DNA from: Polaribacter ponticola
GTDB taxonomy: Bacteria; Bacteroidota; Bacteroidia; Flavobacteriales; Flavobacteriaceae
DNA length: 64,000 nucleotides
Assembly: GCF_026191475.2 (NCBI RefSeq)
Contig: NZ_JAOSLC020000003.1
Location: 1 to 64,000, forward strand
Direction: 5' to 3'
Positions 1 to 64,000 of this stretch are shown here, one piece after another (the stretch's first letter is position 1; each line of letters begins with the position of its first letter). A model generated the notes under the pieces. That model had not been told where the DNA came from. It made no database searches and worked only from the letters and a program-made list of their open reading frames with translations. A program made the translations under genes and the position numbers.

Positions 1-10
1 GCGGTAGTTA

Positions 11-1102
11 TTATTCCACAAGGTTACTATTCAGAACTATTTCTCTTATTTCTCTTTCAAAGTGGAAAAAGATATTGCTATCTTCATTATATACATTTTC
101 TAATACAATTACATCTAAATCCTTTTCAGGTACAAAAAATTTGAATGAACCAAATCCGATTCCTTTTCCACCGTGCCCAATATTGGTTAAGGGTTCATTA
201 CTTATACAAACTCCGTAGCCATATCCTACTTTTTCTTTACCAAACACGTTAAAAAAATCTGTAGTATGATTAAAACTAGTCATTAGTTTATAGGTTTGGG
301 GATTTATTAATTTGCCATTATGAAGGTTTTTATCCCAAATATTCAAGTCATATGCATTTGAAATAATTCCACCTGCAGGAATAAAATCTTTCCATCCTTC
401 TTCGGAATTCACGATTGTATTAATATCAACAAGAATAAATTCATTATTTGTTCCTCTATACCCATTAATTAGTCCATTATTTGCTTTACCCAATTCATAG
501 CAATAGCTATTATGCATTTCTAATTTTTTAAACAAATTATTAGCTAAGTCAATATATTCTTTACCAGTTACTTTTTCGATTATTCTGCCTAACAATCCAT
601 ACCCAACATTGCTATAATAGAATTCTGTTCCTGCGTCAAAAAGTAAAGGTTCGTCAATACTTGTAATTCCAGAAGTGTTATTAAGTAACTGATGAATTGT
701 TACCGTGTCCGCCCAAGTTTGCTTGATTTCAGGTAAATACTTACTAATAGGGCTTTTTAAGTTTAATTTTCCGTTATCAACTTCTTTTAGAGTTAAAACA
801 GCTGTAATTTGTTTGCTGTTCGATTGAATTCGGAAGTTGTCTTTTAGAGTAATTGGTATTTTGTTCTCAAAATTTGAATAACCATACGCTTTTGAATATT
901 TTATATCTCCATTTTGAGTAATGAGTATAACACCATTAAAATATCTTGGACTAGTTGTTTGTATCAAACTATCAATCTTCGCAGAATAGTCATCTATTTG
1001 TTTATTTGTTTTATTTATTCTGTTCTTATCTTTATTGGTGTTATTACAACTTATAATTATCAAGGCAAGGAATAGAATTAAAAACTTATAAATTTGTTTC
1101 AT
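11..1102 (-). CDS. C1: serine hydrolase, beta-lactamase/PBP4 family lipoprotein
   Basis: A 363-residue exported protein with a lipoprotein signal (hydrophobic start ending IISC near residue 19). It shows the serine beta-lactamase-like fold: SxxK as SNSK near residue 95, a YSN triad (YSNVGYG) near 165, and HGG (GHGGKGIGF) near 309. The family holds D,D-peptidases, esterases and class C-like enzymes; the substrate cannot be told. Its leader is interrupted three to five bases before the ATG by the nested cassette C2, so its own upstream region now lies at about 2591-2635. A related enzyme is in C24. Confidence 0.8.
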   Translation of the reverse strand: MKQIYKFLILFLALIIISCNNTNKDKNRINKTNKQIDDYSAKIDSLIQTTSPRYFNGVILITQNGDIKYSKAYGYSNFENKIPITLKDNFRIQSNSKQITAVLTLKEVDNGKLNLKSPISKYLPEIKQTWADTVTIHQLLNNTSGITSIDEPLLFDAGTEFYYSNVGYGLLGRIIEKVTGKEYIDLANNLFKKLEMHNSYCYELGKANNGLINGYRGTNNEFILVDINTIVNSEEGWKDFIPAGGIISNAYDLNIWDKNLHNGKLINPQTYKLMTSFNHTTDFFNVFGKEKVGYGYGVCISNEPLTNIGHGGKGIGFGSFKFFVPEKDLDVIVLENVYNEDSNIFFHFEREIREIVLNSNLVE

Positions 1103-1107
1103 AATAT

Positions 1108-1229
1108 CGTGTTTGTGTATGATTTCGTTGCGTGTTTAAGCACTAAAGTTAGCAAATAAATCACAGATAGAAAGTCCGCGAGGACTTTCGTAAGTAGGCT
1201 ATAACTAGCAATGAATTATAGCGGTGTTG
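1108..1229 (-). repeat. A1: attC-like site, family I, carried by nested cassette C2
   Basis: The arm around 1114-1130 pairs with 1209-1224 through about 13 pairs with one bulge, so it is more decayed than other copies. The inner hairpin GAAAGTCC-GCGA-GGACTTTC is at 1170-1189. It lacks the usual CAAC at its left edge because C2 and this site were inserted at a non-attC position (see findings). Confidence 0.75.
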
Positions 1230-1377
1230 CCATTAGTACTTTTTATTCCGATTTTGTCTTCTTTTTTGTTTGATTGTTTCTCTTCTTGTTTTTGAAGTTG
1301 AAAAGCTCAAAATTTTTGACAATTGCTCTAATATGTTTCTTGAAACTTTTGAGGGTCTATATTTAAATACCATAAGC

Positions 1378-1965
1378 CTATTGTTCTAATGAAATTATTA
1401 ATTCATTAACTCTATCAATTCTCGGGTTAATTTCTTTTTTAACTCTTATCTTATTTAAGAAATATCCATAAATACCTATTCCTATTGTAGCTACATTAAT
1501 AAGAACAATTAGATATATTGGAATCTTTTCCCAAATGCTGATAGTAGATAATAACATTATTGGGTAAACAGGTAAAATTCCCCAATACGAATATGTTTTA
1601 AGGAATTTTTTCTGCACTTGAAGATATTCCTTGTTTTTTTTGAGATAATTTAGATAGTTTTCTTCGAAATCATTAGGTTGAAACTTTTTAACAGCTCGGT
1701 ATTTAATTATTAAATAAATAGCACAAATAATCATTAAGGCTAATGCTATTTTTGTTAGGATGAATGGAATCTTGAAAAATAAAAGAATAGATAATAAAAC
1801 TCCAAATACAGCTAAAAGTGTCTCTGAAAGTTCTAAATAGTTCCACCATCTGTGTAAACGTTTTAAACTTGATTGCAATTCTATCATTAATTTAGATTTC
1901 TCAAATTTTATACGCTCTTGATTACTGGACGATTGCCAGATTTTAATTAATTCATCTTCAATCAT
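1378..1965 (-). CDS. C2: membrane protein co-transcribed with an ECF sigma factor
   Basis: 195 residues with two hydrophobic hairpins (residues about 43-90 and 125-170) separated by a basic, charged stretch. Its start overlaps the stop of the sigma factor by four bases, so it is translationally coupled. By position it could be the anti-sigma partner, but I see no zinc HxxxCxxC motif, so that is inference from context. No family recognised. Confidence 0.7.
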   Translation of the reverse strand: MIEDELIKIWQSSSNQERIKFEKSKLMIELQSSLKRLHRWWNYLELSETLLAVFGVLLSILLFFKIPFILTKIALALMIICAIYLIIKYRAVKKFQPNDFEENYLNYLKKNKEYLQVQKKFLKTYSYWGILPVYPIMLLSTISIWEKIPIYLIVLINVATIGIGIYGYFLNKIRVKKEINPRIDRVNELIISLEQ

Positions 1966-2465
1966 AATGTTTCATTTATACAGTTAAATAATTTTGATTT
2001 TATCCGCTTGATTTTTACTGCTATATGATTTTCAGATAATCCAAGTATATCTGAAATTTCTCGGTATGCTAATCCTTCCAAGTATAGAGCTACTATTGCT
2101 TTGTTCCCTTCATTCAATTTTTTGATACACTTTCTTAAAGCTATTAGTTTTTCATTGTCTTCTTCATTATCTTTTCCAGAACTCATATTAGCAATAGTCA
2201 TACTATCTAATCTTATAAATCGATTTTGGTTCTTTGTATGTTTAGATTTAAAGCGAAGACAAACATTTAATGCTATTCTAAATATCCAAGTGTCAATAGA
2301 TGAATTTCCTTTAAATGAACTCATTGACTTCCAAATGTGAACTAAAACTTCCTGAAATAGGTCTTTAGAATCTTCATTATTATCGGAATAAATCGAGCAA
2401 ATTCTATATAATTTATCCTGATTTTCTTTTAAGGCAGAAAGAAATGTGGTTTTCTGTTTTTCCAT
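1962..2465 (-). CDS. C2: ECF-type RNA polymerase sigma factor
   Basis: 167 residues. Region 2 is at about residues 10-75 (DLFQEVLVHIWKSMSSFKG, then STSIDTW-like SSIDTWIFRIALN) and region 4 HTH is at about 110-160 (GLAYREISDILGLSENHI). This is the usual length for an extracytoplasmic-function sigma. It would redirect RNA polymerase to a small regulon. It is the first gene of a two-gene operon. A sigma factor as cassette cargo is unusual. Confidence 0.88.
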   Translation of the reverse strand: MEKQKTTFLSALKENQDKLYRICSIYSDNNEDSKDLFQEVLVHIWKSMSSFKGNSSIDTWIFRIALNVCLRFKSKHTKNQNRFIRLDSMTIANMSSGKDNEEDNEKLIALRKCIKKLNEGNKAIVALYLEGLAYREISDILGLSENHIAVKIKRIKSKLFNCINETL

Positions 2466-2591
2466 TTTTAATACTTCCCTTTACTACTTTAGTTCCAAAA
2501 GTTTCCTAAATATGACACTTTCGTAGTTTTTTTAGTAGAAAAAGATGATAAAACTGTTATTTACTGTCGTTCGGTCAGTATTAATGGCAAC

Positions 2592-2635
2592 TTATTTTAT
2601 CGATAGTACCGAATTTTTGTTTAATTACCGCCAAC
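2592..2635. other. Displaced leader of C1 (scar right of nested cassette C2)
   Basis: C2 ends at its own terminal repeat (ATTAATGGCAAC, ending 2591). The following 44 bases belong to another cassette: they end TAATTACCGCCAAC, which complements the GCGGTAGTTA at window positions 1-10, the left end of C1. So this is the 5' leader of C1, separated from its gene by insertion of C2 plus A1. Confidence 0.65.
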
Positions 2636-2758
2636 GTGGTTGTGTATTGAATGTTGCGGTTTTGTGAACGAGGAATTTCCAGCGGAAATTCAGAAGTTTG
2701 CAAAGAAGCAACAAGTTTTAGTTTAGCTAAATATTGCAATATTTAATACACGGTGTTG
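2632..2758 (-). repeat. A2: attC-like site, family III variant
   Basis: Arms GTGTATTGAATGTTGC and GCAATATTTAATACAC form 16 pairs, with G.T at stem positions 8 and 12. The inner hairpin is GAATTTCC-AGC-GGAAATTC, unlike the common GCGA-capped one. Core CAAC at 2632-2635, GTTG at 2755-2758. About 120 bases between this site and the C3 stop codon hold no gene that I can see. Confidence 0.8.
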
Positions 2759-2877
2759 CAAGTAGTAGTTTTTTTTAGTTTATAATTCCATTTTATTTTT
2801 CAGGTTTTGCTGAGATTCCCACGTTTTATTTTCAGAATATGAGTAAATTATCAGGTTTTATAATTTCCTTAAATAAG

Positions 2878-3396
2878 CTAATCATTAAATTTACCATTAG
2901 TGATGCGAATAGTATCACTATCATCATTTTCATTATATAAAGTAAATTCAAATGTTCCTTCTAGATTTGTGTCAGAAGCCTCTGTAAGTAATAATTTACC
3001 TGAATTCATTTTTGATAAATATTTTTTATCATTATAAATTAATACAGAACTTGTTTCAGGATTATTAAAAGGATAGTTTATTACACCATTACTATTTTCC
3101 AGAGAAAATTCATTTTCATCAATAAAGTTTTTAATATAAATTACCATTTTACTTTTTTCATTTTTAACTTGTATTACTAAATCTAAATCGCTATTAAACT
3201 TCATAAAACTTAAACCATCATTACCTGGGCTTGTACTAATTAAATTAGTATTTCCTTTTGGAACAAATAATTCCCCATTTATATAACAAGAAAATGTATC
3301 TTCTACAAACTCTAACTTATCATTTTTCTCACAAGAACTAATTGTTAATATTGTTAAAATACCGTAAAAAAGTAATATTATTTTTCTTTTTTTCAT
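2878..3396 (-). CDS. C3: hypothetical lipoprotein
   Basis: About 172 residues from the preferred start MKKRKIILLF, which opens a lipoprotein signal ending TISSC; in-frame ATGs further upstream (to 3441) would put charged residues before the signal. The mature part is rich in beta-prone, charged residues and has one Cys in FSCYING. No family recognised; presumably anchored in the outer membrane. It is the only gene of its cassette. Confidence 0.65.
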   Translation of the reverse strand: MKKRKIILLFYGILTILTISSCEKNDKLEFVEDTFSCYINGELFVPKGNTNLISTSPGNDGLSFMKFNSDLDLVIQVKNEKSKMVIYIKNFIDENEFSLENSNGVINYPFNNPETSSVLIYNDKKYLSKMNSGKLLLTEASDTNLEGTFEFTLYNENDDSDTIRITNGKFND

Positions 3397-3478
3397 ACTA
3401 GGAAATTTTTTCATAAAGGGAAACTTATAATATTTATACACGAAATTTTCGAGTTTGAGTGGTTTTCACTATTACTTG

Positions 3479-3602
3479 CAACGGTTTGTATATGATTTGT
3501 TGCGTGGTAAAGCAATAAACATTACAAGTACAAGCCGACTAGAAAATCCGCAAGGATTTTCGTAAGCAAGCTATAACTAGCAATAAATTATATACGTTGT
3601 TG
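3479..3602 (-). repeat. A3: attC-like site, family I
   Basis: Arms GTATATGATTTGTTGC and GCAATAAATTATATAC, 16 pairs with G.T at positions 7 and 12. Hairpin GAAAATCC-GCAA-GGATTTTC at about 3542-3561. Cores CAAC 3479-3482 and GTTG 3599-3602. Practically identical to A9 up to the point where IS110-A1 interrupts A9. Confidence 0.85.
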
Positions 3603-3614
3603 GCGGTAGTTTTT

Positions 3615-4325
3615 TTATTTTTTCGGTAGATATAATTTCATTTCTCCGATTTCTAATTCGTCTAAATGTCCCATTTTACTTTCGTCTTTTGTTATCAAGT
3701 GCATATGCAAAAATGAGTCGTGATGTGTAAAAACTCCTTTATGTTCAGTCGAGAAAAATCCAATTATTTCAGCGTCTTCGTTTATGATATTGTAATTTGT
3801 CTGTCCTTGATGTGCTTCATCTGGCGATGACACTTTCGTTCCTTCGGGCAAATTCTGAATATGGATAATCGCACTTGAAACCTGTCCGATTAATTTAAAG
3901 GTGAAAGGTCTTTTGAATTCAGTCGTTTTGTCGTCAATGAATTTTTCTAAATCTTGAATTGTCTTAACGTCAGAAGGCAATTCTATTTCGTTCCATTCAG
4001 TTACGTTTCCATAAACAAAGAAAGGTGCAGAAGTATTATATGTTTTTTCAACGGTCATTGTCGAGTCCGAAGTCACTTTCGAAACGTAGCTTTTTCCGTT
4101 ATTAATCAGCAATTCGCCTGTTAAATAGCTCACTGGTCCAAGTCCATAAAGTCCATTTTTGTCCGAAATAGTTTCAAGGTTAATGCTACTTCCTAATTCG
4201 CCTTTCCACATCACGTTTTTCATTGCACCAACAATTTTTACATCATTTTTGTTTTGTTTAGTTTTTGTATTACAACTTGACAATAATAGAATTAGAATTG
4301 AATTTATTAAAATTACGTGTTTCGT
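3615..4325 (-). CDS. C4: acetolactate decarboxylase-like lipoprotein
   Basis: About 236 residues. YGLGPVSYLTGELLINNGKSY and, near the end, LHMHLITKDESKMGHLDEL match the alpha-acetolactate decarboxylase fold (PF03306), in which His-x-His and a later His bind zinc. Unlike the cytosolic enzyme it carries a lipoprotein-type leader (ILILLLSSC), so it would act outside the cytoplasm; substrate unknown. The open frame runs to a TTG at 4379, but that lies inside a terminator hairpin. The more natural start, ACG-AAA-CAC at 4325, looks like a mutated ATG, so the start is unresolved. Confidence 0.7.
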   Translation of the reverse strand, partial: TKHVILINSILILLLSSCNTKTKQNKNDVKIVGAMKNVMWKGELGSSINLETISDKNGLYGLGPVSYLTGELLINNGKSYVSKVTSDSTMTVEKTYNTSAPFFVYGNVTEWNEIELPSDVKTIQDLEKFIDDKTTEFKRPFTFKLIGQVSSAIIHIQNLPEGTKVSSPDEAHQGQTNYNIINEDAEIIGFFSTEHKGVFTHHDSFLHMHLITKDESKMGHLDELEIGEMKLYLPKK

Positions 4326-4344
4326 TTTATTAAGATTTTGGATT

Positions 4345-4388
4345 AAAAAAATGGGAGTTTGGTTTAACCAAACTCCCAAAAAAAATGA
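4345..4388 (-). terminator. Intrinsic terminator after the Cys-repeat gene
   Basis: A 13-bp perfect stem (TGGGAGTTTGGTT / AACCAAACTCCCA, 4352-4378) is flanked by A-runs on both sides, so on the - strand it is followed by seven Ts. It lies directly after the stop at 4391 and would end that transcript before the decarboxylase-like gene. It could work in both directions. Confidence 0.8.
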
Positions 4389-4390
4389 TA

Positions 4391-4699
4391 TTATGATTTG
4401 TTTTTGTCTTTACCAACTAAACAACCCACTTTTTTATCTACTGTACAGTTTTTTCTTTCTTCTTCTGTACAAGTTGTTTTGTTTAATGAACAAGTATTTT
4501 TATCCATTTTACAATTTTTCATTTCTTCTGCCGAACAAGTTTTTTTGTCCATTTTACAGTTTTTCTTGTTTTCTGTAGAACAAGTTTTCTTGTCCATTGT
4601 GCAGGTTTTCGTTTGCTCGCAACATTGTTTTTTTTCTTGAGCATTAACGCTTAAATTTACAAATAGTAAAAGCGTTACAATTGAAATTATATTTTTCAT
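4391..4699 (-). CDS. C4: secreted Cys-rich repeat protein
   Basis: 102 residues with a signal peptide (cleaved after VNAQ, residue about 20) and then a string of about five imperfect repeats of the form K(N/T)CxMDKKTC(S)xEE. There are 13 or so cysteines, spaced CxxxxKxC. This suggests a small metal-binding or metallothionein-like periplasmic protein; that is inference from composition. It is followed by a strong terminator and sits between a decarboxylase-like gene and another Cys-containing small protein. Confidence 0.7.
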   Translation of the reverse strand: MKNIISIVTLLLFVNLSVNAQEKKQCCEQTKTCTMDKKTCSTENKKNCKMDKKTCSAEEMKNCKMDKNTCSLNKTTCTEEERKNCTVDKKVGCLVGKDKNKS

Positions 4700-4742
4700 T
4701 GTATTATTTTTTAATGATTATTTATTTTTTAAAGTCTAAATT

Positions 4743-5081
4743 TCAGCAGATAATTCTCGGAGGTTGCCAAATTTTAGAAACGTAATCATTAAGGATAATT
4801 TCTTTAAAGTAAAACTTTTGTTTTTCTGAAATTTCTATGAGATCAACGTCTGAAAAATCAAAGTTATGTGTTGGGAAAACAAAAATTGTTGAAAGATTAA
4901 TGTTTAATATGCAATTTTGTTTGTTATAAGGATTATTGTCTTCTTTATTTTTTTGTTTATTGCAGTGTTGCATACATTTATTTTCACAAGAATCCATTAT
5001 TTCCATTTTCACGAATTTTGCAACTGGAAGCAAATTCAAGAAAATAAAGTAAGTTAATAATATGATTTTTGTAAATTTCAT
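4743..5081 (-). CDS. C4: small Cys-containing protein, possibly metal-related
   Basis: 112 residues: hydrophobic N-terminus (residues 4-22), then CENKCMQHC near residue 32, and a C-terminus ending SKIWQPPRIIC. I recall similar short proteins next to copper or heavy-metal efflux genes in Bacteroidota, but cannot confirm this here. It is first in the C4 cassette; the Cys-repeat gene follows 44 bases after its stop, so the two are probably co-transcribed. Confidence 0.6.
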   Translation of the reverse strand: MKFTKIILLTYFIFLNLLPVAKFVKMEIMDSCENKCMQHCNKQKNKEDNNPYNKQNCILNINLSTIFVFPTHNFDFSDVDLIEISEKQKFYFKEIILNDYVSKIWQPPRIIC

Positions 5082-5151
5082 TTCGCAAATATAACTATTT
5101 TTTCTATTTTAATATAATCGTCTTTTTTAGCACGATTTTTATAATTACCGC

Positions 5152-5279
5152 CAACGTTGTTGTATATGGTTTGTTGCGTGTTTCAAGCAACTAATTTAGT
5201 AAATAATTACCGACAAAGAAAGTCCGCGAGGACTTTCGTAAGTAAGCGAGAAGCCAGCAATAAATTATATACGGTGTTG
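5152..5279 (-). repeat. A4: attC-like site, family I
   Basis: Arms GTATATGGTTTGTTGC and GCAATAAATTATATAC: 16 pairs with G.T at 7, 8 and 12. Hairpin GAAAGTCC-GCGA-GGACTTTC at 5218-5237. C4's right terminus ATTACCGCCAAC matches its left terminus GTTGGCGGTAG at 3599. Confidence 0.88.
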
Positions 5280-5292
5280 GCAACTGGCTTTT

Positions 5293-5793
5293 TTACTTCC
5301 TTCTTTTCCTTAAATTAATTATTTCATTTTTTAAATCTAATTGCGCTCTGAATTTTAAATCAGAATCTTGTTTTTCCTGTTTATATTCCTTTTCATATGT
5401 TTTTAAAAATACAGATGTTGCAGTTATATTACTTTCAGGATATTCAAAACTACGAGTTAGTCCACAAGTATTTATTTCAATTTTATTTTCGTACGAATTT
5501 GCATAAATCAACCACTTTCCTTTTCCGTCAATTATTGGTCCACATTGATTGTCATAAATTCCACTATATATTTTTCCAATTTCATCTCCGTTAAAAGATT
5601 CCACAACTCTTATTTCAAAAGTGTTTTTTTCAGAGTCAATTTTCAAGACTTCTCCTATAAAAATACATTCAGAATTTTCAAATTCGTAATCTTGAACAGC
5701 TTTCAAACTTTTCGGAATAGAACAATTACAAGCAATTGCTTTTGTAGAAATTAAAGTTATAATCAGAAGTAATATGTTCAATTTATATTTCAT
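5293..5793 (-). CDS. C5: secreted NTR/TIMP-like protein
   Basis: 166 residues with a signal peptide ending IACNCS. The mature start CNCSIPKS, followed by a stretch of the type ECIFIGEVLKI, then further cysteines (NQCGP, NTCGL), resembles the netrin-like/TIMP fold found in small bacterial exported proteins. The last 35 residues are charged and probably helical. Function unknown; single-gene cassette. Confidence 0.65.
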   Translation of the reverse strand: MKYKLNILLLIITLISTKAIACNCSIPKSLKAVQDYEFENSECIFIGEVLKIDSEKNTFEIRVVESFNGDEIGKIYSGIYDNQCGPIIDGKGKWLIYANSYENKIEINTCGLTRSFEYPESNITATSVFLKTYEKEYKQEKQDSDLKFRAQLDLKNEIINLRKRRK

Positions 5794-5807
5794 TTTTTGC
5801 TTGTTGC

Positions 5808-5999
5808 CAACGGTTTTGTATATGGCTCGTAGCTTGCAAATTAGAAAATTATTTTCGTATCAAGCACAAGCCAGATTTTTAAATTTTACTACTTATTTTA
5901 CTTTTTGGGAAGTTGTCAAATTTAAAAATTTGGCGACTTCCCAAATATGCCTTAACTTCGATTAAGCAACTAACTAGCTATGAGCTATATACGTTGTTG
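5808..5999 (-). repeat. A5: attC-like site, family II (long)
   Basis: Arms GTATATGGCTCGTAGC and GCTATGAGCTATATAC form 16 pairs with G.T only at positions 7 and 12, though most other bases differ from A4. The interior has an extra long hairpin, about 5905-5945, of 19 pairs (TTGGGAAGTTG... / ...CGACTTCCCAA) including two wobbles. Confidence 0.85.
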
Positions 6000-6018
6000 T
6001 AAGTAGTGCTTTTTTCAT

Positions 6019-6813
6019 TCACTTACTTAATTTCAATATCCTAAACGCTCCTTGAATTACCAATACAAAAACTATTGTTTCAATAATCAAATCAGGTTTA
6101 CTTGAACTCAACCAATTTACTAAAATTCCTGCGATTATTACTCCTAAATTTATAATCACGTCATTTGAGGTAAAAATCATACTTGCTTTCATATGTGCCT
6201 CGTCTTTGCTCTTTGATTTTTGCAAAATGTAAAGACAAATTCCATTTGCAATAAGTGCTAAAATCGAAACGATAATCATTGTTGAAAAATCAGGCAGTTT
6301 TTCGTCTCCAAAAAATCTCCTTAAAACTTCCAAAAATCCAATAATCGCAAGTGTGATTTGAAAATATCCAGCAAGTTTTGCAATCCGCTTTTTCTTAATC
6401 AAGGTTCCGCCAACCGCCAACAAGCTAATTCCGTAAACAAAACTATCGGCAAGCATATCCAAACTATCGGCAACAAGTCCCATAGATTTTGATATAATTC
6501 CTGTCGTCATTTCGATAATGAAAAACGCGAAGTTTATTGCAAGAACAGACCAGAGTATTTTTTTCTGATTTTCGTTTTCTTTAAATTCCGTTTGGTCGGT
6601 TTGTTCAGTCGATATTTTCTTTCCGCCTAAATTCAGTTCGATAACTGACTTTTCGATTTGGTCAATTTCTCCGCTGTGAAAAACTGTCAATTTTCGGTTC
6701 GGAATATCAAAGTTCAAATTCGCAATACTCGAAATTCCGTCCAATTTCATTCGGATTAGATTTTCCTCTGAAGGACAATCCATTTTGGTAATTTCAAATA
6801 TTGTTTTATTCAC
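6019..6813 (-). CDS. C6: cation diffusion facilitator with N-terminal HMA-like domain
   Basis: 264 residues. Residues 1-70 resemble a heavy-metal-associated fold but carry MDCPSEE instead of the Cys-x-x-Cys metal site. From about 88 on there are five to six membrane spans, with the CDF signature GLVADSLDMLADS in an early helix (Asp pair expected to bind metal). Likely an inner-membrane Zn/Co/Fe exporter of the CzcD kind. It is short for the family, with no long His-rich loop or cytoplasmic tail. The metal is not predictable. Confidence 0.82.
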   Translation of the reverse strand: MNKTIFEITKMDCPSEENLIRMKLDGISSIANLNFDIPNRKLTVFHSGEIDQIEKSVIELNLGGKKISTEQTDQTEFKENENQKKILWSVLAINFAFFIIEMTTGIISKSMGLVADSLDMLADSFVYGISLLAVGGTLIKKKRIAKLAGYFQITLAIIGFLEVLRRFFGDEKLPDFSTMIIVSILALIANGICLYILQKSKSKDEAHMKASMIFTSNDVIINLGVIIAGILVNWLSSSKPDLIIETIVFVLVIQGAFRILKLSK

Positions 6814-6842
6814 TTGGTTTATTGGTTTTCGTGCATTACTTA

Positions 6843-6969
6843 CAACGTGTTTATATATGGTTTGTTGCGTGAATATTGCACTAAATTAATAAATAAAAAC
6901 TAACAAAGAAAATCCGCGAGGATTTTCGCAAGTAAACGATTTGCTAGCAATAAATTATATATGTTGTTG
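6843..6969 (-). repeat. A6: attC-like site, family I, duplicated as A16
   Basis: Arms ATATATGGTTTGTTGC and GCAATAAATTATATAT: the first pair is A-T instead of the usual G-C, a compensatory change. Hairpin GAAAATCC-GCGA-GGATTTTC. Identical to A16 (37965-38091), and both sit left of the same lipoprotein gene. Confidence 0.88.
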
Positions 6970-6979
6970 GCAAACGTTT

Positions 6980-7377
6980 TTATTCCTTAACTAAAGAAAA
7001 ACTCAACTTGTTATATTGTTCTTGATTTTCATTTGCATTAATTTGATATGTATAATTTCCTCCGTCACTGATAATGTCAGCAAATCCTGTTGTGTAAGGT
7101 ATGAGTGTATAAGTTTTTCCTTCAATCTCTATTCAATGTGCGGGAATAATTGTGCTTTGTTAAAGCTTTTGTATTCAGTTATTTCTCCAGAATTTAATTT
7201 TTGAATATTTATATTCCCATTTTCAGTTGAAGCTCCAATTTTTGCATTTTCAAAGTTAAATTGGCTAACATTAGATACTCTAATATTTAATTCAGGTAAA
7301 GTTGTGTCTTCATTATCACAACTCGTAAATAAACATAATGTCAGGATTAGTAATAAATTCAAGATTTTAATTTTCAT
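6980..7377 (-). pseudogene. C7: frameshifted lipoprotein (copy 1)
   Basis: The first frame gives 82 residues with a lipoprotein signal ending TSC at about residue 20. Beyond its stop (7129) the alternative frame continues without break as IEGKTYTLIPYTTGF... to a TAA at 6980, giving about 132 residues if one A is restored near 7136. The same lesion is present in the second copy at 38102-38499, so it predates the duplication or reflects a real -1/+1 shift. Function unknown. Confidence 0.7.
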
Positions 7378-7449
7378 AATTTTAATTTTTAATTCGTTAT
7401 TATATTCTATAGATGTAGTTTTCCTAAAAAGGTTGCGTCAAATGTTTGC

Positions 7450-7574
7450 CAACGTTGTTGTATAAGGAAAGTTGCGTGGTTTAAGCACTAAAGTTAGCAA
7501 ATAAATCACAGATAGAAAGTCCGCGAGGACTTTCGTAAATTGGCTTTTACCAGCAATTTTTTTATACGGTGTTG
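7450..7574 (-). repeat. A7: attC-like site, family I
   Basis: Arms GTATAAGGAAAGTTGC and GCAATTTTTTTATAC pair with one bulge. Hairpin GAAAGTCC-GCGA-GGACTTTC. C7 terminus AATGTTTGCCAAC matches GTTGGCAAACG at 6966. Confidence 0.85.
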
Positions 7575-7585
7575 GCAATAGTTTT

Positions 7586-7936
7586 TTAATCATCTCCTAT
7601 TATTTCGTCTAATAAATTATCTACTCCAAATACTTTGCTTTTCACTATTTGTAAAAGTTCATTAAAAGTTTCAGTAGCTTCTTGAGTTTTGAAATCCATT
7701 GTATTGTAAGTAACCATATTTATATGTTCCCATTCAACAATATTTGCTAATTCATCAAGTTTTCCATTAAAATTTGGATATAAAATTAAAGAAATGTCTT
7801 TATCTTCTTCCTCAATAATTGACCATTTGACTTTGTTATTATAAAGAAAAAAATATTCATCTTCTGATAGAACTACATTCGTAATTAAATCAGTGTTTTC
7901 AATCATTTTGTTTATAGCTTTTATTATTTTACTCAT
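7586..7936 (-). CDS. C8: hypothetical protein
   Basis: 116 residues, soluble, acidic, no signal or membrane segment. Two to three predicted strands (DEYFFLYNNKVKWSIIEE, ISLILYP) then a helix. The start overlaps the end of the upstream membrane gene by four bases, so the two are coupled and may act together. No family recognised. Confidence 0.65.
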   Translation of the reverse strand: MSKIIKAINKMIENTDLITNVVLSEDEYFFLYNNKVKWSIIEEEDKDISLILYPNFNGKLDELANIVEWEHINMVTYNTMDFKTQEATETFNELLQIVKSKVFGVDNLLDEIIGDD

Positions 7937-8361
7937 TTCTGGTTTTTATTTACAAGTTTATTGAATGAATTCATATCTAAATTTCTAATACTTTCACGTA
8001 ATTCGTGAACTAAACTCCTTTTTCTCGGTTCAGTTAATTTTATTGGATTTTCAATGTATTTGGAAATAGTATTCATAGTGTTTTCCAAATTCGATTTTAG
8101 TAATTTATTTCCTTTAATTTGACCTTCAATTTCGTGAAGAATATTTATAACTTCTTCATTTTGTGCTTTTGCATTAGCGTTATAACTATTTAATCTTTCA
8201 AGTTTAGATTTTAATTCTGATAAAGTTAATTGGGTTGAATAATTCAATAGTAAATTTATGGCATTCGATATTTTATCTCTTTGGAAAAGAAACAAATATA
8301 TTGCAATTCCAGATGCAAAAATTGTGAAAATGTTTGATGTTATCGAAATGATTTTTTCCAT
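7933..8361 (-). CDS. C8: membrane-anchored coiled-coil protein
   Basis: 142 residues: one N-terminal transmembrane helix (about residues 8-26), then a long charged helical region with coiled-coil character (SELKSKLERLNSYN ... EVINILHEIEGQIKG). First gene of a two-gene cassette with the acidic protein at 7586. No recognised domain. Two-gene cassettes coding a membrane anchor plus a small soluble partner often turn out to be defence or toxin pairs, but nothing here shows it. Confidence 0.65.
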   Translation of the reverse strand: MEKIISITSNIFTIFASGIAIYLFLFQRDKISNAINLLLNYSTQLTLSELKSKLERLNSYNANAKAQNEEVINILHEIEGQIKGNKLLKSNLENTMNTISKYIENPIKLTEPRKRSLVHELRESIRNLDMNSFNKLVNKNQK

Positions 8362-8389
8362 TTATAAAGTTTTGTTCTCAAATTATTGG

Positions 8390-8514
8390 CAACGTGATTG
8401 TATATGAAAAGTAGCAGATTTATTTGTGATACTTTTCGGATTAAAACAAAGATAGCAGAAAAGAACCAAACTTTAAGTTTAGCTCTTAACTGCTATTTTT
8501 TATATACGGTGTTG
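8390..8514 (-). repeat. A8: attC-like site, family III
   Basis: Arms GTATATGAAAAGTAGC and GCTATTTTTTATATAC: 16 pairs, G.T at 7 and 12. The interior lacks the GCGA-capped hairpin and shares blocks with A32 (GCAGAAAAGAAC). Confidence 0.82.
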
Positions 8515-8524
8515 GCAGTAGTTT

Positions 8525-10015
8525 TTATCTTTTCATTTCTACTTCCATTATTCCTTGTCCGTTTTCTCCTAAATATTTTAACAAGACTTCTTGAAAAGCA
8601 CCAGTTCCATTGTCGCTATTAGTGAATATTATAAGACCTTGTTTTGTCTTTGGTATAATAAAAGCGATTGTATGCACTCCTATATCATCTCCTCCGTGAA
8701 CCATTGCAAAATCCTTATTTGAATTAATATTTTCGTCAATCCACCAACCTAAACCAAAATGCTTAAAATCGTTTATTCTAACCTGTTCAGATGCAATTTC
8801 TTTAAATAAATTTTTGGATAGACCAGCTCCATTTAGAACATAATTTACAAAAGTTGTATAGTCTTCAATAGTTGTTAATAAATCGTCTGCTCCATTTGCA
8901 GTATTGTTTTTTAAATTAGGATATAATTCTCCTCCTTTTTCTGTATGCCATTTTGCAAATCTAGATTCATATTGTTCATTCCAAACAAAATTAGTATGAA
9001 ACATTTTTAGAGGTTTAAAGATTAATTCGTCTGCCAATTGCTGAATACTTTTATTAAATTTATTTTCTAACACCTTTCTTAAGTATTCAAATCCTTCTCC
9101 CGAATATTGATATTTCGTTCCTGGCTCAAATTCGAAACTTAACTTACCATTTTCATTATTTCCTCTCCAATTAGAAAATCCTGTTTGATGGCTTAAAATA
9201 ATTCTTGCTGTTAGTTTTTTTGCTCTTGGGTCATTAATTATGTCTGGATCGATATAATATTTATATAAAGCTTCATCTAAACTTAATTTACCTGAATCAA
9301 TTAGTTTTAAGGCTACTAAAGCAGTAATTGGTTTAGTTAATGAAGCAACATTCCAAATCGTGTTTTTGGGTGCTGTTTTTCCTTTTTCTAATTCGCCAAA
9401 AACACTAATTTGTTTAATCTTTCCATCTTCAATATACCCAATTCCTAATGCAGGAATGCTCTTTTGCTCTAGCCATCTTTCTGTTTCTTCCTTGTCGCTA
9501 AATAATAATTTGTTGTCAATTGGTTTGTCAACATCTTTGTGATTATAACTTAAACCTTTGCTTAATTTCCAGTTTCCATTTTCAAGAATCCATAAGTGAG
9601 TATATTTTGCTACACTTGTTAGGTATTCTTCTTTGTTTTTTTCGATAGCATAAAAACTATGTGTTCCAGTTTGAATTGCCCCATATAAAACACCATTATT
9701 ATTTAAAGGAAAAATGTCTAATGATTCTTCATCTATAACTCTTTTTGGTTTATAATCTAACTTACAAAGTCCATTTTCTATACTTTGAATAAATTCAGAC
9801 TTTGATTTTGTAATTCCTCCTTGGTCGTGATAAAACTCGAAGTTATCACTTACTAGTTTTTTGAATTGTATGATGTCACAATTATTAAAACCAATATTAA
9901 AAAGAAGGCTATCTTTTTCTTTTATTGTTTTGTATAGTTCAGATGATTTTTCAACTTGAGCGTTTGCTAATATTGTAAAAAGTAATAGATGAATTAGTAT
10001 GAAATGTTTTTTCAT
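8525..10015 (-). CDS. C9: serine hydrolase with N-terminal SnoaL/DUF4440-like domain
   Basis: About 496 residues from the preferred ATG (MKKHFILIHLLLF, a signal peptide cleaved after NAQ); an upstream extension to 10090 is possible but places charged residues before the signal. Residues about 25-165 look like a DUF4440/SnoaL fold (NFEFYHDQGG ... THLWILENGNWKLSKGLSY). Residues 190-490 are a beta-lactamase/PBP4 domain: SLTK catalytic motif, Y-x-x motif in KYQYSGEG, and HGGDD near the end. Likely periplasmic hydrolase of a small ester or peptide; substrate unknown. Confidence 0.8.
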   Translation of the reverse strand: MKKHFILIHLLLFTILANAQVEKSSELYKTIKEKDSLLFNIGFNNCDIIQFKKLVSDNFEFYHDQGGITKSKSEFIQSIENGLCKLDYKPKRVIDEESLDIFPLNNNGVLYGAIQTGTHSFYAIEKNKEEYLTSVAKYTHLWILENGNWKLSKGLSYNHKDVDKPIDNKLLFSDKEETERWLEQKSIPALGIGYIEDGKIKQISVFGELEKGKTAPKNTIWNVASLTKPITALVALKLIDSGKLSLDEALYKYYIDPDIINDPRAKKLTARIILSHQTGFSNWRGNNENGKLSFEFEPGTKYQYSGEGFEYLRKVLENKFNKSIQQLADELIFKPLKMFHTNFVWNEQYESRFAKWHTEKGGELYPNLKNNTANGADDLLTTIEDYTTFVNYVLNGAGLSKNLFKEIASEQVRINDFKHFGLGWWIDENINSNKDFAMVHGGDDIGVHTIAFIIPKTKQGLIIFTNSDNGTGAFQEVLLKYLGENGQGIMEVEMKR

Positions 10016-10108
10016 TATTTGAATTTTATATTTGATGTAAAATTCATTTTTTTCTTTTAAGAAAGTGAAAAAATAACCCGACAAATTCACGACAATAAAT
10101 TGTCGTGC

Positions 10109-10648
10109 TTATAAAATACTGAAATTCAATCGTATATGTAGTTTGTTGTTTTTCTCTATTTCTGCTGTGTTTCTAATAATAATATATAGGTTAATTATTA
10201 TTAAAGTTAGCATAACAAGCGGAATTATTTCTTTGCTAAAAGAAAACCACTTTGATAAAAACGCGACTAATAGTGTTACAATGAGGAATGATAATGTCCA
10301 TAATATTTGAATAGAAACGATTTGTTTTGTAACAGTATTGATTTCCTTTTTCCAACGCATAAAAATTAGTGGCATAATTATACTACCAAAAGGAACTATC
10401 AGCAATATTATAGAAGATAAATTGATGTATTTAATAAGTTGTTTGTTAATTTTTTCGGCCTCTTTATTTTCTTTTAATAAATCTTCTTTACTTATTCCCA
10501 AAGCTTTACATAAACTTTCTAATGTATACCCTTTAGGTTTTACACCAGACTCAATTCTTTGTATAGTTCTTACAGAAATACCTGATTTTGTAGCCAGCTC
10601 TTCTTGGGTTAAGTTTAGTTTTTCTCTATGTTCTAAAAGTGTTGACAT
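10109..10648 (-). CDS. C9: XRE-type regulator with C-terminal membrane helices
   Basis: 179 residues: HTH_3 domain at residues 1-65 (LTQEELATKSGISVRTIQRIESG), then three to four hydrophobic helices (about 75-98, 108-130, 140-165). A membrane-tethered transcription regulator. It precedes the hydrolase in the same cassette and may control it. The same architecture is found in C25 and C36, with different sequence. Confidence 0.8.
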   Translation of the reverse strand: MSTLLEHREKLNLTQEELATKSGISVRTIQRIESGVKPKGYTLESLCKALGISKEDLLKENKEAEKINKQLIKYINLSSIILLIVPFGSIIMPLIFMRWKKEINTVTKQIVSIQILWTLSFLIVTLLVAFLSKWFSFSKEIIPLVMLTLIIINLYIIIRNTAEIEKNNKLHIRLNFSIL

Positions 10649-10693
10649 TTCTCAAATTTTGTTTAAAAGCAATAAGGGTGTTCAAATTACTGC

Positions 10694-10811
10694 CAACGGT
10701 TTGTATATGATTTGTTGCGTGGTAAAGCAATAAACATTACAAGTACAAGCCGACTAGAAAATCCGCAAGGATTTTCGTAAGCAAGCTATAACTAGCAATA
10801 AATTATATACG
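10694..10811 (-). repeat. A9: attC-like site, family I, interrupted by IS110-A1
   Basis: Arms GTATATGATTTGTTGC and GCAATAAATTATATAC are intact and the hairpin is GCAA-capped, as in A3. After TATATACG the right spacer is broken by the IS; the GTTG core resumes at 12137-12140, where C10 begins. Confidence 0.85.
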
Positions 10812-10856
10812 TCTTAAGTTTGTCTTTTAATAAATTTGATACTTAATCAGAAAGAA

Positions 10857-10930
10857 TAAAAGAGAGAATTAAGGTTACTATATACGGTTGAGTTTAGACT
10901 CAGACAACACTGATAATCCTCTCTCTTTTC
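10857..10930 (+). ncRNA. Presumed bridge RNA, target-binding stem-loop, of IS110-A1
   Basis: AAAAGAGAGA at the left pairs with TCTCTCTTTT at the right, enclosing a large loop. The loop contains TATATACG (10879-10886), identical to the left target flank (10804-10811), and CAACAC (10905-10910), the complement of the GTGTTG expected on the right side of an intact site. That is the left/right guide arrangement of IS110 bridge RNAs. The donor loop should lie downstream towards 11020. Confidence 0.62.
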
Positions 10931-11022
10931 TACTAAAATTACGTTCAGTTCTGTGAGACTTTAGATCTCGATTTTAAGTTGTTGTGATTCCAGTAGGTTA
11001 TTCTTTCATAAAACATTTTCTT

Positions 11023-11994
11023 ATGAATAAATATAGTGAAATTTTTGGAATTGACATTAGTAAAAATGTCTTCGATTGTTATGGTAGTATACAAGGTCAT
11101 TTACAATTCAAGAATGATGAATTAGGCTTTAAAAAGTTTCGCAAATTACTACCCAAAAATAGTTTAGTAGTTATGGAGGCTACAGGTTATTATCATTACA
11201 GGTTTGCTCAGTTTTTGTACAAGCAAGGTATTTGTGTTTCAGTTGTAAATCCTTTGTCTATCAAGCGATTTGTACAGATGAAATTAGCAAAGATAAAAAC
11301 GGATAAGGCTGATGCAAAAGCGATTTGTAATTATGGATTAACCCAAGAAGTACCTTTTTATACTGCACTTACAGATGTTCAAAGTGAATGTTTGCAGTTG
11401 TTTCGCTTGATGGATAATCAATTAAAAATAAGAACGGCTACAAAAAACAAAATTCACGGCGAAAAAGTTTTAGGAATCCCATCACCTTATGTGTATCGTT
11501 CACTAAAACGAACGCTTAAATATTTAGATAAAGAGTTAAAAGGAATAGAGCATAAATTGTTGTCTTTAGTAAAGAAAGAACATCAAAAACAGTTGACGCT
11601 ATTGCAAAGTATTCCTGGTATTGGTTTGAAGACAGCGTTGTTTTTAATAGTAGTTACAGATGGTTTTAAGAAGTTTGAGACGTCATCACAATTGTGTAGT
11701 TATGCAGGAATAACACCCACAATTAGAGAAAGTGGAAGCAGTGTAAGAGGTAGAGCCAGAATAAGCAAAGTTGGTAATAGAAAATTACGGAATTTACTTT
11801 TCTTATGTTCTTTTAGCGCCTATAAACATAATAAGGGTTGTGCAGCAATATTTGAACGAATAACCAACAAAGGAAAGAGTAAAAAACTAGCATTAATCGC
11901 AGTTTCCAATAAACTATTAAAACAATGTTTTTCGATAGTTAAATCAGGAATTCCTTATGATGAAGCTCACGTTTCAGTCTTAAAAGTGAAATAA
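11023..11994 (+). CDS. IS110-A1 transposase (DEDD recombinase)
   Basis: About 323 residues from the ATG at 11023, which aligns with the start of the IS110-A2 protein; an upstream GTG at 10984 only extends it. RuvC-like DEDD domain: FGIDIS, VVMEATGYY, KTDKADAKAI. C-terminal Tnp20 domain with IPGIGLKTA and the Ser region RESGSSVRG. It is clearly related to the IS110-A2 protein. Carries out RNA-guided cut-and-paste through a circular intermediate, according to what is known of the family. Confidence 0.92.
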   Translation: MNKYSEIFGIDISKNVFDCYGSIQGHLQFKNDELGFKKFRKLLPKNSLVVMEATGYYHYRFAQFLYKQGICVSVVNPLSIKRFVQMKLAKIKTDKADAKAICNYGLTQEVPFYTALTDVQSECLQLFRLMDNQLKIRTATKNKIHGEKVLGIPSPYVYRSLKRTLKYLDKELKGIEHKLLSLVKKEHQKQLTLLQSIPGIGLKTALFLIVVTDGFKKFETSSQLCSYAGITPTIRESGSSVRGRARISKVGNRKLRNLLFLCSFSAYKHNKGCAAIFERITNKGKSKKLALIAVSNKLLKQCFSIVKSGIPYDEAHVSVLKVK

Positions 11995-12155
11995 AAAAAT
12001 AAAAGTTATAATGATAATTTTAGCTTGTTGAATTGGAAATAAATCGACCAAAGGAGATTTATTCTACTTCAACAATGCTAGAAGACTATTGCCTAAATTT
12101 AATGAAGAATTTGTTTGGTTTTTAACTCAGTTCTTTGTTGGGCACAGTACTTATT

Positions 12156-13837
12156 TTAGGATGCCCATTTCAGAATACTTTTCCCAATATTTTCACTCCA
12201 TATATTTTCATCTTCCATTTCTTGATTATTCAACCATTGTTTTTCTAGCCAATTTTTAAGTTTTTCAGGGTTATTAAACTTATTTTCAATTCCAGATTTT
12301 ATAAATTCAATGAACTGGTCAATACTTAAAGGAATAATTTTGGTTTTTCCGCCATATAATTTAGTATTAAATCTATTGAGGTTGAAATAATGTGCTAAAG
12401 TTCCTTCGCTAATTTTTGGAGCGACAAATAAGCAATACATCTCCTTGTTTAGAAGTTCTTTTGCTTTTCCAAAATGTCTTGGAACAGATTCACTTTCCAT
12501 CTTATATTGAGTATGACCACCAGACATTGTAACTTCTGTTATAATACCAAAATCTGTATATTCAGATTCAATATCAGGTTTTTGTCCTGGAGCATAATTT
12601 AGAGGCATTCCATCAATGTCCATAATAAAGTTACCATCAACTCTTTTTGCAAAATTTAGCATAACTAAAGCTCTCCAAACATTCCATTCTAGAAATAGAG
12701 GAGCATCAGGCACTTCTTTTTTCTTGATTTGCTCAAATACATTTAGGATGTCAGGAAGTTCCTTATAATCTTTTAATTCGCGTTTCTTCTCTTCAATATT
12801 TTTGGACTTTACAGTAATTCTCAAGTTGTCTAAAATATCTTTAAGTTTTTCGATTGAAGAAGTTTTGTCAAATTCAGAAAGTCCTAAATTTTCTATTTGT
12901 TTAATCAACAGTTCTTTATTATCAGATAATAATTTAATTGAAAAAGGGTTGAATAAATAGCCTTTGAAATCAAGAATAGTTTTAAAATCTTTAGGTTTTC
13001 TGTCTATTTCTTTAAGTAGATAATCTACTTCATCAACTTTTTGTGGTGAAATAATTAATCTAAAAGTTCTTTTTTGAAAAGTAACTAATTCGGTTGCTCT
13101 AATATATCGGACAAATGCATCTGCATAGTCTTTCATATTCGCACGTTTAGTTTTTATGAAATTTTTTAATGTGGTGTCTGAACTCTCTCTCGTTTTTAAT
13201 TTTTTATGTTGAACTTCTTGATGGAAAATTTTAAGAATTTCATTTTCAAAACATTCAGCAACATACATTTTTCTGCTGCCTTTATAGGATTTTGAGTTTT
13301 TTTGGAACTCTTTAATTTTTAAAACAACTTTCTCAAAATCATTATAGTTTGTAAGTTGCGAAAAGAATAAAGCTATTTCAGTTTTTGAAATACTTCCAAG
13401 TTCTTTAACTAGTCTTAATAATTCCAGATAAGGTTTTACACTAAAATCTACTGTTTTAGATTTTGTATGATAAGGAGAAGGAAGTTGAAACTTTAAAAGT
13501 TGTCTAGTGAATGTCTCATCTAATCTTTTTTCTGCTAGTAGAAGTTTACCTGCTTCAGTAAGTTTTACAGTTGGTTTTAAATCAACAAAACCCAATGCTT
13601 TAGGTGCTCTTGTAATTCTATCTCTTGCAGCTAAAGCTGGATTTGCAGGAAAAGTATCTCCTTCATAGTATTCCGAGTCAAATAAAGTTTGAAAAAATCA
13701 ATCTGCACTTGGCTGTTTCCAGACCATTTTTGTCCTTCAAAATTTTCTGATAAAATTTTTATTTCTGGAATTATTTTTTCAATTGTTCTTGGAGATGTGA
13801 ATGCAAATAATGCTTTCGTTTTACTTAAATTAGCCAT
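12156..13837 (-). pseudogene. C10: AlwI-like type IIS restriction endonuclease, one frameshift
   Basis: The N-terminal part (13837 to about 13690, MANLSKTKALFAF...) and the main frame (13690 to 12156, ...DSEYYEGDTFPANPALAARD...) join if one base is added in the A6 run at about 13693. The result is about 560 residues resembling AlwI-family endonucleases (PF09491), with a likely catalytic stretch ESEYTDFGIITEVTM near the C-terminus. It is coded directly after its methyltransferase. The shift may be a sequencing error, in which case the enzyme is intact. Confidence 0.7.
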
Positions 13838-13839
13838 AA

Positions 13840-14804
13840 TTATTCCCAGAAAATTTTATCATCAACTGCCATTGATTTTGTTTGAATGTTATCCTTACCT
13901 GTTTCTAAATATTCAGATATTCTTGAACTAGAAATCTCAATTGATTTATCTGAAATATCACAACCAATATAATTACAGTTGTTTTTGATAGCTGCGATTG
14001 CAGATGAAGCACTTCCTAAAAAAGGGTCGCAAACTGTGAAGCTATCTTCAGAACTTGCGTGCAACATAGCTTGAAAAACTTCTACTGGTTTTTGAGTTGG
14101 ATATTTTGAACTATGTATTCTTTTAAATCTCCAAACATCTGGAAATTTTCTATTTCTTATTTTTCTAGTATTACCATTTGTTGCAAAAATTATATACTCG
14201 TGCCTACGTCTGAAATAATGTCCCATTCCAATATTCACTTTGTCCCAAGTTATTAGGTTTTTTACATCAAAGTGACTACGAACAACACTTCCTAAACTCA
14301 AAAGAGAGTAGGAGTCAAACATAATATAAATATGTCCAGTTGATTTTTTTAAAACCCTTTTACATTCAGATAGAAATTCGTCATAATTTTCTTCACTATC
14401 CTTAAATTCTCCGAACCATTTTCCATTATCTTTTCCTTTATCGGCATATTTACCAACTATTCTTCCTTTTCCAAGTTTGAGCTTGTCATTCATTCCTGAA
14501 TATGCTGGGTCAGTTGCAATAACATCTACACTATTTGAAGGTAATTTTTTTAAGAACGAAATAGCATCATCTTGATAAATTGATACTTTGTTTTTATCTG
14601 AATTATACTTAAAAGTAGCTTCGGCTTTTTTTAATTTTTTTCAATTCTATCTTCTGTATTCTCAATGAATGATAAAATGGTTTGAAAATTCTTTTTTGAA
14701 ATCTCTTCTTCATTGACCAAAGGAATATTTTGCTCAATAATATATTCTTTTAGTCGGCTTTCTGTAATTCCGTATTCGGCTACTATTTCAGATGTTTTAT
14801 ACAT
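13840..14804 (-). pseudogene. C10: DNA adenine/cytosine-N4 methyltransferase, one frameshift
   Basis: The open frame 13840-14493 starts only after motif IV. The true gene begins at ATG 14804 (MYKTSEIVAEYGITESRLKEY, a short HTH-like extension) and needs one base added in an A-run at about 14636. Then VDVIATDPAYSGMNDK (motif IV DPAY), HSSKYPTQKPVEVFQ and VCDPFLGSASSA (FxGxG motif I) follow in order for a beta-class N4/N6 methylase of about 320 residues. Partner of the AlwI-like nuclease; genes are two bases apart. Confidence 0.75.
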
Positions 14805-14870
14805 TCATTTTTGTTTTTTCACAAATTTACAAAATTTTGATTGATGTTCGATGTTTGTTTGTATTGTGCC

Positions 14871-14989
14871 CAACGGTTTTGTGTATGATTAGTGGCGTGA
14901 TTAAGCAACTAATTTAGCAAATAAAAACCGAATAGAAAATCCGCGAGGATTTTCGTAAGTAGGCGAGAACCAGCCATTAATTATACACG
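14871..14989 (-). repeat. A10: attC-like site, family I, interrupted by IS110-A2
   Basis: Arms GTGTATGATTAGTGGC and GCCATTAATTATACAC: 16 pairs, G.T at 7 and 12, with several paired changes against A4 (TGGC/GCCA, GTGTAT/ATACAC). The IS breaks the right spacer after TATACACG; GTTG resumes at 16208. Confidence 0.85.
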
Positions 14990-15036
14990 TCTTAAGTTTG
15001 TAAAACATTAAATTAGATTTATAAACAGAAAGCACA

Positions 15037-15116
15037 AAAGAGAGGAATAAGGTTATTATACACGCAGAAGCCAAGACTTCGTCAACATTGAAAATCCCCT
15101 CTCTTTTCTACACAGA
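15037..15116 (+). ncRNA. Presumed bridge RNA, target-binding stem-loop, of IS110-A2
   Basis: AAAAGAGAGG pairs with CCTCTCTTTT across a loop. The loop carries ATTATACACG (15055-15064), identical over 10 bases to the left flank of its own insertion (14980-14989), and TCAACA (15082-15087), matching the complement of the GTTG core. IS110-A1's guide has TATATACG where this has TATACACG, and each matches its own target. Confidence 0.65.
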
Positions 15117-15202
15117 TTTCGTACAGTTCTATGAGGCTATTTAGACCTCGATTTTAAGTCGTTGAAACTCGCGTAGATTGTCCTTTCACAAAACACTTTC
15201 TT

Positions 15203-16174
15203 ATGATTAAAGACACAAAATATTTTGGGATTGACGTCAGTCATTTAGTTTTTGATGTTACAGATTCAGGAGGTAATTATTACCAATTTAAAAACAGTAT
15301 TACAGGTTTTAAAAAGCTTGTAAAACTCTTAGGTTCTGATAGTCATTGTGTAATGGAAGCCACGGGCTATTATCATTATCAATTGGCTTATTATTTACAA
15401 GAATCTGGTTTTCAATTATCAGTAGAAAATCCATTATCTGTAAAAAGATTTATTCAGATGAAATTGTCAAAGATTAAGACAGATAAGAGTGATTCGAGAT
15501 TAATTTGTGAGTATGCAAAACAAGTAGAATTAAAATTATGGAAAGGTAATTCAAAGCATCAATTAGAATGTTTACAAATGACTAGACTCCTTTCTACCTA
15601 TACAAAACAGAGCACAATGCTAAAAAACAAGATTCATGGCGAATTGGTTTTAGGTACACCAAGTAAAGCAGTTGTAAGTTCTTTAAAACAAAGTTTAAAA
15701 TATCTTGAAAAACAGATGAAAAGTTTAGAGGATAAATTATTAATTTTAGTAAAACAAGAGCATCAAGAAGTTTTAATTAGCTTAAAAAGTATACCAGGAA
15801 TAGGAGATAAGACAGCTCTAATGTTAGTTGTTTTAACAGATGGATTTGAGAGATTTACAAGTGCAAAAGAGTTGTGTAGTTATGCAGGCTTAACTCCCAT
15901 TATTAGGCAAAGTGGAAGTAGCGTAAAAGGACGTCCGAGAATTAGTAAAATAGGCAACCAAAAGCTGCGAAATTTATTATTTATGTGCAGTTTTAATGCT
16001 TGTAAATATAACAAAGCTTGTAAGGCACTTTATGATCGAATTGTTGCCAAAGGGAAGAGTAAAAAACTAGCATTAATAGCAGTATGTAATAAGTTACTAA
16101 AACAGGCTTTTGCAATTGCAAAATCAGGATTAATATATGATAACAACTATAAAAGTACTTTAGTGCAAAATTAA
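15203..16174 (+). CDS. IS110-A2 transposase (DEDD recombinase)
   Basis: 323 residues. DEDD residues in YFGIDVSHLVFD, VMEATGYYHY and KIKTDKSDSRLI; Tnp20 domain with SIPGIGDKTALM and RQSGSSVKGRPR. Related to the A1 transposase over its whole length, but with many substitutions. The reading frame is intact, so it is probably active. Confidence 0.92.
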   Translation: MIKDTKYFGIDVSHLVFDVTDSGGNYYQFKNSITGFKKLVKLLGSDSHCVMEATGYYHYQLAYYLQESGFQLSVENPLSVKRFIQMKLSKIKTDKSDSRLICEYAKQVELKLWKGNSKHQLECLQMTRLLSTYTKQSTMLKNKIHGELVLGTPSKAVVSSLKQSLKYLEKQMKSLEDKLLILVKQEHQEVLISLKSIPGIGDKTALMLVVLTDGFERFTSAKELCSYAGLTPIIRQSGSSVKGRPRISKIGNQKLRNLLFMCSFNACKYNKACKALYDRIVAKGKSKKLALIAVCNKLLKQAFAIAKSGLIYDNNYKSTLVQN

Positions 16175-16225
16175 TGAGTTTTTACTTGTTTTTTACCACA
16201 GTACTTTGTTGCCAGTAGTTATTTT

Positions 16226-16401
16226 TCAGACGTAATTTTTAAAATTCGTTAATAATTCTTTCTGTTTGTCTCTCATACTGCCAACTTTATGGCTTAAAGT
16301 TCCACCACTTTTTTTGCCGTATCTAAAAAAAATGTAAGTTCATTAATGAGTTCCTCCCATTTTTCTATAACTATTTGTTTATGTTCGAAGTTAGTTTTCA
16401 T
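16226..16401 (-). pseudogene. C11: small frameshifted ORF
   Basis: MKTNFEHKQIVIEKWEELIN... begins at 16401 and stops early, but one base in an A8 run near 16330 joins it to RYGKKSGGTLSHKVGSMRDK ending at 16226, about 58 residues in all. It lies downstream of the HNH gene in the same cassette. No family recognised. It could be a real small gene with a homopolymer sequencing error. Confidence 0.4.
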
Positions 16402-16414
16402 AAATTCTTTTCTT

Positions 16415-17170
16415 TCAACTATTTTTAGTGTTATTTTTTAAAAATCTTTCATAAAGTCTTTTAACTTGCACTTGGTTCATATCTTTTCCTTGTCTTGTTT
16501 TCAAACCTTTTTCATTCATTTGCTTTGTTATTTCATAAAAGGTTTTTCCTTTTTTCTTTAATTTCATAATGAATCTAATGTTTTCAACATTTGTTCTATC
16601 AATAAGAGAATTGTGCTTTCGTTTTTTAACTCCTTTTTTTATAGTTTCTTTAGTTATTTTTTTTGGACTTCCAAACTTGTTTTTATTTGCAATTAAGTTT
16701 TTAGAAATTATTATATTAATATTCTCATCTATTAAAGTAAAGTCTTTAGCATCTATAAAATATAGAATAATTGTATCGTTAATTTCATTTCTAAAAAGTG
16801 ATTCCAAAAAATCATCTTCTATTTCTTTAATTCTGTTAAATATTCCTGTAATCTTAATATTAGAAAAAATTTCTTTAAAGTGATTTTTATAATTTTTTCT
16901 GAACTCAAACTTATCTTTACATTTATACTTTTTCTGAATTAACCACCCAGAAAATAGTTCCCAAATTCGACCTTTGTCAAGACCTCTTTTTACATTTTCT
17001 TTATGGTTATCTGTTCTTCTATTACTTTTAATGCCGTGAACTTTCATATGGCAACTTGAACATAAAGGGATAGTTTTTGTTCCACCATAAACTCGAGGAA
17101 TTATATGGTGGTCTTCAGTTGCTTCTTCACCACATTCAAAACATTTTGATGTATTTATAGTAATTTTCAT
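16415..17170 (-). CDS. C11: HNH endonuclease family protein
   Basis: 251 residues. N-terminal HNH/zinc motif: CFECGEEATEDHHIIPRVYGG, then CSSCHMKVHG, so the two Cys pairs and DHH are all present. The rest (about 70-251) is basic, with a possible C-terminal HTH (KKGKTFYEITKQMNEKGLKTR) resembling the recombinase-type DNA-binding segment. Likely a DNA nuclease; defence or homing role unknown. Confidence 0.75.
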   Translation of the reverse strand: MKITINTSKCFECGEEATEDHHIIPRVYGGTKTIPLCSSCHMKVHGIKSNRRTDNHKENVKRGLDKGRIWELFSGWLIQKKYKCKDKFEFRKNYKNHFKEIFSNIKITGIFNRIKEIEDDFLESLFRNEINDTIILYFIDAKDFTLIDENINIIISKNLIANKNKFGSPKKITKETIKKGVKKRKHNSLIDRTNVENIRFIMKLKKKGKTFYEITKQMNEKGLKTRQGKDMNQVQVKRLYERFLKNNTKNS

Positions 17171-17173
17171 TAT

Positions 17174-17448
17174 TTAATGAGAGAATACAACCATAAATGT
17201 AAAATCATTAGAGATGAATCCAATTAAATAACCTAAAATATTTTCATCTTCAACTATTTTTAATTCAATCAATTTTCCGTGTTTTGAATTCATACACGTT
17301 TCAATTTTCCTATAATTTACAAAGTTTTCTTCTGTTAAATTTTCTGTTCTAAATAATGATTTTTCCCCTTTTCAATTAAATCGTTAAAAGAATTATCATT
17401 TATAGAGTTTGTATTCTCAATTAACTTATGAAAGTGTTGTTTTATCAT
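17174..17448 (-). pseudogene. C11: small hypothetical gene, one frameshift
   Basis: MIKQHFHKLIENTNSINDN... from 17448 runs into a stop, but removing or adding one base in the GGGGAAAAA stretch near 17370 joins it to ...SLFRTENLTEENFVNYRKI ... MVVFSH ending at 17174, about 91 residues. First gene of the C11 cassette, just upstream of the HNH gene. No family recognised. Confidence 0.45.
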
Positions 17449-17471
17449 TTCGGTTTTTTTGTAATTACTGG

Positions 17472-17478
17472 CAACGTG
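17472..17478 (-). repeat. A11 (left edge): attC-like site split by IS110-B1
   Basis: Only the CAAC core plus GTG of the left spacer remain before the IS. They complete C11: its left end GTTGCCAGTAGTTA (16208) complements TAATTACTGGCAAC here. The rest of the site is at 18704-18827. Confidence 0.7.
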
Positions 17479-17507
17479 TTTCTTTAGTTTGTAATAAATA
17501 TCTTTAT

Positions 17508-17650
17508 GTAATAACAGAGGAGAACTATAACGTGTTTTAGAATTGTAGTTCCCTTACACGTACGAGTCCTCTGTTGTTATAAAGTTGCAAAGAACCATTT
17601 GGAATACCAGGTTTAAAAAATCCCGATAAAGGAAGTAGTTTTTGCAACAT
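17508..17650 (+). ncRNA. Presumed bridge RNA of IS110-B1
   Basis: The non-coding left end folds: TAACAGAGGA pairs with TCCTCTGTTGTTA around a loop with an inner GAACTA/TAGTTC stem. The loop holds AACGTG (17529-17534), identical to the left flank CAACGTG, and CTTACACGTA (17553-17562), whose complement TACGTGTAAG matches the right flank of the B2 copy at 9 of 10 bases. A second stem-loop (TTGCAAA ... TTTGCAA) could be the donor loop. Confidence 0.6.
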
Positions 17651-17675
17651 ATTTATTCACTCTAATTGTAAAAAT

Positions 17676-18668
17676 ATGAAAAATTACAGAGAAGTAGTAG
17701 GAATTGATGTATCAAAAAAGACGATTGATGCTTATTGTTATCATGCCCAAGTTCATAAAGAGTTTAAGAACGATTTAGTTGGTTACAAAAGCCTCTTAAA
17801 ATGGGTTTTACAAGCAACAAAAGAAAGTGCTGTTTTTTATTGTTTTGAGAATACAGGTTATTATTCCTTAAAACTTGCGCTTTATTTGCATAGTAAGAAA
17901 GTAGTTTATGTTGAGGAAAGTCCGTTAAAAATTAAGCGTTCTTCAGGGATTGTAAAAGAGAAAACAGATAAACTAGATGCTCAAGTAATAGCAAGATATG
18001 GTTGGCTTTACAGAGAAGAGTTAACTCCAAGTACTGTTAAAAGTAGCTCTCATTTAGAGTTAGGTAGATTGTTAGCTTTAAGAGATCAGTTAGTTAGAAA
18101 TAACGCGGGTTTAAAAGGTACTTTAAAAGAGATGAAAGAGCTTTTAACAAGCTCTACAACAGATTTAGGTTGTATCAGTTTAAAGCGAAGTATTGACTAT
18201 TTATCTAAGCAAGTAAAGGCAATAGAAATTAGAATTGAAGAAATAATTTTTGATGATATTTCTATGAGTAAAAACTACGAATTATTAAAAAGTATGAAAG
18301 GGATTGGTCTTGTGGTTGCTTGTCAATTAATTTATCATACAGGTAACTTTACACGTTTTAAAAGTTGGCGTGCTTTCTCCAGTTATTGTGGAACTGCACC
18401 TTTTGAGCATCGCTCTGGTACAAGTATTCATAGACGAAAACAATGTCATTATTTAGGAGATAGAAAGATGAAAAGTTTACTAAGTATGGCAAGTGTTTCT
18501 GCAATACAACATGATAGCGAACTAAAATTGTATTATCAAAAAAAGTTAGCAGAAGGAAAAGATAAAATGTTAGCAATAAATAATGTTAGAAACAAACTAA
18601 TAGCGAGAGCTTTTGCAGTAGTTAAAAGAGGAACACCGTATGTTGTTCTTCAAAATTATGCTGCTTAA
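17676..18668 (+). CDS. IS110-B1 transposase
   Basis: 330 residues, with DEDD domain (VVGIDVSKKTIDAY, CFENTGYYSL, EKTDKLDAQVIARYG) and Tnp20 domain (SMKGIGLVVACQLI, HRSGTSIHRRKQ). Only distantly related to the A-type transposases. Identical to the B2 protein, implying recent transposition inside this array. Confidence 0.92.
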   Translation: MKNYREVVGIDVSKKTIDAYCYHAQVHKEFKNDLVGYKSLLKWVLQATKESAVFYCFENTGYYSLKLALYLHSKKVVYVEESPLKIKRSSGIVKEKTDKLDAQVIARYGWLYREELTPSTVKSSSHLELGRLLALRDQLVRNNAGLKGTLKEMKELLTSSTTDLGCISLKRSIDYLSKQVKAIEIRIEEIIFDDISMSKNYELLKSMKGIGLVVACQLIYHTGNFTRFKSWRAFSSYCGTAPFEHRSGTSIHRRKQCHYLGDRKMKSLLSMASVSAIQHDSELKLYYQKKLAEGKDKMLAINNVRNKLIARAFAVVKRGTPYVVLQNYAA

Positions 18669-18703
18669 AATAAAAACTAAATTTTATTAGGATTTGATCT
18701 TGG

Positions 18704-18827
18704 ACGTGATTGTATAAGATTTGTTGCGTGTTTTAAGCATTAAAGTTAGCAAATAAATCACAGATAGAAAGTCCGCGAGGACTTTCGTAAATTGGCTAAA
18801 ACCAGCAATTAATTTTATACGGTGTTC
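18704..18827 (-). repeat. A11 (main part): attC-like site, family I
   Basis: Arms GTATAAGATTTGTTGC and GCAATTAATTTTATAC: 16 pairs, G.T at 7 and 12. Hairpin GAAAGTCC-GCGA-GGACTTTC. Its right core is GTTC, not GTTG, and the next cassette ends in GAAC, so the core changed on both sides. Confidence 0.85.
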
Positions 18828-18837
18828 TACACAGTTT

Positions 18838-19556
18838 TTATGTTTTCAATATAATTTCCTTATGTTTTTTATTATCGTAGGATTTTATAAGCTTTTCTGT
18901 TAATTCGTTATTTATTTTAAAATATTCTCTGTCAATATCTACTGATAAGGATTTTATAGTTTCTTTAGTATCTATATTTTGGGGTAAAAAAGATTGTAAA
19001 TATTCATCTATAATTAAAGTATTGTTATACCAAATAAAGTAATGTATTGATGTTTTTTTTCAAAAGTTGAATCTTTATCTCCTGAAGCATATCGAATTAA
19101 TTCATTCTGCTTTTTTTCTAAAATATAAACTTTTAAATTTTCGAGATTTATTTTTTTATGATTTTTAATTATATTTTGGAAAGTAAAAAATTCATTGTTT
19201 TTTACTTTATATATTAATAATTGTTCTTCGTATTTTGAAATGAGTTTACTGGGGTTCAAGAATAGTTCAAGTAAGAATTTAATTAAATCAGTTTCTCTGT
19301 GTTTTCTTTTTTCTGAAATAGTATAATTATGATCTGTAAAACAGTTAAACCAGTTCAATTGTTTTGTTTCGCTATATGTATAAGAACTCAAATTTGAGTA
19401 ACTTATTTTGCAACTTGAAGTCATACCATAAATATCCCAAGGCTCTTTTTCGTAATTCACGAATTCACAAGTTATGTTGCCATTAGTGAATATATTATCT
19501 TTCCTTTCAATTCCTAATAATATTAGATTTTTTAACTTTTTAAATTCTATGATCAT
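18838..19556 (-). pseudogene. C12: hypothetical protein, one frameshift
   Basis: The open frame 19014-19556 gives 180 residues and ends soon after an A8 run at about 19060. Shifting one base there continues as SIHYFIWYNNTLIIDEYLQS... to a TAA at 18838, for about 239 residues. Soluble, Lys/Asn-rich, no signal. No family recognised. The cassette end GTGTAGAAC complements its start GTTCTACAC. Confidence 0.55.
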
Positions 19557-19585
19557 TGATTTATGTTTCGTTCTTTAATTGTGTA

Positions 19586-19776
19586 GAACGGTCTTGTGTA
19601 TGAAACGTAGCGTGTAAATAGACACTAACTTTTCGGATTTAGCACGAGCCGAATTTTTTATTTTTATGTTTAATTTTCTTTTATAAATATAACCAAATAA
19701 AAAATTTGGCGTACTTTGTAAATATACAAAAATCTCTCGGAAAGCCTATAATAGCTATGTTTTATACACGTTGTTA
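19586..19776 (-). repeat. A12: attC-like site, family II (long)
   Basis: Arms GTGTATGAAACGTAGC and GCTATGTTTTATACAC: 16 pairs, G.T at 7 and 12. Interior of about 160 bases with TTCGG...CCGAA and AT-rich hairpins. Nearly identical to A22, which precedes the type III system C23. Confidence 0.85.
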
Positions 19777-19805
19777 GCAACTGGCTTTATACCGCAAACT
19801 TGCTA

Positions 19806-19877
19806 GCGTTGGCGTTTAAGCTCTTTTAAATTTGTGAGGTACGAGCAAACTTTAAATGTGCTTGAACTTGCGTTGGC
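19806..19877. repeat. Q1: second-family hairpin element, left of C13 cargo
   Basis: Bounded by GCGTTGGC at both ends. Inside, AAGC-TCT-TTTAAATTTG folds back on CAAACTTTAAA-TGT-GCTT. The TCT/TGT internal loop is common to most Q elements while the stems on either side vary together. It ends at the stop codon of the HEPN gene (19878). Confidence 0.7.
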
Positions 19878-20705
19878 TTATCTTATCTTAGCTAAAATCA
19901 TTTTAAGAACCAAATAAGCTTCTTTGTATACATTCTGTGCACCTTTATTCGGTACAAGTTCTCCGTGAAATAAAACGTTTCTTAATTGATATAAAATTTC
20001 TAGAAGAGCTTTTACAACATAAATCGAATAACAACTATTTGTTGGTTCTCTTCGTAAAACATAAGAATCACATTGGTAATAATTAATTGGTGATTCATTT
20101 TTATTTGTTTCGAGCAAAGTTTCAATTCGTATTGGTTTAAGTTCTTGGAACATTATTCTGACTTGTTCCTTTTTTGTATGGCTTAAACTCTGATAAGCAG
20201 GAAATGATTGTAAGTGAGTAATGTCATATTCAGTATGCGTATAAACAAATGTAGTCGAGTTATCTGATTTTTTCTTTAAAATGATTTTCATTTCAGATAC
20301 TTGACCAAGATATTGACCGTCTGTTCGTTTTAAATAATATTTATCTCTACCAAACTCTCTATTATCTATTAAATCAATATTATTTTTTTCCTTGAGTGCA
20401 TCTTCAAACCATATTCTTCCATCTCGTCCATCAATTTGATTTTGTTGTAATTGATAATATAAAGCCGATAAGTTACTTCTAAATTCTTGACCCAATTGCG
20501 AATCAGATTCCATTAAAGAGTTTATACCTCTTCTAACTGTGTTGTTTTGTGATTTTATTGCAGATATTTTCTGCCTATCAGACGTTAGTGATGAGAAAGT
20601 GTCATTATACCAAGCATTAAAGGGAATCCAAGCTTTTATGAAATGACCAATATAATCAATATCAGATTGCTCAATCCACATTCTTATATTTTCTGTACTA
20701 GCCAT
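19878..20705 (-). CDS. C13: HEPN-domain protein in a restriction-modification operon
   Basis: 275 residues, soluble and helical. The C-terminal part contains RNVLFH (R242-H247), the R-x4-6-H signature of HEPN ribonuclease or toxin domains. The N-terminal half resembles nothing I know. It overlaps the hsdS frame by eight bases, so it is co-translated. HEPN proteins in type I loci are thought to act as back-up RNases or abortive factors; that role here is inferred. Confidence 0.65.
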   Translation of the reverse strand: MASTENIRMWIEQSDIDYIGHFIKAWIPFNAWYNDTFSSLTSDRQKISAIKSQNNTVRRGINSLMESDSQLGQEFRSNLSALYYQLQQNQIDGRDGRIWFEDALKEKNNIDLIDNREFGRDKYYLKRTDGQYLGQVSEMKIILKKKSDNSTTFVYTHTEYDITHLQSFPAYQSLSHTKKEQVRIMFQELKPIRIETLLETNKNESPINYYQCDSYVLRREPTNSCYSIYVVKALLEILYQLRNVLFHGELVPNKGAQNVYKEAYLVLKMILAKIR

Positions 20706-22119
20706 TTTTAATAGATTGGTTTTTAATATATTCTATTGCTACATCTTCGTTTTCTTCAATTGCTATTTCAACTGCTATTTTAGCAACTTCTAATAAATGT
20801 TTACTTTGTTGTTTAAGTTTAGATGAAAGTTGAATTTTCAATGTTACATCTTCTTGTACTTTCTTTGAGATTTTTGGAATAGGTAGCTTAAGAACATCAA
20901 TATCTTTTATTACTGGATAAGAAGTACCTACATTAAACTTTAATAATAATTCTTTATACTCTTTTGTTCTCAAAAGGACCTTTAAAACCTCATTTGAGAA
21001 GATTGAAGTTTCTTTTTCCCTTAATACAGTAAAAGCACCACTTACAATTAAATCTTCTTTCTCAAAATTTATCAATGTAACTGCTCCTCTATATGGCCTA
21101 ACTTTTGAAATTAAAATATCACCTTTTTTTACCAATGTCTTTGCATTTGCAGGTAGCTCTTTTGTTAAAACATAATTTGAGTTACAAGAGCCATCACTTA
21201 CATTTACATCTCCAATTTCAATATAATTAAATCCAATTTTTTCTTTTTTTGATTTCAAATAAATGTGTTCAAATTCATTTGCGATAATTGTAAAACCATT
21301 AGTGTTATTTAATATTTTGTTTTCAATATCTTCATATTTTAATTGATAATATTCTGCATCTAATCTTCCACTTATTGCAAAACTGTCTTTTAAGTTTTTG
21401 ATATTTATTGGTTCTGTATTAGGTGTAAAGCATTGTAAGCCAATATCTTTTAATAATATGTTTTCAGCTTGTTTATATGCTTCTTTGGATTGTTGTTTTT
21501 GAGAATAAGCTAACTCTAATAAACGTTCAATTTCGAGTTGAAATACATTATTTATTTTTGGAACTTCTAATTCTTCTAAAATCGTTAAATTAACGTGACC
21601 TTGTAAACCTCCACTTGCAAAACGAATCATTTGATTAATACCAAATTTTGAATTTAGAAAAGACACTAAAAAGTATGGATTTATTAATAGCTCATTTGCT
21701 TCTACAATGATTATATCAGATGAATTAATAACTTCATCATCAAGATATATTGAAGCTTTACCAAAAGAACCACTCCTTGCAATTAATATATCTTTTTTAT
21801 GAATTTTTGACTTTTTTAATTCATTGTGAAAATGAGGCGTAATTTTAATTGTATCGCTGTCAGTAATGAAAAAAGCATCAATATTTTTAGTTTGTAAAAT
21901 AGTAATACCTTCATCTCTATAATGTTTTACCATTGCACCAACAAATCCAACATTAATTTTGTTTGTGACTTTTACTAATTTATTGAAACCATTTTTAGCA
22001 ATAGCTTTATCATCCTTTAAATATATTTTTTTGAAAAATTCAGAATCAAATCTACTGGACAAAGTATGTTTTAACACTTCTGAATACCTAATTTCGCTAA
22101 TTTCAAGCCCTTCTAACAA
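20698..22119 (-). CDS. hsdS: C13: type I-like specificity subunit HsdS
   Basis: 473 residues with two target-recognition domains (about 60-200 and 280-430), each followed by a conserved coiled-coil helix: EIERLLELAYSQKQQSKEAYKQAE and LSSKLKQQSKHLLEVAKIAVEIA. TRD hallmarks GKASIYLDDEVINS and KGDILISKVRPYRGAV are visible. The start codon is TTG (22119). Determines DNA sequence specificity for the adjacent HsdM. The homologue in C16 has different TRDs. Confidence 0.85.
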   Translation of the reverse strand: MLEGLEISEIRYSEVLKHTLSSRFDSEFFKKIYLKDDKAIAKNGFNKLVKVTNKINVGFVGAMVKHYRDEGITILQTKNIDAFFITDSDTIKITPHFHNELKKSKIHKKDILIARSGSFGKASIYLDDEVINSSDIIIVEANELLINPYFLVSFLNSKFGINQMIRFASGGLQGHVNLTILEELEVPKINNVFQLEIERLLELAYSQKQQSKEAYKQAENILLKDIGLQCFTPNTEPINIKNLKDSFAISGRLDAEYYQLKYEDIENKILNNTNGFTIIANEFEHIYLKSKKEKIGFNYIEIGDVNVSDGSCNSNYVLTKELPANAKTLVKKGDILISKVRPYRGAVTLINFEKEDLIVSGAFTVLREKETSIFSNEVLKVLLRTKEYKELLLKFNVGTSYPVIKDIDVLKLPIPKISKKVQEDVTLKIQLSSKLKQQSKHLLEVAKIAVEIAIEENEDVAIEYIKNQSIKNG

Positions 22120-22151
22120 TTCTTTGTATAGAGTTTTGTTAAAAGGGCTAT

Positions 22152-24224
22152 TTACTTTCCCACAAAAGACAAGTTTTCTTTTTTAGCAAATTCTAAAAAA
22201 GCTTCAGCTATACCGTCTTTTGTAATATTATCGTGATTAAATAAATCGTGTTTTACAATTAAATGGCCGTGTGTATCCAATAAATATTCATCCAAACTTT
22301 CAGTTGTTGTATCGTAGTGGTCTATTGGCTCTGCAACATTTTGATTGTTTGCGTCTTTATTTACTGTTTTTGAATTTGGGAAATCTTTTTTCTTAACAAA
22401 AATCTTTTCTCCGCTATTGTCTTTACTTGGTTCTTGTTGTGTTGCAAAAAAGATTGGGTAATCTTCTTTTTTAGGACATAATTTATCATCCCACTTTTGT
22501 ATAAAAAGCACAGATGTTTTCGTTCCTGTGTGTGGCTTAAAAACGTTTCCGTGTAATCCAACAACTCCTAAAATTCTACATTTTTCTGCAATATAATCAC
22601 GTATATTTTTGTCAGAACTATTGTTAAATCTTCCTTGTGGTAAAACAACAGCCATTCGTCCACCAGGTTTTAGAAAATCTAAATTACGTTCAATAAACAA
22701 AATATCTCTACCAACTTTTGTTTGGTATTTTCCGTTTGGTTTTTTGCCGAGTTCGTATTTTGCTAAAATTCTACTTTCTTTAATATCTCCAGCAAATGGT
22801 GGATTTGCCATTAAAACATCAAATTCAAAATCTCTATTACTGTTTTTTGTTGTTCTTAATTTTCTTAATTTTTTCCAACCTTCATAATATGTGTCTTGCC
22901 AATCTTCATCTTCTGTTTTTTCATCCCAACGTTCATAATCTAAAGTGTTTAGATGTAAAACGTTAGTTTGACCATCTCCTGCAATTAAATTTAATGTTCT
23001 TGCTACACGAACTGCTTTTTCGTCAAAATCAATAGCGAAAACTTTGTTTTGTACATAATCTGTACATTCCGTTGGTTTTTCTTCTGCTGTAAATAAATGA
23101 CTTTTAGGTATTCCTTTTTCTTTAAGAATTTGTTCCCAAACGTGAAAAATAGAGTGCACAGGAAAACCACAACTTCCAGAAGCCGTATCAATTACGGATT
23201 CTTCTTTTTGTGGATTCATCATTTTTACACACATATCAATTACATATCTTGGTGTAAAATATTGTCCTTTTTCTCCTTTACTACTTTTACCAATTAAGTA
23301 TTCAAATGCTTCATCTACAACATCAAGGTTTGAGTTAAATAGTTTTACATCTTGTAAAGAAGAAACACAAACCGATAGGTGAGAAGGTGTTAGCATTAAT
23401 TTACTATCTTCTGTAAAAACACCTTCCCATTTATTTCTTGCATTATCAAAAACCTCTTGTATTTTTTCTTTTAATTCGGTTTCGGTATCTCCATAATTTC
23501 TAAAACGTAAATGGCGAGTTTTATTTCTGCCACTTTCCATTTCATCATATAGTTTTGTGAAAATAAGTTTAAAGAGCTCTTCAAAAACATCAACACCTGC
23601 ATTTGCCAAAACTTCATCTTCCATTTCCAAAATCAAATCTTTTAATGATTTTTTTTCGGTTACTAATTTGTCTTTTTTTACTAAATCATCAATTGTCCAA
23701 CGTTCGGTTAAAATGTCAGATAATTTTTCTGTAGCACTTGGAATTGCAGATAAATCCTCAAAATAATTTGGGTCTTTTCTGTGATAAAATGAAATTGAAT
23801 CTCCATTACTCCAAACTCCAATTGGTGCTCCTGTTGCGTTACAATAAGATTTTAGTTGTTCTTTTCCGTCTTTTAGTTTCGGTTTTTTAAGTTCAACCAT
23901 TATGTAGATTGAACGTGTATCTTGTTTGTCGAAAATAACAATGTCAGCACGTTTTTTTTCACGTCCAAAACTTACAGCATATTCAATTTCCATTCTGTCA
24001 AATGAATAACCATATTGTTCATTTAAAACCATTAAATAAAGTTGTCTTACTGCTTCTTCTGGTTTTAGTTGAATATCTTTTCTTCTAACTAAACAGTTGA
24101 TATAAGGCACTTCTTTTCCACGAACTTCTTTTAAAAAGATATTATTTTCTAAAGTTTCAATTTGGTCAGTTGTAAATTGAGTTAGTTTGTAGTTACTGTC
24201 TCTTAATATTTCGGTTAGTTTCAT
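22152..24224 (-). CDS. hsdM: C13: HsdM-type N6-adenine methylase with fused N-terminal restriction domain
   Basis: 690 residues. Residues 50-150 match the HsdR N-terminal/PD-(D/E)xK fold (ADIVIFD with D94, MVELKKP with E111 and K113). The N6 methylase domain follows: GQYFTPR at 320, SAM motif DTASGSCGF at 346, catalytic NPPF at 474-477. No separate helicase-type HsdR is present, so methylation and cutting may sit in one chain, as in type IIG/IIB enzymes. Stop is one base before the upstream XRE gene's end, so the operon is tight. Confidence 0.88.
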   Translation of the reverse strand: MKLTEILRDSNYKLTQFTTDQIETLENNIFLKEVRGKEVPYINCLVRRKDIQLKPEEAVRQLYLMVLNEQYGYSFDRMEIEYAVSFGREKKRADIVIFDKQDTRSIYIMVELKKPKLKDGKEQLKSYCNATGAPIGVWSNGDSISFYHRKDPNYFEDLSAIPSATEKLSDILTERWTIDDLVKKDKLVTEKKSLKDLILEMEDEVLANAGVDVFEELFKLIFTKLYDEMESGRNKTRHLRFRNYGDTETELKEKIQEVFDNARNKWEGVFTEDSKLMLTPSHLSVCVSSLQDVKLFNSNLDVVDEAFEYLIGKSSKGEKGQYFTPRYVIDMCVKMMNPQKEESVIDTASGSCGFPVHSIFHVWEQILKEKGIPKSHLFTAEEKPTECTDYVQNKVFAIDFDEKAVRVARTLNLIAGDGQTNVLHLNTLDYERWDEKTEDEDWQDTYYEGWKKLRKLRTTKNSNRDFEFDVLMANPPFAGDIKESRILAKYELGKKPNGKYQTKVGRDILFIERNLDFLKPGGRMAVVLPQGRFNNSSDKNIRDYIAEKCRILGVVGLHGNVFKPHTGTKTSVLFIQKWDDKLCPKKEDYPIFFATQQEPSKDNSGEKIFVKKKDFPNSKTVNKDANNQNVAEPIDHYDTTTESLDEYLLDTHGHLIVKHDLFNHDNITKDGIAEAFLEFAKKENLSFVGK

Positions 24225-24428
24225 CTATTTGATATTGTCTTTGTGTTCTACTAATAATTCTTTTGCTTCTACATTTAAGATTTTAGCAATCTTGTACAAG
24301 TCTTCCAAACTAGGTTGCCTTTTATTTTGAGCATATGAGTGAACCATATTGTAACTCTTTCCTAATTGTTCAGCCAACCAGATTTGTTTTATTCCTTTTT
24401 GTTCTAAAACCTCTTTTATTCGGTTCAT
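24225..24428 (-). CDS. C13: small XRE regulator (controller protein)
   Basis: 67 residues, a single HTH_3 fold (IKQIWLAEQLGKSYNMVHSYAQNKRQPSLEDL). It begins the operon, with the methylase starting immediately after its stop. By analogy with C proteins of restriction-modification systems it should regulate timing of the operon. A close relative (49382) heads the type III system in C23. Confidence 0.82.
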   Translation of the reverse strand: MNRIKEVLEQKGIKQIWLAEQLGKSYNMVHSYAQNKRQPSLEDLYKIAKILNVEAKELLVEHKDNIK

Positions 24429-24520
24429 TTTGAATTTTTTTAATTCAGTTCACTAAAGTAGAGAACATTTTTAAAATACTCACTAAATGAGTATAAAAAT
24501 TATCATTCCATATGAGTGAG

Positions 24521-24594
24521 AGGTGGGAAAAGGCAAGCTCTTTTTATTTTTTGAGGCACGAAAAAAATAAAATGTGCTTGACTGTGCGGTTGGC
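24521..24594. repeat. Q2: second-family hairpin element, right of C13 cargo
   Basis: GGTGGGAAAAGGCAAGC-TCT... folds on ...TGT-GCTTG over a long T-run/A-run stem (TTTTATTTTTT / AAAAAAATAAAA), ending GCGGTTGGC. Nearly the same as Q8 at the right end of the type III cassette. Confidence 0.68.
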
Positions 24595-24611
24595 TTTTCA
24601 GAGCTTGTTGC

Positions 24612-24738
24612 TAACGTTGTTGTGTATGATTAGTTGCGTGTTTTAAGCAGTGAATTTAGTAAATAAAGCACGAACGGCGAAATTCCGAAGGAATTTCCTA
24701 AGTGAGCTAAAACCAGCAATTAATTATACACGGTGTTG
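24612..24738 (-). repeat. A13: attC-like site, family I, triloop hairpin
   Basis: Arms GTGTATGATTAGTTGC and GCAATTAATTATACAC: 16 pairs, G.T at 7 and 12. The inner hairpin is GAAATTCC-GAA-GGAATTTC: the stem sequence is changed on both sides and the loop is GAA. Confidence 0.85.
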
Positions 24739-24782
24739 TAAACTGTGCGTTTTTTAGTTTTCAAATAGTAACTTGATTTAAA

Positions 24783-25436
24783 TTACTTATTATCGGACGA
24801 AATTTTTTTATTCTCTAATATAAACTCAGAACTATTGGTGAAATCAAAAGATTTAATTTCAGAAATGTGAGTTGTAATTAAAAAAAACTTATTTTCTTCT
24901 AAAGAAAGTGCTTTAATCTTATTTACTAGTTTAGGAATGAAATTCTTGTCAATTCCAGAAAAAGGTTCGTCCCAAATGAATAAATTCGGATTATGTAACA
25001 TAGTTGCTAAAAGTTTGACTCTTTTTACAAAACCTGTCGATAGTTCAGAGATTTGTAAATTCTGATACTTATCTAATTCGAAAAAGGTAATTAAATTTTC
25101 CTGATATGACTTCTGTAACTTTGTGTCATTTCTATATATATAATTTAATAAACTGATATATTCCTTTACAGTAAATTGTGTCGGATATGTAGGGTAATCT
25201 ATTAAAAAACCAATATTCCTTTTATAAGAATTGTCCTTAAAATCTATTTCTTTGTCATTTATATAAATTGAACCTGAGTTATATTTAAGAGCTCCTGCTA
25301 AAATATTTAAAAGAGTCGATTTCCCTGTGCCATTATCTCCAAATAGAAATGATATATTTTTATTAAATTGAATACTAATATCATTTAAAATGATATTTGA
25401 GCCATATTTTTTTGTCAAATTCTTAATTGTTATCAT
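24783..25436 (-). CDS. C14: ABC transporter ATP-binding protein
   Basis: 217 residues, standard length. Walker A FGDNGTGKSTLLN near residue 34, signature region ISELSTGFVKRVKLLAT, Walker B NLFIWDEPFSGID, and H-loop TTHIS. Drives the membrane proteins coded just upstream (overlap 14 bases). The weak signature (LSTGF) is typical of bacteriocin/antimicrobial-peptide-type or ABC-2 exporters. Substrate unknown. Confidence 0.9.
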   Translation of the reverse strand: MITIKNLTKKYGSNIILNDISIQFNKNISFLFGDNGTGKSTLLNILAGALKYNSGSIYINDKEIDFKDNSYKRNIGFLIDYPTYPTQFTVKEYISLLNYIYRNDTKLQKSYQENLITFFELDKYQNLQISELSTGFVKRVKLLATMLHNPNLFIWDEPFSGIDKNFIPKLVNKIKALSLEENKFFLITTHISEIKSFDFTNSSEFILENKKISSDNK

Positions 25437-25998
25437 CTAAGTTTAAAGTTCGGTTGAAAATATTAATTAAAGTAACGAAAATAATTAGTACTAGTATAGA
25501 CCCAATAACTGGAAAACCTAAACCTATACTAACTAAGCCAAATAAAAAATAAAACAAAATTATATTAATTACTTTTCTGAAAAACGAATGTTTTATGTAA
25601 TGAGTTGGAATTATAAATTTCAATAAAAATGAAATGAGAATTAATGAATTTAAAATAAAAAAATTTTCACTAATAGCTTGAACAGTAGTCATTTCAATAG
25701 TCTTTAAAAAAAGATATTGATAAAAAAATAAATTATTTATAAAGAAATTTATTAAAATTAATTTCTTGACTTTTGCTCCTGAAATAAAAAAAATATATTC
25801 TAGGAATTCAGTGTATTTATAATTTAATAAAGTTTGTTGTATTAAAAAAATAGAAATAGAAATTTTTATTATTTCGGGGAAAGAGAAAAAATAGTTTGTA
25901 TTAATAAAAAAACTAAAAATGATAATATCTATAAAAGATAAGCTTATCAAATTTGTTTTTAAAATAATTGCAAAATTGATTAATTTAAACTTTATCAT
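25423..25998 (-). CDS. C14: membrane component of ABC exporter
   Basis: 191 residues, almost entirely hydrophobic, about five membrane helices. Overlaps both neighbours (ATPase and the next membrane gene), so it is one translationally coupled unit. No specific family motif. Confidence 0.7.
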   Translation of the reverse strand: MIKFKLINFAIILKTNLISLSFIDIIIFSFFINTNYFFSFPEIIKISISIFLIQQTLLNYKYTEFLEYIFFISGAKVKKLILINFFINNLFFYQYLFLKTIEMTTVQAISENFFILNSLILISFLLKFIIPTHYIKHSFFRKVINIILFYFLFGLVSIGLGFPVIGSILVLIIFVTLINIFNRTLNLDDNN

Positions 25999-26682
25999 AT
26001 TTTACATTTATTAAGTATAACGAAATTATTAAAAGGATAATTAATGATATAGAAATCTTAAACAATAAATATATAGTTTGATAATTGTTTAGGTCTATCA
26101 AATTAACGTTTTCATTATACGTTATTAGTACAAATAATAAAAGAGTAAATAGTTTTAGGTAGTTTTTATGAGATTTATTCACTTTATTTTTAAGTATGTC
26201 TTTTAAAAGCCTAACAAGTAAACAAGAATTTATATAAGCTGTAATTATTAAAAAAAACCTGTAATTGATGTTTTTTCAAAAATCATTAAATCATATGTTA
26301 AACAAAAAGGGATATAAGCAATGATAAAAAAGATTAAGAATACTATTTTAAAGTTAAATAATTCAATAAGAACGTCAATAAAAATGACTTTTGAAATTTT
26401 AAATGGATACAGTAATTTGAAATATTGATAATTTGGGTCATAAAACTTATACATAAAAATATCACTCAAAATTGGTGCAATAAAATAGAATAATGCAATA
26501 ATATTAAAATTTATAATTTTTATTTCGCCAATCACTAATGCGTCTTCAGACGTAATCCCAAGAAACATTGTTGTAAACATTCCTACTACTAAAATCAATC
26601 CGATATATTCAGGCGCAAATTGATACTTAGCCATTTTGAACCTAGTTAGAGAAAGAAAATTATATTGCAATATTTTAAACAT
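25985..26682 (-). pseudogene. C14: ABC exporter membrane protein, one frameshift
   Basis: Two frames, 26248-26682 (144 residues, three membrane helices) and 25985-26182 (two more), join in one frame if a base is added in an A8 run at about 26257: ...SITGFF-LIITAYINSC...KNKVNKSHKNYLK... The joined protein has about 230 residues and five to six helices. It may be intact if the homopolymer was miscalled. First gene of the operon. Confidence 0.65.
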
Positions 26683-26751
26683 TTATTTGTTGTTCAGGTT
26701 TTAAATTAAATCTATTTCGGATTTTGAGTAGAGTGATTTTAGCATTGTTTA

Positions 26752-26942
26752 CAACGTCTCCGTATATGAAATGTAGCGTGTAAAAAGATAATATTGTTTC
26801 GGATTATACACGAGCCGAATTTTTATTTTTTCTATTTATCTTTTATTCTCTAAATATACAAAAATAAAAATTTGGCGGACTCAATAAAGAAGCAAAAATC
26901 TCTCGGAAAGCCTATAATAGCTATGTTTTATATACATTGTTG
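26752..26942 (-). repeat. A14: attC-like site, family II (long)
   Basis: Arms GTATATGAAATGTAGC and GCTATGTTTTATATAC: 16 pairs with wobbles at 7, 11 and 12. Interior like A12 and A22 (CGGATTATACACGAGCCGAA). Confidence 0.85.
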
Positions 26943-27003
26943 TGCATAGTGCTTTTCACGTTTAGCTTGGTTTTCCGATGTTTGTTATTTAGTTCAAATG
27001 TGA

Positions 27004-27088
27004 GCGCTGGCAAGACATACTCTTTTGCAATTTTTGGCGTAGCGTTGGCTGTAGCTAATTGCAAATGTGTATGGCTTTAACGGTTGGC
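27004..27088. repeat. Q3: second-family hairpin element, left of C15 cargo
   Basis: GCGCTGGC at the left, CGGTTGGC at the right. CATAC-TCT-TTTGCAATT pairs with AATTGCAAA-TGT-GTATG. Same form as Q5, in front of the hsdMS cassette C16. Confidence 0.7.
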
Positions 27089-27238
27089 ATTTCCACCAAT
27101 TCCTTTATTCAATATTTCTTTAACCAGTCCGAAAATCATATTTTTCACATCTTCTTTAAATTTTTTCTAGTAATTTTTTACTCATAGTATAAATGTAATA
27201 CCAAATTCTAAAGATATATTCAATTAACAGACTTTCAA
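27089..27238. other. Non-coding trailer of C15 with a possible gene remnant
   Basis: Mostly AT-rich. On the - strand a short frame MSKKLLEK-(shift)-FKEDVKNMIFGLVKEILNKGIGG can be read from about 27183 to 27085 with one frameshift. It may be a small gene or the tail of a former cargo gene. No confident assignment. Confidence 0.3.
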
Positions 27239-27274
27239 TAAAAAAGGCGCATTTTTTATAAGTTGCGCCTTTTG
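27239..27274 (-). terminator. Intrinsic terminator after the efflux operon
   Basis: AAAAGGCGCA pairs with TGCGCCTTTT; on the - strand it is followed by a T-run. It lies 18 bases after the stop of the outer-membrane factor gene, so the C15 transcript probably ends inside the cassette. Confidence 0.8.
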
Positions 27275-27292
27275 AAGTTAACTTAAAAGTCT

Positions 27293-28713
27293 CTAATTCC
27301 AGCCACCACCAAGCGCTTGGTACAATTTTACATTAGCAAGTAACTGGTCGCGTTTGGTTTCTATAATTTCAATTTTAGAATCCAAAGTTTCTCTTTGTGT
27401 TAGTAATACTTCGGTGTATTCAGCCCTTGCAGATTTAAAAAGTAATAAAGACAAGTCAATAGATTCTGTTAATGCCTTGACTTGTTCTTCTTTAAGTTGA
27501 AAACTTTTATTCAATTTATCTGTATTTGATAATTGGTTGGCGACTTCCATATACGCATTTAATATGGCACGCTCGTACTCAAAAACAGCTTGCAATTGCT
27601 GATTATTTGCGGTATTATATGCTGCTTTAATAGCATTTCTGTTAATTAATGGCGACACCACATCGCCAACCAATGAATACACTAAAGATTCTGGTGTGCT
27701 GGTTAAAAATTTAGGATTAAAGGCCTCTAGACCTATACCTGCTCTAATACCAAAAGACGGATAAAAATTAGATCTTGCAATTTTAACGTTCAGCTTTGAA
27801 GCTGCGAGTTCTAATTCGGCTTGCCTAATATCTGTTCGATTTGCCAATAGTTGTGAAGGCACACCAATATTAAGAGAGTTTATAGGTGTTTCCATAAAAG
27901 CATTAGAATTACGTACAATAGATTGCGGATACCTTCCAACGAGAAAATTAATAAGGTTCTCAGTTTCTACAATTTTTTGTTCTATCAGAAACTTATTGCT
28001 TTGATTTTTATACACATCTGCATCAAAACGTCTCACAGCTAATTGTGTAGCACGCGCAGCTTCCTTTTGCAGTTTTACCATTTTAAGTGCATTTTGTTGC
28101 AACTCTAAATTTTGCTCAATGATTTCCAATTGATTATCGAGTGCCATTAATTCGTAATAGGCACTTGCAATTTCTGAAACCAGTTGCGTGACCATAAAAT
28201 TCTTGCCTTCAACAGAAGCTAAATATTCTAAAACAGCAGCTTTTTTCCGTTGCGTAGCTTTTTCCAAACGTCCAATTCCCAAGAAGCAGATAATCCTGCT
28301 TGAAAATTTGCTAAGGGTTCTGGAAATTCTTCATCCTCACGTATATTCAGATTATGTTCAACAGCTCCATTTCTTGTAAATTCGCCTACTTTTTCAACTT
28401 CTGCACCTGCAACGATATTAACGGAAGGTAAATATTCTCCTGTTTTCGCTTGAATTTCATTCTGCGCCATATTTACGCGCTGCAATAAAATATTAAGCTC
28501 TTGGTTGTTTGCCAAAGCCGAATCTATCAATGTTACCAAATTAGGGTCTGAAAAGAAATCTTTCCATTTTACAGTTGCCATAGTTGTAGAGTCTGTTGTT
28601 TGATTATCAAACTGCTCTGGTATTGCTTTATTTTCCTCTCGCACTATTTTAGTTGGTACACAAGCATACAATGAAAAGAATGCAAAAATGCCAACAACTA
28701 ATTGTTTTTTCAT
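27293..28713 (-). pseudogene. C15: outer-membrane efflux factor (TolC/NodT family), one frameshift
   Basis: A NodT-type lipoprotein of about 473 residues: signal MKKQLVVGIFAFFSLYAC from 28713, then the two OEP repeats (SVNIVAGAEVEK ..., SWELDVWKKLRN ..., LANRTDIRQAELELAASK). The frame breaks at an A-run near 28237; restoring one A joins RNGKK to AAVLEYLASVEGKN. It forms the outer-membrane channel for the RND pump encoded just upstream. It is also in frame with the pump gene, with no stop between. Confidence 0.8.
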
Positions 28714-31700
28714 CGTTATGATGTTAATTATCCTATTCATTTTTATTCTTTTTTTCAATTTATTAATCAGTTTTTTCAATTTGCTAATACTCTCGGTATT
28801 GGCTTTGGATTGTTTTTCTGCTTCGCTATTTCTAATAAAATTTTCGGAAAGTGGCTCAAAAGATTCATCTTGAATAAGACTTTTGCCTTCTGCCATTTTT
28901 GCGAAAATGTAATATAAACCAGGAATAATAAGCACTCCGAAAAGCGTTCCAATTAGCATGCCTCCTAAAGATGAACCTCCAATGGTTCTGTTTCCAATTG
29001 CACCTGCTCCAGAGGCAACTACCAACGGAATTAATCCTGCAATAAAAGCAAACGACGTCATTAAAATAGGTCTAAAACGTGCTTTTGAACCTTCAATGGC
29101 TGCTTCTAAAACTGTTGCACCTTCTCGCTGTTTTTGAACTGCAAATTCTACAATCAAAACTGCATTTTTTCCTAAAAGTCCAATAAGCATTATTAATCCT
29201 ATTTGTGCATACACATCATTAGATAATCCCATAATTTTTAAAACGAAAAACGAACCAAAAACCCCTACTGGTAGTGATAAAATCACTACGAAGGGCAATA
29301 AGAAACTTTCGTATTGTGCTGCAAGAACGAAGTACACAAATATGAGTACCACGATAAAGACATATAAGGATTCATTACCTCTACTGGCTTCATCAAAAGA
29401 CAAACCTTCCCAAGCTACATCATATCCATTTGGTAATTCCTTTGCTGCAACTTCCTTAATCGCATTTATGGCATCACTACTGGTAAATCCTTTTGCTGGC
29501 AAACCTCTAATGGATGCTGAGTTGTAAAGGTTATACCGTGTAATTTCGTTAGGCCCTAATTTCTTTTCCACCGTCATAAAAGCAGAATAGGGTACCATTT
29601 CGCCACTTTCATTCTTCACAAATAATTTTTCTAGATCTGAAGGTAAACGACGATATTCTGGCGCAGCTTGGGTGTAAACCTTAAAGAAACGACCAAAACG
29701 AATAAATCCTTGTTCATAGGTACTACCAATTAAAATGTTTAGGTTTTGCATTGCTTTATCGATGGAAACGCCTTTTTGCATCGCAATTTTATTGTTGATT
29801 TTCAACTCATATTGCGGATAATTTGCAGAAAAGAACGTGAATAACCCTGTCAATTCTTCACGTTTAGACAAGGCTTCCATAAACTTATTATTGATGCCTT
29901 CAAACTGATGATAATCGGTAGAGTTGGTTTTATCCAATAAGCGCATCGCAAATCCTCCCGAAGAACCAAAACCTGGAACTGCTGGTGGTTCAAAATACTC
30001 GATGATTGCACCTAAATCTTTAGTTTCCTCTTCCAATTCTTCCATAATTTCGTGAACGGAATGGTGTCTGTCTCCCCAAGGTTTTAGATTAATCAAACAG
30101 GTACCAGCGTTAGAACCACGACCTTCGGTCATAATTTCGTAACCTGCTAATGAAGTTACTGATGCCACACCTTCGGTTTCTTCACATATTTTCTGAAGTT
30201 TTTTTGCCACTTCATTAGTGCGCTCTAAAGTTGATCCGGGTGGTGTTTGTATAATGGCGTAAATCATTCCTTGGTCTTCGTTAGGAATAAAACCAGCAGG
30301 AAGCGCTTCGTTGGTTACATAAATTCCGAAGCAAAAAGCAGCCAAAATCCCAAAGGTAACAATACGTCTTGCCACAATTTTATTCAGAATTTTTACATAC
30401 TTTCCAGTTAATCTTTCAAAACCTTTATTAAACCAATTAATAAATTTATCTATGAGTGACTTTTTCTTTTTTCCGTGGGTATTCTTCAATAACATCGCAC
30501 ATAAAACTGGTGTTAATGTCAATGCGACAATAGCAGAAATCACAATTGCACCAGCCATTGTTATTGAAAATTGGCGATAAAAAACACCTACTGGACCTGT
30601 CATAAATGAAATGGGTATAAACACAGAAACCATTACAAAAGTGATTGCTATAATGGCTCCACCTATTTCTCCTAATACTTCTGATGTCGCTTTATATGGT
30701 GTAAGATTTTTTCTTCCATCTTTAAATGGACGGCCTCTACCACAACAATGGCGTCATCGACCACAATACCAATGGCGAGAACCAATGCAAATAGGGTAAT
30801 TAAGTTAATAGATAAACCAAAAAATTGCATTACGAAAAATGCACCAATTAACGACACAGGTACCGCTATAATTGGAATTAAAGTAGAACGCCAATCTCCT
30901 AAAAATAAAAATACGACTATCGCAACCAGAATGAAAGCTTCAAATAGCGTATGCAATACCTGCTCAATAGATGCATCTAGAAATTTAGATACATCATAAC
31001 TTATTTGAAAGTTTACATCTGGTGGTAAATCGACTTTAAGCTCTGCTATTTTTGCTTTTACTGTCTCAATAACATCGCTACCATTACTACCTAGCGTTTG
31101 TTTTAGCACGATGGAAGCTGAAGGGTTTCCGTCTAAATTAGAATAAATATCAAAAAACTCACTTCCTAATTTTACATCGGCAATATCTTTGAGCTGTATC
31201 ATTTCGCCTTCTTCATTGGCGCGAATGATAATCTCCTTGTATTGGTCTGGCTCGTTATATCGGTCCTGGTAGGTTAATACATATTCTAAAGATTGCGAGG
31301 TCATACCAGAACTTTGTCCCAAACGTCCTGGTCGTGCAAGAATACTTTGCTCTTCCATAGCTTCTAATACTTCTTCTGCGGAAATATTATACGCACGCAT
31401 ACGGTCTGGTTTTAACCACACACGCATCGCATATTTTCTACTTCCTAAAATTTGTGCACTCGCAATTCCATTGATACGCTGAATTTCTGGAATAACTTTA
31501 GTGTAGGCATAATTATAAAGAAATTTCTCGTCGTTATTTTTATCTGTGCTAGACAAATTTACATACATTAACATACTTGGTTGTACAGGTGTGATAATAA
31601 CACCTTCACGTTGTACCAATTCTGGCAACAAAGGCATTACTTGGTCCACACGCGTTTTTACTCTAACAACAGCTTCATTTGGGTCTGTGCCAGGTTCAAA

Positions 31701-31979
31701 AATAATACGAATTGTTGCTTCTCCAGCACTTGTAGCATCAGATGCGATGTAGCGCATATCTTGCACTCCATTAATAGCAGTTTCTAAAGGAATTAATGTA
31801 GAATTAACCAATACTTCTGCACTCGAACCTGGATAGGCAATAAAAATATTTACCGTAGTTGGTGCAATTTGCGGGAACTGTGAAATAGGCAATTGCTTAA
31901 TGGCAAGACCACCTATAAACACAATCATAACCGAAATGACAATTGCCAAAACGGGTCTTTTTATAAATTGTTTAAACAT
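28714..31979 (-). pseudogene. C15: RND (HAE-1 family) efflux pump, one frameshift, in-frame with the next gene
   Basis: AcrB-like, about 1,070 residues. The frame 30672-31979 begins MFKQFIKRPVLAIVISVMIV and reaches the helix-4 region VVDDAIVVVEAVHLKMEE; a missing A at about 30703 shifts it, after which NLTPYKATSEVLGE... continues into MVSVFIPISFMTGPVGVFYRQF. Helices 4 and 10 show the proton-relay Asp and Lys regions. The C-terminal end, KKRIKMNRIINIIT, runs into the MKKQLVVG start of the outer-membrane factor without a stop codon. Confidence 0.85.
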
Positions 31980-32002
31980 GTTTTCTTTGGATTAGGATTG
32001 GA

Positions 32003-33085
32003 TTACTCAGCGTACAAGTCTAACGATTCCAAAACCTTTTTTGGTTCTTCAAACTTGGTATGGATTTCTTCATTGTTCTTAACCATCCTAATGCCTTCTA
32101 AAAGAATGGTATCGGTTTCTGAAAGTCCTTTGCTAATTACATAGATATTTGGCAACTCTGCGCCAATGGTAATCTCACGTTGTCTTACTTTATTTTCCTT
32201 ATCTACTATAAAAACGTAGGTTTTATCCAAAACTTCAAATGTTGCTTTCTGCGGAATCAAAATCACATCCTTAAAGGGTACTGTCATTAATATACTTCCT
32301 GTTTGGCCATGTCTTAGAACTCCATCAGGATTTGGAAAGGTTGCACGAAAGGCAATATTTCCAGTTTCATTATTAAATTCGCCTTCAATTGTCTCAACGA
32401 TACCTTTTTGATTAAACTCACGGTTATTTGCCAATAGCAAACGCACTTCTTCTTTATCATCTTTATGATCGTTCATCATATAATCTAAATACTGCGCTTC
32501 AGGAACATTAAAATATACCCACATTTTACTGTTGTCTGAAAGTTTGGTTAATAATTCGCCTTCATCCAAAAGACTACCTTCTCTCACTTCAAGATGGTCC
32601 ATAATACCATCAAAAGGTGCTTTGATTTGTGTGAAGCCTAAATGGGTTTGTGCTAATGAGACTTCGGCTTTCGATTTGTCATAGTTGGCACTTGCCATTG
32701 CTAATTCATTTTGAGAAACCACGTTGCCATCTGCCAATAATTTGGTGTTCTTCAATTCAATTTCTGCGACATTAGACTCTGCTTGTGCTTTCTGCAATTC
32801 CGCTTGATAAATGTTAGGCATAATTTGGAACATAGCCTGTCCCTTTTTAACGTTTTGTCCTTCATCTACTGAAATGCTCTTTAAATAGCCTTTTTCCAAA
32901 GCTCGTACTTCAATATGCCTAATAGCATGAATTTGACTCACATAATCTTTAGTGATTGTGGTGTCTTTTTTAATGGGATTGGTAACAAGAAATGCTGTGT
33001 GTTCCTTTTTTTCTTCTTTTTTTGATTCGCAACTTGTTTGGACTATGAGCATAAACAAGCCCATAAGAATGACTAATTTTTTCAT
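32003..33085 (-). CDS. C15: periplasmic adaptor (membrane fusion) lipoprotein
   Basis: 360 residues, AcrA/MexA family. Lipoprotein signal ending QTSC at residue 19, lipoyl and hairpin region (VRALEKGYLKSISVDEGQNVKKG ... AQAESNVAEIELKNTKLL), beta-barrel (GIVETIEGEFNNETGNIAFRA), and membrane-proximal domain. Couples the RND pump to the outer-membrane factor. Upstream of the pump by 23 bases. Confidence 0.9.
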   Translation of the reverse strand: MKKLVILMGLFMLIVQTSCESKKEEKKEHTAFLVTNPIKKDTTITKDYVSQIHAIRHIEVRALEKGYLKSISVDEGQNVKKGQAMFQIMPNIYQAELQKAQAESNVAEIELKNTKLLADGNVVSQNELAMASANYDKSKAEVSLAQTHLGFTQIKAPFDGIMDHLEVREGSLLDEGELLTKLSDNSKMWVYFNVPEAQYLDYMMNDHKDDKEEVRLLLANNREFNQKGIVETIEGEFNNETGNIAFRATFPNPDGVLRHGQTGSILMTVPFKDVILIPQKATFEVLDKTYVFIVDKENKVRQREITIGAELPNIYVISKGLSETDTILLEGIRMVKNNEEIHTKFEEPKKVLESLDLYAE

Positions 33086-33214
33086 AAGTATGAATTATTG
33101 GGTATATTAAATGTGTTGAGTAAGTCTCTATTTAAGACGAACTGAAAAAATAAAAATTAATTTAAAATAGAATGTGTAAACCCAATTTTAAGGTTGTCTA
33201 CACTGAAAGAAGTA

Positions 33215-33709
33215 TCAGATAATAAATACCTGAAATTTGACATGAAGTCGTGTGGAAGTGGAATCGAAATGCGAAACATAGCGAATAACATCTTTTTGTA
33301 GTTCTTTAGACATCGCACTTAATGGCTCTGAACTAAACATAGCAACGATGTATCCATAAAATGAAGTTAACTGATGTTTAGAAGGTTCTTCATTTGTTTC
33401 GACCTCTTCATATTTAAGCAACTCTATAAAAAGAGTGTTATCCTCTTTTTCTTTTGAAGTTTTAATAAAGACGTTTTCTGAAGATACCTGAACGTCATTT
33501 TCATCATTTTGAATCTGCTCATAAAAATTATCGACACCAGAAACTGGCAACGTATTGCCATAAATATTGCTTGCTCCTGTTAGAAACAAAAACAATAGTA
33601 TTGGTATGTAATTTTTGAGATTCAAAAAAATGCTTATTTGGGGTGCAATATTATATAATTTTTTTGATATAGTCAAAATAATGTTTCTTATTTCTTTTAT
33701 GAAGTTCAA
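33215..33709 (-). CDS. C15: hypothetical protein at the head of the efflux operon
   Basis: 164 residues with one hydrophobic segment (about 35-50, ending GASNIYG, like a late signal peptide or anchor). The rest is acidic and soluble. It precedes the adaptor by 129 bases in the same orientation, so it may share the operon promoter. Possibly an accessory periplasmic protein; no family recognised. Confidence 0.6.
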   Translation of the reverse strand: MNFIKEIRNIILTISKKLYNIAPQISIFLNLKNYIPILLFLFLTGASNIYGNTLPVSGVDNFYEQIQNDENDVQVSSENVFIKTSKEKEDNTLFIELLKYEEVETNEEPSKHQLTSFYGYIVAMFSSEPLSAMSKELQKDVIRYVSHFDSTSTRLHVKFQVFII

Positions 33710-33821
33710 GATTTATGATAAACTTAATTTTAGTCATTAAAAATCCTTTAACATTAAAATTTTAATAGACGTATTTTAATTTTCATTCTGTTTTCATTCT
33801 TTCTTTTATCGATAATGTCGC

Positions 33822-33907
33822 GCGTTGGCTAAAACAGCTCTTTTGGTTTTTTTAGCGTTGGCTTCTGTGTTGGCAAAAAAACCAAATGTGCTGTTTGTAC
33901 GGCTGGC
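33822..33907. repeat. Q4: second-family hairpin element, right of C15 cargo
   Basis: Starts GCGTTGGC and ends CGGCTGGC. ACAGC-TCT-TTTGGTTTTTTT pairs with AAAAAAACCAAA-TGT-GCTGT: both outer and inner stems differ from the other copies yet stay paired. Confidence 0.72.
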
Positions 33908-33955
33908 TTTTTTAGTTCAAATGTTGAATTTTAGGCACGATTTCCGCATTATGCA

Positions 33956-34083
33956 CAACGTTGTTGTATATGGTTTGTTGCGTGTTTCAAGCACCTAATT
34001 TAGTAAATAATTACCAACCAAGAAAGTCCGCGAGGACTTTCGTAAGTAGGCGAGAAGCCAGCAATAAATTATATACGGTGTTG
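33956..34083 (-). repeat. A15: attC-like site, family I
   Basis: Arms GTATATGGTTTGTTGC and GCAATAAATTATATAC, hairpin GCGA-capped. C15's right terminus GCATTATGCACAAC complements its left terminus GTTGTGCATAGTGC 7 kb away (26939). Confidence 0.88.
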
Positions 34084-34143
34084 TAAGTAGTGCTTTTTTC
34101 ATTCAGCTAATTTTTCCGATGTTTATTATTTAGTTCGGATTGA

Positions 34144-34228
34144 GCGTTGGCAAGACATACTCTTTTGCAATTTTTGGTGTAGCGTTGGCTGATGCGAATT
34201 GCAAATGTGTATGGCTTTTAGCGTTGGC
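34144..34228. repeat. Q5: second-family hairpin element, left of C16 cargo
   Basis: GCGTTGGC at both ends; CATAC-TCT-TTTGCAATT pairs with AATTGCAAA-TGT-GTATG. Almost identical to Q3 in front of a wholly different operon. Confidence 0.72.
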
Positions 34229-34239
34229 TTTTCATTCCT

Positions 34240-35645
34240 TTATTTTTCAATATATTTTAATGCTTTTTCTTCATTTTGCTCAATCGCAATTTCTACTGCT
34301 TTTTTAGCGACTTCCAATAAATGCTCACTTTGTTTTTTTAAATCAAAACTTTCCTCAATCATTTTCGCTATTTTCCTCTGAATTACATTCGTTATTTTTG
34401 GGATAAATATTTTTTGAATATCATTTGAAGAAATGTTAGTTTGAACACCACCAGTTCCAATTCTGTTTAGCTGATATTCTCCAACCAGAGAGTTGATTAC
34501 CATTGGTAAAACTTCGGGATTAAAGTTTTTGGTGTAATTCGCATTATTCTTTGATTAATGACTGCTTTTATCCCTTTTGGTATTTTGCAAGAATTTCCAA
34601 TTGTTCCAGACATTGAAATTAATAAATCATTTTCATTAGCAATATCTTTTACACTTAATTCTAAATCATTTCTCGGTATTTCTATGGCATTATCTAATTG
34701 TAAATAGCCTTTTTTAATGTTATTGATTCTTATTAATGGAACACCATTACTCTTTATATACGAGTTACTTTTATATGGAAAACCAGTTGAATAATTTTCG
34801 ATAAAATAATCAAATGTTTCATATCCATTTTTATAGGATTTAATTGCTTTTTCTATGATTTCATATTTAGGTTGAAAGTATTCAGAGTCAATTCTACCTG
34901 TTGCTCCAAAACTTTCTGAAAAAGATTTAATATTTATGGCTTCTTTTGTTGGTTTAAAATTTTCTAAACCTAATTCCTTTAATAATAGATTTTCTGCTTG
35001 TTTATAGGTCTGTTTAGATTGTATCCGTTTTTCGTAGGATAAAGAACAAAGTGCATCTATTTTTGATTGAAAAAGACTTGATAATTCGGGTACAACTAAT
35101 TCCTTTATTTTATAGATAAATAAATTTAACTGAACATTACCAGTAGATTCTCTTAATGTTTGAAACCGACCATATTTTGATAATAAAAAAGTTGACAAAT
35201 AGTAAGGTGTAATTTTTTCGTTTATTCTTACTATTCCGACGTGTCTATCGGAATTTGCAGGAAGAATATTTTTTCTTACTACTGCGCAATTACCTATTGT
35301 GCCAACTGTAGAAATAATTACATCATTTTCTTTTAGTTCTGTTCTTGGATTTTTTTGTTTTGCTTTGAAGAAATGTGATGATTTGAGGATAAATCAAAGA
35401 AATTTTCTTTAGGCGACTTTGCTGAAATTAAATTAATACAGCTTGTATTGTCAAAATCAATGGATTCGTGAATACCATCAGTAACAAAAGAGACATCTCC
35501 AACTTTTAAAAATCCCTTGCTCTTTATTATATTGTCATACTTAACGTATTCTTTTTTGTAAAATTCAGCATCAAGTCTTAATTTACTATATTCTTCTTTT
35601 AAACCCGAAAAATTAATCTCAACAATTTCAAGCCCTTCTAATAAC
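34240..35645 (-). pseudogene. hsdS: C16: HsdS specificity subunit, two frameshifts
   Basis: Three frames (34240-34503, 34497-35198, 35198 to about 35645) together give an HsdS of normal length. Breaks occur in A-runs at about 34515 (NPEVLPM) and 35370 (NKKNPRTEL). The conserved hinge helices KRIQSKQTYKQAENLLLKELG and KKQSEHLLEVAKKAVEIAIEQNEE match those of the C13 protein, but the two TRDs differ, so the DNA specificity should differ too. The start is unclear (LLEGLEIVEI...). Confidence 0.7.
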
Positions 35646-35676
35646 TCTTTATAACGAGTTTCATTAAAAGGGCTTT

Positions 35677-37750
35677 TTACTTTCCCACAAATGATAGTTT
35701 TTCTTTTTTAGCAAACTCTAAAAAAGCTTCTGCAATACCATCTTCTGTAATATTGTCGTGATTAAATAAATCGTGTTTTACAATTAAATGTCCGTGAGAA
35801 TCTAATAAATATTCATCTAAATTTTCTGGTGTTTCATTATAATGGTCTATTGGTTCTGCAACCTTGTCATTATTAGCATCTTTATTTACCGTTTTAGCAT
35901 TTGGAAAATCTTTTTTCTTAACAAATATTTTTTCGCCACTATTATCTTTGCTTGGTTCTTGTTGTGTTGCAAAAAAGATTGGGTAATCTTCTTTTTTAGG
36001 ACATAATTTATCATCCCATTTTTGTATAAAAAGCACAGATGTTTTCGTTCCTGTGTGTGGCTTAAAAACGTTTCCGTGTAATCCAACAACGCCTAAAATT
36101 CTACATTTTTCTGCAATATAATCACGTATATTTTTGTCAGAACTATTGTTAAATCTACCTTGTGGTAAAACAACAGCCATTCGTCCACCAGGTTTTAGAA
36201 AATCTAAATTACGTTCAATAAACAAAATATCTCTACCAACTTTTGTTTGGTATTTTCCGTTTGGTTTTTTACCGAGTTCGTATTTTGATAAAATTCTACT
36301 TTCTTTAATATCTCCAGCAAATGGTGGATTTGCCATTAAAACATCGAATTCAAAATCTCTATTACTGTTTTTTGTTGTTCTTAACTTTCTTAATTTTTTC
36401 CAACCTTCGTAATATGTGTCTTGCCAATCTTCATCTTCTGTTTTTTCATCCCAACGTTCATAATCCAATGTGTTTAGATGTAAAACGTTAGTTTGACCAT
36501 CTCCTGCAATTAAATTTAATGTTCTTGCTACACGAACTGCTTTTTCGTCAAAATCAATAGCAAAAACTTTATTTTGCACATAATCTGTACATTCTGTTGG
36601 TTTTTCTTCTGCTGTAAATAAATGGCTTTTAGGTATTCCTTTTTCTTTAAGAATTTGTTCCCAAACGTGAAAAATAGAGTGAACAGGAAAACCACAACTT
36701 CCAGAAGCCGTATCAATTACGGATTCTTCTTTTTGTGGATTCATCATTTTTACACACATATCAATTACATATCTTGGTGTAAAATATTGTCCTTTTTCTC
36801 CTTTACTACTTTTACCAATTAAGTATTCAAATGCTTCATCTACAACATCAAGATTTGAATTAAATAACTTTACATCTTGCAAAGATGAAACACAAACAGA
36901 TAAGTGAGAAGGTGTTAGCATTATTTTACTGTCTTCTGTAAAAACGCCTTCCCATTTATTTCTTGAGTTATCGAAAACCTCTTGTATTTTGTCTTTTAAT
37001 TCGGTTTCGGTATCTCCATAATTTCTAAAACGTAAATGGCGTGTTTTATTTCTGCCACTTTCCATTTCGTCATAGAGTTTTGTGAAAATTAGTTTAAAAA
37101 GTTCCTCAAAAACATCTACACCAGCATTTGCTAAAACTTCATCTTCCATTTCCAAAATTAAATCTTTCAATGATTTTTTTTCGGTAACTAATTTGTCTTT
37201 TTTTACTAAATCGTCAATTGTCCAACGTTCAGTTAAAATATCGGATAGTTTTTCTGTTGCACTTGGAATTGCAGATAAATCCTCAAAATAATTTGGGTCC
37301 TTTCTGTGGTAAAATGAAATTGAATCTCCATTACTCCAAACTCCAATTGGAGCTCCAGTTGCGTTGCAATAAGATTTTAATTGTTCTTTTCCGTCTTTTA
37401 GTTTCGGTTTTTTTAGTTCAACCATAATGTAGATTGAACGAATATCTTGTTTGTCAAAAATTACAATGTCAGCTCGTTTTTTCTCACGTCCAAAACTTAC
37501 AGCATATTCAATTTCCATTCTGTCAAATGAATAGCCATATTGTTCATTCAAAACCATTAAGTAGAGTTGTCTTACTGCTTCTTCTGGTTTTAATTGAATA
37601 TCTTTTTCTTCTAACCAAACAGTTAATAAAAGGCACTTCTTTTCCTCTAACTTCTTTTAGAAAGATGGTTTTTTCTAAATTTTCAACTTGTTCAGTTGTA
37701 AATTGTGTTAGTTTGTAATTACTGTCTCTTAATATTTCGGTTAGTTTCAT
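35677..37750 (-). pseudogene. hsdM: C16: HsdM with N-terminal restriction-like domain, one frameshift
   Basis: Very close to the C13 HsdM over its full length: same HSDR_N region, GQYFTPR, DTASGSCGF and NPPF. An extra T in a run near 37606 (RRKDIQLK becomes RRKRYSIK) splits the first 68 residues from the rest. No HEPN gene and no XRE controller accompany this copy, unlike C13. Confidence 0.8.
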
Positions 37751-37842
37751 TCGTGTTTTTTGTAATATATATTCAATTCGCTAATTTAATTTAATTTTAG
37801 CGTTTCAGATTGTTTTCTTTTGATTTTTAGTTGATAGATTGA

Positions 37843-37917
37843 GCGTTGGGAAAAGGCAAGCTCTTTTTATTTTTTGAGGCACGAAAAAAATGAAATGTGC
37901 TTGACTATGCGGTTGGC
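37843..37917. repeat. Q6: second-family hairpin element, right of C16 cargo
   Basis: GCGTTGGG then AAGC-TC-TTTTTATTTTTT pairing with AAAAAAATGAAA-TGT-GCTT, ending GCGGTTGGC. Close to Q2 and Q8. Confidence 0.68.
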
Positions 37918-37964
37918 TTTTTTAGTTCAAATGTTGGATTTTAGCTCCATTTTCGCATTACTTA

Positions 37965-38091
37965 CAACGTGTTTATATATGGTTTGTTGCGTGAATATTG
38001 CACTAAATTAATAAATAAAAACTAACAAAGAAAATCCGCGAGGATTTTCGCAAGTAAACGATTTGCTAGCAATAAATTATATATGTTGTTG
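37965..38091 (-). repeat. A16: attC-like site, family I, duplicate of A6
   Basis: Identical to A6, with the same cassette on its right (C17 = C7). The neighbour on its left is different (C16 hsdM here, a cation exporter there). Confidence 0.88.
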
Positions 38092-38101
38092 GCAAACGTT
38101 T

Positions 38102-38499
38102 TTATTCCTTAACTAAAGAAAAACTCAACTTGTTATATTGTTCTTGATTTTCATTTGCATTAATTTGATATGTATAATTTCCTCCGTCACTGATAATGTC
38201 AGCAAATCCTGTTGTGTAAGGTATGAGTGTATAAGTTTTTCCTTCAATCTCTATTCAATGTGCGGGAATAATTGTGCTTTGTTAAAGCTTTTGTATTCAG
38301 TTATTTCTCCAGAATTTAATTTTTGAATATTTATATTCCCATTTTCAGTTGAAGCTCCAATTTTTGCATTTTCAAAGTTAAATTGGCTAACATTAGATAC
38401 TCTAATATTTAATTCAGGTAAAGTTGTGTCTTCATTATCACAACTCGTAAATAAACATAATGTCAGGATTAGTAATAAATTCAAGATTTTAATTTTCAT
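38102..38499 (-). pseudogene. C17: frameshifted lipoprotein (copy 2 of C7)
   Basis: Same sequence as 6980-7377, including the frameshift after residue 82. The duplicated block covers A6/A16 plus the whole cassette up to TTTGCCAACGT, and stops there. Confidence 0.72.
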
Positions 38500-38571
38500 A
38501 ATTTTAATTTTTAATTCGTTATTATATTCTATAGATGTAGTTTTCCTAAAAAGGTTGCGTCAAATGTTTGC

Positions 38572-38578
38572 CAACGTG
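38572..38578 (-). repeat. A17 (left edge): attC-like site split by IS110-B2
   Basis: CAAC plus GTG, then the IS. The rest of the site is 39804-39926. Confidence 0.68.
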
Positions 38579-38607
38579 TTTCTTTAGTTTGTAATAAATA
38601 TCTTTAT

Positions 38608-38750
38608 GTAATAACAGAGGAGAACTATAACGTGTTTTAGAATTGTAGTTCCCTTACACGTACGAGTCCTCTGTTGTTATAAAGTTGCAAAGAACCATTT
38701 GGAATACCAGGTTTAAAAAATCCCGATAAAGGAAGTAGTTTTTGCAACAT
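38608..38750 (+). ncRNA. Presumed bridge RNA of IS110-B2
   Basis: Same as in B1. The guide CTTACACGTA is complementary to TACGTGTAAG, and the right flank here reads TACGTGTAA (39806-39814). Confidence 0.6.
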
Positions 38751-38775
38751 ATTTATTCACTCTAATTGTAAAAAT

Positions 38776-39768
38776 ATGAAAAATTACAGAGAAGTAGTAG
38801 GAATTGATGTATCAAAAAAGACGATTGATGCTTATTGTTATCATGCCCAAGTTCATAAAGAGTTTAAGAACGATTTAGTTGGTTACAAAAGCCTCTTAAA
38901 ATGGGTTTTACAAGCAACAAAAGAAAGTGCTGTTTTTTATTGTTTTGAGAATACAGGTTATTATTCCTTAAAACTTGCGCTTTATTTGCATAGTAAGAAA
39001 GTAGTTTATGTTGAGGAAAGTCCGTTAAAAATTAAGCGTTCTTCAGGGATTGTAAAAGAGAAAACAGATAAACTAGATGCTCAAGTAATAGCAAGATATG
39101 GTTGGCTTTACAGAGAAGAGTTAACTCCAAGTACTGTTAAAAGTAGCTCTCATTTAGAGTTAGGTAGATTGTTAGCTTTAAGAGATCAGTTAGTTAGAAA
39201 TAACGCGGGTTTAAAAGGTACTTTAAAAGAGATGAAAGAGCTTTTAACAAGCTCTACAACAGATTTAGGTTGTATCAGTTTAAAGCGAAGTATTGACTAT
39301 TTATCTAAGCAAGTAAAGGCAATAGAAATTAGAATTGAAGAAATAATTTTTGATGATATTTCTATGAGTAAAAACTACGAATTATTAAAAAGTATGAAAG
39401 GGATTGGTCTTGTGGTTGCTTGTCAATTAATTTATCATACAGGTAACTTTACACGTTTTAAAAGTTGGCGTGCTTTCTCCAGTTATTGTGGAACTGCACC
39501 TTTTGAGCATCGCTCTGGTACAAGTATTCATAGACGAAAACAATGTCATTATTTAGGAGATAGAAAGATGAAAAGTTTACTAAGTATGGCAAGTGTTTCT
39601 GCAATACAACATGATAGCGAACTAAAATTGTATTATCAAAAAAAGTTAGCAGAAGGAAAAGATAAAATGTTAGCAATAAATAATGTTAGAAACAAACTAA
39701 TAGCGAGAGCTTTTGCAGTAGTTAAAAGAGGAACACCGTATGTTGTTCTTCAAAATTATGCTGCTTAA
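38776..39768 (+). CDS. IS110-B2 transposase
   Basis: 330 residues, the same protein as IS110-B1 (DEDD: GIDVSKKTID, FENTGYY, KTDKLDAQV; Tnp20: KGIGLVVACQ). Intact. Confidence 0.92.
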   Translation: MKNYREVVGIDVSKKTIDAYCYHAQVHKEFKNDLVGYKSLLKWVLQATKESAVFYCFENTGYYSLKLALYLHSKKVVYVEESPLKIKRSSGIVKEKTDKLDAQVIARYGWLYREELTPSTVKSSSHLELGRLLALRDQLVRNNAGLKGTLKEMKELLTSSTTDLGCISLKRSIDYLSKQVKAIEIRIEEIIFDDISMSKNYELLKSMKGIGLVVACQLIYHTGNFTRFKSWRAFSSYCGTAPFEHRSGTSIHRRKQCHYLGDRKMKSLLSMASVSAIQHDSELKLYYQKKLAEGKDKMLAINNVRNKLIARAFAVVKRGTPYVVLQNYAA

Positions 39769-39803
39769 AATAAAAACTAAATTTTATTAGGATTTGATCT
39801 TGG

Positions 39804-39926
39804 AATACGTGTAAAGAAAGTTGCGTGGTTTAAGCAGTGAATTTAGTAAATAAAACACAAACGAAGAAAATCCGAGAGGATTTTCGTAAGTAAGCTTTTA
39901 CCAGCAATTTTTTTTACACGGTGTTG
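39804..39926 (-). repeat. A17 (main part): attC-like site, family I
   Basis: Arms GTGTAAAGAAAGTTGC and GCAATTTTTTTTACAC: 16 pairs with G.T at 8 and 12. Hairpin GAAAATCC-GAGA-GGATTTTC. Confidence 0.85.
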
Positions 39927-39933
39927 TAGTGCG

Positions 39934-40980
39934 TTATTTTTTCATTTTCTTTAACCATTCTTCGTAATATGGTCTATCATTATTTGCTGGAACTTCATAC
40001 CATTGTGAACAGACAAAATAAATTTCTCCGTTTATTTGATAAGGATTTTTCCAATATCTTATTCTCTCGTAATATGGCGAATTTTCTTTTGCCAAAAATG
40101 GGAATTGAATATCAAAGGTCAATTTTGAATAATCGCCTCTTTGTAATCTTTCAATTTCATTTCTGTCTATTAAGTTGTTATTAACTAAATCATTGAATGT
40201 TTTTCGGACATATTTTCCAATTGGTAGTTTTCCAGTCGGTTCATTAAAATTCTCAAAAGTTCTATATTTTTTCGTTCTCGGTTTTTCGTAATTTTCTATC
40301 GGAACTATTTTGTTCTTACTCTCAATTTTTACTTCTAATACTTTAAAAACATTATCTATTATTTTTTCATCGAATTCATCTTGAAGTTCAGTTTTTAAAT
40401 AATCAATTATTTTTCCGCTATAATTTTCAGATAGTATTTTGGTTTTTAATTTTTTAAAATCCTCTATTTCTTTTAATTGTTGAATTTTTTCTTGAGCGTG
40501 ATTTTCAATATTTTCTTTGTTATAATTCTCTTTACTAAATAATTGTACAAATTTTAAACCTTTTTCACTATCTCTATTAAATTCAATTTCATCGATTAAA
40601 ACGATGCTATTTTTATTGAAAAATTTACCATCTAAAAACAATTGAATTTTATTACCAATTAGAATACCTAATTCAACTCTTGTAATTCCCATATAAGATG
40701 ATAGCTGTCCTTTGAAAGTAGAATTGTCAATTTCGAGAGAAGGTTTTTTAACTTCTACAATGAAAAGATTTCCTTTCTCTTTTGATCTTAAAATTAAATC
40801 TGGACTTATTCTATTTGAAGCTCCTAATTGAATACTTTCTCGTACGGCAATTTCATTATTAAATTCGCTCCATCCTAATTTTTCAAATGCTTGAACTACT
40901 TTTAATTCAAATAACTGTTCGCTCGTGTTTGTTGGCAAGTTTTCAGATAATATGTAACATAGTTCATTCCATTTTTCCAT
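39934..40980 (-). CDS. C18: PD-(D/E)xK-like protein with HsdR N-terminal fold
   Basis: 348 residues. Residues about 20-110 resemble the type I restriction N-terminal nuclease fold: ISPDLILRSKEKGNLFIVEVKKPS gives D..ExK. The remaining two thirds are charged, ending with an aromatic-rich domain (PYYERIRYWKNPYQING). No helicase motifs. A likely DNA-binding or nuclease protein, perhaps a solitary defence factor, but its action is unknown. Confidence 0.65.
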   Translation of the reverse strand: MEKWNELCYILSENLPTNTSEQLFELKVVQAFEKLGWSEFNNEIAVRESIQLGASNRISPDLILRSKEKGNLFIVEVKKPSLEIDNSTFKGQLSSYMGITRVELGILIGNKIQLFLDGKFFNKNSIVLIDEIEFNRDSEKGLKFVQLFSKENYNKENIENHAQEKIQQLKEIEDFKKLKTKILSENYSGKIIDYLKTELQDEFDEKIIDNVFKVLEVKIESKNKIVPIENYEKPRTKKYRTFENFNEPTGKLPIGKYVRKTFNDLVNNNLIDRNEIERLQRGDYSKLTFDIQFPFLAKENSPYYERIRYWKNPYQINGEIYFVCSQWYEVPANNDRPYYEEWLKKMKK

Positions 40981-41031
40981 ATTGATTTTCTCTTTTTTAA
41001 GTACGATTTTTCATTTTTCCCTAATGCACTA

Positions 41032-41158
41032 CAACGTTGTTGTATATGGTTTGTTGCGTGTTTAAGCACCTAATTTAGTAAATAATTACCAACCAAGAAA
41101 GTCCGCGAGGACTTTCGTAAATTAGCAATAAGCCAGCAATAAATTATATACGGTGTTA
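41032..41158 (-). repeat. A18: attC-like site, family I, identical to A26
   Basis: Arms GTATATGGTTTGTTGC and GCAATAAATTATATAC. Identical to A26, and both sit left of the thioredoxin-like gene. Confidence 0.88.
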
Positions 41159-41169
41159 CCATAAGTACT

Positions 41170-42538
41170 TTACAACAAGTTTTGTAATTGTTCCTTTAGT
41201 TTCGGATTTGAAGGTCTTTTAGCATTTGATTCAATAATTCTTCCGTTTTTGTCAATTAAAATGAAACGAGGAATACCTGTAACCTGATAATCTTTAAAAA
41301 AAGAAATATTTTCATTCGGTGCAAAAAGTTGAATTCCACCTAATTTTTTTCTGTTATCATTTCTTTCCACCTTTTTTATTGTCTTTATAACTTATACTTA
41401 CAAATTGAATATCTGTTTCTTCAAAGTGCTTTTCTAATTTTTTTAACGCTGGAATTTCAGCTATACACGGACCACACCAAGTAGCCCATAAGTCAATATA
41501 AATATATTTACCTTTCAAATCAGAAAGTGATATTAAATTATCTTCAACATCAAAAAGCTTGAAAGTAGGGGATGTTTTTCCTTTCGCTATTTTACTTAAA
41601 CTTAAATAGACTTGTCTAACTTCTTCTTTTCGTTTTTCATCTTTTGTTAAGTCATTGTATTTTTTGAAAGCAACTTCTACATCTTTTGAACGTTTTAAGT
41701 CATTCTTCCCAACATTATAGGCTAAAACTTCTCTTAAAACTGGTGTTTTTATATTTTCTTCTATTGATTCTAAGGTTTTTAGTATTGGATCTGATAAATT
41801 TTCTATCTCTAATTTTGAAAATGTAACTTTCCTTAAATAACCTTCTAAAAAACGTATATAATAAGGACTTATTGATAATTTTTCATCGGTTAAATTTATG
41901 TCTTTATATGGATTTGGAAAGTTGTCTGATACTTTGAAATTCGTATTTTTTGTCACAAAACCGTGCATCATCTCGAAGCCTGCTAATCTATCTAACTTTT
42001 CATACTCTAAAGCTTTTTCTTCTAGATAAATAAAATCCGAATCTAGATTATTTTGCTCTTTTAAAAATTTAAATCTTAAATTAAACAGCGAATCTGTTTG
42101 TTGTAAAAATCTATTTTCATCAAATTTTGCATAATGACCATAATAGTAATTTTGCATCCCAGAACTTTCTTTCAAAGCGTTATGTTCTATTAGATAATTG
42201 TTTTCATTTGCGCCTAATCCTTTATATTCAACATATTTAGTCGGATTTTTTGTGTCTATTGATAATTTTAAATTAAATGAAGGTTTTAAATAAATAGGAA
42301 TAGGTTTTTTATCAAAAAAGAAATAATACCCTTCTGAAATGTTTAATGTATCTATAAATGTATTGTCTGATTTTAAATTGAATGTATGAATAACTTCACT
42401 ACGAGAACTAACAATAGATAACTTGTCTGAATTCGGGTTTTCTATTTTCCCCGATATTATAATGTAATTTACTTTTTCTTTTTTTGTACAAGAAATTGAT
42501 GTTAATAATAAGAATGATATTAGTAAAATGTTTTTCAT
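41170..42538 (-). pseudogene. C19: TlpA/thioredoxin-like lipoprotein (copy 1), two homopolymer shifts
   Basis: Same gene as C27 (intact, 456 residues) but with one T fewer in two T-runs at about 41350 and 41375, breaking KKRWKEMITEKKLGG. The start is ATG at 42538 (MKNILLISFLL...SC); an open extension to 42601 only reads into the attC-like site. N-terminal DUF4369-like region, then AhpC/TSA domain with WCGPC. Two identical defects next to an otherwise identical copy point to possible base-calling error. Confidence 0.75.
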
Positions 42539-42563
42539 TATCGTATTTTTTTTGTATTTATGG

Positions 42564-42688
42564 TAACGTGTTTGTGTATGATTTGTGGCGTTTTCAAGCA
42601 CCTAATTTAGTAAATAAAAACCGAATAGAAAATCCGCGAGGATTTTCGTAAGTAGGCGAGTACTAGCCATTAATTATACACGGTGTTG
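42564..42688 (-). repeat. A19: attC-like site, family I, identical to A25
   Basis: Arms GTGTATGATTTGTGGC and GCCATTAATTATACAC. Left of the membrane-protein cassette in both places. Confidence 0.88.
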
Positions 42689-42730
42689 CCACCAGTAATT
42701 TTTATTTCGTATTTTCTTATTCATTTTTTC

Positions 42731-43191
42731 TCATTCATTCCATTTTATAACTTTCCTGATTTTTCTATTTACGAGTTTATATTCCACAAAAGCGAGAACA
42801 TAAAATGTCAAATTTAATATTAGAATTAAAAGAAAATTACTTTCCAATTTCCCTGATTTAATAGAATAGTATAAATTCAAAATCAATGCAATTGTAAGAA
42901 AAACAAATAAAATCATAGATATTAATTTCAATCTTAACTTATATTCTTTAAAATTCTCCTTTTTAAAAGTCACAATTATTTTTGGAAGTAATTTCTCAAA
43001 AGGTGATGAAATTCGTAATAAGTCAATTCGTTTTTCATTTTCAAAACCCAAAAAAACTTATTGGGTTCATTTATATAGGTTGAAACATATTTAAAATCCA
43101 AAGAAGTGTGTCTCTTTAACGATAATAATCTAATATTTCGTTCTATTCTTTCAGAATTTGATTCCGTAATATTTTTTCTTTTAAAGTACAA
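42731..43191 (-). pseudogene. C20: membrane protein, overlapping frames (copy 1)
   Basis: Frames 42976-43191 (basic, soluble) and 42731-43051 (two membrane helices) overlap. One base in an A7 run at about 43050 (NKFFGFENEKRID) would join them into one protein of about 153 residues. The second copy (52029-52489) has exactly the same arrangement, so the shift is inherited, or is a real programmed or two-gene overlap. No family recognised. Confidence 0.6.
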
Positions 43192-43217
43192 TTTTGAAGT
43201 TCAGTTTTTATTGGTGG

Positions 43218-43342
43218 CAACGTTTTAGTATAAGATGTGTAGTGTAAATTTAGTGATTAATTAATAAATAATAACAGACATAAGAATGAGCGAGAATAAT
43301 ATAAATAAAACGAAAAAAAACTATACATTTTATACTTTGTTA
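43218..43342 (-). repeat. A20: attC-like site, divergent family III
   Basis: Arms GTATAAGATGTGTAG and CTATACATTTTATAC: 15 pairs with G.T at 7 and 12. No GCGA-capped hairpin; the interior is AT-rich. Recognised mainly by the stem rule and the CAAC/GTTA cores. Confidence 0.75.
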
Positions 43343-43382
43343 GCACAAGTATTTAATATATCTAATTTAGGAATTAACGGGT

Positions 43383-43880
43383 CTAATTATTGGTGTGTAA
43401 TGTGTCTTTTAATGACAATACTTTATATAATTCAATTTTTAATTTCAATTTATTTATGGAGTCTTTTAAAATAATCTTTTCATTAATTAAATTGTTGTTT
43501 TTTCCTTTATAATCGAATGTAAAATAAGAAAAAGTTAAAGTTCCTAATAAGGATATTATAGTAATAGGTAAATGTATTTTTTGATATAAAGTTAATGGAA
43601 TTTTAGTTAGAGATTTTTCAAATTTTATAAAACCTTTCTTAAATTCTTTTAAATTTTCTCCTTTAGTTGTTAACTTATACCAAGACGAACCTTTTGTAGC
43701 TATTATTTTAGAAAATAAATTATTTTTAACTCCAAAAGACCTTATACTGTATGAAATATCCTTATATGTTTCTTTTAATTCTGGTAATTTGTATAAAATA
43801 TTATCGACATCAAACATTTCTGTATTTTCAATATTTTTTATAACAATGTCTAAATATTTTACTTTGTCCTTATATTCCAT
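43383..43880 (-). CDS. C21: hypothetical protein with a membrane helix
   Basis: 165 residues. The first 95 look like a small winged-helix or helical DNA-binding-like unit (ATKGSSWYKLTTKGENLKEF resembles the wing of a DUF-type HTH), then one membrane helix (about 105-122) and a charged coiled-coil tail. No family recognised. Confidence 0.6.
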   Translation of the reverse strand: MEYKDKVKYLDIVIKNIENTEMFDVDNILYKLPELKETYKDISYSIRSFGVKNNLFSKIIATKGSSWYKLTTKGENLKEFKKGFIKFEKSLTKIPLTLYQKIHLPITIISLLGTLTFSYFTFDYKGKNNNLINEKIILKDSINKLKLKIELYKVLSLKDTLHTNN

Positions 43881-43908
43881 TTTAGTAGTAAGAGTTGTAT
43901 ATTTGTGC

Positions 43909-44034
43909 TAACGTTGTTGTATAAGATTAGTTGCGTAATTTAAGCACTAAAGTTAGCAAATAAATCACAGATAGAAAGTCCGCGAGGACTTTCGTAAATT
44001 GACTAAAACCAGCAATTAATTTTATACGGTGTTG
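43909..44034 (-). repeat. A21: attC-like site, family I
   Basis: Arms GTATAAGATTAGTTGC and GCAATTAATTTTATAC: 16 pairs, G.T at 7 and 12. Hairpin GCGA-capped. Cores TAAC/GTTG. Confidence 0.85.
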
Positions 44035-44101
44035 GCTTTTAGTGCTTTTTTCAATTCAAAAATTCAATTTACAATATAATGAAATTTTCTCATTTTTTTG
44101 T

Positions 44102-44755
44102 TTAAATATAATGTTTAATGTTAATTATTAAATGAATAAAATTAATTAAAGTATGAATTATTATTAATTTCCAAATACTCATTCCATTGTCTTTCAGGTA
44201 GCCAAGTATTAATGAAAAAATAATCACTAAAATTAAACTTGTAATAGCAAAGACAGTATCCATAATAGTTAAGAAGCCTAAATGAGGAAAAATCATTAAT
44301 ATACTTGCAAATAAATTCCCTTGACTTATTGGTTTTCTTATTTTTTCAGAATTTTGGTTAACATAGCTTTGAATAAAACCTCTATAAGCAAATTCCTCAA
44401 AAAATGAATTTAAGATGTAATTTAAAATAACGATTCCAATTACTTTAGTTTTCATATATTCAGTTTTGCTTGAATAAACTGAAATAAAGTAATTATTTAT
44501 AATATAAAGAGTTGCCAAAAAAAGAAACAACCAAATTTCATTTTTCCGTATTTGTGTTATTTTAAATAATTTCCCCCTATTTTTAATAAACTTTATAGTG
44601 TAAATATAAAAAGCAAATCCAAGTGCTAATTTTAATATTGTAGTTGTAATTTCCTTATTAAAATGGATTTTTATTCCTTCATAAAATATAACACCTAAAA
44701 GATAGGTGGAAGCAAATAGAATTAAAGGAAATAAATATTTTTTCATAAAAATCAC
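44102..44755 (-). CDS. C22: CPBP intramembrane metalloprotease
   Basis: 217 residues, about seven membrane helices. CPBP motifs: EEFAYRGF (EExxxR) near residue 120, FPHLGF (H) near 155, and HTLINF near the end. In bacteria such Abi-type proteins serve in bacteriocin self-immunity or peptide maturation. As a lone cassette gene, immunity is a reasonable guess. Confidence 0.85.
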   Translation of the reverse strand: MIFMKKYLFPLILFASTYLLGVIFYEGIKIHFNKEITTTILKLALGFAFYIYTIKFIKNRGKLFKITQIRKNEIWLFLFLATLYIINNYFISVYSSKTEYMKTKVIGIVILNYILNSFFEEFAYRGFIQSYVNQNSEKIRKPISQGNLFASILMIFPHLGFLTIMDTVFAITSLILVIIFSLILGYLKDNGMSIWKLIIIHTLINFIHLIINIKHYI

Positions 44756-44844
44756 AATCTGTAAAATTGCTTAATCCCAATTTTTATTCTCAACTTAAAA
44801 TAACTCCATATTCAACATGCGAGTGATTTTTCCCGCATTAAAGC

Positions 44845-45035
44845 CAACGGTCTTGTGTATGAAACGTAGCGTATAAATAGTCGCTAACTTTTCGGATTTA
44901 GCACGAGCCGAATTTTTTATTTTTATGTTTAATTTTCTTTTATAAATATAACCAAATTAAAAATTTGGCGTACTTTGTAAATATACAAAAACCTCTCGGA
45001 AAGCCTATAATAGCTATGTTTTATACACGTTGTTA
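44845..45035 (-). repeat. A22: attC-like site, family II (long)
   Basis: Arms GTGTATGAAACGTAGC and GCTATGTTTTATACAC. Nearly the same as A12, and the start of the following cassette is also alike. Confidence 0.85.
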
Positions 45036-45064
45036 GCCACTGGCTTTATTCCGCAAACTTGCTA

Positions 45065-45136
45065 GCGTTGGCGTGAAAGCTCTTTTAAATTTGTGAGGCA
45101 CGAGCAAACTTTAAATGTGCTTGCACTAGCGTTGGC
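45065..45136. repeat. Q7: second-family hairpin element, left of C23 cargo
   Basis: GCGTTGGC at both ends; AAGC-TCT-TTTAAATTTG pairs with CAAACTTTAAA-TGT-GCTT. Nearly identical to Q1, although C23 carries a different class of restriction system. Confidence 0.72.
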
Positions 45137-45139
45137 TTT

Positions 45140-47778
45140 TTACATTCCGCTTATTAATTCTTTCGCTTTGTCCAGAGTAAATGCTCCTTTAACTTCTTTC
45201 TTGTCAAAAACCATAAAATAGGAAAAGTCGTTTCCAGCTTGTCTTTCCCATTCGTTTCCGAGTCTGCACTTTCCTTCGCTGTCAGAACCGTCTAAATGGT
45301 CTCCTTTCGTTTCTATTAGTATTGTTTTTCCAGATTTAGTTTGCAAAATAAAGTCAGGATAATGATTGGCTTTAAAACCGTTGATAAAAAATCCTTTTCC
45401 TCTTTCTAAATTTCTATGCCAAAAAGCAATATTTGAAGAAGTTCCGATTTCCATTATAACTCTTTCCTCAAAATTATTCATTGTTCCTTCTTTTTCATAC
45501 AATGAATTTCCGATTGAAGAACCAACATTTCCAGGAACAATTTCCTTTCCTAATTTCCAGTTTCCTTTCGCTTTTATTCCTTTGGTTTTTAAAATATCAA
45601 AAAATCGAGTTTCCGCATAACTGTCTGAAAGTTGTCTGATTTTAGATTTTATTTTATCTGTATAACTCCATTTTCTAACTAAAATATCTCGCATTTGCTC
45701 TGCGTTCATTCCTTTTAAAATTCTGCCAACGTAAACTTTTATTTCTTGGTCAGGAATTGGATACATATTTCCAATAATTTGCATTATTTGATGCGTAATA
45801 TCGCTTATTTGAGCATCTTTTGGTTTCGCCAAAATATATTCTGCAATTGGGTCTTTTACTTGACTTTCCTCAATTTTTACCCAATCTGGTGTATAATTGT
45901 CTTTTACTGTTTCTGTTAAATCTACTTTGTATAAATCGGACGATATTTTGTCAAAATCTATTTTAATATCTTCATCAGAAAGTTTAAAATCCTTTAATAA
46001 AGATTCTCTGTTTAATAATTCTTCGTCTGTTCCAAAGATGTCGCTTGCTGTTACTTTTAGAAAAAATTGAGGAAAATCTATTTTATCAATAATTTCCTTA
46101 TTTGTTTCTTTTACACGATAACGTTTTACTTTATCTCCCATTTCTTGAAAAATATTTTCGTCAACAGGTTGTTTTTCCTGTTCCTTTATTTGTTGTTCTA
46201 ATTCATTATTTTCTTCTTTAGAAATTGATTCCATTTCTTGATTGAAAGGATTATTTTCAATTTCTTCTTCACTTGCATTTGGGTCAAATGATATTCGCTT
46301 TTTATCAATCGTTTCTTCTTCGGTTTCTTTTTGTTGTTCTGGAAATAGAAAAGAATCAACAGGATTTACAACTTCTGTTTGTTTTTTTCTTCTGTCATTT
46401 TATCAGAAACTCTATGTTCATTTCCACTAAATCCAGATGCTTTTAAACCTTCAACAATGCTTTGTAATGTGTCATTAAATTTTGCCGAAGCTGTTAATAC
46501 ATAGGAAAGATTTAACTGAAAAGCTTTATGTTTTTGAACGTAAGGTTGACGAAGTACACGACCTAAAATTTGCTCAACATCTACTGCACTCGATTTGTCA
46601 GCCAAAGACGCTAAAATGTATGCAAAAGGACAATCCCAACCTTCTTTTAAAGCATTTATTGTAATTATGTAACGAACTTCACAATCTTTACTTTGTAAAT
46701 CTGGAATGCTTTTAAGTTCATCAATATTCGCTGTTTTGATTTTTATTTGATTTTCGGGAATACCTAAACTCAATAATTGTTCTTTTAATTTCTCAAAAGT
46801 TGTATTGTCGTTTTTTGTTTTTGGCTGTGCTTGAAACAAAACGATTGGTCGAATGTATTTTCCGCCATCTTTTTCTTGCTTTATTGCCAAATTTTCCAGT
46901 TTGCGTTGTAAATGCAAAGCATTGTTTATGACCTCTGTTTTATCGTGATTGTTGTAAACGATGACAGGAAGTTTAACCATATGTTCCTTTTTTAGTTCTA
47001 TTGCAGGAACAAGACTTACAATGTTGCTATTGTCCTTTGGTGTTGCTGTTAAATCCAAAATGAAAGATGGATTTAAGTTTTTAAGCATATCTACGCTCAA
47101 ATCACTTTCTGCATTATGACTTTCGTCAACAACTAAAACAGGATGCAAACTTCTAATTACATTTATTAAAGCTGTGTCGTCAACATCTGCTAATAAATGT
47201 TTTCTATTTGTGTATTGTGGAACAAATGAAGCTAATTCGCCATTTTCTTGGTAGACTTTTCTATCTTCTTTTTTTCTTGCTCTTAAACTTGCAAAACTCA
47301 AAACGAAAATGCTCAATTGTTCCTTTACAATGGTTGGATTGAAATTTGAACCTTGTAGCAAATCTTCTTTTTGATAAATCTCAACCTTGTGGTTAAAAAG
47401 AGCATTTAATTTTTGGCGATAAGGATGCTCTGGATTTGATAAAGCATTTACAGTTTGTTGTAATAGATTACTCCAAGGAACTAACCAAATAACAGCTTTT
47501 GTTTTACTTGTATCGTAAGCAGAAAAAATGGAATGCAAAGCATTTACTGCAATAAAGGTTTTTCCTCCAGCTGTTGGTACTTTTATGCAAACGTGAGCTG
47601 ATTTTGGAATGTTGTTTTTGTAAGGTTGCATTCCTGTATTATCCAAAGGGTTATATGGTCCAATTTTGTCTTCCCAATATTGATTGAATGCAGTCGCTAC
47701 ATTTTTATGTTTTTGAACATATTCTAAATATTTTTCAAGATTTTCTATTACTTTTTGTTGGTAGCTTTTTAATTCCAT
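45140..47778 (-). pseudogene. C23: type III restriction enzyme Res subunit, one frameshift
   Basis: SF2 helicase-nuclease of about 880 residues. The frame from 47778 has Walker A PTAGGKTF (68-75), DESHN and LTATP, then GWDCPFAYILASLADKSS and GRVLRQPY. It breaks at an A7 run (about 46377); one base more joins MTEEKK to TEVVNPVDSF, continuing to 45140. The C-terminal nuclease region has YPDFILQTKSGKTILIETKGDHLDG, a PD...ExK site. Works with the Mod subunit encoded just upstream. Confidence 0.82.
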
Positions 47779-47781
47779 AAT

Positions 47782-49380
47782 TTAAAATCTTGTAATGTCT
47801 CTTGGTATTTTTTTAAAAATAATATTATTTTTTGCCATAAAGTCTTTAGGTAGCAAACAATTATCTGCATAAATCACATACTGTTCGCCTTTAGTTTTTA
47901 TGAGTTCTAAAGCATCATAATCTAAAGTGGTTAACTTGTTCTTTTCATAAATGAAATAATAAACTGAATCATCTTTTTTACCTAAAAAGTAATTAATTTT
48001 TTTGGTGCTTTAAAAGGTGTTCTTGTTTCTGAAAACCAAATGTATTCTCGTATTTTCTCTATACCAACCTGTTCATTTAAGTTATGTTTATCATCAAAAA
48101 GTGGTAAGCCTAATTCATAAAAATTAAAATCTCCTCCAGTTCCTTCAACTGCTTTTTTTCTTTGCCATAACCTTTGGAAACTCTTTTACTCGTTCAGCAG
48201 TAATATCATTGGCATAATCTTCCATTTCTACTAAAATGAATTTTCTGTTACCATCATCTTGTTTATTTAGGTTTAAAACTGCGTGAGCAGTTGTACCAGA
48301 ACCAGCAAAAGAATCAAGAATTATATCATTTTTATCGCAAGAAATTAATAGACATTTTTCTATAACTTCAATTGGTTTGGGGAAATCAAAAACTTTTTTG
48401 TCAAAAATGCTTTTTACATCTGTTGAAGCTTTCTTATTACCCTCAATATCTGTCCATAAATTTCCTGCTTGTTTTGTTCGACCATCTAAATAAAACTTTA
48501 AATATGGTAGTAATTTTCCTTTCTTATCTTTTTTCCATTCTATGAGACCTTCTTTTACAAATTTTTCATAACCTTCTCGTGAGCATCTCCATCTACTATC
48601 ATAGCCGGAAGGACCTATTGGAAAAACTTCTTCCTTATTTGGATTTAAAATACCAAAATACATATTTGGTCTATCTTCTTTTTTATCTTCTCCTCCTGTT
48701 TTTCTTAAAGTTCTAGTCAAATAATTTCCTTTTTCATCTTCCTGATTGTATATTTTTTTGTCTTTTTCTGAAAAAGGAAGTCCTTTTATTTCTGAAAACT
48801 TTGTTTTGGAATAAATTAAAATATAATCTAATTCATTCGCGACACGAGAATTACCTTGACCAGTAGGTGTACCTGTAGCTCTTGATATGCAACCTCTAAA
48901 ATTGTTTTTACCAAAAATTTCATCTAAAACTAATCTTAGGTGGTGAATTTCATTTTCATCTATTGAAATAAAAATTAGTCCTTTATTATCTAAAAGTTTA
49001 TGAAGTAATTGCAATCTTGGATACATCATACACAACCATTTGTCGTGTCTTGTTAAATCGTCTCCGTCTTTTCCAACAACTTCGCCTAACCATTTTTTAA
49101 TTTTAGGATGATTAACATTATCGTTATAAACCCAACTTTCATTTCCTGTGTTGTAAGGTGGGTCTATATAGATACATTTTATTTTTCCTTCGTATTCTGG
49201 TAATAGACTTTTTAGAGCTTCTAAATTATCGCCTTGAATTATTTTATTTCCGCTTTCTGTTGGTTCGGTTTGTTCTCCTTTTTTAGCAGTAAAACCGTAT
49301 TTGTGTTCCAAAACTCTGTAAGGTACATCTTGATGATGGCTTATAACTTTGTCTTTTCCTATCCAATTGAGTGTTGGCAT
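47782..49380 (-). pseudogene. C23: type III DNA methyltransferase Mod, two frameshifts
   Basis: 411 residues in the first frame: DPPYN (73-77), LARHDKW-like LTRHDKWLCMMYPRL, and motif I DSFAGSGTTAH near 360. After a T7 run at about 48150 and another near 47998, the neighbouring frames continue with ...DFNFYELG... to ...KKIPRDITRF and a stop at 47782, only three bases before Res begins. A full Mod has about 530 residues. Methylates one strand and gives the complex its specificity. Confidence 0.82.
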
Positions 49381-49381
49381 A

Positions 49382-49582
49382 TTATTGTTGGTCTTTATTA
49401 GATATTATTAATTCTTTCACGTCCACATCTAAAATATTAGCAATGTCCATTAAGGTTTCCAATCTTGGTTGTTGTCTATTTTGAGCATAAGCATTTACCA
49501 TATTGTAGCTTTTGCCTAGTTTTTCAGCCAACCAAGTTTGTTTAATTCCTTTCTGTTCCAACATTTCCTTAATTCGGTTCAT
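49382..49582 (-). CDS. C23: small XRE regulator (controller protein)
   Basis: 66 residues, HTH_3. The sequence is close to the controller of C13 (MNRIKE(V/M)LEQKGIKQ..WLAE), although the enzymes that follow are unrelated. The regulator may thus belong to the carrier part of the cassette. Its stop is one base before the Mod start. Confidence 0.82.
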   Translation of the reverse strand: MNRIKEMLEQKGIKQTWLAEKLGKSYNMVNAYAQNRQQPRLETLMDIANILDVDVKELIISNKDQQ

Positions 49583-49660
49583 TTAAGATATTTTTCCAAT
49601 CCACTAATTTACATTTATATCTCAAAAAACTGTGTATTAAATCAAAATATTTTCGGGTGG

Positions 49661-49733
49661 TGGTGGGAAAAGGCAAGCTCTTTTTATTTTGTGAGGCACG
49701 AGCAAAATAAAATGTGCTTGACTGTGTGGTGGC
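49661..49733. repeat. Q8: second-family hairpin element, right of C23 cargo
   Basis: GGTGGGAAAAGGCAAGC-TC-TTTTTATTTTG pairs with CAAAATAAAA-TGT-GCTT. Near-copy of Q2, including the following CTTTTCAGAGCTTG up to the attC-like site. Confidence 0.68.
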
Positions 49734-49750
49734 TTTTCAGAGCTTGTGGC

Positions 49751-49939
49751 TAACGTCTCGGCTATGGTTAGTACGGGAATTAAAAGTAGTGAACTTTCGA
49801 TTAAGCACTTAGCCAAAACTTTTTTATTTTGTTTTATCTTTTTCATTTCAAAGCCAAATCAAAAGATTTGGCGGACTTGGTTAAAGGCTCTAAACTTTGG
49901 GTTAAGCACCAAAACCCGTATTAATTATAGCCATTGTTG
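49751..49939 (-). repeat. A23: attC-like site, family II, strongly diverged
   Basis: Arms GGCTATGGTTAGTACGGG and CCCGTATTAATTATAGCC form 18 pairs, although hardly any base agrees with the other sites; G.T remain at 7, 8 and 12. Inner hairpin GCCAAATC-AAAA-GATTTGGC. Confidence 0.82.
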
Positions 49940-50961
49940 GGCGTTCGTTTTCTTATTAATTCCATTATTTCAGTATGCACTATAAATGTCTTTTTGAAAT
50001 CGTTCAAGTTATTTGCAGTATTTTCCAATATAACGAGATTTAGATTTGTCTGAGGATAATAGTAGCATGCGGAAACAAACCCTGGAGCATAACCTAGTGC
50101 TCCAATCTGAATGTTTTGTTCGCCATCTTTAAATAATAAGCCATATCCATATTCTACAGTTTCAAAAATAGGGTGAATTCGAGTGGCATATTTAGTTTTC
50201 ATTAACTCCAATGTTTCTTTTTTGACCAGTTTCTCAGAGAATAGTAATTGATTCCATCTTTTTAAGTCCTCAAGATTTGAGATAAATGAACCTGCCGCCA
50301 CAAAGTTGTACAAGCTATTTTTGGTAAATTCTAAAATCCCATTTTCATTTTCTTCATAGCCTTTAACAAGGTTCTTATATACTTTATTTTTGGGGTGAAA
50401 AGTGTTTTTTAATCCATATTTATCAAATAACTCTGTAGATAAACCTCTAAAAGTCTTTCTTGTAACTTTTTGAAGAATTTGTGCGAGTAATTCATATCCC
50501 AATTGCGAGTAGTGAAATTGCGAACCTTCTTTAAATTCCAGAGGTTTATCTAAATCCACAATTCCGTGCGTATGAGTAAGAAGCTGGTGAATTGTTACGA
50601 GTTTAGCCCAAGGTTGACTGATTTCGGTCAGATACTTACCAATCGTGTCATTTAATCCAATTTTACCTTTCTCGTATTCTCTTAAAATCAAAACAGCAGT
50701 AATCTGTTTACTTATTGAGCCAATGACGAACTGGTCGTTTATATCAATCTTTGTTTTATTTTCTAAATCCGAAAATCCAAACGATTTTGAATAAATGTCA
50801 ATTGAATCGGTTGAAAGAGAAATAACACCGTTAAATTTATTTTCGCTAATTATTGAGTCGATTTTTGAAGTCAATTTCGCGTAGTTTTCCATTTTTCCTT
50901 GTCCATTTGTTTGGCAAGAAGTTAAAAGGATAAAAGTCAAAATTATTAAACTGATTTTCAT
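49921..50961 (-). CDS. C24: serine hydrolase, beta-lactamase/PBP4 family lipoprotein
   Basis: About 346 residues from ATG 50961 (MKISLIILTFILLTSC, lipoprotein signal); an open extension to 51024 only reads into the attC-like site. SISK near residue 80, YSQLGYELL near 150. The usual HGG is replaced by IGALGYAPGF, so activity is less certain than for C1. The last residues (PNNGYN) are coded by the attC-like site itself. Related to the C1 enzyme. Confidence 0.8.
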   Translation of the reverse strand: MKISLIILTFILLTSCQTNGQGKMENYAKLTSKIDSIISENKFNGVISLSTDSIDIYSKSFGFSDLENKTKIDINDQFVIGSISKQITAVLILREYEKGKIGLNDTIGKYLTEISQPWAKLVTIHQLLTHTHGIVDLDKPLEFKEGSQFHYSQLGYELLAQILQKVTRKTFRGLSTELFDKYGLKNTFHPKNKVYKNLVKGYEENENGILEFTKNSLYNFVAAGSFISNLEDLKRWNQLLFSEKLVKKETLELMKTKYATRIHPIFETVEYGYGLLFKDGEQNIQIGALGYAPGFVSACYYYPQTNLNLVILENTANNLNDFKKTFIVHTEIMELIRKRTPNNGYN

Positions 50962-50989
50962 TAATTGTATTGTTTTTTCAAATGACGCC

Positions 50990-51117
50990 CAACGTTGTTG
51001 TATATGGTTTGTTGCGTGTTTCAAGCAACTAATTTAGTAAATAATTACGGACAAAGAAAGTCCGCGAGGACTTTCGCAAGTAGGTAAAAAGCCAGCAATA
51101 AATTATATACGGTGTTA
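50990..51117 (-). repeat. A24: attC-like site, family I, identical to A35
   Basis: Arms GTATATGGTTTGTTGC and GCAATAAATTATATAC. Both copies sit left of the XRE-membrane regulator cassette. Confidence 0.88.
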
Positions 51118-51130
51118 TATGGCGTTTTTT

Positions 51131-51748
51131 TTATTTCAAAAATGGAATTGCTAAAATATATTCGTTCCTCAATCCTCTTCGACTTTTTCTAACATTCAAA
51201 ATTATAAACACTATATTAATTAAATATAATAAAAATAGCATAATCGTTGGTATTGAGAAATGATATATTAACGCATAAATAGAATTCTTTATGTTAAAAC
51301 TAAATGGAAAAGATAAAAATTTTTCTCCGAACCACATATTTATAGGAATTAGTAAAACATATAATGTCAAAACCCAAGTAATTTGAAAATTCACTATCTT
51401 TTTTCCACAATCATCTACATACTTTATTTTTCCCTTTTTCAAAATCCACATTATAAATGGAATTATTATTCCTAATATTGGATGAATAATAAAGAAAAGG
51501 GAACTCCAATTCAGTTGTTGTATGTATCCTTTGTCTTCGATAACTTCCCATTCTAAAAGTTCATCTGGTGTTATATTTAGGGCTTGGGTTATTTTAATCA
51601 GAGTATCTCCTCTCGAAATTGTTCCAGTTTTTTCGATACGTTGGATTGTTCTTAAACTAAGTTTTGATTCTTCAGCCAATTGTTCTTGAGAAAATCCTTT
51701 TTGATTTCTTAGGTTTTTGATTTTAATTGCTAAGTTTTGATTATTCAT
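51131..51748 (-). CDS. C25: XRE regulator with membrane domain (copy 1)
   Basis: 205 residues: HTH_3 at 1-62 (FSQEQLAEESKLSLRTIQRIEK), then four hydrophobic helices in a DUF4870-like arrangement (about 75-95, 115-135, 150-165, 172-192). A membrane-bound regulator. Identical to C36 at 62759-63376. Confidence 0.82.
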   Translation of the reverse strand: MNNQNLAIKIKNLRNQKGFSQEQLAEESKLSLRTIQRIEKTGTISRGDTLIKITQALNITPDELLEWEVIEDKGYIQQLNWSSLFFIIHPILGIIIPFIMWILKKGKIKYVDDCGKKIVNFQITWVLTLYVLLIPINMWFGEKFLSFPFSFNIKNSIYALIYHFSIPTIMLFLLYLINIVFIILNVRKSRRGLRNEYILAIPFLK

Positions 51749-51861
51749 TTTAGATGTTTTAAATATTACTTAGCAAAGATATTTTGAAACTTTATTAATT
51801 CTTGTGTCATTATTATGTCAATCTTATGACATTTCTGCCAATGTTTGGTTTTAATGCCATA

Positions 51862-51986
51862 TAACGTGTTTGTGTATGATTTGTGGCGTTTTCAAGCACC
51901 TAATTTAGTAAATAAAAACCGAATAGAAAATCCGCGAGGATTTTCGTAAGTAGGCGAGTACTAGCCATTAATTATACACGGTGTTG
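51862..51986 (-). repeat. A25: attC-like site, family I, identical to A19
   Basis: Arms GTGTATGATTTGTGGC and GCCATTAATTATACAC. Followed on the right by the membrane-protein cassette, as at A19. Confidence 0.88.
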
Positions 51987-52028
51987 CCACCAGTAATTTT
52001 TATTTCGTATTTTCTTATTCATTTTTTC

Positions 52029-52489
52029 TCATTCATTCCATTTTATAACTTTCCTGATTTTTCTATTTACGAGTTTATATTCCACAAAAGCGAGAACATA
52101 AAATGTCAAATTTAATATTAGAATTAAAAGAAAATTACTTTCCAATTTCCCTGATTTAATAGAATAGTATAAATTCAAAATCAATGCAATTGTAAGAAAA
52201 ACAAATAAAATCATAGATATTAATTTCAATCTTAACTTATATTCTTTAAAATTCTCCTTTTTAAAAGTCACAATTATTTTTGGAAGTAATTTCTCAAAAG
52301 GTGATGAAATTCGTAATAAGTCAATTCGTTTTTCATTTTCAAAACCCAAAAAAACTTATTGGGTTCATTTATATAGGTTGAAACATATTTAAAATCCAAA
52401 GAAGTGTGTCTCTTTAACGATAATAATCTAATATTTCGTTCTATTCTTTCAGAATTTGATTCCGTAATATTTTTTCTTTTAAAGTACAA
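52029..52489 (-). pseudogene. C26: membrane protein, overlapping frames (copy 2 of C20)
   Basis: Same as 42731-43191, with the same overlap of a basic N-terminal frame (52274-52489) and a two-helix frame (52029-52349). The same A-run shift is present. Confidence 0.62.
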
Positions 52490-52515
52490 TTTTGAAGTTC
52501 AGTTTTTATTGGTGG

Positions 52516-52642
52516 CAACGTTGTTGTATATGGTTTGTTGCGTGTTTAAGCACCTAATTTAGTAAATAATTACCAACCAAGAAAGTCCGCGAGGACTTTC
52601 GTAAATTAGCAATAAGCCAGCAATAAATTATATACGGTGTTA
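52516..52642 (-). repeat. A26: attC-like site, family I, identical to A18
   Basis: Left of the thioredoxin-like gene, as A18 is. Here it follows the membrane cassette; at A18 it follows the C18 nuclease-like gene. Confidence 0.88.
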
Positions 52643-52653
52643 CCATAAGTACT

Positions 52654-54024
52654 TTACAACAAGTTTTGTAATTGTTCCTTTAGTTTCGGATTTGAAGGTC
52701 TTTTAGCATTTGATTCAATAATTCTTCCGTTTTTGTCAATTAAAATGAAACGAGGAATACCTGTAACCTGATAATCTTTAAAAAAAGAAATATTTTCATT
52801 CGGTGCAAAAAGTTGAATTCCACCTAATTTTTTTTCTGTTATCATTTCTTTCCACCTTTTTTTATTGTCTTTATAACTTATACTTACAAATTGAATATCT
52901 GTTTCTTCAAAGTGCTTTTCTAATTTTTTTAACGCTGGAATTTCAGCTATACACGGACCACACCAAGTAGCCCATAAGTCAATATAAATATATTTACCTT
53001 TCAAATCAGAAAGTGATATTAAATTATCTTCAACATCAAAAAGCTTGAAAGTAGGGGATGTTTTTCCTTTCGCTATTTTACTTAAACTTAAATAGACTTG
53101 TCTAACTTCTTCTTTTCGTTTTTCATCTTTTGTTAAGTCATTGTATTTTTTGAAAGCAACTTCTACATCTTTTGAACGTTTTAAGTCATTCTTCCCAACA
53201 TTATAGGCTAAAACTTCTCTTAAAACTGGTGTTTTTATATTTTCTTCTATTGATTCTAAGGTTTTTAGTATTGGATCTGATAAATTTTCTATCTCTAATT
53301 TTGAAAATGTAACTTTCCTTAAATAACCTTCTAAAAAACGTATATAATAAGGACTTATTGATAATTTTTCATCGGTTAAATTTATGTCTTTATATGGATT
53401 TGGAAAGTTGTCTGATACTTTGAAATTCGTATTTTTTGTCACAAAACCGTGCATCATCTCGAAGCCTGCTAATCTATCTAACTTTTCATACTCTAAAGCT
53501 TTTTCTTCTAGATAAATAAAATCCGAATCTAGATTATTTTGCTCTTTTAAAAATTTAAATCTTAAATTAAACAGCGAATCTGTTTGTTGTAAAAATCTAT
53601 TTTCATCAAATTTTGCATAATGACCATAATAGTAATTTTGCATCCCAGAACTTTCTTTCAAAGCGTTATGTTCTATTAGATAATTGTTTTCATTTGCGCC
53701 TAATCCTTTATATTCAACATATTTAGTCGGATTTTTTGTGTCTATTGATAATTTTAAATTAAATGAAGGTTTTAAATAAATAGGAATAGGTTTTTTATCA
53801 AAAAAGAAATAATACCCTTCTGAAATGTTTAATGTATCTATAAATGTATTGTCTGATTTTAAATTGAATGTATGAATAACTTCACTACGAGAACTAACAA
53901 TAGATAACTTGTCTGAATTCGGGTTTTCTATTTTCCCCGATATTATAATGTAATTTACTTTTTCTTTTTTTGTACAAGAAATTGATGTTAATAATAAGAA
54001 TGATATTAGTAAAATGTTTTTCAT
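52654..54024 (-). CDS. C27: TlpA/thioredoxin-like lipoprotein (intact copy)
   Basis: 456 residues. Lipoprotein signal MKNILLISFLLLTSISC, DUF4369-like beta domain at 20-110, helical linker, and C-terminal TlpA/AhpC-TSA domain (330-456) with the redox site WATWCGPC and cis-Pro region GIPRF. A thiol-disulfide oxidoreductase of the cell envelope, common in Bacteroidota. C19 is the shifted copy. Confidence 0.87.
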   Translation of the reverse strand: MKNILLISFLLLTSISCTKKEKVNYIIISGKIENPNSDKLSIVSSRSEVIHTFNLKSDNTFIDTLNISEGYYFFFDKKPIPIYLKPSFNLKLSIDTKNPTKYVEYKGLGANENNYLIEHNALKESSGMQNYYYGHYAKFDENRFLQQTDSLFNLRFKFLKEQNNLDSDFIYLEEKALEYEKLDRLAGFEMMHGFVTKNTNFKVSDNFPNPYKDINLTDEKLSISPYYIRFLEGYLRKVTFSKLEIENLSDPILKTLESIEENIKTPVLREVLAYNVGKNDLKRSKDVEVAFKKYNDLTKDEKRKEEVRQVYLSLSKIAKGKTSPTFKLFDVEDNLISLSDLKGKYIYIDLWATWCGPCIAEIPALKKLEKHFEETDIQFVSISYKDNKKRWKEMITEKKLGGIQLFAPNENISFFKDYQVTGIPRFILIDKNGRIIESNAKRPSNPKLKEQLQNLL

Positions 54025-54048
54025 TATCGTATTTTTTTGTATTTATGG

Positions 54049-54175
54049 TAACGTTGTTGTATAAGAAAAGTTGCGTTATTTAAGCAATGAAGTTAGCAAA
54101 TAAAACACGAACCAAGAAAATCCGCGAGGATTTTCGTAAGTTGGCTTTTACCAGCAATTTTTTTATACGGTGTTA
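54049..54175 (-). repeat. A27: attC-like site, family I
   Basis: Arms GTATAAGAAAAGTTGC and GCAATTTTTTTATAC with one bulge. Hairpin GAAAATCC-GCGA-GGATTTTC. Confidence 0.85.
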
Positions 54176-54182
54176 CCCACAG

Positions 54183-54929
54183 TTATTTGTTTTTTTCATT
54201 CCGATTATAATTTTCCGCAACTAAATTCAATTGCCAATTCAGACGTTTTTTGTCAAATCGGCTTTTGTAAGTTAATGTACTTGTAAATAATATTGGTAAG
54301 TTTTTCAGATGTTGCTTTTGGTTTTTAATTATACTTTCATTATGTATTCCTTTTATTATGTCAATTCCATAAGATTTATTGTATTCAAACTCATAGCCTA
54401 ACCAAATGTTTTCCCAATTTTCACTTTTCTTAATCTTATTTATTCCAAAAAAATTCGATGCTCCACTGTTACAAACAACAATAATTTCTGGGTTTATTTC
54501 ACAAATTATTTTGTGAGTTAATTTTAATTGAGAAACAATAAATTCAACATCGTTTTCATAAAAGTCATAAATTTTTTTCTGATTTGTTTCTCTAAATTGA
54601 AAAAGGTCAATATACGACCAGTCATTTTCATACTTTGTATTTGTAACTAATTCTGCAAATTTTCTGTAATGTTTAGGGTAATCTAAAACGGCTTTTTCAA
54701 TGTCGTACAAATAAGATTCATTTGTAGCATTTGAAAGATATGATGGGTTTATTCCAACAAAAAGTGCTTTTGCCTTTTTTAGTTTTGCACTTACAAATCC
54801 TCTTTCTATAATATTTTGATTTTCTATATTATTAGATTGATATTCAAAAATTTCAGTCAATTCAGATATTATACTTTTGTTATCTATTTCTCCTTTAACC
54901 ATAAAATCAATATTATAATGAAGAAACAA
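54183..54929 (-). CDS. C28: uracil-DNA-glycosylase-superfamily-like protein
   Basis: 248 residues. AKALFVGINPSYLSNAT resembles the GxxPS/GINPS first motif of the UDG superfamily, followed by PEIIVVCNSGASNFF (central strand) and a late LPILFTSTLTYKS region where the second active-site motif lies in relatives. Possibly a DNA base glycosylase or an inactive relative. It overlaps the upstream gene by 46 bases. Confidence 0.5.
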   Translation of the reverse strand: MFLHYNIDFMVKGEIDNKSIISELTEIFEYQSNNIENQNIIERGFVSAKLKKAKALFVGINPSYLSNATNESYLYDIEKAVLDYPKHYRKFAELVTNTKYENDWSYIDLFQFRETNQKKIYDFYENDVEFIVSQLKLTHKIICEINPEIIVVCNSGASNFFGINKIKKSENWENIWLGYEFEYNKSYGIDIIKGIHNESIIKNQKQHLKNLPILFTSTLTYKSRFDKKRLNWQLNLVAENYNRNEKNK

Positions 54930-55576
54930 ATAATTCCTAATATTATTAGACCAAATTTGTCTAATCCTTTTTTTCTATTTAATTTTTTGAATTTTGTATT
55001 ATATTCTTTTCTTATATTTTCTTCATTTGTTTGCTTGTAAAGTTTTACTAAACCTTGTTTGAATTTATTTAAACATTTTGTTAATGCTTGGTTGTTTTGC
55101 TTAACAATTCTTTTGTTTTTATCATCATTAGAATATTTCCATTTGTAATTTTTAATTCCAAAATATAATTCATCAAGTTTATTCGTAATATCTTCTACGT
55201 CATTTCCGAAAGAAATATTTTGTAAATGTCTTAATTCGTTTGCAAATAAGGTTTCATTTACAGTTTCATTTTTCTCCGTTTTACTTTTTGATAATCTTCC
55301 TGCAACAAATGCTCCAGCAACTGCTGTTGCAGTTTTTATTGTTTTTTTTGATTTTGATTTTTTCCTCGAATTTGTATTTATTGTAATCTTTTTCGGGTCA
55401 AACTCAACGTTAGGATAATGAAATGAAATTACTCTCGAGATTTCAGCTAATTTATTTGAACCTTGAAATTTTTGATATTCATTGAGGTTTTCAAATTCCA
55501 GAGTTTTATTTATAGATACATTTCCATTTTTGTAGCCATAACCACTCAATTGAACTATGTATATTGTTTCAGCCAT
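54884..55576 (-). CDS. C28: hypothetical protein with C-terminal membrane anchor
   Basis: About 230 residues from ATG 55576 (MAETIYIVQLSGYGYKNG); a longer frame reaching 55696 merely runs into the attC-like site. Basic linker SRKKSKSKKTIKTA, a long helical stretch (LRHLQNISF ... KLYKQTNEENI), and a membrane helix at the very end. No family recognised. Confidence 0.6.
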   Translation of the reverse strand: MAETIYIVQLSGYGYKNGNVSINKTLEFENLNEYQKFQGSNKLAEISRVISFHYPNVEFDPKKITINTNSRKKSKSKKTIKTATAVAGAFVAGRLSKSKTEKNETVNETLFANELRHLQNISFGNDVEDITNKLDELYFGIKNYKWKYSNDDKNKRIVKQNNQALTKCLNKFKQGLVKLYKQTNEENIRKEYNTKFKKLNRKKGLDKFGLIILGIICFFIIILILWLKEK

Positions 55577-55597
55577 AAAGTTGGTTTTAATTGTGGG

Positions 55598-55724
55598 TAA
55601 CGTGTTTGTATAAGCTTTGTTGCGTGTTTTAAGCAGTGAATTTAGTAAATAAAACACGAACGGCGAAATTCCGAAGAAATTTCCCAAGTGAGCCAAAACC
55701 AGTAATAAAGTTTATACGGTGTTG
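55598..55724 (-). repeat. A28: attC-like site, family I, triloop hairpin
   Basis: Arms GTATAAGCTTTGTTGC and GTAATAAAGTTTATAC: 16 pairs with G.T at 7, 12 and 15. Hairpin GAAATTCC-GAA-GAAATTTC, with one mismatch. Confidence 0.84.
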
Positions 55725-55764
55725 GCAACCGTTTTTTATTTCAGATTGCTATTCATTTTTTTGG

Positions 55765-55793
55765 CATAAAAAAACCTCCGAAATTGGGAGGTT
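55765..55793 (-). terminator. Intrinsic terminator after the C29 gene
   Basis: AACCTCC / GGGAGGTT stem with a six-base loop; on the - strand a T7 run follows. It lies about 120 bases after the C29 stop, in an otherwise empty stretch. Confidence 0.8.
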
Positions 55794-55915
55794 ATATTAA
55801 TATTTTCAGTTAAATTCTTTTTACCAACTTAAATCTTGCTTTGTCATAATTTGATTGTTTTAACGATGTAAATGTAATTATTTTATATTACTATAACGAA
55901 TATTATGCCATTTTA

Positions 55916-56518
55916 TTATTTATTCCAATTAATAGCCATTTTTTCAAAGTTACACCAAATAGAAGAACTTTCTTGTTGACTGTAATCTATATATGGTTTC
56001 ATTAATACAAAAGTACTAATAAAAACTGTTTTGAAACTTTCTTTAATTATTTTTTCATCTATATGATTATTTTTAACAAGAATGGATAGGTGTTCAAAGT
56101 AATTTATAACCATAACTATTCTTTGTCTATCTTCATTATTCTCTTTAATATAATCTAAAAAATTTTGAACTTTTTTATCTGGAAAAAACTTGTCTTTGTC
56201 CTTGTCTATTTTGTAAAGAAACTGAAGTGCATCAGTCATTTGTGGTTCGTTAAATTTAGAAACAACGTCGTAAGCATATTGATTCCTTGTTAAGAATAAA
56301 TTTTCTTGATGAAATTTATATTGAGATTCTAAACTTAAAGCGTGATAAATTAATGCCATTATAGCAACACTTCCTGCTCCATAAGCCATAATATCTGTAA
56401 ATGTAAATTCAATATTATACTTATTCATTGTGTAGAATAATATAAGACCAACAATAACTATTAGTGAAAGAAAAATAACTATGTATTTTACTTGAAAATT
56501 TACTTTTAACTTATTCAT
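55916..56518 (-). CDS. C29: membrane protein of DUF4760-like type
   Basis: 200 residues: two membrane helices (about 10-30 and 42-60), then a soluble helical domain with RNQYAYDVVSKFNEPQMTDALQFLYKI and VMVINYFEHLSILVKNNHID, reminiscent of DUF4760 proteins often found beside phage or defence genes. Family call tentative. Confidence 0.65.
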   Translation of the reverse strand: MNKLKVNFQVKYIVIFLSLIVIVGLILFYTMNKYNIEFTFTDIMAYGAGSVAIMALIYHALSLESQYKFHQENLFLTRNQYAYDVVSKFNEPQMTDALQFLYKIDKDKDKFFPDKKVQNFLDYIKENNEDRQRIVMVINYFEHLSILVKNNHIDEKIIKESFKTVFISTFVLMKPYIDYSQQESSSIWCNFEKMAINWNK

Positions 56519-56641
56519 TAGTTTTTAATTTTTTTGTAAATTAGTGTTTATATTTTAGTTATTAAATAACAAAATTAATAAATAAAACTTATTTGATACT
56601 TTTATTCATTCATTTTTCAGATTTGAGTGAGTAATGGTTGC

Positions 56642-56768
56642 CAACGTGTTTGTATATGTTTTGTTGCGTGGTTTAAGTACCTAATTTAGTAAATAAAAAC
56701 CGAATAGAAAATCCGCGAGGATTTTCGTAAGTAGGCGAGAAGCCAGCAATAAATTATATACGGTGTTG
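56642..56768 (-). repeat. A29: attC-like site, family I
   Basis: Arms GTATATGTTTTGTTGC and GCAATAAATTATATAC with one T.T mismatch at position 8. Hairpin GCGA-capped. Confidence 0.85.
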
Positions 56769-56779
56769 TAAAATGCAGT

Positions 56780-57061
56780 TTAGTCTGTTGGGGTTTCTTG
56801 AAATCTAGTAAATCCGAAAACTTCTATTTGATTTCCATTTATTCTAAAAACGACTGTATATCCTTTATATATTAAATCTCTAACTAATTCATTATCAAAG
56901 TATATTGATTTCCTAAATAAATATGGGTTTTCAGGAATTTCTTTTATTCTATTAATAAGTTCAGTCTTTAATTTACTAGCAGATTTAGGACTGTTTTTAG
57001 ATAGATATTTCAATTGTTTCTCAAGTCTTGAAACAAAAGTCTCTTTATATATTATTGTCAT
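56780..57061 (-). CDS. C30: RelE/ParE-family toxin
   Basis: 93 residues, the usual size. KSIYFDNELVRDLIYKGYTVVFRINGNQIEVFGF matches the core strands of the ParE/RelE fold, with R in RDL and the final F-R-F-Q stretch. Its stop/start spacing to the antitoxin gene is eight bases. Would inhibit either gyrase or the ribosome; which one is not predictable. Toxin-antitoxin cassettes are the classical stabilisers of long integron arrays. Confidence 0.82.
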   Translation of the reverse strand: MTIIYKETFVSRLEKQLKYLSKNSPKSASKLKTELINRIKEIPENPYLFRKSIYFDNELVRDLIYKGYTVVFRINGNQIEVFGFTRFQETPTD

Positions 57062-57069
57062 AAAACTAG

Positions 57070-57288
57070 TTAAACTATTCCATTTAACCTATTTTCAAAC
57101 TCCTTCTGAGAAATAAAGGTTGCTTTTCCTCTCTCAATTTCACTTAATTCCTTCTGTAAATAATTTTTTGTAGCTATAAAATCAGAACTTTCACTTACAA
57201 TTTCAATTTCTTCTTTATTGAATTTACTCAATAACCAGATGAATTTGTCATAGACTTTTTCGTTGATTTTTAACTGTATAGTGTACAT
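57070..57288 (-). CDS. C30: antitoxin partner
   Basis: 72 residues. An N-terminal part with beta-strand then helix (MYTIQLKINEKVYDKFIWLLSKF), and a C-terminal ERGKATFISQKEFENRLNGIV tail typical of the toxin-wrapping end of small antitoxins. Encoded first, as usual. Confidence 0.75.
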   Translation of the reverse strand: MYTIQLKINEKVYDKFIWLLSKFNKEEIEIVSESSDFIATKNYLQKELSEIERGKATFISQKEFENRLNGIV

Positions 57289-57368
57289 AATATTTTATTT
57301 TATACAAAAATACAAAAAGAGTTTTAAACTTGTCTTTTTTCTAGTACGAGTTTTTTTGCTGTTTTTTA

Positions 57369-57496
57369 CAACGTGTTTATATATGGTTTGTTGCGTGTTT
57401 CAAGCCACTAATTTAGTAAATAATTACCGACAAAGAAAGTCCGCGAGGACTTTCGTAAGTAAGCAAAAAGCCAGCAATAAATTATATATGGTGTTG
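57369..57496 (-). repeat. A30: attC-like site, family I
   Basis: Arms ATATATGGTTTGTTGC and GCAATAAATTATATAT: first pair A-T, as in A6. Hairpin GAAAGTCC-GCGA-GGACTTTC. Confidence 0.87.
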
Positions 57497-57519
57497 TGCA
57501 CTGTAATTTTTTTCATTCC

Positions 57520-58341
57520 TTATTTTTTCCAAAAGTATTCTTTCTGATAGGTGAAAATTAAACCAGCTTGTATTCTACTTGTTTCTGTTGTTTGTTCAAA
57601 CCTTACATCAAAATCAAGTCTATCCAACAATCTCATTTTTGTTCCAATTACACCTCCATAACCAAAGTCATTAAAATAATTTACTGAAGGACCAATATAT
57701 GGTGTTAACCAATATGGTGTTTTATTATCAAAAATATGATGAATGTAGTTCAAATGAAATCCCCATTCTTTGTCAGTAAATTGATAATAATTATTGTCAT
57801 ATTCTCTATTTATTACACTTGTCCCATATTCCAATGCAGAATGATTGAATGTTTTTCTAAACCCAAAAGACCAACCAAAACTATTTTTACTTTTATTATC
57901 AAGTGAATAAATTGGATAAACATATAAATCATTTGAGAGAACTGCTGCGCTTAATGCAACAACAGCAATTGCGACATAAGCCATTGCTTCGTCATTATTA
58001 GAATTCCCTCCACTTCCATAGCTTGGGTTATCGTCCTTACAATTATTTTTTACATTACTCCAGCATCTGCAACAAGGTTTTCTTCCTAAACTTTGAGTTG
58101 CATTATATTCGTCTGTGTATTTTATGTCCCCTTTACAATTATTTAATCCTGGGCAATTACTTCTACTATGATATGCATAAGAATATTCTCCAGTACAAAC
58201 ATAAACTGTTTGAGCGATTTTTAAATCTTCTGTATGTTCCTTTTCAAAAATCGAGTGTTCGTGCTTTTCATTTAATGTTAAATCTTGAGAAAATGTGTTA
58301 AATGATAATAGTATTAATGTTAAAATAAATAAATTTTTCAT
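57520..58341 (-). CDS. C31: exported protein with Cys motif and beta-barrel-like C-terminus
   Basis: About 273 residues from ATG 58341 (MKNLFILTLILLSFNTFSQ, signal peptide); an upstream extension to 58431 is unlikely. Residues 45-95 hold a Cys-rich unit, VYVCTGEYSYAYH..CPGL..CKGD ... PCCRCW, then a hydrophobic stretch (146-165) and a beta-rich region ending TYQKEYFWKK that looks like outer-membrane strands. Function unknown; likely in the envelope. Confidence 0.65.
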   Translation of the reverse strand: MKNLFILTLILLSFNTFSQDLTLNEKHEHSIFEKEHTEDLKIAQTVYVCTGEYSYAYHSRSNCPGLNNCKGDIKYTDEYNATQSLGRKPCCRCWSNVKNNCKDDNPSYGSGGNSNNDEAMAYVAIAVVALSAAVLSNDLYVYPIYSLDNKSKNSFGWSFGFRKTFNHSALEYGTSVINREYDNNYYQFTDKEWGFHLNYIHHIFDNKTPYWLTPYIGPSVNYFNDFGYGGVIGTKMRLLDRLDFDVRFEQTTETSRIQAGLIFTYQKEYFWKK

Positions 58342-58392
58342 ATTTTTTCTTTTTCTATTTTGTTTTCGGTTAGTTCGGTTTTTTATAGTGCA

Positions 58393-58518
58393 CAACGTTG
58401 TTGTATATGGTTTGTTGCGTTTTTGAAGCACTAAATTTAGTAAATAAAAACGGAATAGAAAATCCCTAAGGATTTTCGTAGGTAGGTGAGTACTAGCAAT
58501 AAATTATATACGCTGTTA
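58393..58518 (-). repeat. A31: attC-like site, family I, CTAA loop
   Basis: Arms GTATATGGTTTGTTGC and GCAATAAATTATATAC. Hairpin GAAAATCC-CTAA-GGATTTTC, the only copy whose loop does not fit GNNA. Right core GTTA overlaps the stop codon of the C32 gene. Confidence 0.86.
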
Positions 58519-59301
58519 GCACTTGTTTTTTCTTTCGTAAAATGTTTTTATGTCTCCTTTTTGATTTAAATGTATTCCGTAAAATATTCCATTATAGTTA
58601 AAAGACTTGTTGTCATAATTTTTATCATAATTATTGTAATGATAAATAATTTCGTCTTTTAAGAATAAAATGACTTTCTTAATTAAAAGTAATAATTCAT
58701 TCCAATCATTTATGTTACTAAATTTAACCATTTCTCCTTTTCTATGAATTTCATATTTTTCAATATGACCAAGTAAAATATGAATGAAATATTTAGGTTT
58801 TAGTTTAATACATATTTGCTCAGACAAAGAATAAACTTCTGTTTGAAATGTTTCTATACAATTCAAAAGTTCTTGATTATTTTTGAAGTTATATTTATAT
58901 CTTAAATTTCGATCTTCTCGAATGTTTTTAGATAGTGATTTTGCAAGTTCTAAAAGTCCAGGGTTGTCAATTTTTTGAATAGTTTTCACTACATTCAAGG
59001 AGATGCTTTTTAATTCATTTTTAATATCACTAATATTATTTATAGGCTGATTTTGCTTATTTATGGAATCTAAAATATCAATATTTAAATCTTTATATTT
59101 ATTATGATTAAGCTTTAAAAAAAGCTTCTCTACATTTTCTAAAGGACTTTTTCTTTTTTCAAGTATTGAAAGTTGTACATACTTACAAATGTATTGTGGG
59201 TCGTTTTTTTCTATATAGATAGTACATTCTTTTAGAAATTTCATAGGGTCAGTTTCCAATAAATATCTCAGATTCTCTTCCTTTTCAACTTGATTGTTCA
59301 T
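58516..59301 (-). CDS. C32: hypothetical protein
   Basis: 261 residues, soluble, rich in Lys, Asn, Glu and Leu; mostly helical (NVEKLFLKLNHNKYKDLNID, ELLLLIKKVILFLKDEII). No motif recognised. The TAA stop lies in the TAAC core of the attC-like site, so gene and recombination site share bases. Confidence 0.65.
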   Translation of the reverse strand: MNNQVEKEENLRYLLETDPMKFLKECTIYIEKNDPQYICKYVQLSILEKRKSPLENVEKLFLKLNHNKYKDLNIDILDSINKQNQPINNISDIKNELKSISLNVVKTIQKIDNPGLLELAKSLSKNIREDRNLRYKYNFKNNQELLNCIETFQTEVYSLSEQICIKLKPKYFIHILLGHIEKYEIHRKGEMVKFSNINDWNELLLLIKKVILFLKDEIIYHYNNYDKNYDNKSFNYNGIFYGIHLNQKGDIKTFYERKNKC

Positions 59302-59315
59302 TTTTCTATAAGTGC

Positions 59316-59440
59316 TAACGGTTTGTATATGAAAAGTAGCAAGTTAATATATACTTACTTTCAGTTTAGAAACAATCATAGCAGAAAAGAACTAAACTTG
59401 AAGTCTAGCCTTAAACTGCTATTTTTTATATACTTTGTTA
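59316..59440 (-). repeat. A32: attC-like site, family III
   Basis: Arms GTATATGAAAAGTAGC and GCTATTTTTTATATAC, the same stem as A8, with a related interior. Cores TAAC/GTTA. Confidence 0.82.
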
Positions 59441-59448
59441 GCAACTGT

Positions 59449-60825
59449 TTATTTAATAAATTTCAAATCTTTCTCGATTGCTTCAATCATTGTTCCTGCA
59501 ATATTTCTTTCAGATATACCTTCAATACCTTCAAGTCCTGGAGATGAATTAACTTCTAATAATAAAGGACCTTTTTCGCCTCTTATAATATCTACACCTG
59601 CAACTTTTAACCCCATTGTTTTAGTAGCTAGTAAAGCTACTTTTTTCTCTTCTTTAGTAATTTTCACAAGAGATGCAATACCTCCCATATGAATGTTTGC
59701 TCTAAATTCACCGGGTGCAGCTGTCCTTTTCATACTAGCTATTATTTTACCATTTACAACAAAACATCTAATGTCTTCTCCGTTAGCTTCTTTTATGAAT
59801 TCTTGAACTAAAATATTCGCTTTTAAACTTTTGAAAGCATTTATAAGACTTTCAGCAGCTTTCTTTGTTTCAGCTAAAACAACACCTTTACCTTGAGTTC
59901 CTTCTAATAACTTAACTATTAAAGGTGCACCACCTACCATATTTATTAACTCTTCTGTATCAAGAGGAGAGTTTGCAAAACCAGAAATAGGAATTGGTAA
60001 TCCACTATTTATTAATAATTGTAAAGCAAATAATTTATCTCGAGATTTAGTAATTGAAGATGCAGAGTTTAAACAATAAACTCCCATAGCTTCAAAATGA
60101 CGAGTTAATGCACAACCATAAAAGGTAGCACTTGGTCTAATTCTTGGAATTATTGCATCAAAATCAGACAATATCCTTCCTCCTCTGTAGTGCATTTCAG
60201 GGTTTTTTCCATCAAGTTTTATATAACAATCTTTAATGTTTAAAAACTCAACTTCGTGACCTTTTTCTTCTCCAGCTTCAATAATTCTTCTATTACTGTA
60301 AAGGTTTGGGTTACTCGCTAATAGCCCTATTTTTAGCCCTGTTTTTTTGACAACTTTAGAATGGTAGTGTTGCTTTAATAAATCGTCAGTAGGTTGTCCA
60401 AGTAAACAGTAAGATTCAGGGTCAACTAACATTTTTCCTGTCATTGCTTGTCTACCAAGTAGCATTCTATAACCCATATTATCTCTGTTAGTAAGAGTAA
60501 GTTCAACATCCCAAGTTTCCTCAGCTATTGATAAGGTAGTTTTAATAACAAATCTTAACTCGCTATTACCACTAGAACTTTTTACTTTTCGTTTGTCGTG
60601 TACTTTAGCTTCACAACTAATAGTGGTTTTACCATCGTTTTGTAATGGGTGTACATCAAATTTTATCCAAGGAATTCCATTTTTCTTAAAAGGAGTTATA
60701 TTTGTAGCGTGTAATGCAGAAGTTTTTGCTCCTGAGTCTACTCTACATTTAACAGCAGGTATGTTAATTTCAGGAAAACTACACCATTCATCACGTCCTA
60801 CTATTATTTTATTTTCAGAATTCAT
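59449..60825 (-). CDS. C33: RimK-like ATP-grasp ligase fused to RimB-like domain
   Basis: 458 residues. Residues 5-145 are the ATP-dependent zinc protease/RimB-like fold (VKCRVDSGAKTSALHA, LLGRQAMTG); residues 160-458 are RimK-type ATP-grasp (PRIRPSATFYGCAL, LEGTQGKGVVLAE, VQEFIKEANGEDIRCFVV, LLLEVNSSPGLEGIEG). RimK adds glutamates to proteins such as S6; fused forms occur in Bacteroidota and Gammaproteobacteria. Here it sits alone in a cassette. Full-length and apparently intact. Confidence 0.88.
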   Translation of the reverse strand: MNSENKIIVGRDEWCSFPEINIPAVKCRVDSGAKTSALHATNITPFKKNGIPWIKFDVHPLQNDGKTTISCEAKVHDKRKVKSSSGNSELRFVIKTTLSIAEETWDVELTLTNRDNMGYRMLLGRQAMTGKMLVDPESYCLLGQPTDDLLKQHYHSKVVKKTGLKIGLLASNPNLYSNRRIIEAGEEKGHEVEFLNIKDCYIKLDGKNPEMHYRGGRILSDFDAIIPRIRPSATFYGCALTRHFEAMGVYCLNSASSITKSRDKLFALQLLINSGLPIPISGFANSPLDTEELINMVGGAPLIVKLLEGTQGKGVVLAETKKAAESLINAFKSLKANILVQEFIKEANGEDIRCFVVNGKIIASMKRTAAPGEFRANIHMGGIASLVKITKEEKKVALLATKTMGLKVAGVDIIRGEKGPLLLEVNSSPGLEGIEGISERNIAGTMIEAIEKDLKFIK

Positions 60826-60858
60826 TAATTTATATTATTAGTTATTTTTAATTGTTGC

Positions 60859-60986
60859 TAACGTTGATGTATAAGCTTTGTTGCGATGGTTTAGCAGTAA
60901 AGTTACTAAATAATTACCGACCAAGAAAGTCCGCGAGGACTTTCGTAAGTAGGTAAAAAGTTAGCAATAAAGTTTATACGGTGTTG
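60859..60986 (-). repeat. A33: attC-like site, family I
   Basis: Arms GTATAAGCTTTGTTGC and GCAATAAAGTTTATAC: 16 pairs, G.T at 7 and 12. Hairpin GAAAGTCC-GCGA-GGACTTTC. Confidence 0.87.
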
Positions 60987-60999
60987 TGTGTAGTGCTTT

Positions 61000-61677
61000 T
61001 TATTTTCTTATTTCTGGTTCTTCTTTTAATAGAAAAAAGCCTTTCACTTTATTTCCAACATAATATGTCAAACCTTTGTTAGCTGAAAATCCTATTACAA
61101 CTCCAATTCCAAATGGAATAGCTTTTTCAACAGCTTTTCGAGTAAATGTTATTCCTACTTTTTTAAATATTTCTTTCACAGCGATTAAAGTAGAACCTTT
61201 CAAATTTTGTCTAACTATATTTATAAAAGCCTTCGTTCCTAATTGTTTTCCTCCTTCTTTAGAAGCTTCGCTAACTGCTCCAAGACCTGCAATCATTAAA
61301 CACAATCTTTTTTGTTCTTCAATTTCAATATCGTGTCCACAAATTGTTGCTATTGCCATAGTCATTTCAATCTGATATTTCATTGACATTGCTGCATCAG
61401 CTGTAGCTCCTCCAAATGTAGCTATAACAGTTCCTAAACCAGGAATTATTCCTGTTAATGCTGTTCCTGCACCAACAAAAGCAGTATAGTAAGAATAATT
61501 AGAAATTATCTTGTCGATAATCATAATATTAATTTCATCTTCTGTTTTTTTATTCTGGTGCTTTTCTAAATATTTACTTTTTAAACTTAAAGTTTCCTTT
61601 TTTATAACAGAAGGTTCTGCTAAAATTAATTCAATTGCTTTCAGTAAAGTTGGTTTGTCATTTTGATTTTCTTCCAT
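61000..61677 (-). CDS. C34: EcsC-like protein
   Basis: 225 residues. Glycine-rich hydrophobic helices (AFVGAGTALTGIIPGLGTVIATFGGATADAAMSMKYQI split over two helices, and AIPFGIGVVIGFSANKGL) match the EcsC family (PF12787), whose biochemical role is not established. Predicted to associate with the membrane. Confidence 0.75.
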   Translation of the reverse strand: MEENQNDKPTLLKAIELILAEPSVIKKETLSLKSKYLEKHQNKKTEDEINIMIIDKIISNYSYYTAFVGAGTALTGIIPGLGTVIATFGGATADAAMSMKYQIEMTMAIATICGHDIEIEEQKRLCLMIAGLGAVSEASKEGGKQLGTKAFINIVRQNLKGSTLIAVKEIFKKVGITFTRKAVEKAIPFGIGVVIGFSANKGLTYYVGNKVKGFFLLKEEPEIRK

Positions 61678-61787
61678 TTTTCAATAATTTTTATTTTGGT
61701 TAGTTCTTAAGGTTTTGTGATTATAAAAAAGACCTTACAATATTTTTTTCTAAATTTTAATTCAGCGTTCGGTTTTTGCATTACACA

Positions 61788-61912
61788 CAACGATTATGTA
61801 TAAGATTAGTGGCGTGTTTAAGCACCTAATTTAGCAAATACAAACCGAATAGAAAATCCGCGAGGATTTTCGTAAGTAGGTGAGGACTAGCCATTAATTT
61901 TATACGGTGTTG
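61788..61912 (-). repeat. A34: attC-like site, family I
   Basis: Arms GTATAAGATTAGTGGC and GCCATTAATTTTATAC: 16 pairs, G.T at 7 and 12. Hairpin GAAAATCC-GCGA-GGATTTTC. Confidence 0.87.
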
Positions 61913-61924
61913 TAAAACGTTTTT

Positions 61925-62593
61925 TTATTCAGATATTACATATGAAATTTTAACATAGTTAGGGGAATATTTTAAAAGTTCATTTGTTCCTTCTTCATTT
62001 TCTTTCAAATATCGAACACCACAAAATCTTCTCACTCCATATTTTTCATCCAACCACGATGAAGCATATATCAACAGCGGAATTTTTTTATTCAGTTCCC
62101 ATTTTGTATCAATATATTTTCTCCAATTAAGTGAGTTTTCTTTTTCAGTATTTTTCATTTCGATACTGTACCCTGTCATTGTAAATCCATAAGTTTTAAT
62201 TGATAATTGGCTTTTATTTTCTGAGGGAATATCTTTAGTTATTATTGTTATTTGGTTTATATAGTCATAAAATGGTTGTTCAGATTTAAAATAAGTATAG
62301 GTATTATTAGTGTTTACTATTGTGTCGGAAGAAATCATTTGTCCATTTAAATATTCATCCATAACTATATAGAGTTTATATCTTTTGTCAAATTTTCCGA
62401 GTTTGAACTTATTAATCCGTATTCCTTGAAATTCTAACATTTCAACTAAATCAATTAATTCTATATCGTCAATTTCTGATATTTGATGTTCTTTTTGAAT
62501 TTGAGGTCGGTCATCTTGCTTGAATTTTTCTTGAGAAAAACTATTAATGGAAACTAAAAATAATAAGGTCAAGACAAATTTTAATAATTTCAT
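61925..62593 (-). CDS. C35: hypothetical secreted protein
   Basis: About 222 residues from ATG 62593 (MKLLKFVLTLLFLVSINSFSQ, signal peptide); the open frame to 62653 reads the attC-like site. The mature part shows alternating strands (YKLYIVMDEYLNGQMISSDTI). No Cys near the signal end, so secreted rather than lipidated. No family recognised. Confidence 0.6.
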   Translation of the reverse strand: MKLLKFVLTLLFLVSINSFSQEKFKQDDRPQIQKEHQISEIDDIELIDLVEMLEFQGIRINKFKLGKFDKRYKLYIVMDEYLNGQMISSDTIVNTNNTYTYFKSEQPFYDYINQITIITKDIPSENKSQLSIKTYGFTMTGYSIEMKNTEKENSLNWRKYIDTKWELNKKIPLLIYASSWLDEKYGVRRFCGVRYLKENEEGTNELLKYSPNYVKISYVISE

Positions 62594-62618
62594 ATTTATT
62601 TTGTATTTAAATGTTTTA

Positions 62619-62746
62619 CAACGTTGTTGTATATGGTTTGTTGCGTGTTTCAAGCAACTAATTTAGTAAATAATTACGGACAAAGAAAGTCCGCGAGGAC
62701 TTTCGCAAGTAGGTAAAAAGCCAGCAATAAATTATATACGGTGTTA
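62619..62746 (-). repeat. A35: attC-like site, family I, identical to A24
   Basis: Identical to A24 (50990-51117); the sequence to its left differs from the first base before CAAC, the sequence to its right is the same cassette. Confidence 0.88.
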
Positions 62747-62758
62747 TATGGCGTTTTT

Positions 62759-63376
62759 TTATTTCAAAAATGGAATTGCTAAAATATATTCGTTCCTCAA
62801 TCCTCTTCGACTTTTTCTAACATTCAAAATTATAAACACTATATTAATTAAATATAATAAAAATAGCATAATCGTTGGTATTGAGAAATGATATATTAAC
62901 GCATAAATAGAATTCTTTATGTTAAAACTAAATGGAAAAGATAAAAATTTTTCTCCGAACCACATATTTATAGGAATTAGTAAAACATATAATGTCAAAA
63001 CCCAAGTAATTTGAAAATTCACTATCTTTTTTCCACAATCATCTACATACTTTATTTTTCCCTTTTTCAAAATCCACATTATAAATGGAATTATTATTCC
63101 TAATATTGGATGAATAATAAAGAAAAGGGAACTCCAATTCAGTTGTTGTATGTATCCTTTGTCTTCGATAACTTCCCATTCTAAAAGTTCATCTGGTGTT
63201 ATATTTAGGGCTTGGGTTATTTTAATCAGAGTATCTCCTCTCGAAATTGTTCCAGTTTTTTCGATACGTTGGATTGTTCTTAAACTAAGTTTTGATTCTT
63301 CAGCCAATTGTTCTTGAGAAAATCCTTTTTGATTTCTTAGGTTTTTGATTTTAATTGCTAAGTTTTGATTATTCAT
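62759..63376 (-). CDS. C36: XRE regulator with membrane domain (copy 2 of C25)
   Basis: Identical 205-residue protein to that at 51131-51748 (HTH_3 then four membrane helices). The duplication ends at ATGCCATATAACG; the site to its right (A36) differs from A25. Confidence 0.82.
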   Translation of the reverse strand: MNNQNLAIKIKNLRNQKGFSQEQLAEESKLSLRTIQRIEKTGTISRGDTLIKITQALNITPDELLEWEVIEDKGYIQQLNWSSLFFIIHPILGIIIPFIMWILKKGKIKYVDDCGKKIVNFQITWVLTLYVLLIPINMWFGEKFLSFPFSFNIKNSIYALIYHFSIPTIMLFLLYLINIVFIILNVRKSRRGLRNEYILAIPFLK

Positions 63377-63489
63377 TTTAGATGTTTTAAATATTACTTA
63401 GCAAAGATATTTTGAAACTTTATTAATTCTTGTGTCATTATTATGTCAATCTTATGACATTTCTGCCAATGTTTGGTTTTAATGCCATA

Positions 63490-63614
63490 TAACGGTTAGT
63501 ATAAGAATAGTAGCGGATTTTTACCCACTAACTTTTCGGTTAAACACTGACCTTTTTTACATTTACTTACTTTCACTTTAGCTATTAAACCGCTATTATT
63601 TTTATACAATGTTG
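63490..63614 (-). repeat. A36: attC-like site, family III
   Basis: Arms GTATAAGAATAGTAGC and GCTATTATTTTTATAC: 16 pairs, G.T at 7 and 12. Interior with CTAACTTTTCGGTTAAACAC blocks as in family II, but short. Confidence 0.82.
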
Positions 63615-64000
63615 TGTGTAGTTTTTATTAATTCAGGTGTTTCTGATAAAAGCTTTTCATTCTTTATTTCTATTACATTTATCAGATACAGTAGATTATT
63701 AAAATTAACAGGTAGTGATAAATCTAATTCGGATATTTTCAATAAAAATGAAGTTCTATCCATTTTTAAAATATGCTTACCAATTGAACTGTCATTATTA
63801 AGAATTTCAATCAATTCAGTTTTCAAGTTTGACAATTGGAATTGAAGCCTAAATTTATTTCTCAATAAAGCTTCCCAATTCTTACTTTTAAAATGACGAT
63901 ACGATAATTCATTGAAAAGATTTTTTAAAGCAATATCATTAGTCTCTAAACTTGCATATATTCCATTTAGAAGTCTTTCACTTTCTTTATGTTCTTTCCA
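63602..64000 (-). CDS. C37: hypothetical protein, partial
   Basis: The frame is open to the right edge, so the start is outside the window; at least 132 residues (…WKEHKESERLLNG... to ...LIKTTHNIV). Helical and soluble (QLSNLKTELIEILNNDSSIG). The last residues, TTHNIV, are coded within the attC-like site A36. No family recognised. Confidence 0.6.
   Translation of the reverse strand, partial: WKEHKESERLLNGIYASLETNDIALKNLFNELSYRHFKSKNWEALLRNKFRLQFQLSNLKTELIEILNNDSSIGKHILKMDRTSFLLKISELDLSLPVNFNNLLYLINVIEIKNEKLLSETPELIKTTHNIV

What the first reader, a model, noticed from the sequence alone, without database searches (positions are those of the whole stretch)
1..64000. A 64-kb integron-like cassette array in a Bacteroidota genome
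Thirty-six attC-like sites separate 37 cassettes, all genes on one strand. Each cassette begins GTTGnnn and ends nnnCAAC with 8-14 matching bases private to it (for example GTTGTAAGTAGTGC at 5996 and GCATTACTTACAAC at 6833-6846; GTTGTGCATAGTGC at 26939 and GCATTATGCACAAC at 33946-33959). That is what recombination at G^TT in attC sites leaves behind. The extended complementarity is longer than the usual 7-bp R'/R'' boxes. No integrase is in view. I do not know of a described array of this form in this phylum.
Basis: partly seen in the sequence, partly recalled or inferred. Interest (0 to 1): 0.95.

Follow-up and report, generated by a model that had tools for sequence, protein, structure and literature searches.

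The report
A second kind of integron
This stretch of chromosome, probably from a Polaribacter relative, is part of a long row of gene cassettes with privately matching ends that runs up to a recombinase gene; the enzyme likely inserts and removes the cassettes, lacks the helix held to be essential for integrons, and has relatives beside similar rows across the class Bacteroidia, where some cassettes carry what look like drug-resistance genes.

Summary
The window holds 35 attC-like sites and 34 complete cassettes of an array of 45 that runs on to a recombinase gene 18 kb past the right end (C3:82223-83347), with an attI-like site just 3' of it. Cassette ends match privately over 10 bases, then a G·T wobble, then 2-3 more; shuffled ends do not. 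The enzyme is not a canonical IntI: it lacks the I2 domain (63 residues where IntI has 105), scores under both integrase cut-offs and points the same way as the cassettes. Relatives occur in 98 of 299 family and 123 of 395 class genomes; of 66 named loci with the attI motif, 50 have a matched first cassette. Canonical IntI occurs in 1 of 395 class genomes. Sites share a covarying hairpin, mostly better on the bottom strand, with an invariant G·T pair and no consistent extrahelical bases. One 1049-bp cassette with an Lnu(H)-like gene is 99.8% identical in Mariniflexile and a distant genome. A published, unexplained uptake of a resistance gene in Riemerella moved a unit of the predicted length. 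It works like an integron but fails its defining protein test. That this enzyme moves cassettes, on single strands, is inferred.

The parts
1226..63493 (-). 34 cassettes that end in the window, from a GTT start to an AAC end (list; two of them mis-paired there, at 1226 and 45032). The array goes on to C3:82122; its attI-like site (C3:about 82120-82145) and integrase gene (C3:82223-83347, minus strand, 374 aa, no I2 helix) lie beyond the window, whose numbering C3 continues
1102..1232 (-). attC-like site
2629..2761 (-). attC-like site
3476..3605 (-). attC-like site
5149..5282 (-). attC-like site
5805..6002 (-). attC-like site, long type
6840..6972 (-). attC-like site
7447..7577 (-). attC-like site
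8387..8517 (-). attC-like site
10691..10819 (-). attC-like site, interrupted by an IS110 element
14868..14997 (-). attC-like site, interrupted by an IS110 element
18699..18830 (-). attC-like site, next to an IS110 element
19583..19779 (-). attC-like site, long type
24609..24741 (-). attC-like site
26749..26945 (-). attC-like site, long type
33953..34086 (-). attC-like site
37962..38094 (-). attC-like site
39800..39929 (-). attC-like site, next to an IS110 element
41029..41161 (-). attC-like site
42561..42691 (-). attC-like site
43215..43345 (-). attC-like site
43906..44037 (-). attC-like site
44842..45038 (-). attC-like site, long type
50987..51120 (-). attC-like site
51859..51989 (-). attC-like site
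52513..52645 (-). attC-like site
54046..54178 (-). attC-like site
55595..55727 (-). attC-like site
56639..56771 (-). attC-like site
57366..57499 (-). attC-like site
58390..58521 (-). attC-like site
59313..59443 (-). attC-like site
60856..60989 (-). attC-like site
61785..61915 (-). attC-like site
62616..62749 (-). attC-like site
63487..63617 (-). attC-like site
12137..14874 (-). Example cassette: AlwI-type restriction endonuclease and DNA methylase
19773..24615 (-). Example cassette: type I restriction specificity and methylation subunits
26939..33959 (-). Example cassette, 7 kb: RND efflux genes (AcrB-type pump in two ORFs, HlyD-type adaptor)
42565..43221 (-). Cassette unit (attC core plus gene) repeated at 51863-52519, 99.7% identical, new neighbours on both sides
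50991..51865 (-). Cassette unit repeated at 62620-63493, 99.8% identical, new neighbours on both sides
10984..11994 (+). IS110-family transposase, element inserted in an attC-like site
15203..16174 (+). IS110-family transposase, element inserted in an attC-like site
17676..18668 (+). IS110-family transposase, element beside an attC-like site
38776..39768 (+). IS110-family transposase, element beside an attC-like site

Best explanation
This is a chromosomal integron-like cassette array whose neighbouring tyrosine recombinase, which lacks the I2 helix of integron integrases, likely excises cassettes as circles and inserts them at a GTT triplet in the attI-like site just behind its own gene. Shown from sequence: integrase, attI-like site and 45 cassettes in one direction; gene plus attC as the repeated unit; private matching ends; a conserved hairpin; the same layout next to many relatives of the integrase. 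Inferred: the enzyme recombines the folded bottom strand of attC, as IntI does; conserved G·T pairs, which become A·C mismatches on the top strand, mark the strand in place of consistent extrahelical bases; and in the excised circle the two ends of a cassette pair into a 13-14-bp stem that is broken once it sits in the array, which would favour insertion over excision.
For: Termini: 35 of 45 full matches vs 0 of 40 across sites. Strict cassettes (10 of 10 bases, wobble, next base): 145 downstream of the integrase in 80 loci (324 kb) vs 2 upstream (691 kb); with 20 further loci 214 in the integrase's direction vs 10 reversed. attI-like motif: 66 of 80 loci; 50 of 66 have a first cassette matched with at most one mismatch, 49 of them within 2,500 bp and 41 with the A/G wobble; control: 305 of 3,395 upstream GTTs match within 2,500 bp, 16 with the wobble. 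More distant integrases: 15 of 20 loci of the same family; 8 of 14 loci with room in other families of the class, one of the 8 doubtful. Hairpin: 15 of 19 stem pairs show compensatory changes over 55 sites; AACG..TGTT in 55 of 55. Bottom strand folds better than top in 34 of 36 own array sites and 77 of 85 from 32 loci; circle better than array in 36 of 36, array no better than a wrong partner. Movement: recurring units with new neighbours; one 1049-bp cassette 99.8% identical at the attI of integrases that share 50% over 266 residues. Published experiment: PMC13148043 (section 11 read in full) reports homology-free integration of 27 bp + gene + 140 bp; the cassette predicted here from its ends, on the plasmid of strain RCAD0416 that the paper names, gives 29 + 138, the same total of 167, the shift lying within the shared GTT.
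Against: No recombination by this enzyme has been measured. 13 of 49 relatives with at least 1,500 bp downstream showed no wobble-type cassette within 200 bp, while 28 of 342 upstream control windows did; 5 of 20 and 6 of 14 more distant loci showed none. The array form of a site pairs no better than with a wrong partner's end. Bulges in the stem exist in 30 of 55 sites and 6 of 25 own sites, so a role for extrahelical bases is not excluded. All folds are predictions.
Confidence: 0.86

Rival explanations
1. It is an ordinary integron whose IntI has lost the I2 helix and drifted.
For: The integrase aligns to VchIntI4 on both sides of the missing part. In an unrooted tree XerD is one side of a branch (100/100) with IntI and the new groups on the other, and the order among these is unresolved (AU p 0.36 and 0.25).
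Against: No I2 in 32 of 32 aligned relatives from three groups of the tree; an N-terminal part of about 95 residues outside the stretches matched in solved structures; integrase points the same way as the cassettes; 189 bits against the TIGR02249 cut-off of 265. A recent loss does not fit; an old one would.
Confidence: 0.2
2. Cassettes are moved by something else (homologous recombination, XerCD, IS110 elements) and the integrase is a bystander.
For: Sites are similar enough for homologous recombination; four IS110 elements sit at sites in the window; scattered single sites elsewhere in the genome often carry IS110 sequence.
Against: 145 vs 2 strict cassettes downstream vs upstream of the integrase; attI motif at a fixed distance behind the integrase gene; a cassette shared by distant genomes with edges near GTT; private end matches are not what exchange between similar sites would keep (inference).
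Confidence: 0.07
3. The units are transposon-like elements with private terminal inverted repeats.
For: Matching inverted ends.
Against: The recurring unit includes the site core outside one 'repeat'; the ends differ between units while the core is shared; the core hairpin covaries.
Confidence: 0.03

Closest known systems
Sedentary chromosomal integrons (superintegrons, e.g. Vibrio cholerae)
   Same: Integrase, attI-like site, long array of gene-attC cassettes, AAC/GTT core with G after AAC on the bottom strand (a canonical trait too, PMC2727003 passages), sites of about 120 bp, predicted bottom-strand folding, insertion sequences at attC.
   Different: Integrase lacks I2 and has an extra N-terminal part; attI lies 3' of the integrase and cassettes run in its direction; private end match of 13-14 bp with a G·T pair; no consistent extrahelical bases; cassettes up to 7 kb.
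Canonical IntI-type integrons in other classes of the same phylum
   Same: Same phylum; IntI genes there were found here (array layout not examined).
   Different: IntI over the cut-off in 105 of 395 phylum genomes but in 1 of 395 class genomes; the integrase described here lacks I2.
XerA-like recombinases (NF040815; structure 5hxy)
   Same: Best NCBIfam profile and first Foldseek hit; aligned to XerA without an I2-sized gap.
   Different: Below that family's cut-off (211 vs 220); about 95 more N-terminal residues; linked to cassette arrays.
attC-like 3' regions of resistance genes in Riemerella (PMC13148043, section 11 read)
   Same: Unit length, hairpin, homology-free site-specific integration.
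   Different: That section names no recombinase and no array family; the attC likeness was proposed from mfold.

Membership tests
Integron | IntI with additional domain (I2 helix) | tested here: not met
   63-64 residues between GKKDR and HxLRH in 32 of 32 relatives, 105 in 9 of 9 IntI; TIGR02249 189 bits, cut-off 265
Integron | attI next to the integrase gene with cassettes starting at GTT | tested here: met
   by sequence only, and on the 3' side of the gene
Integron | Array of cassettes, each a gene plus attC, bounded at GTT | tested here: met
Integron | attC fold: R stem, central spacer, L stem, terminal structure on the bottom strand | tested here: met
   predicted fold with covariation
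Integron | Two to three extrahelical bases on the R''-L'' arm of each attC | tested here: not met
   no stem bulge in 19 of 25 own and 25 of 55 A3 sites; single-base bulges on that (3') arm counted once in 25 and ten times in 55; definition from PMC2727003 passages
Integron | Recombination of single-stranded attC by the integrase | not testable with these tools
   needs an assay
Integron | Detection by IntegronFinder or HattCI models | not testable with these tools
   models not held; PMC10013915 (passages) reports no integrons by IntegronFinder 2.0 in a Tenacibaculum genome, which I did not check for this integrase
NF040815 XerA-like recombinase | Score over the curated cut-off | tested here: not met
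   211.1 vs 220
Tyrosine recombinase | PF00589 with R-K-H-R-H-Y residues | tested here: met
   PF00589 139.9 bits; R231, K258/K259, H320, R323, H346, Y355 invariant in 16 sequences (their catalytic role is recalled)

The most novel reading that the evidence does not exclude
A second, class-wide lineage of integrons in Bacteroidia recombines folded single-stranded attC sites without the I2 helix or fixed extrahelical bases: G·T wobbles choose the strand, and pairing of a cassette's two ends in the excised circle acts as a ratchet towards insertion. It would be the missing vehicle of flavobacterial resistance cassettes, and would show that I2 is not required for integron-type gene capture.
Probability: 0.5. 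Interest if true: 0.97.

Novelty: new variant of a known kind. Interest (0 to 1): 0.93.

Why it matters
The helix I2 is held to be necessary for cassette capture and to occur in no other protein (PMC7790495, introduction read in full). A large set of arrays next to an integrase without it makes that directly testable, and gives a natural comparison for how single-strand recombination arose. Standard searches look for IntI and attC models and may miss these arrays (not tested here): the IntegronFinder 2.0 paper names one complete integron in Bacteroidetes proper, in Salinibacter (PMC9024848, passages). It also offers a mechanism for the unexplained movement of resistance genes among Flavobacteriales.

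Tried and rejected
Rfam gathering scan of the window: no match. tRNA/tmRNA scan of the window: none. BLAST of one site against phages: no match; against plasmids: two Tenacibaculum finnmarkense plasmids. Conserved chromosomal position of the integrase: not supported; the neighbouring sigma and anti-sigma genes recur upstream in 1 of 75 loci, SerA in 2 of 75. An integrase clade excluding IntI: neither shown nor rejected. Promoterless cassettes: first ORF start within 50 bases in 24 of 45 cassettes, none found in one; inconclusive. Of 27 cross-locus DNA matches of 350 bases or more, 5 begin within a base of GTT; most others cover gene bodies only or run past it. Which P12002L site is the published attC2 could not be settled; the phage has four model hits at E <= 4e-6. 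Ten paper searches listed, among the rows shown, no paper that describes such arrays or this integrase in Flavobacteriia; only CC0/CC BY/CC BY-SA papers of PubMed Central are held and no bioRxiv preprints, so absence from print is not shown. The Tenacibaculum maritimum genome paper does not contain the word integron or integrase. A UniRef name 'Integron-related Integrase' for a Zobellia homologue shows that the likeness was annotated before; the paper I took for the Zobellia genome paper was not held.
Full report
WHAT IS THERE. The window is bases 1-64000 of contig C3 of a 3.58-Mb genome. Its closest named integrase relatives are Polaribacter, so it is probably a flavobacterium; the organism itself was not named. 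A covariance model (R1) built from 25 sites finds 35 attC-like sites in the window at E <= 0.0017, all on the + strand, i.e. the strand opposite to the cassette genes. In the whole genome it reports 66 matches, including C4:1177-14775, a likely continuation, and scattered single sites. The array runs past the window to C3:82122, 45 cassettes in all, 34 of which end in the window.

THE ENDS. In nearly all cassettes the first bases and the reverse complement of the last agree: GTT, seven bases of which most are private, then G at the start against A at the end, then two or three more agreeing bases. Bases 5-10 agree in full in 35 of 45 cassettes; the two halves of the same site agree in full in 0 of 40; the mean agreement is 5.67 of 6 against at most 3.07 in 10,000 shuffles. 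Base 11 is G/A in 44 of 45, which is a G·T wobble when the + (bottom) strand of an excised circle folds and an A·C mismatch on the other strand. Six cassettes differ at base 10 as well, a recurring sub-type that I cannot explain; of the other four incomplete pairs two are mis-paired boundaries. The two ends lie up to 7 kb apart in the array and meet only in a circle, so the match reads as a trace of selection on the circular form (inference).

THE SITE. Twenty-five own sites are close copies of each other (A2) and fold as AAC/GTT, a spacer, a 17-bp stem and an inner hairpin, with G·T pairs at four positions in 25 of 25. A second alignment (A3) of 55 sites, one from the window and 54 from 32 other loci, found by end matching and not by the model, gives the same outer stem, with compensatory changes in 15 of 19 pairs; the G·T pair next to the crossover triplet is in 55 of 55. 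With DNA energies the bottom strand is the better folder in 34 of 36 own array sites (those with a core of 100-140 bases) and in 77 of 85 sites from 32 loci. The circle form is better than the array form in 36 of 36 (mean -25.1 against -18.6 kcal/mol), and the array form equals a wrong partner, -18.6. Canonical strand choice rests on extrahelical bases (PMC2727003, passages); here 19 of 25 own and 25 of 55 A3 sites have no bulge in the stem, the other 6 and 30 have. So their absence is a tendency, not a rule.

THE INTEGRASE. It is at C3:82223-83347, 374 aa, same direction as the cassettes. It scores 211 bits for NF040815 (cut-off 220) and 189 for the integron integrase family (cut-off 265). 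Its alignment to VchIntI4 is split around the I2 region (position of I2 recalled). Between the GKKDR and HxLRH motifs there are 63-64 residues in 32 of 32 relatives, 105 in 9 of 9 IntI taken from genomes of the same phylum, 71 in 7 of 7 XerD, and 63 in one other recombinase of this genome. The AlphaFold2 model (mean pLDDT 80.9, pTM 0.47; 16 sequences) shows a short loop there and an N-terminal alpha/beta part of about 90 residues. Foldseek lists XerA first, then VchIntI4. The unrooted tree has XerD on one side of a branch and IntI with the new groups on the other, and does not resolve their order.

THE FAMILY. Eighty named loci with relatives were kept of 520; 10 of the 80 are Polaribacter, 15 Flavobacterium, and 74 of 80 are Flavobacteriaceae by title. 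In 32 of 80 the contig ends within 1.5 kb behind the integrase, as repeats would cause (inference). 66 of 80 have the attI-like motif (CGCATATAAACAA|GTT and variants); 50 of these have a matched first cassette, 41 with the wobble, starting 82-138 bp after the stop in 49 of 50 and at 14 in one. Of the 14 without the motif, 7 had under 150 bp left and were not examined. With at least 1,500 bp available, 36 of 49 have a wobble-type cassette starting within 200 bp, against 28 of 342 upstream windows. Strict cassettes: 145 downstream (324 kb), 2 upstream (691 kb). In 47 loci searched with R1, all 162 hits are, by reading the table, on the strand opposite to the integrase. A relative of the integrase is present in 98 of 299 family genomes (E <= 1e-70) and 123 of 395 class genomes (E <= 1e-65). 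Canonical IntI over the cut-off occurs in 105 of 395 phylum genomes but 1 of 395 in the class. Arrays behind more distant integrases: 15 of 20 loci in the family (17 at 38-44% identity, 3 at 47-50%); in other families of the class 8 of 14 loci with at least 1,300 bp downstream, one of them doubtful.

MOVEMENT. Within the array four units recur with new neighbours at 97.7 to 99.8% identity. In two pairs the match stops within about 11 bases of AAC on both sides; in the third it stops so on the left and runs on into the next, similar site on the right; in the fourth it stops on the right and runs about 18 bases into neighbours that share the same private end on the left. The unit is site core plus gene, so attC lies 3' of the gene. 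Between loci, 5 of 27 DNA matches begin within a base of GTT, in three of them between different named or numbered genera (Polaribacter/Algibacter, g41/g122, Gaetbulibacter/Allomuricauda). The clearest shared unit is 1049 bp, 99.8% identical in Mariniflexile maritimum (Flavobacteriaceae) and in G404, which is labelled same class but not same order as the window's genome, and 97.5% in G371 of the same genus as G404. Each time it is the first cassette at attI, while the integrases share 47-50% over 266-270 residues; the match ends within about 15 bases of GTT, though only 120 bp lie beyond it in Mariniflexile. Its gene scores best for lincosamide nucleotidyltransferase Lnu(H) (452.5 bits; that model's cut-off is 540). 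The whole unit is on a Riemerella anatipestifer plasmid, 97.5% identical, annotated lnu(I). On that plasmid aadS and two tet(X) genes lie in units with the same kind of ends, and aph(3') in one with one mismatch; shuffles give 0.3 strict pairs on average, 6 were found, one of them reversed and likely chance.

AN EXPERIMENT IN PRINT. PMC13148043 (section 11 read in full) reports that aph(3')-IVb entered the Riemerella genome by transformation without flanking homology, with 27 bp before and 140 bp after the gene. The authors saw attC-like folds and name no enzyme there. They also place the gene on the plasmid of strain RCAD0416, which is the record used here. The cassette predicted from its ends has 29 and 138, the same sum of 167; the two-base shift lies within the GTT shared by both junctions. 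PMC9892861 (passages) shows one attC of Polaribacter phage P12002L recombined by class 1 IntI1, with no recombinants from its top strand; this phage carries sites of the present type, though I could not tell which one was tested.

CARGO. Cassettes hold parts or all of type I, II and III restriction systems, RND efflux genes, a RimK-like protein, thioredoxin-fold and sigma-factor genes and many proteins without a match (40 window proteins scanned against Pfam, the rest not). Four IS110-family elements sit at the sites, as IS1111-attC elements do in integrons (PMC11187229, passages).

VERDICT. Works like an integron; not filed as one, because the defining integrase domain was tested and is absent. 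That this enzyme moves the cassettes, and does so on single strands, is inferred.

Noticed in passing
window, about 10820-12136, 14998-16207, 17476-18700, 38576-39800: IS110-family elements of at least two kinds sit at one or the other edge of attC-like sites, and copies elsewhere in the genome carry attC-like sequence with them; possibly RNA-guided targeting of the site.
   Followed up: partly
L202 (NZ_CP073240.1), about 116-16512: A Riemerella multi-resistance plasmid region reads in part as a cassette array of this type (aadS, tet(X), lnu(I), tet(X), aph(3')); no tyrosine recombinase is annotated in bases 974-37356 of the record.
   Followed up: partly
L205, L206: Two Chryseobacterium plasmids carry a relative of the integrase (about 45% identity) with the attI motif behind it, so plasmid-borne platforms may exist.
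   Followed up: partly
Of 133 plasmid records with a match to the integrase 50 are Acinetobacter; those listed match residues 161-373 at 56% identity. What these shorter relatives do was not examined.
   Followed up: no
window 5276, 19773, 24735, 56765, 59437 and C3:75393: A sub-type of cassette ends differs at base 10 as well as at the wobble base 11 (T/A then G/A).
   Followed up: no
window 5805-6002, 19583-19779, 26749-26945, 44842-45038: A longer site type of about 190 bp shares the outer stem but has its own inner sequence.
   Followed up: no
window 28228-31979 and C3:180266-180985: Split reading frames in an AcrB-type pump and a XerD-like gene suggest assembly frameshifts or decay; not resolved.
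   Followed up: no
L207 (NC_028924): A lytic Polaribacter phage carries four matches to the site model at E <= 4e-6, so phages may ferry cassettes.
   Followed up: partly
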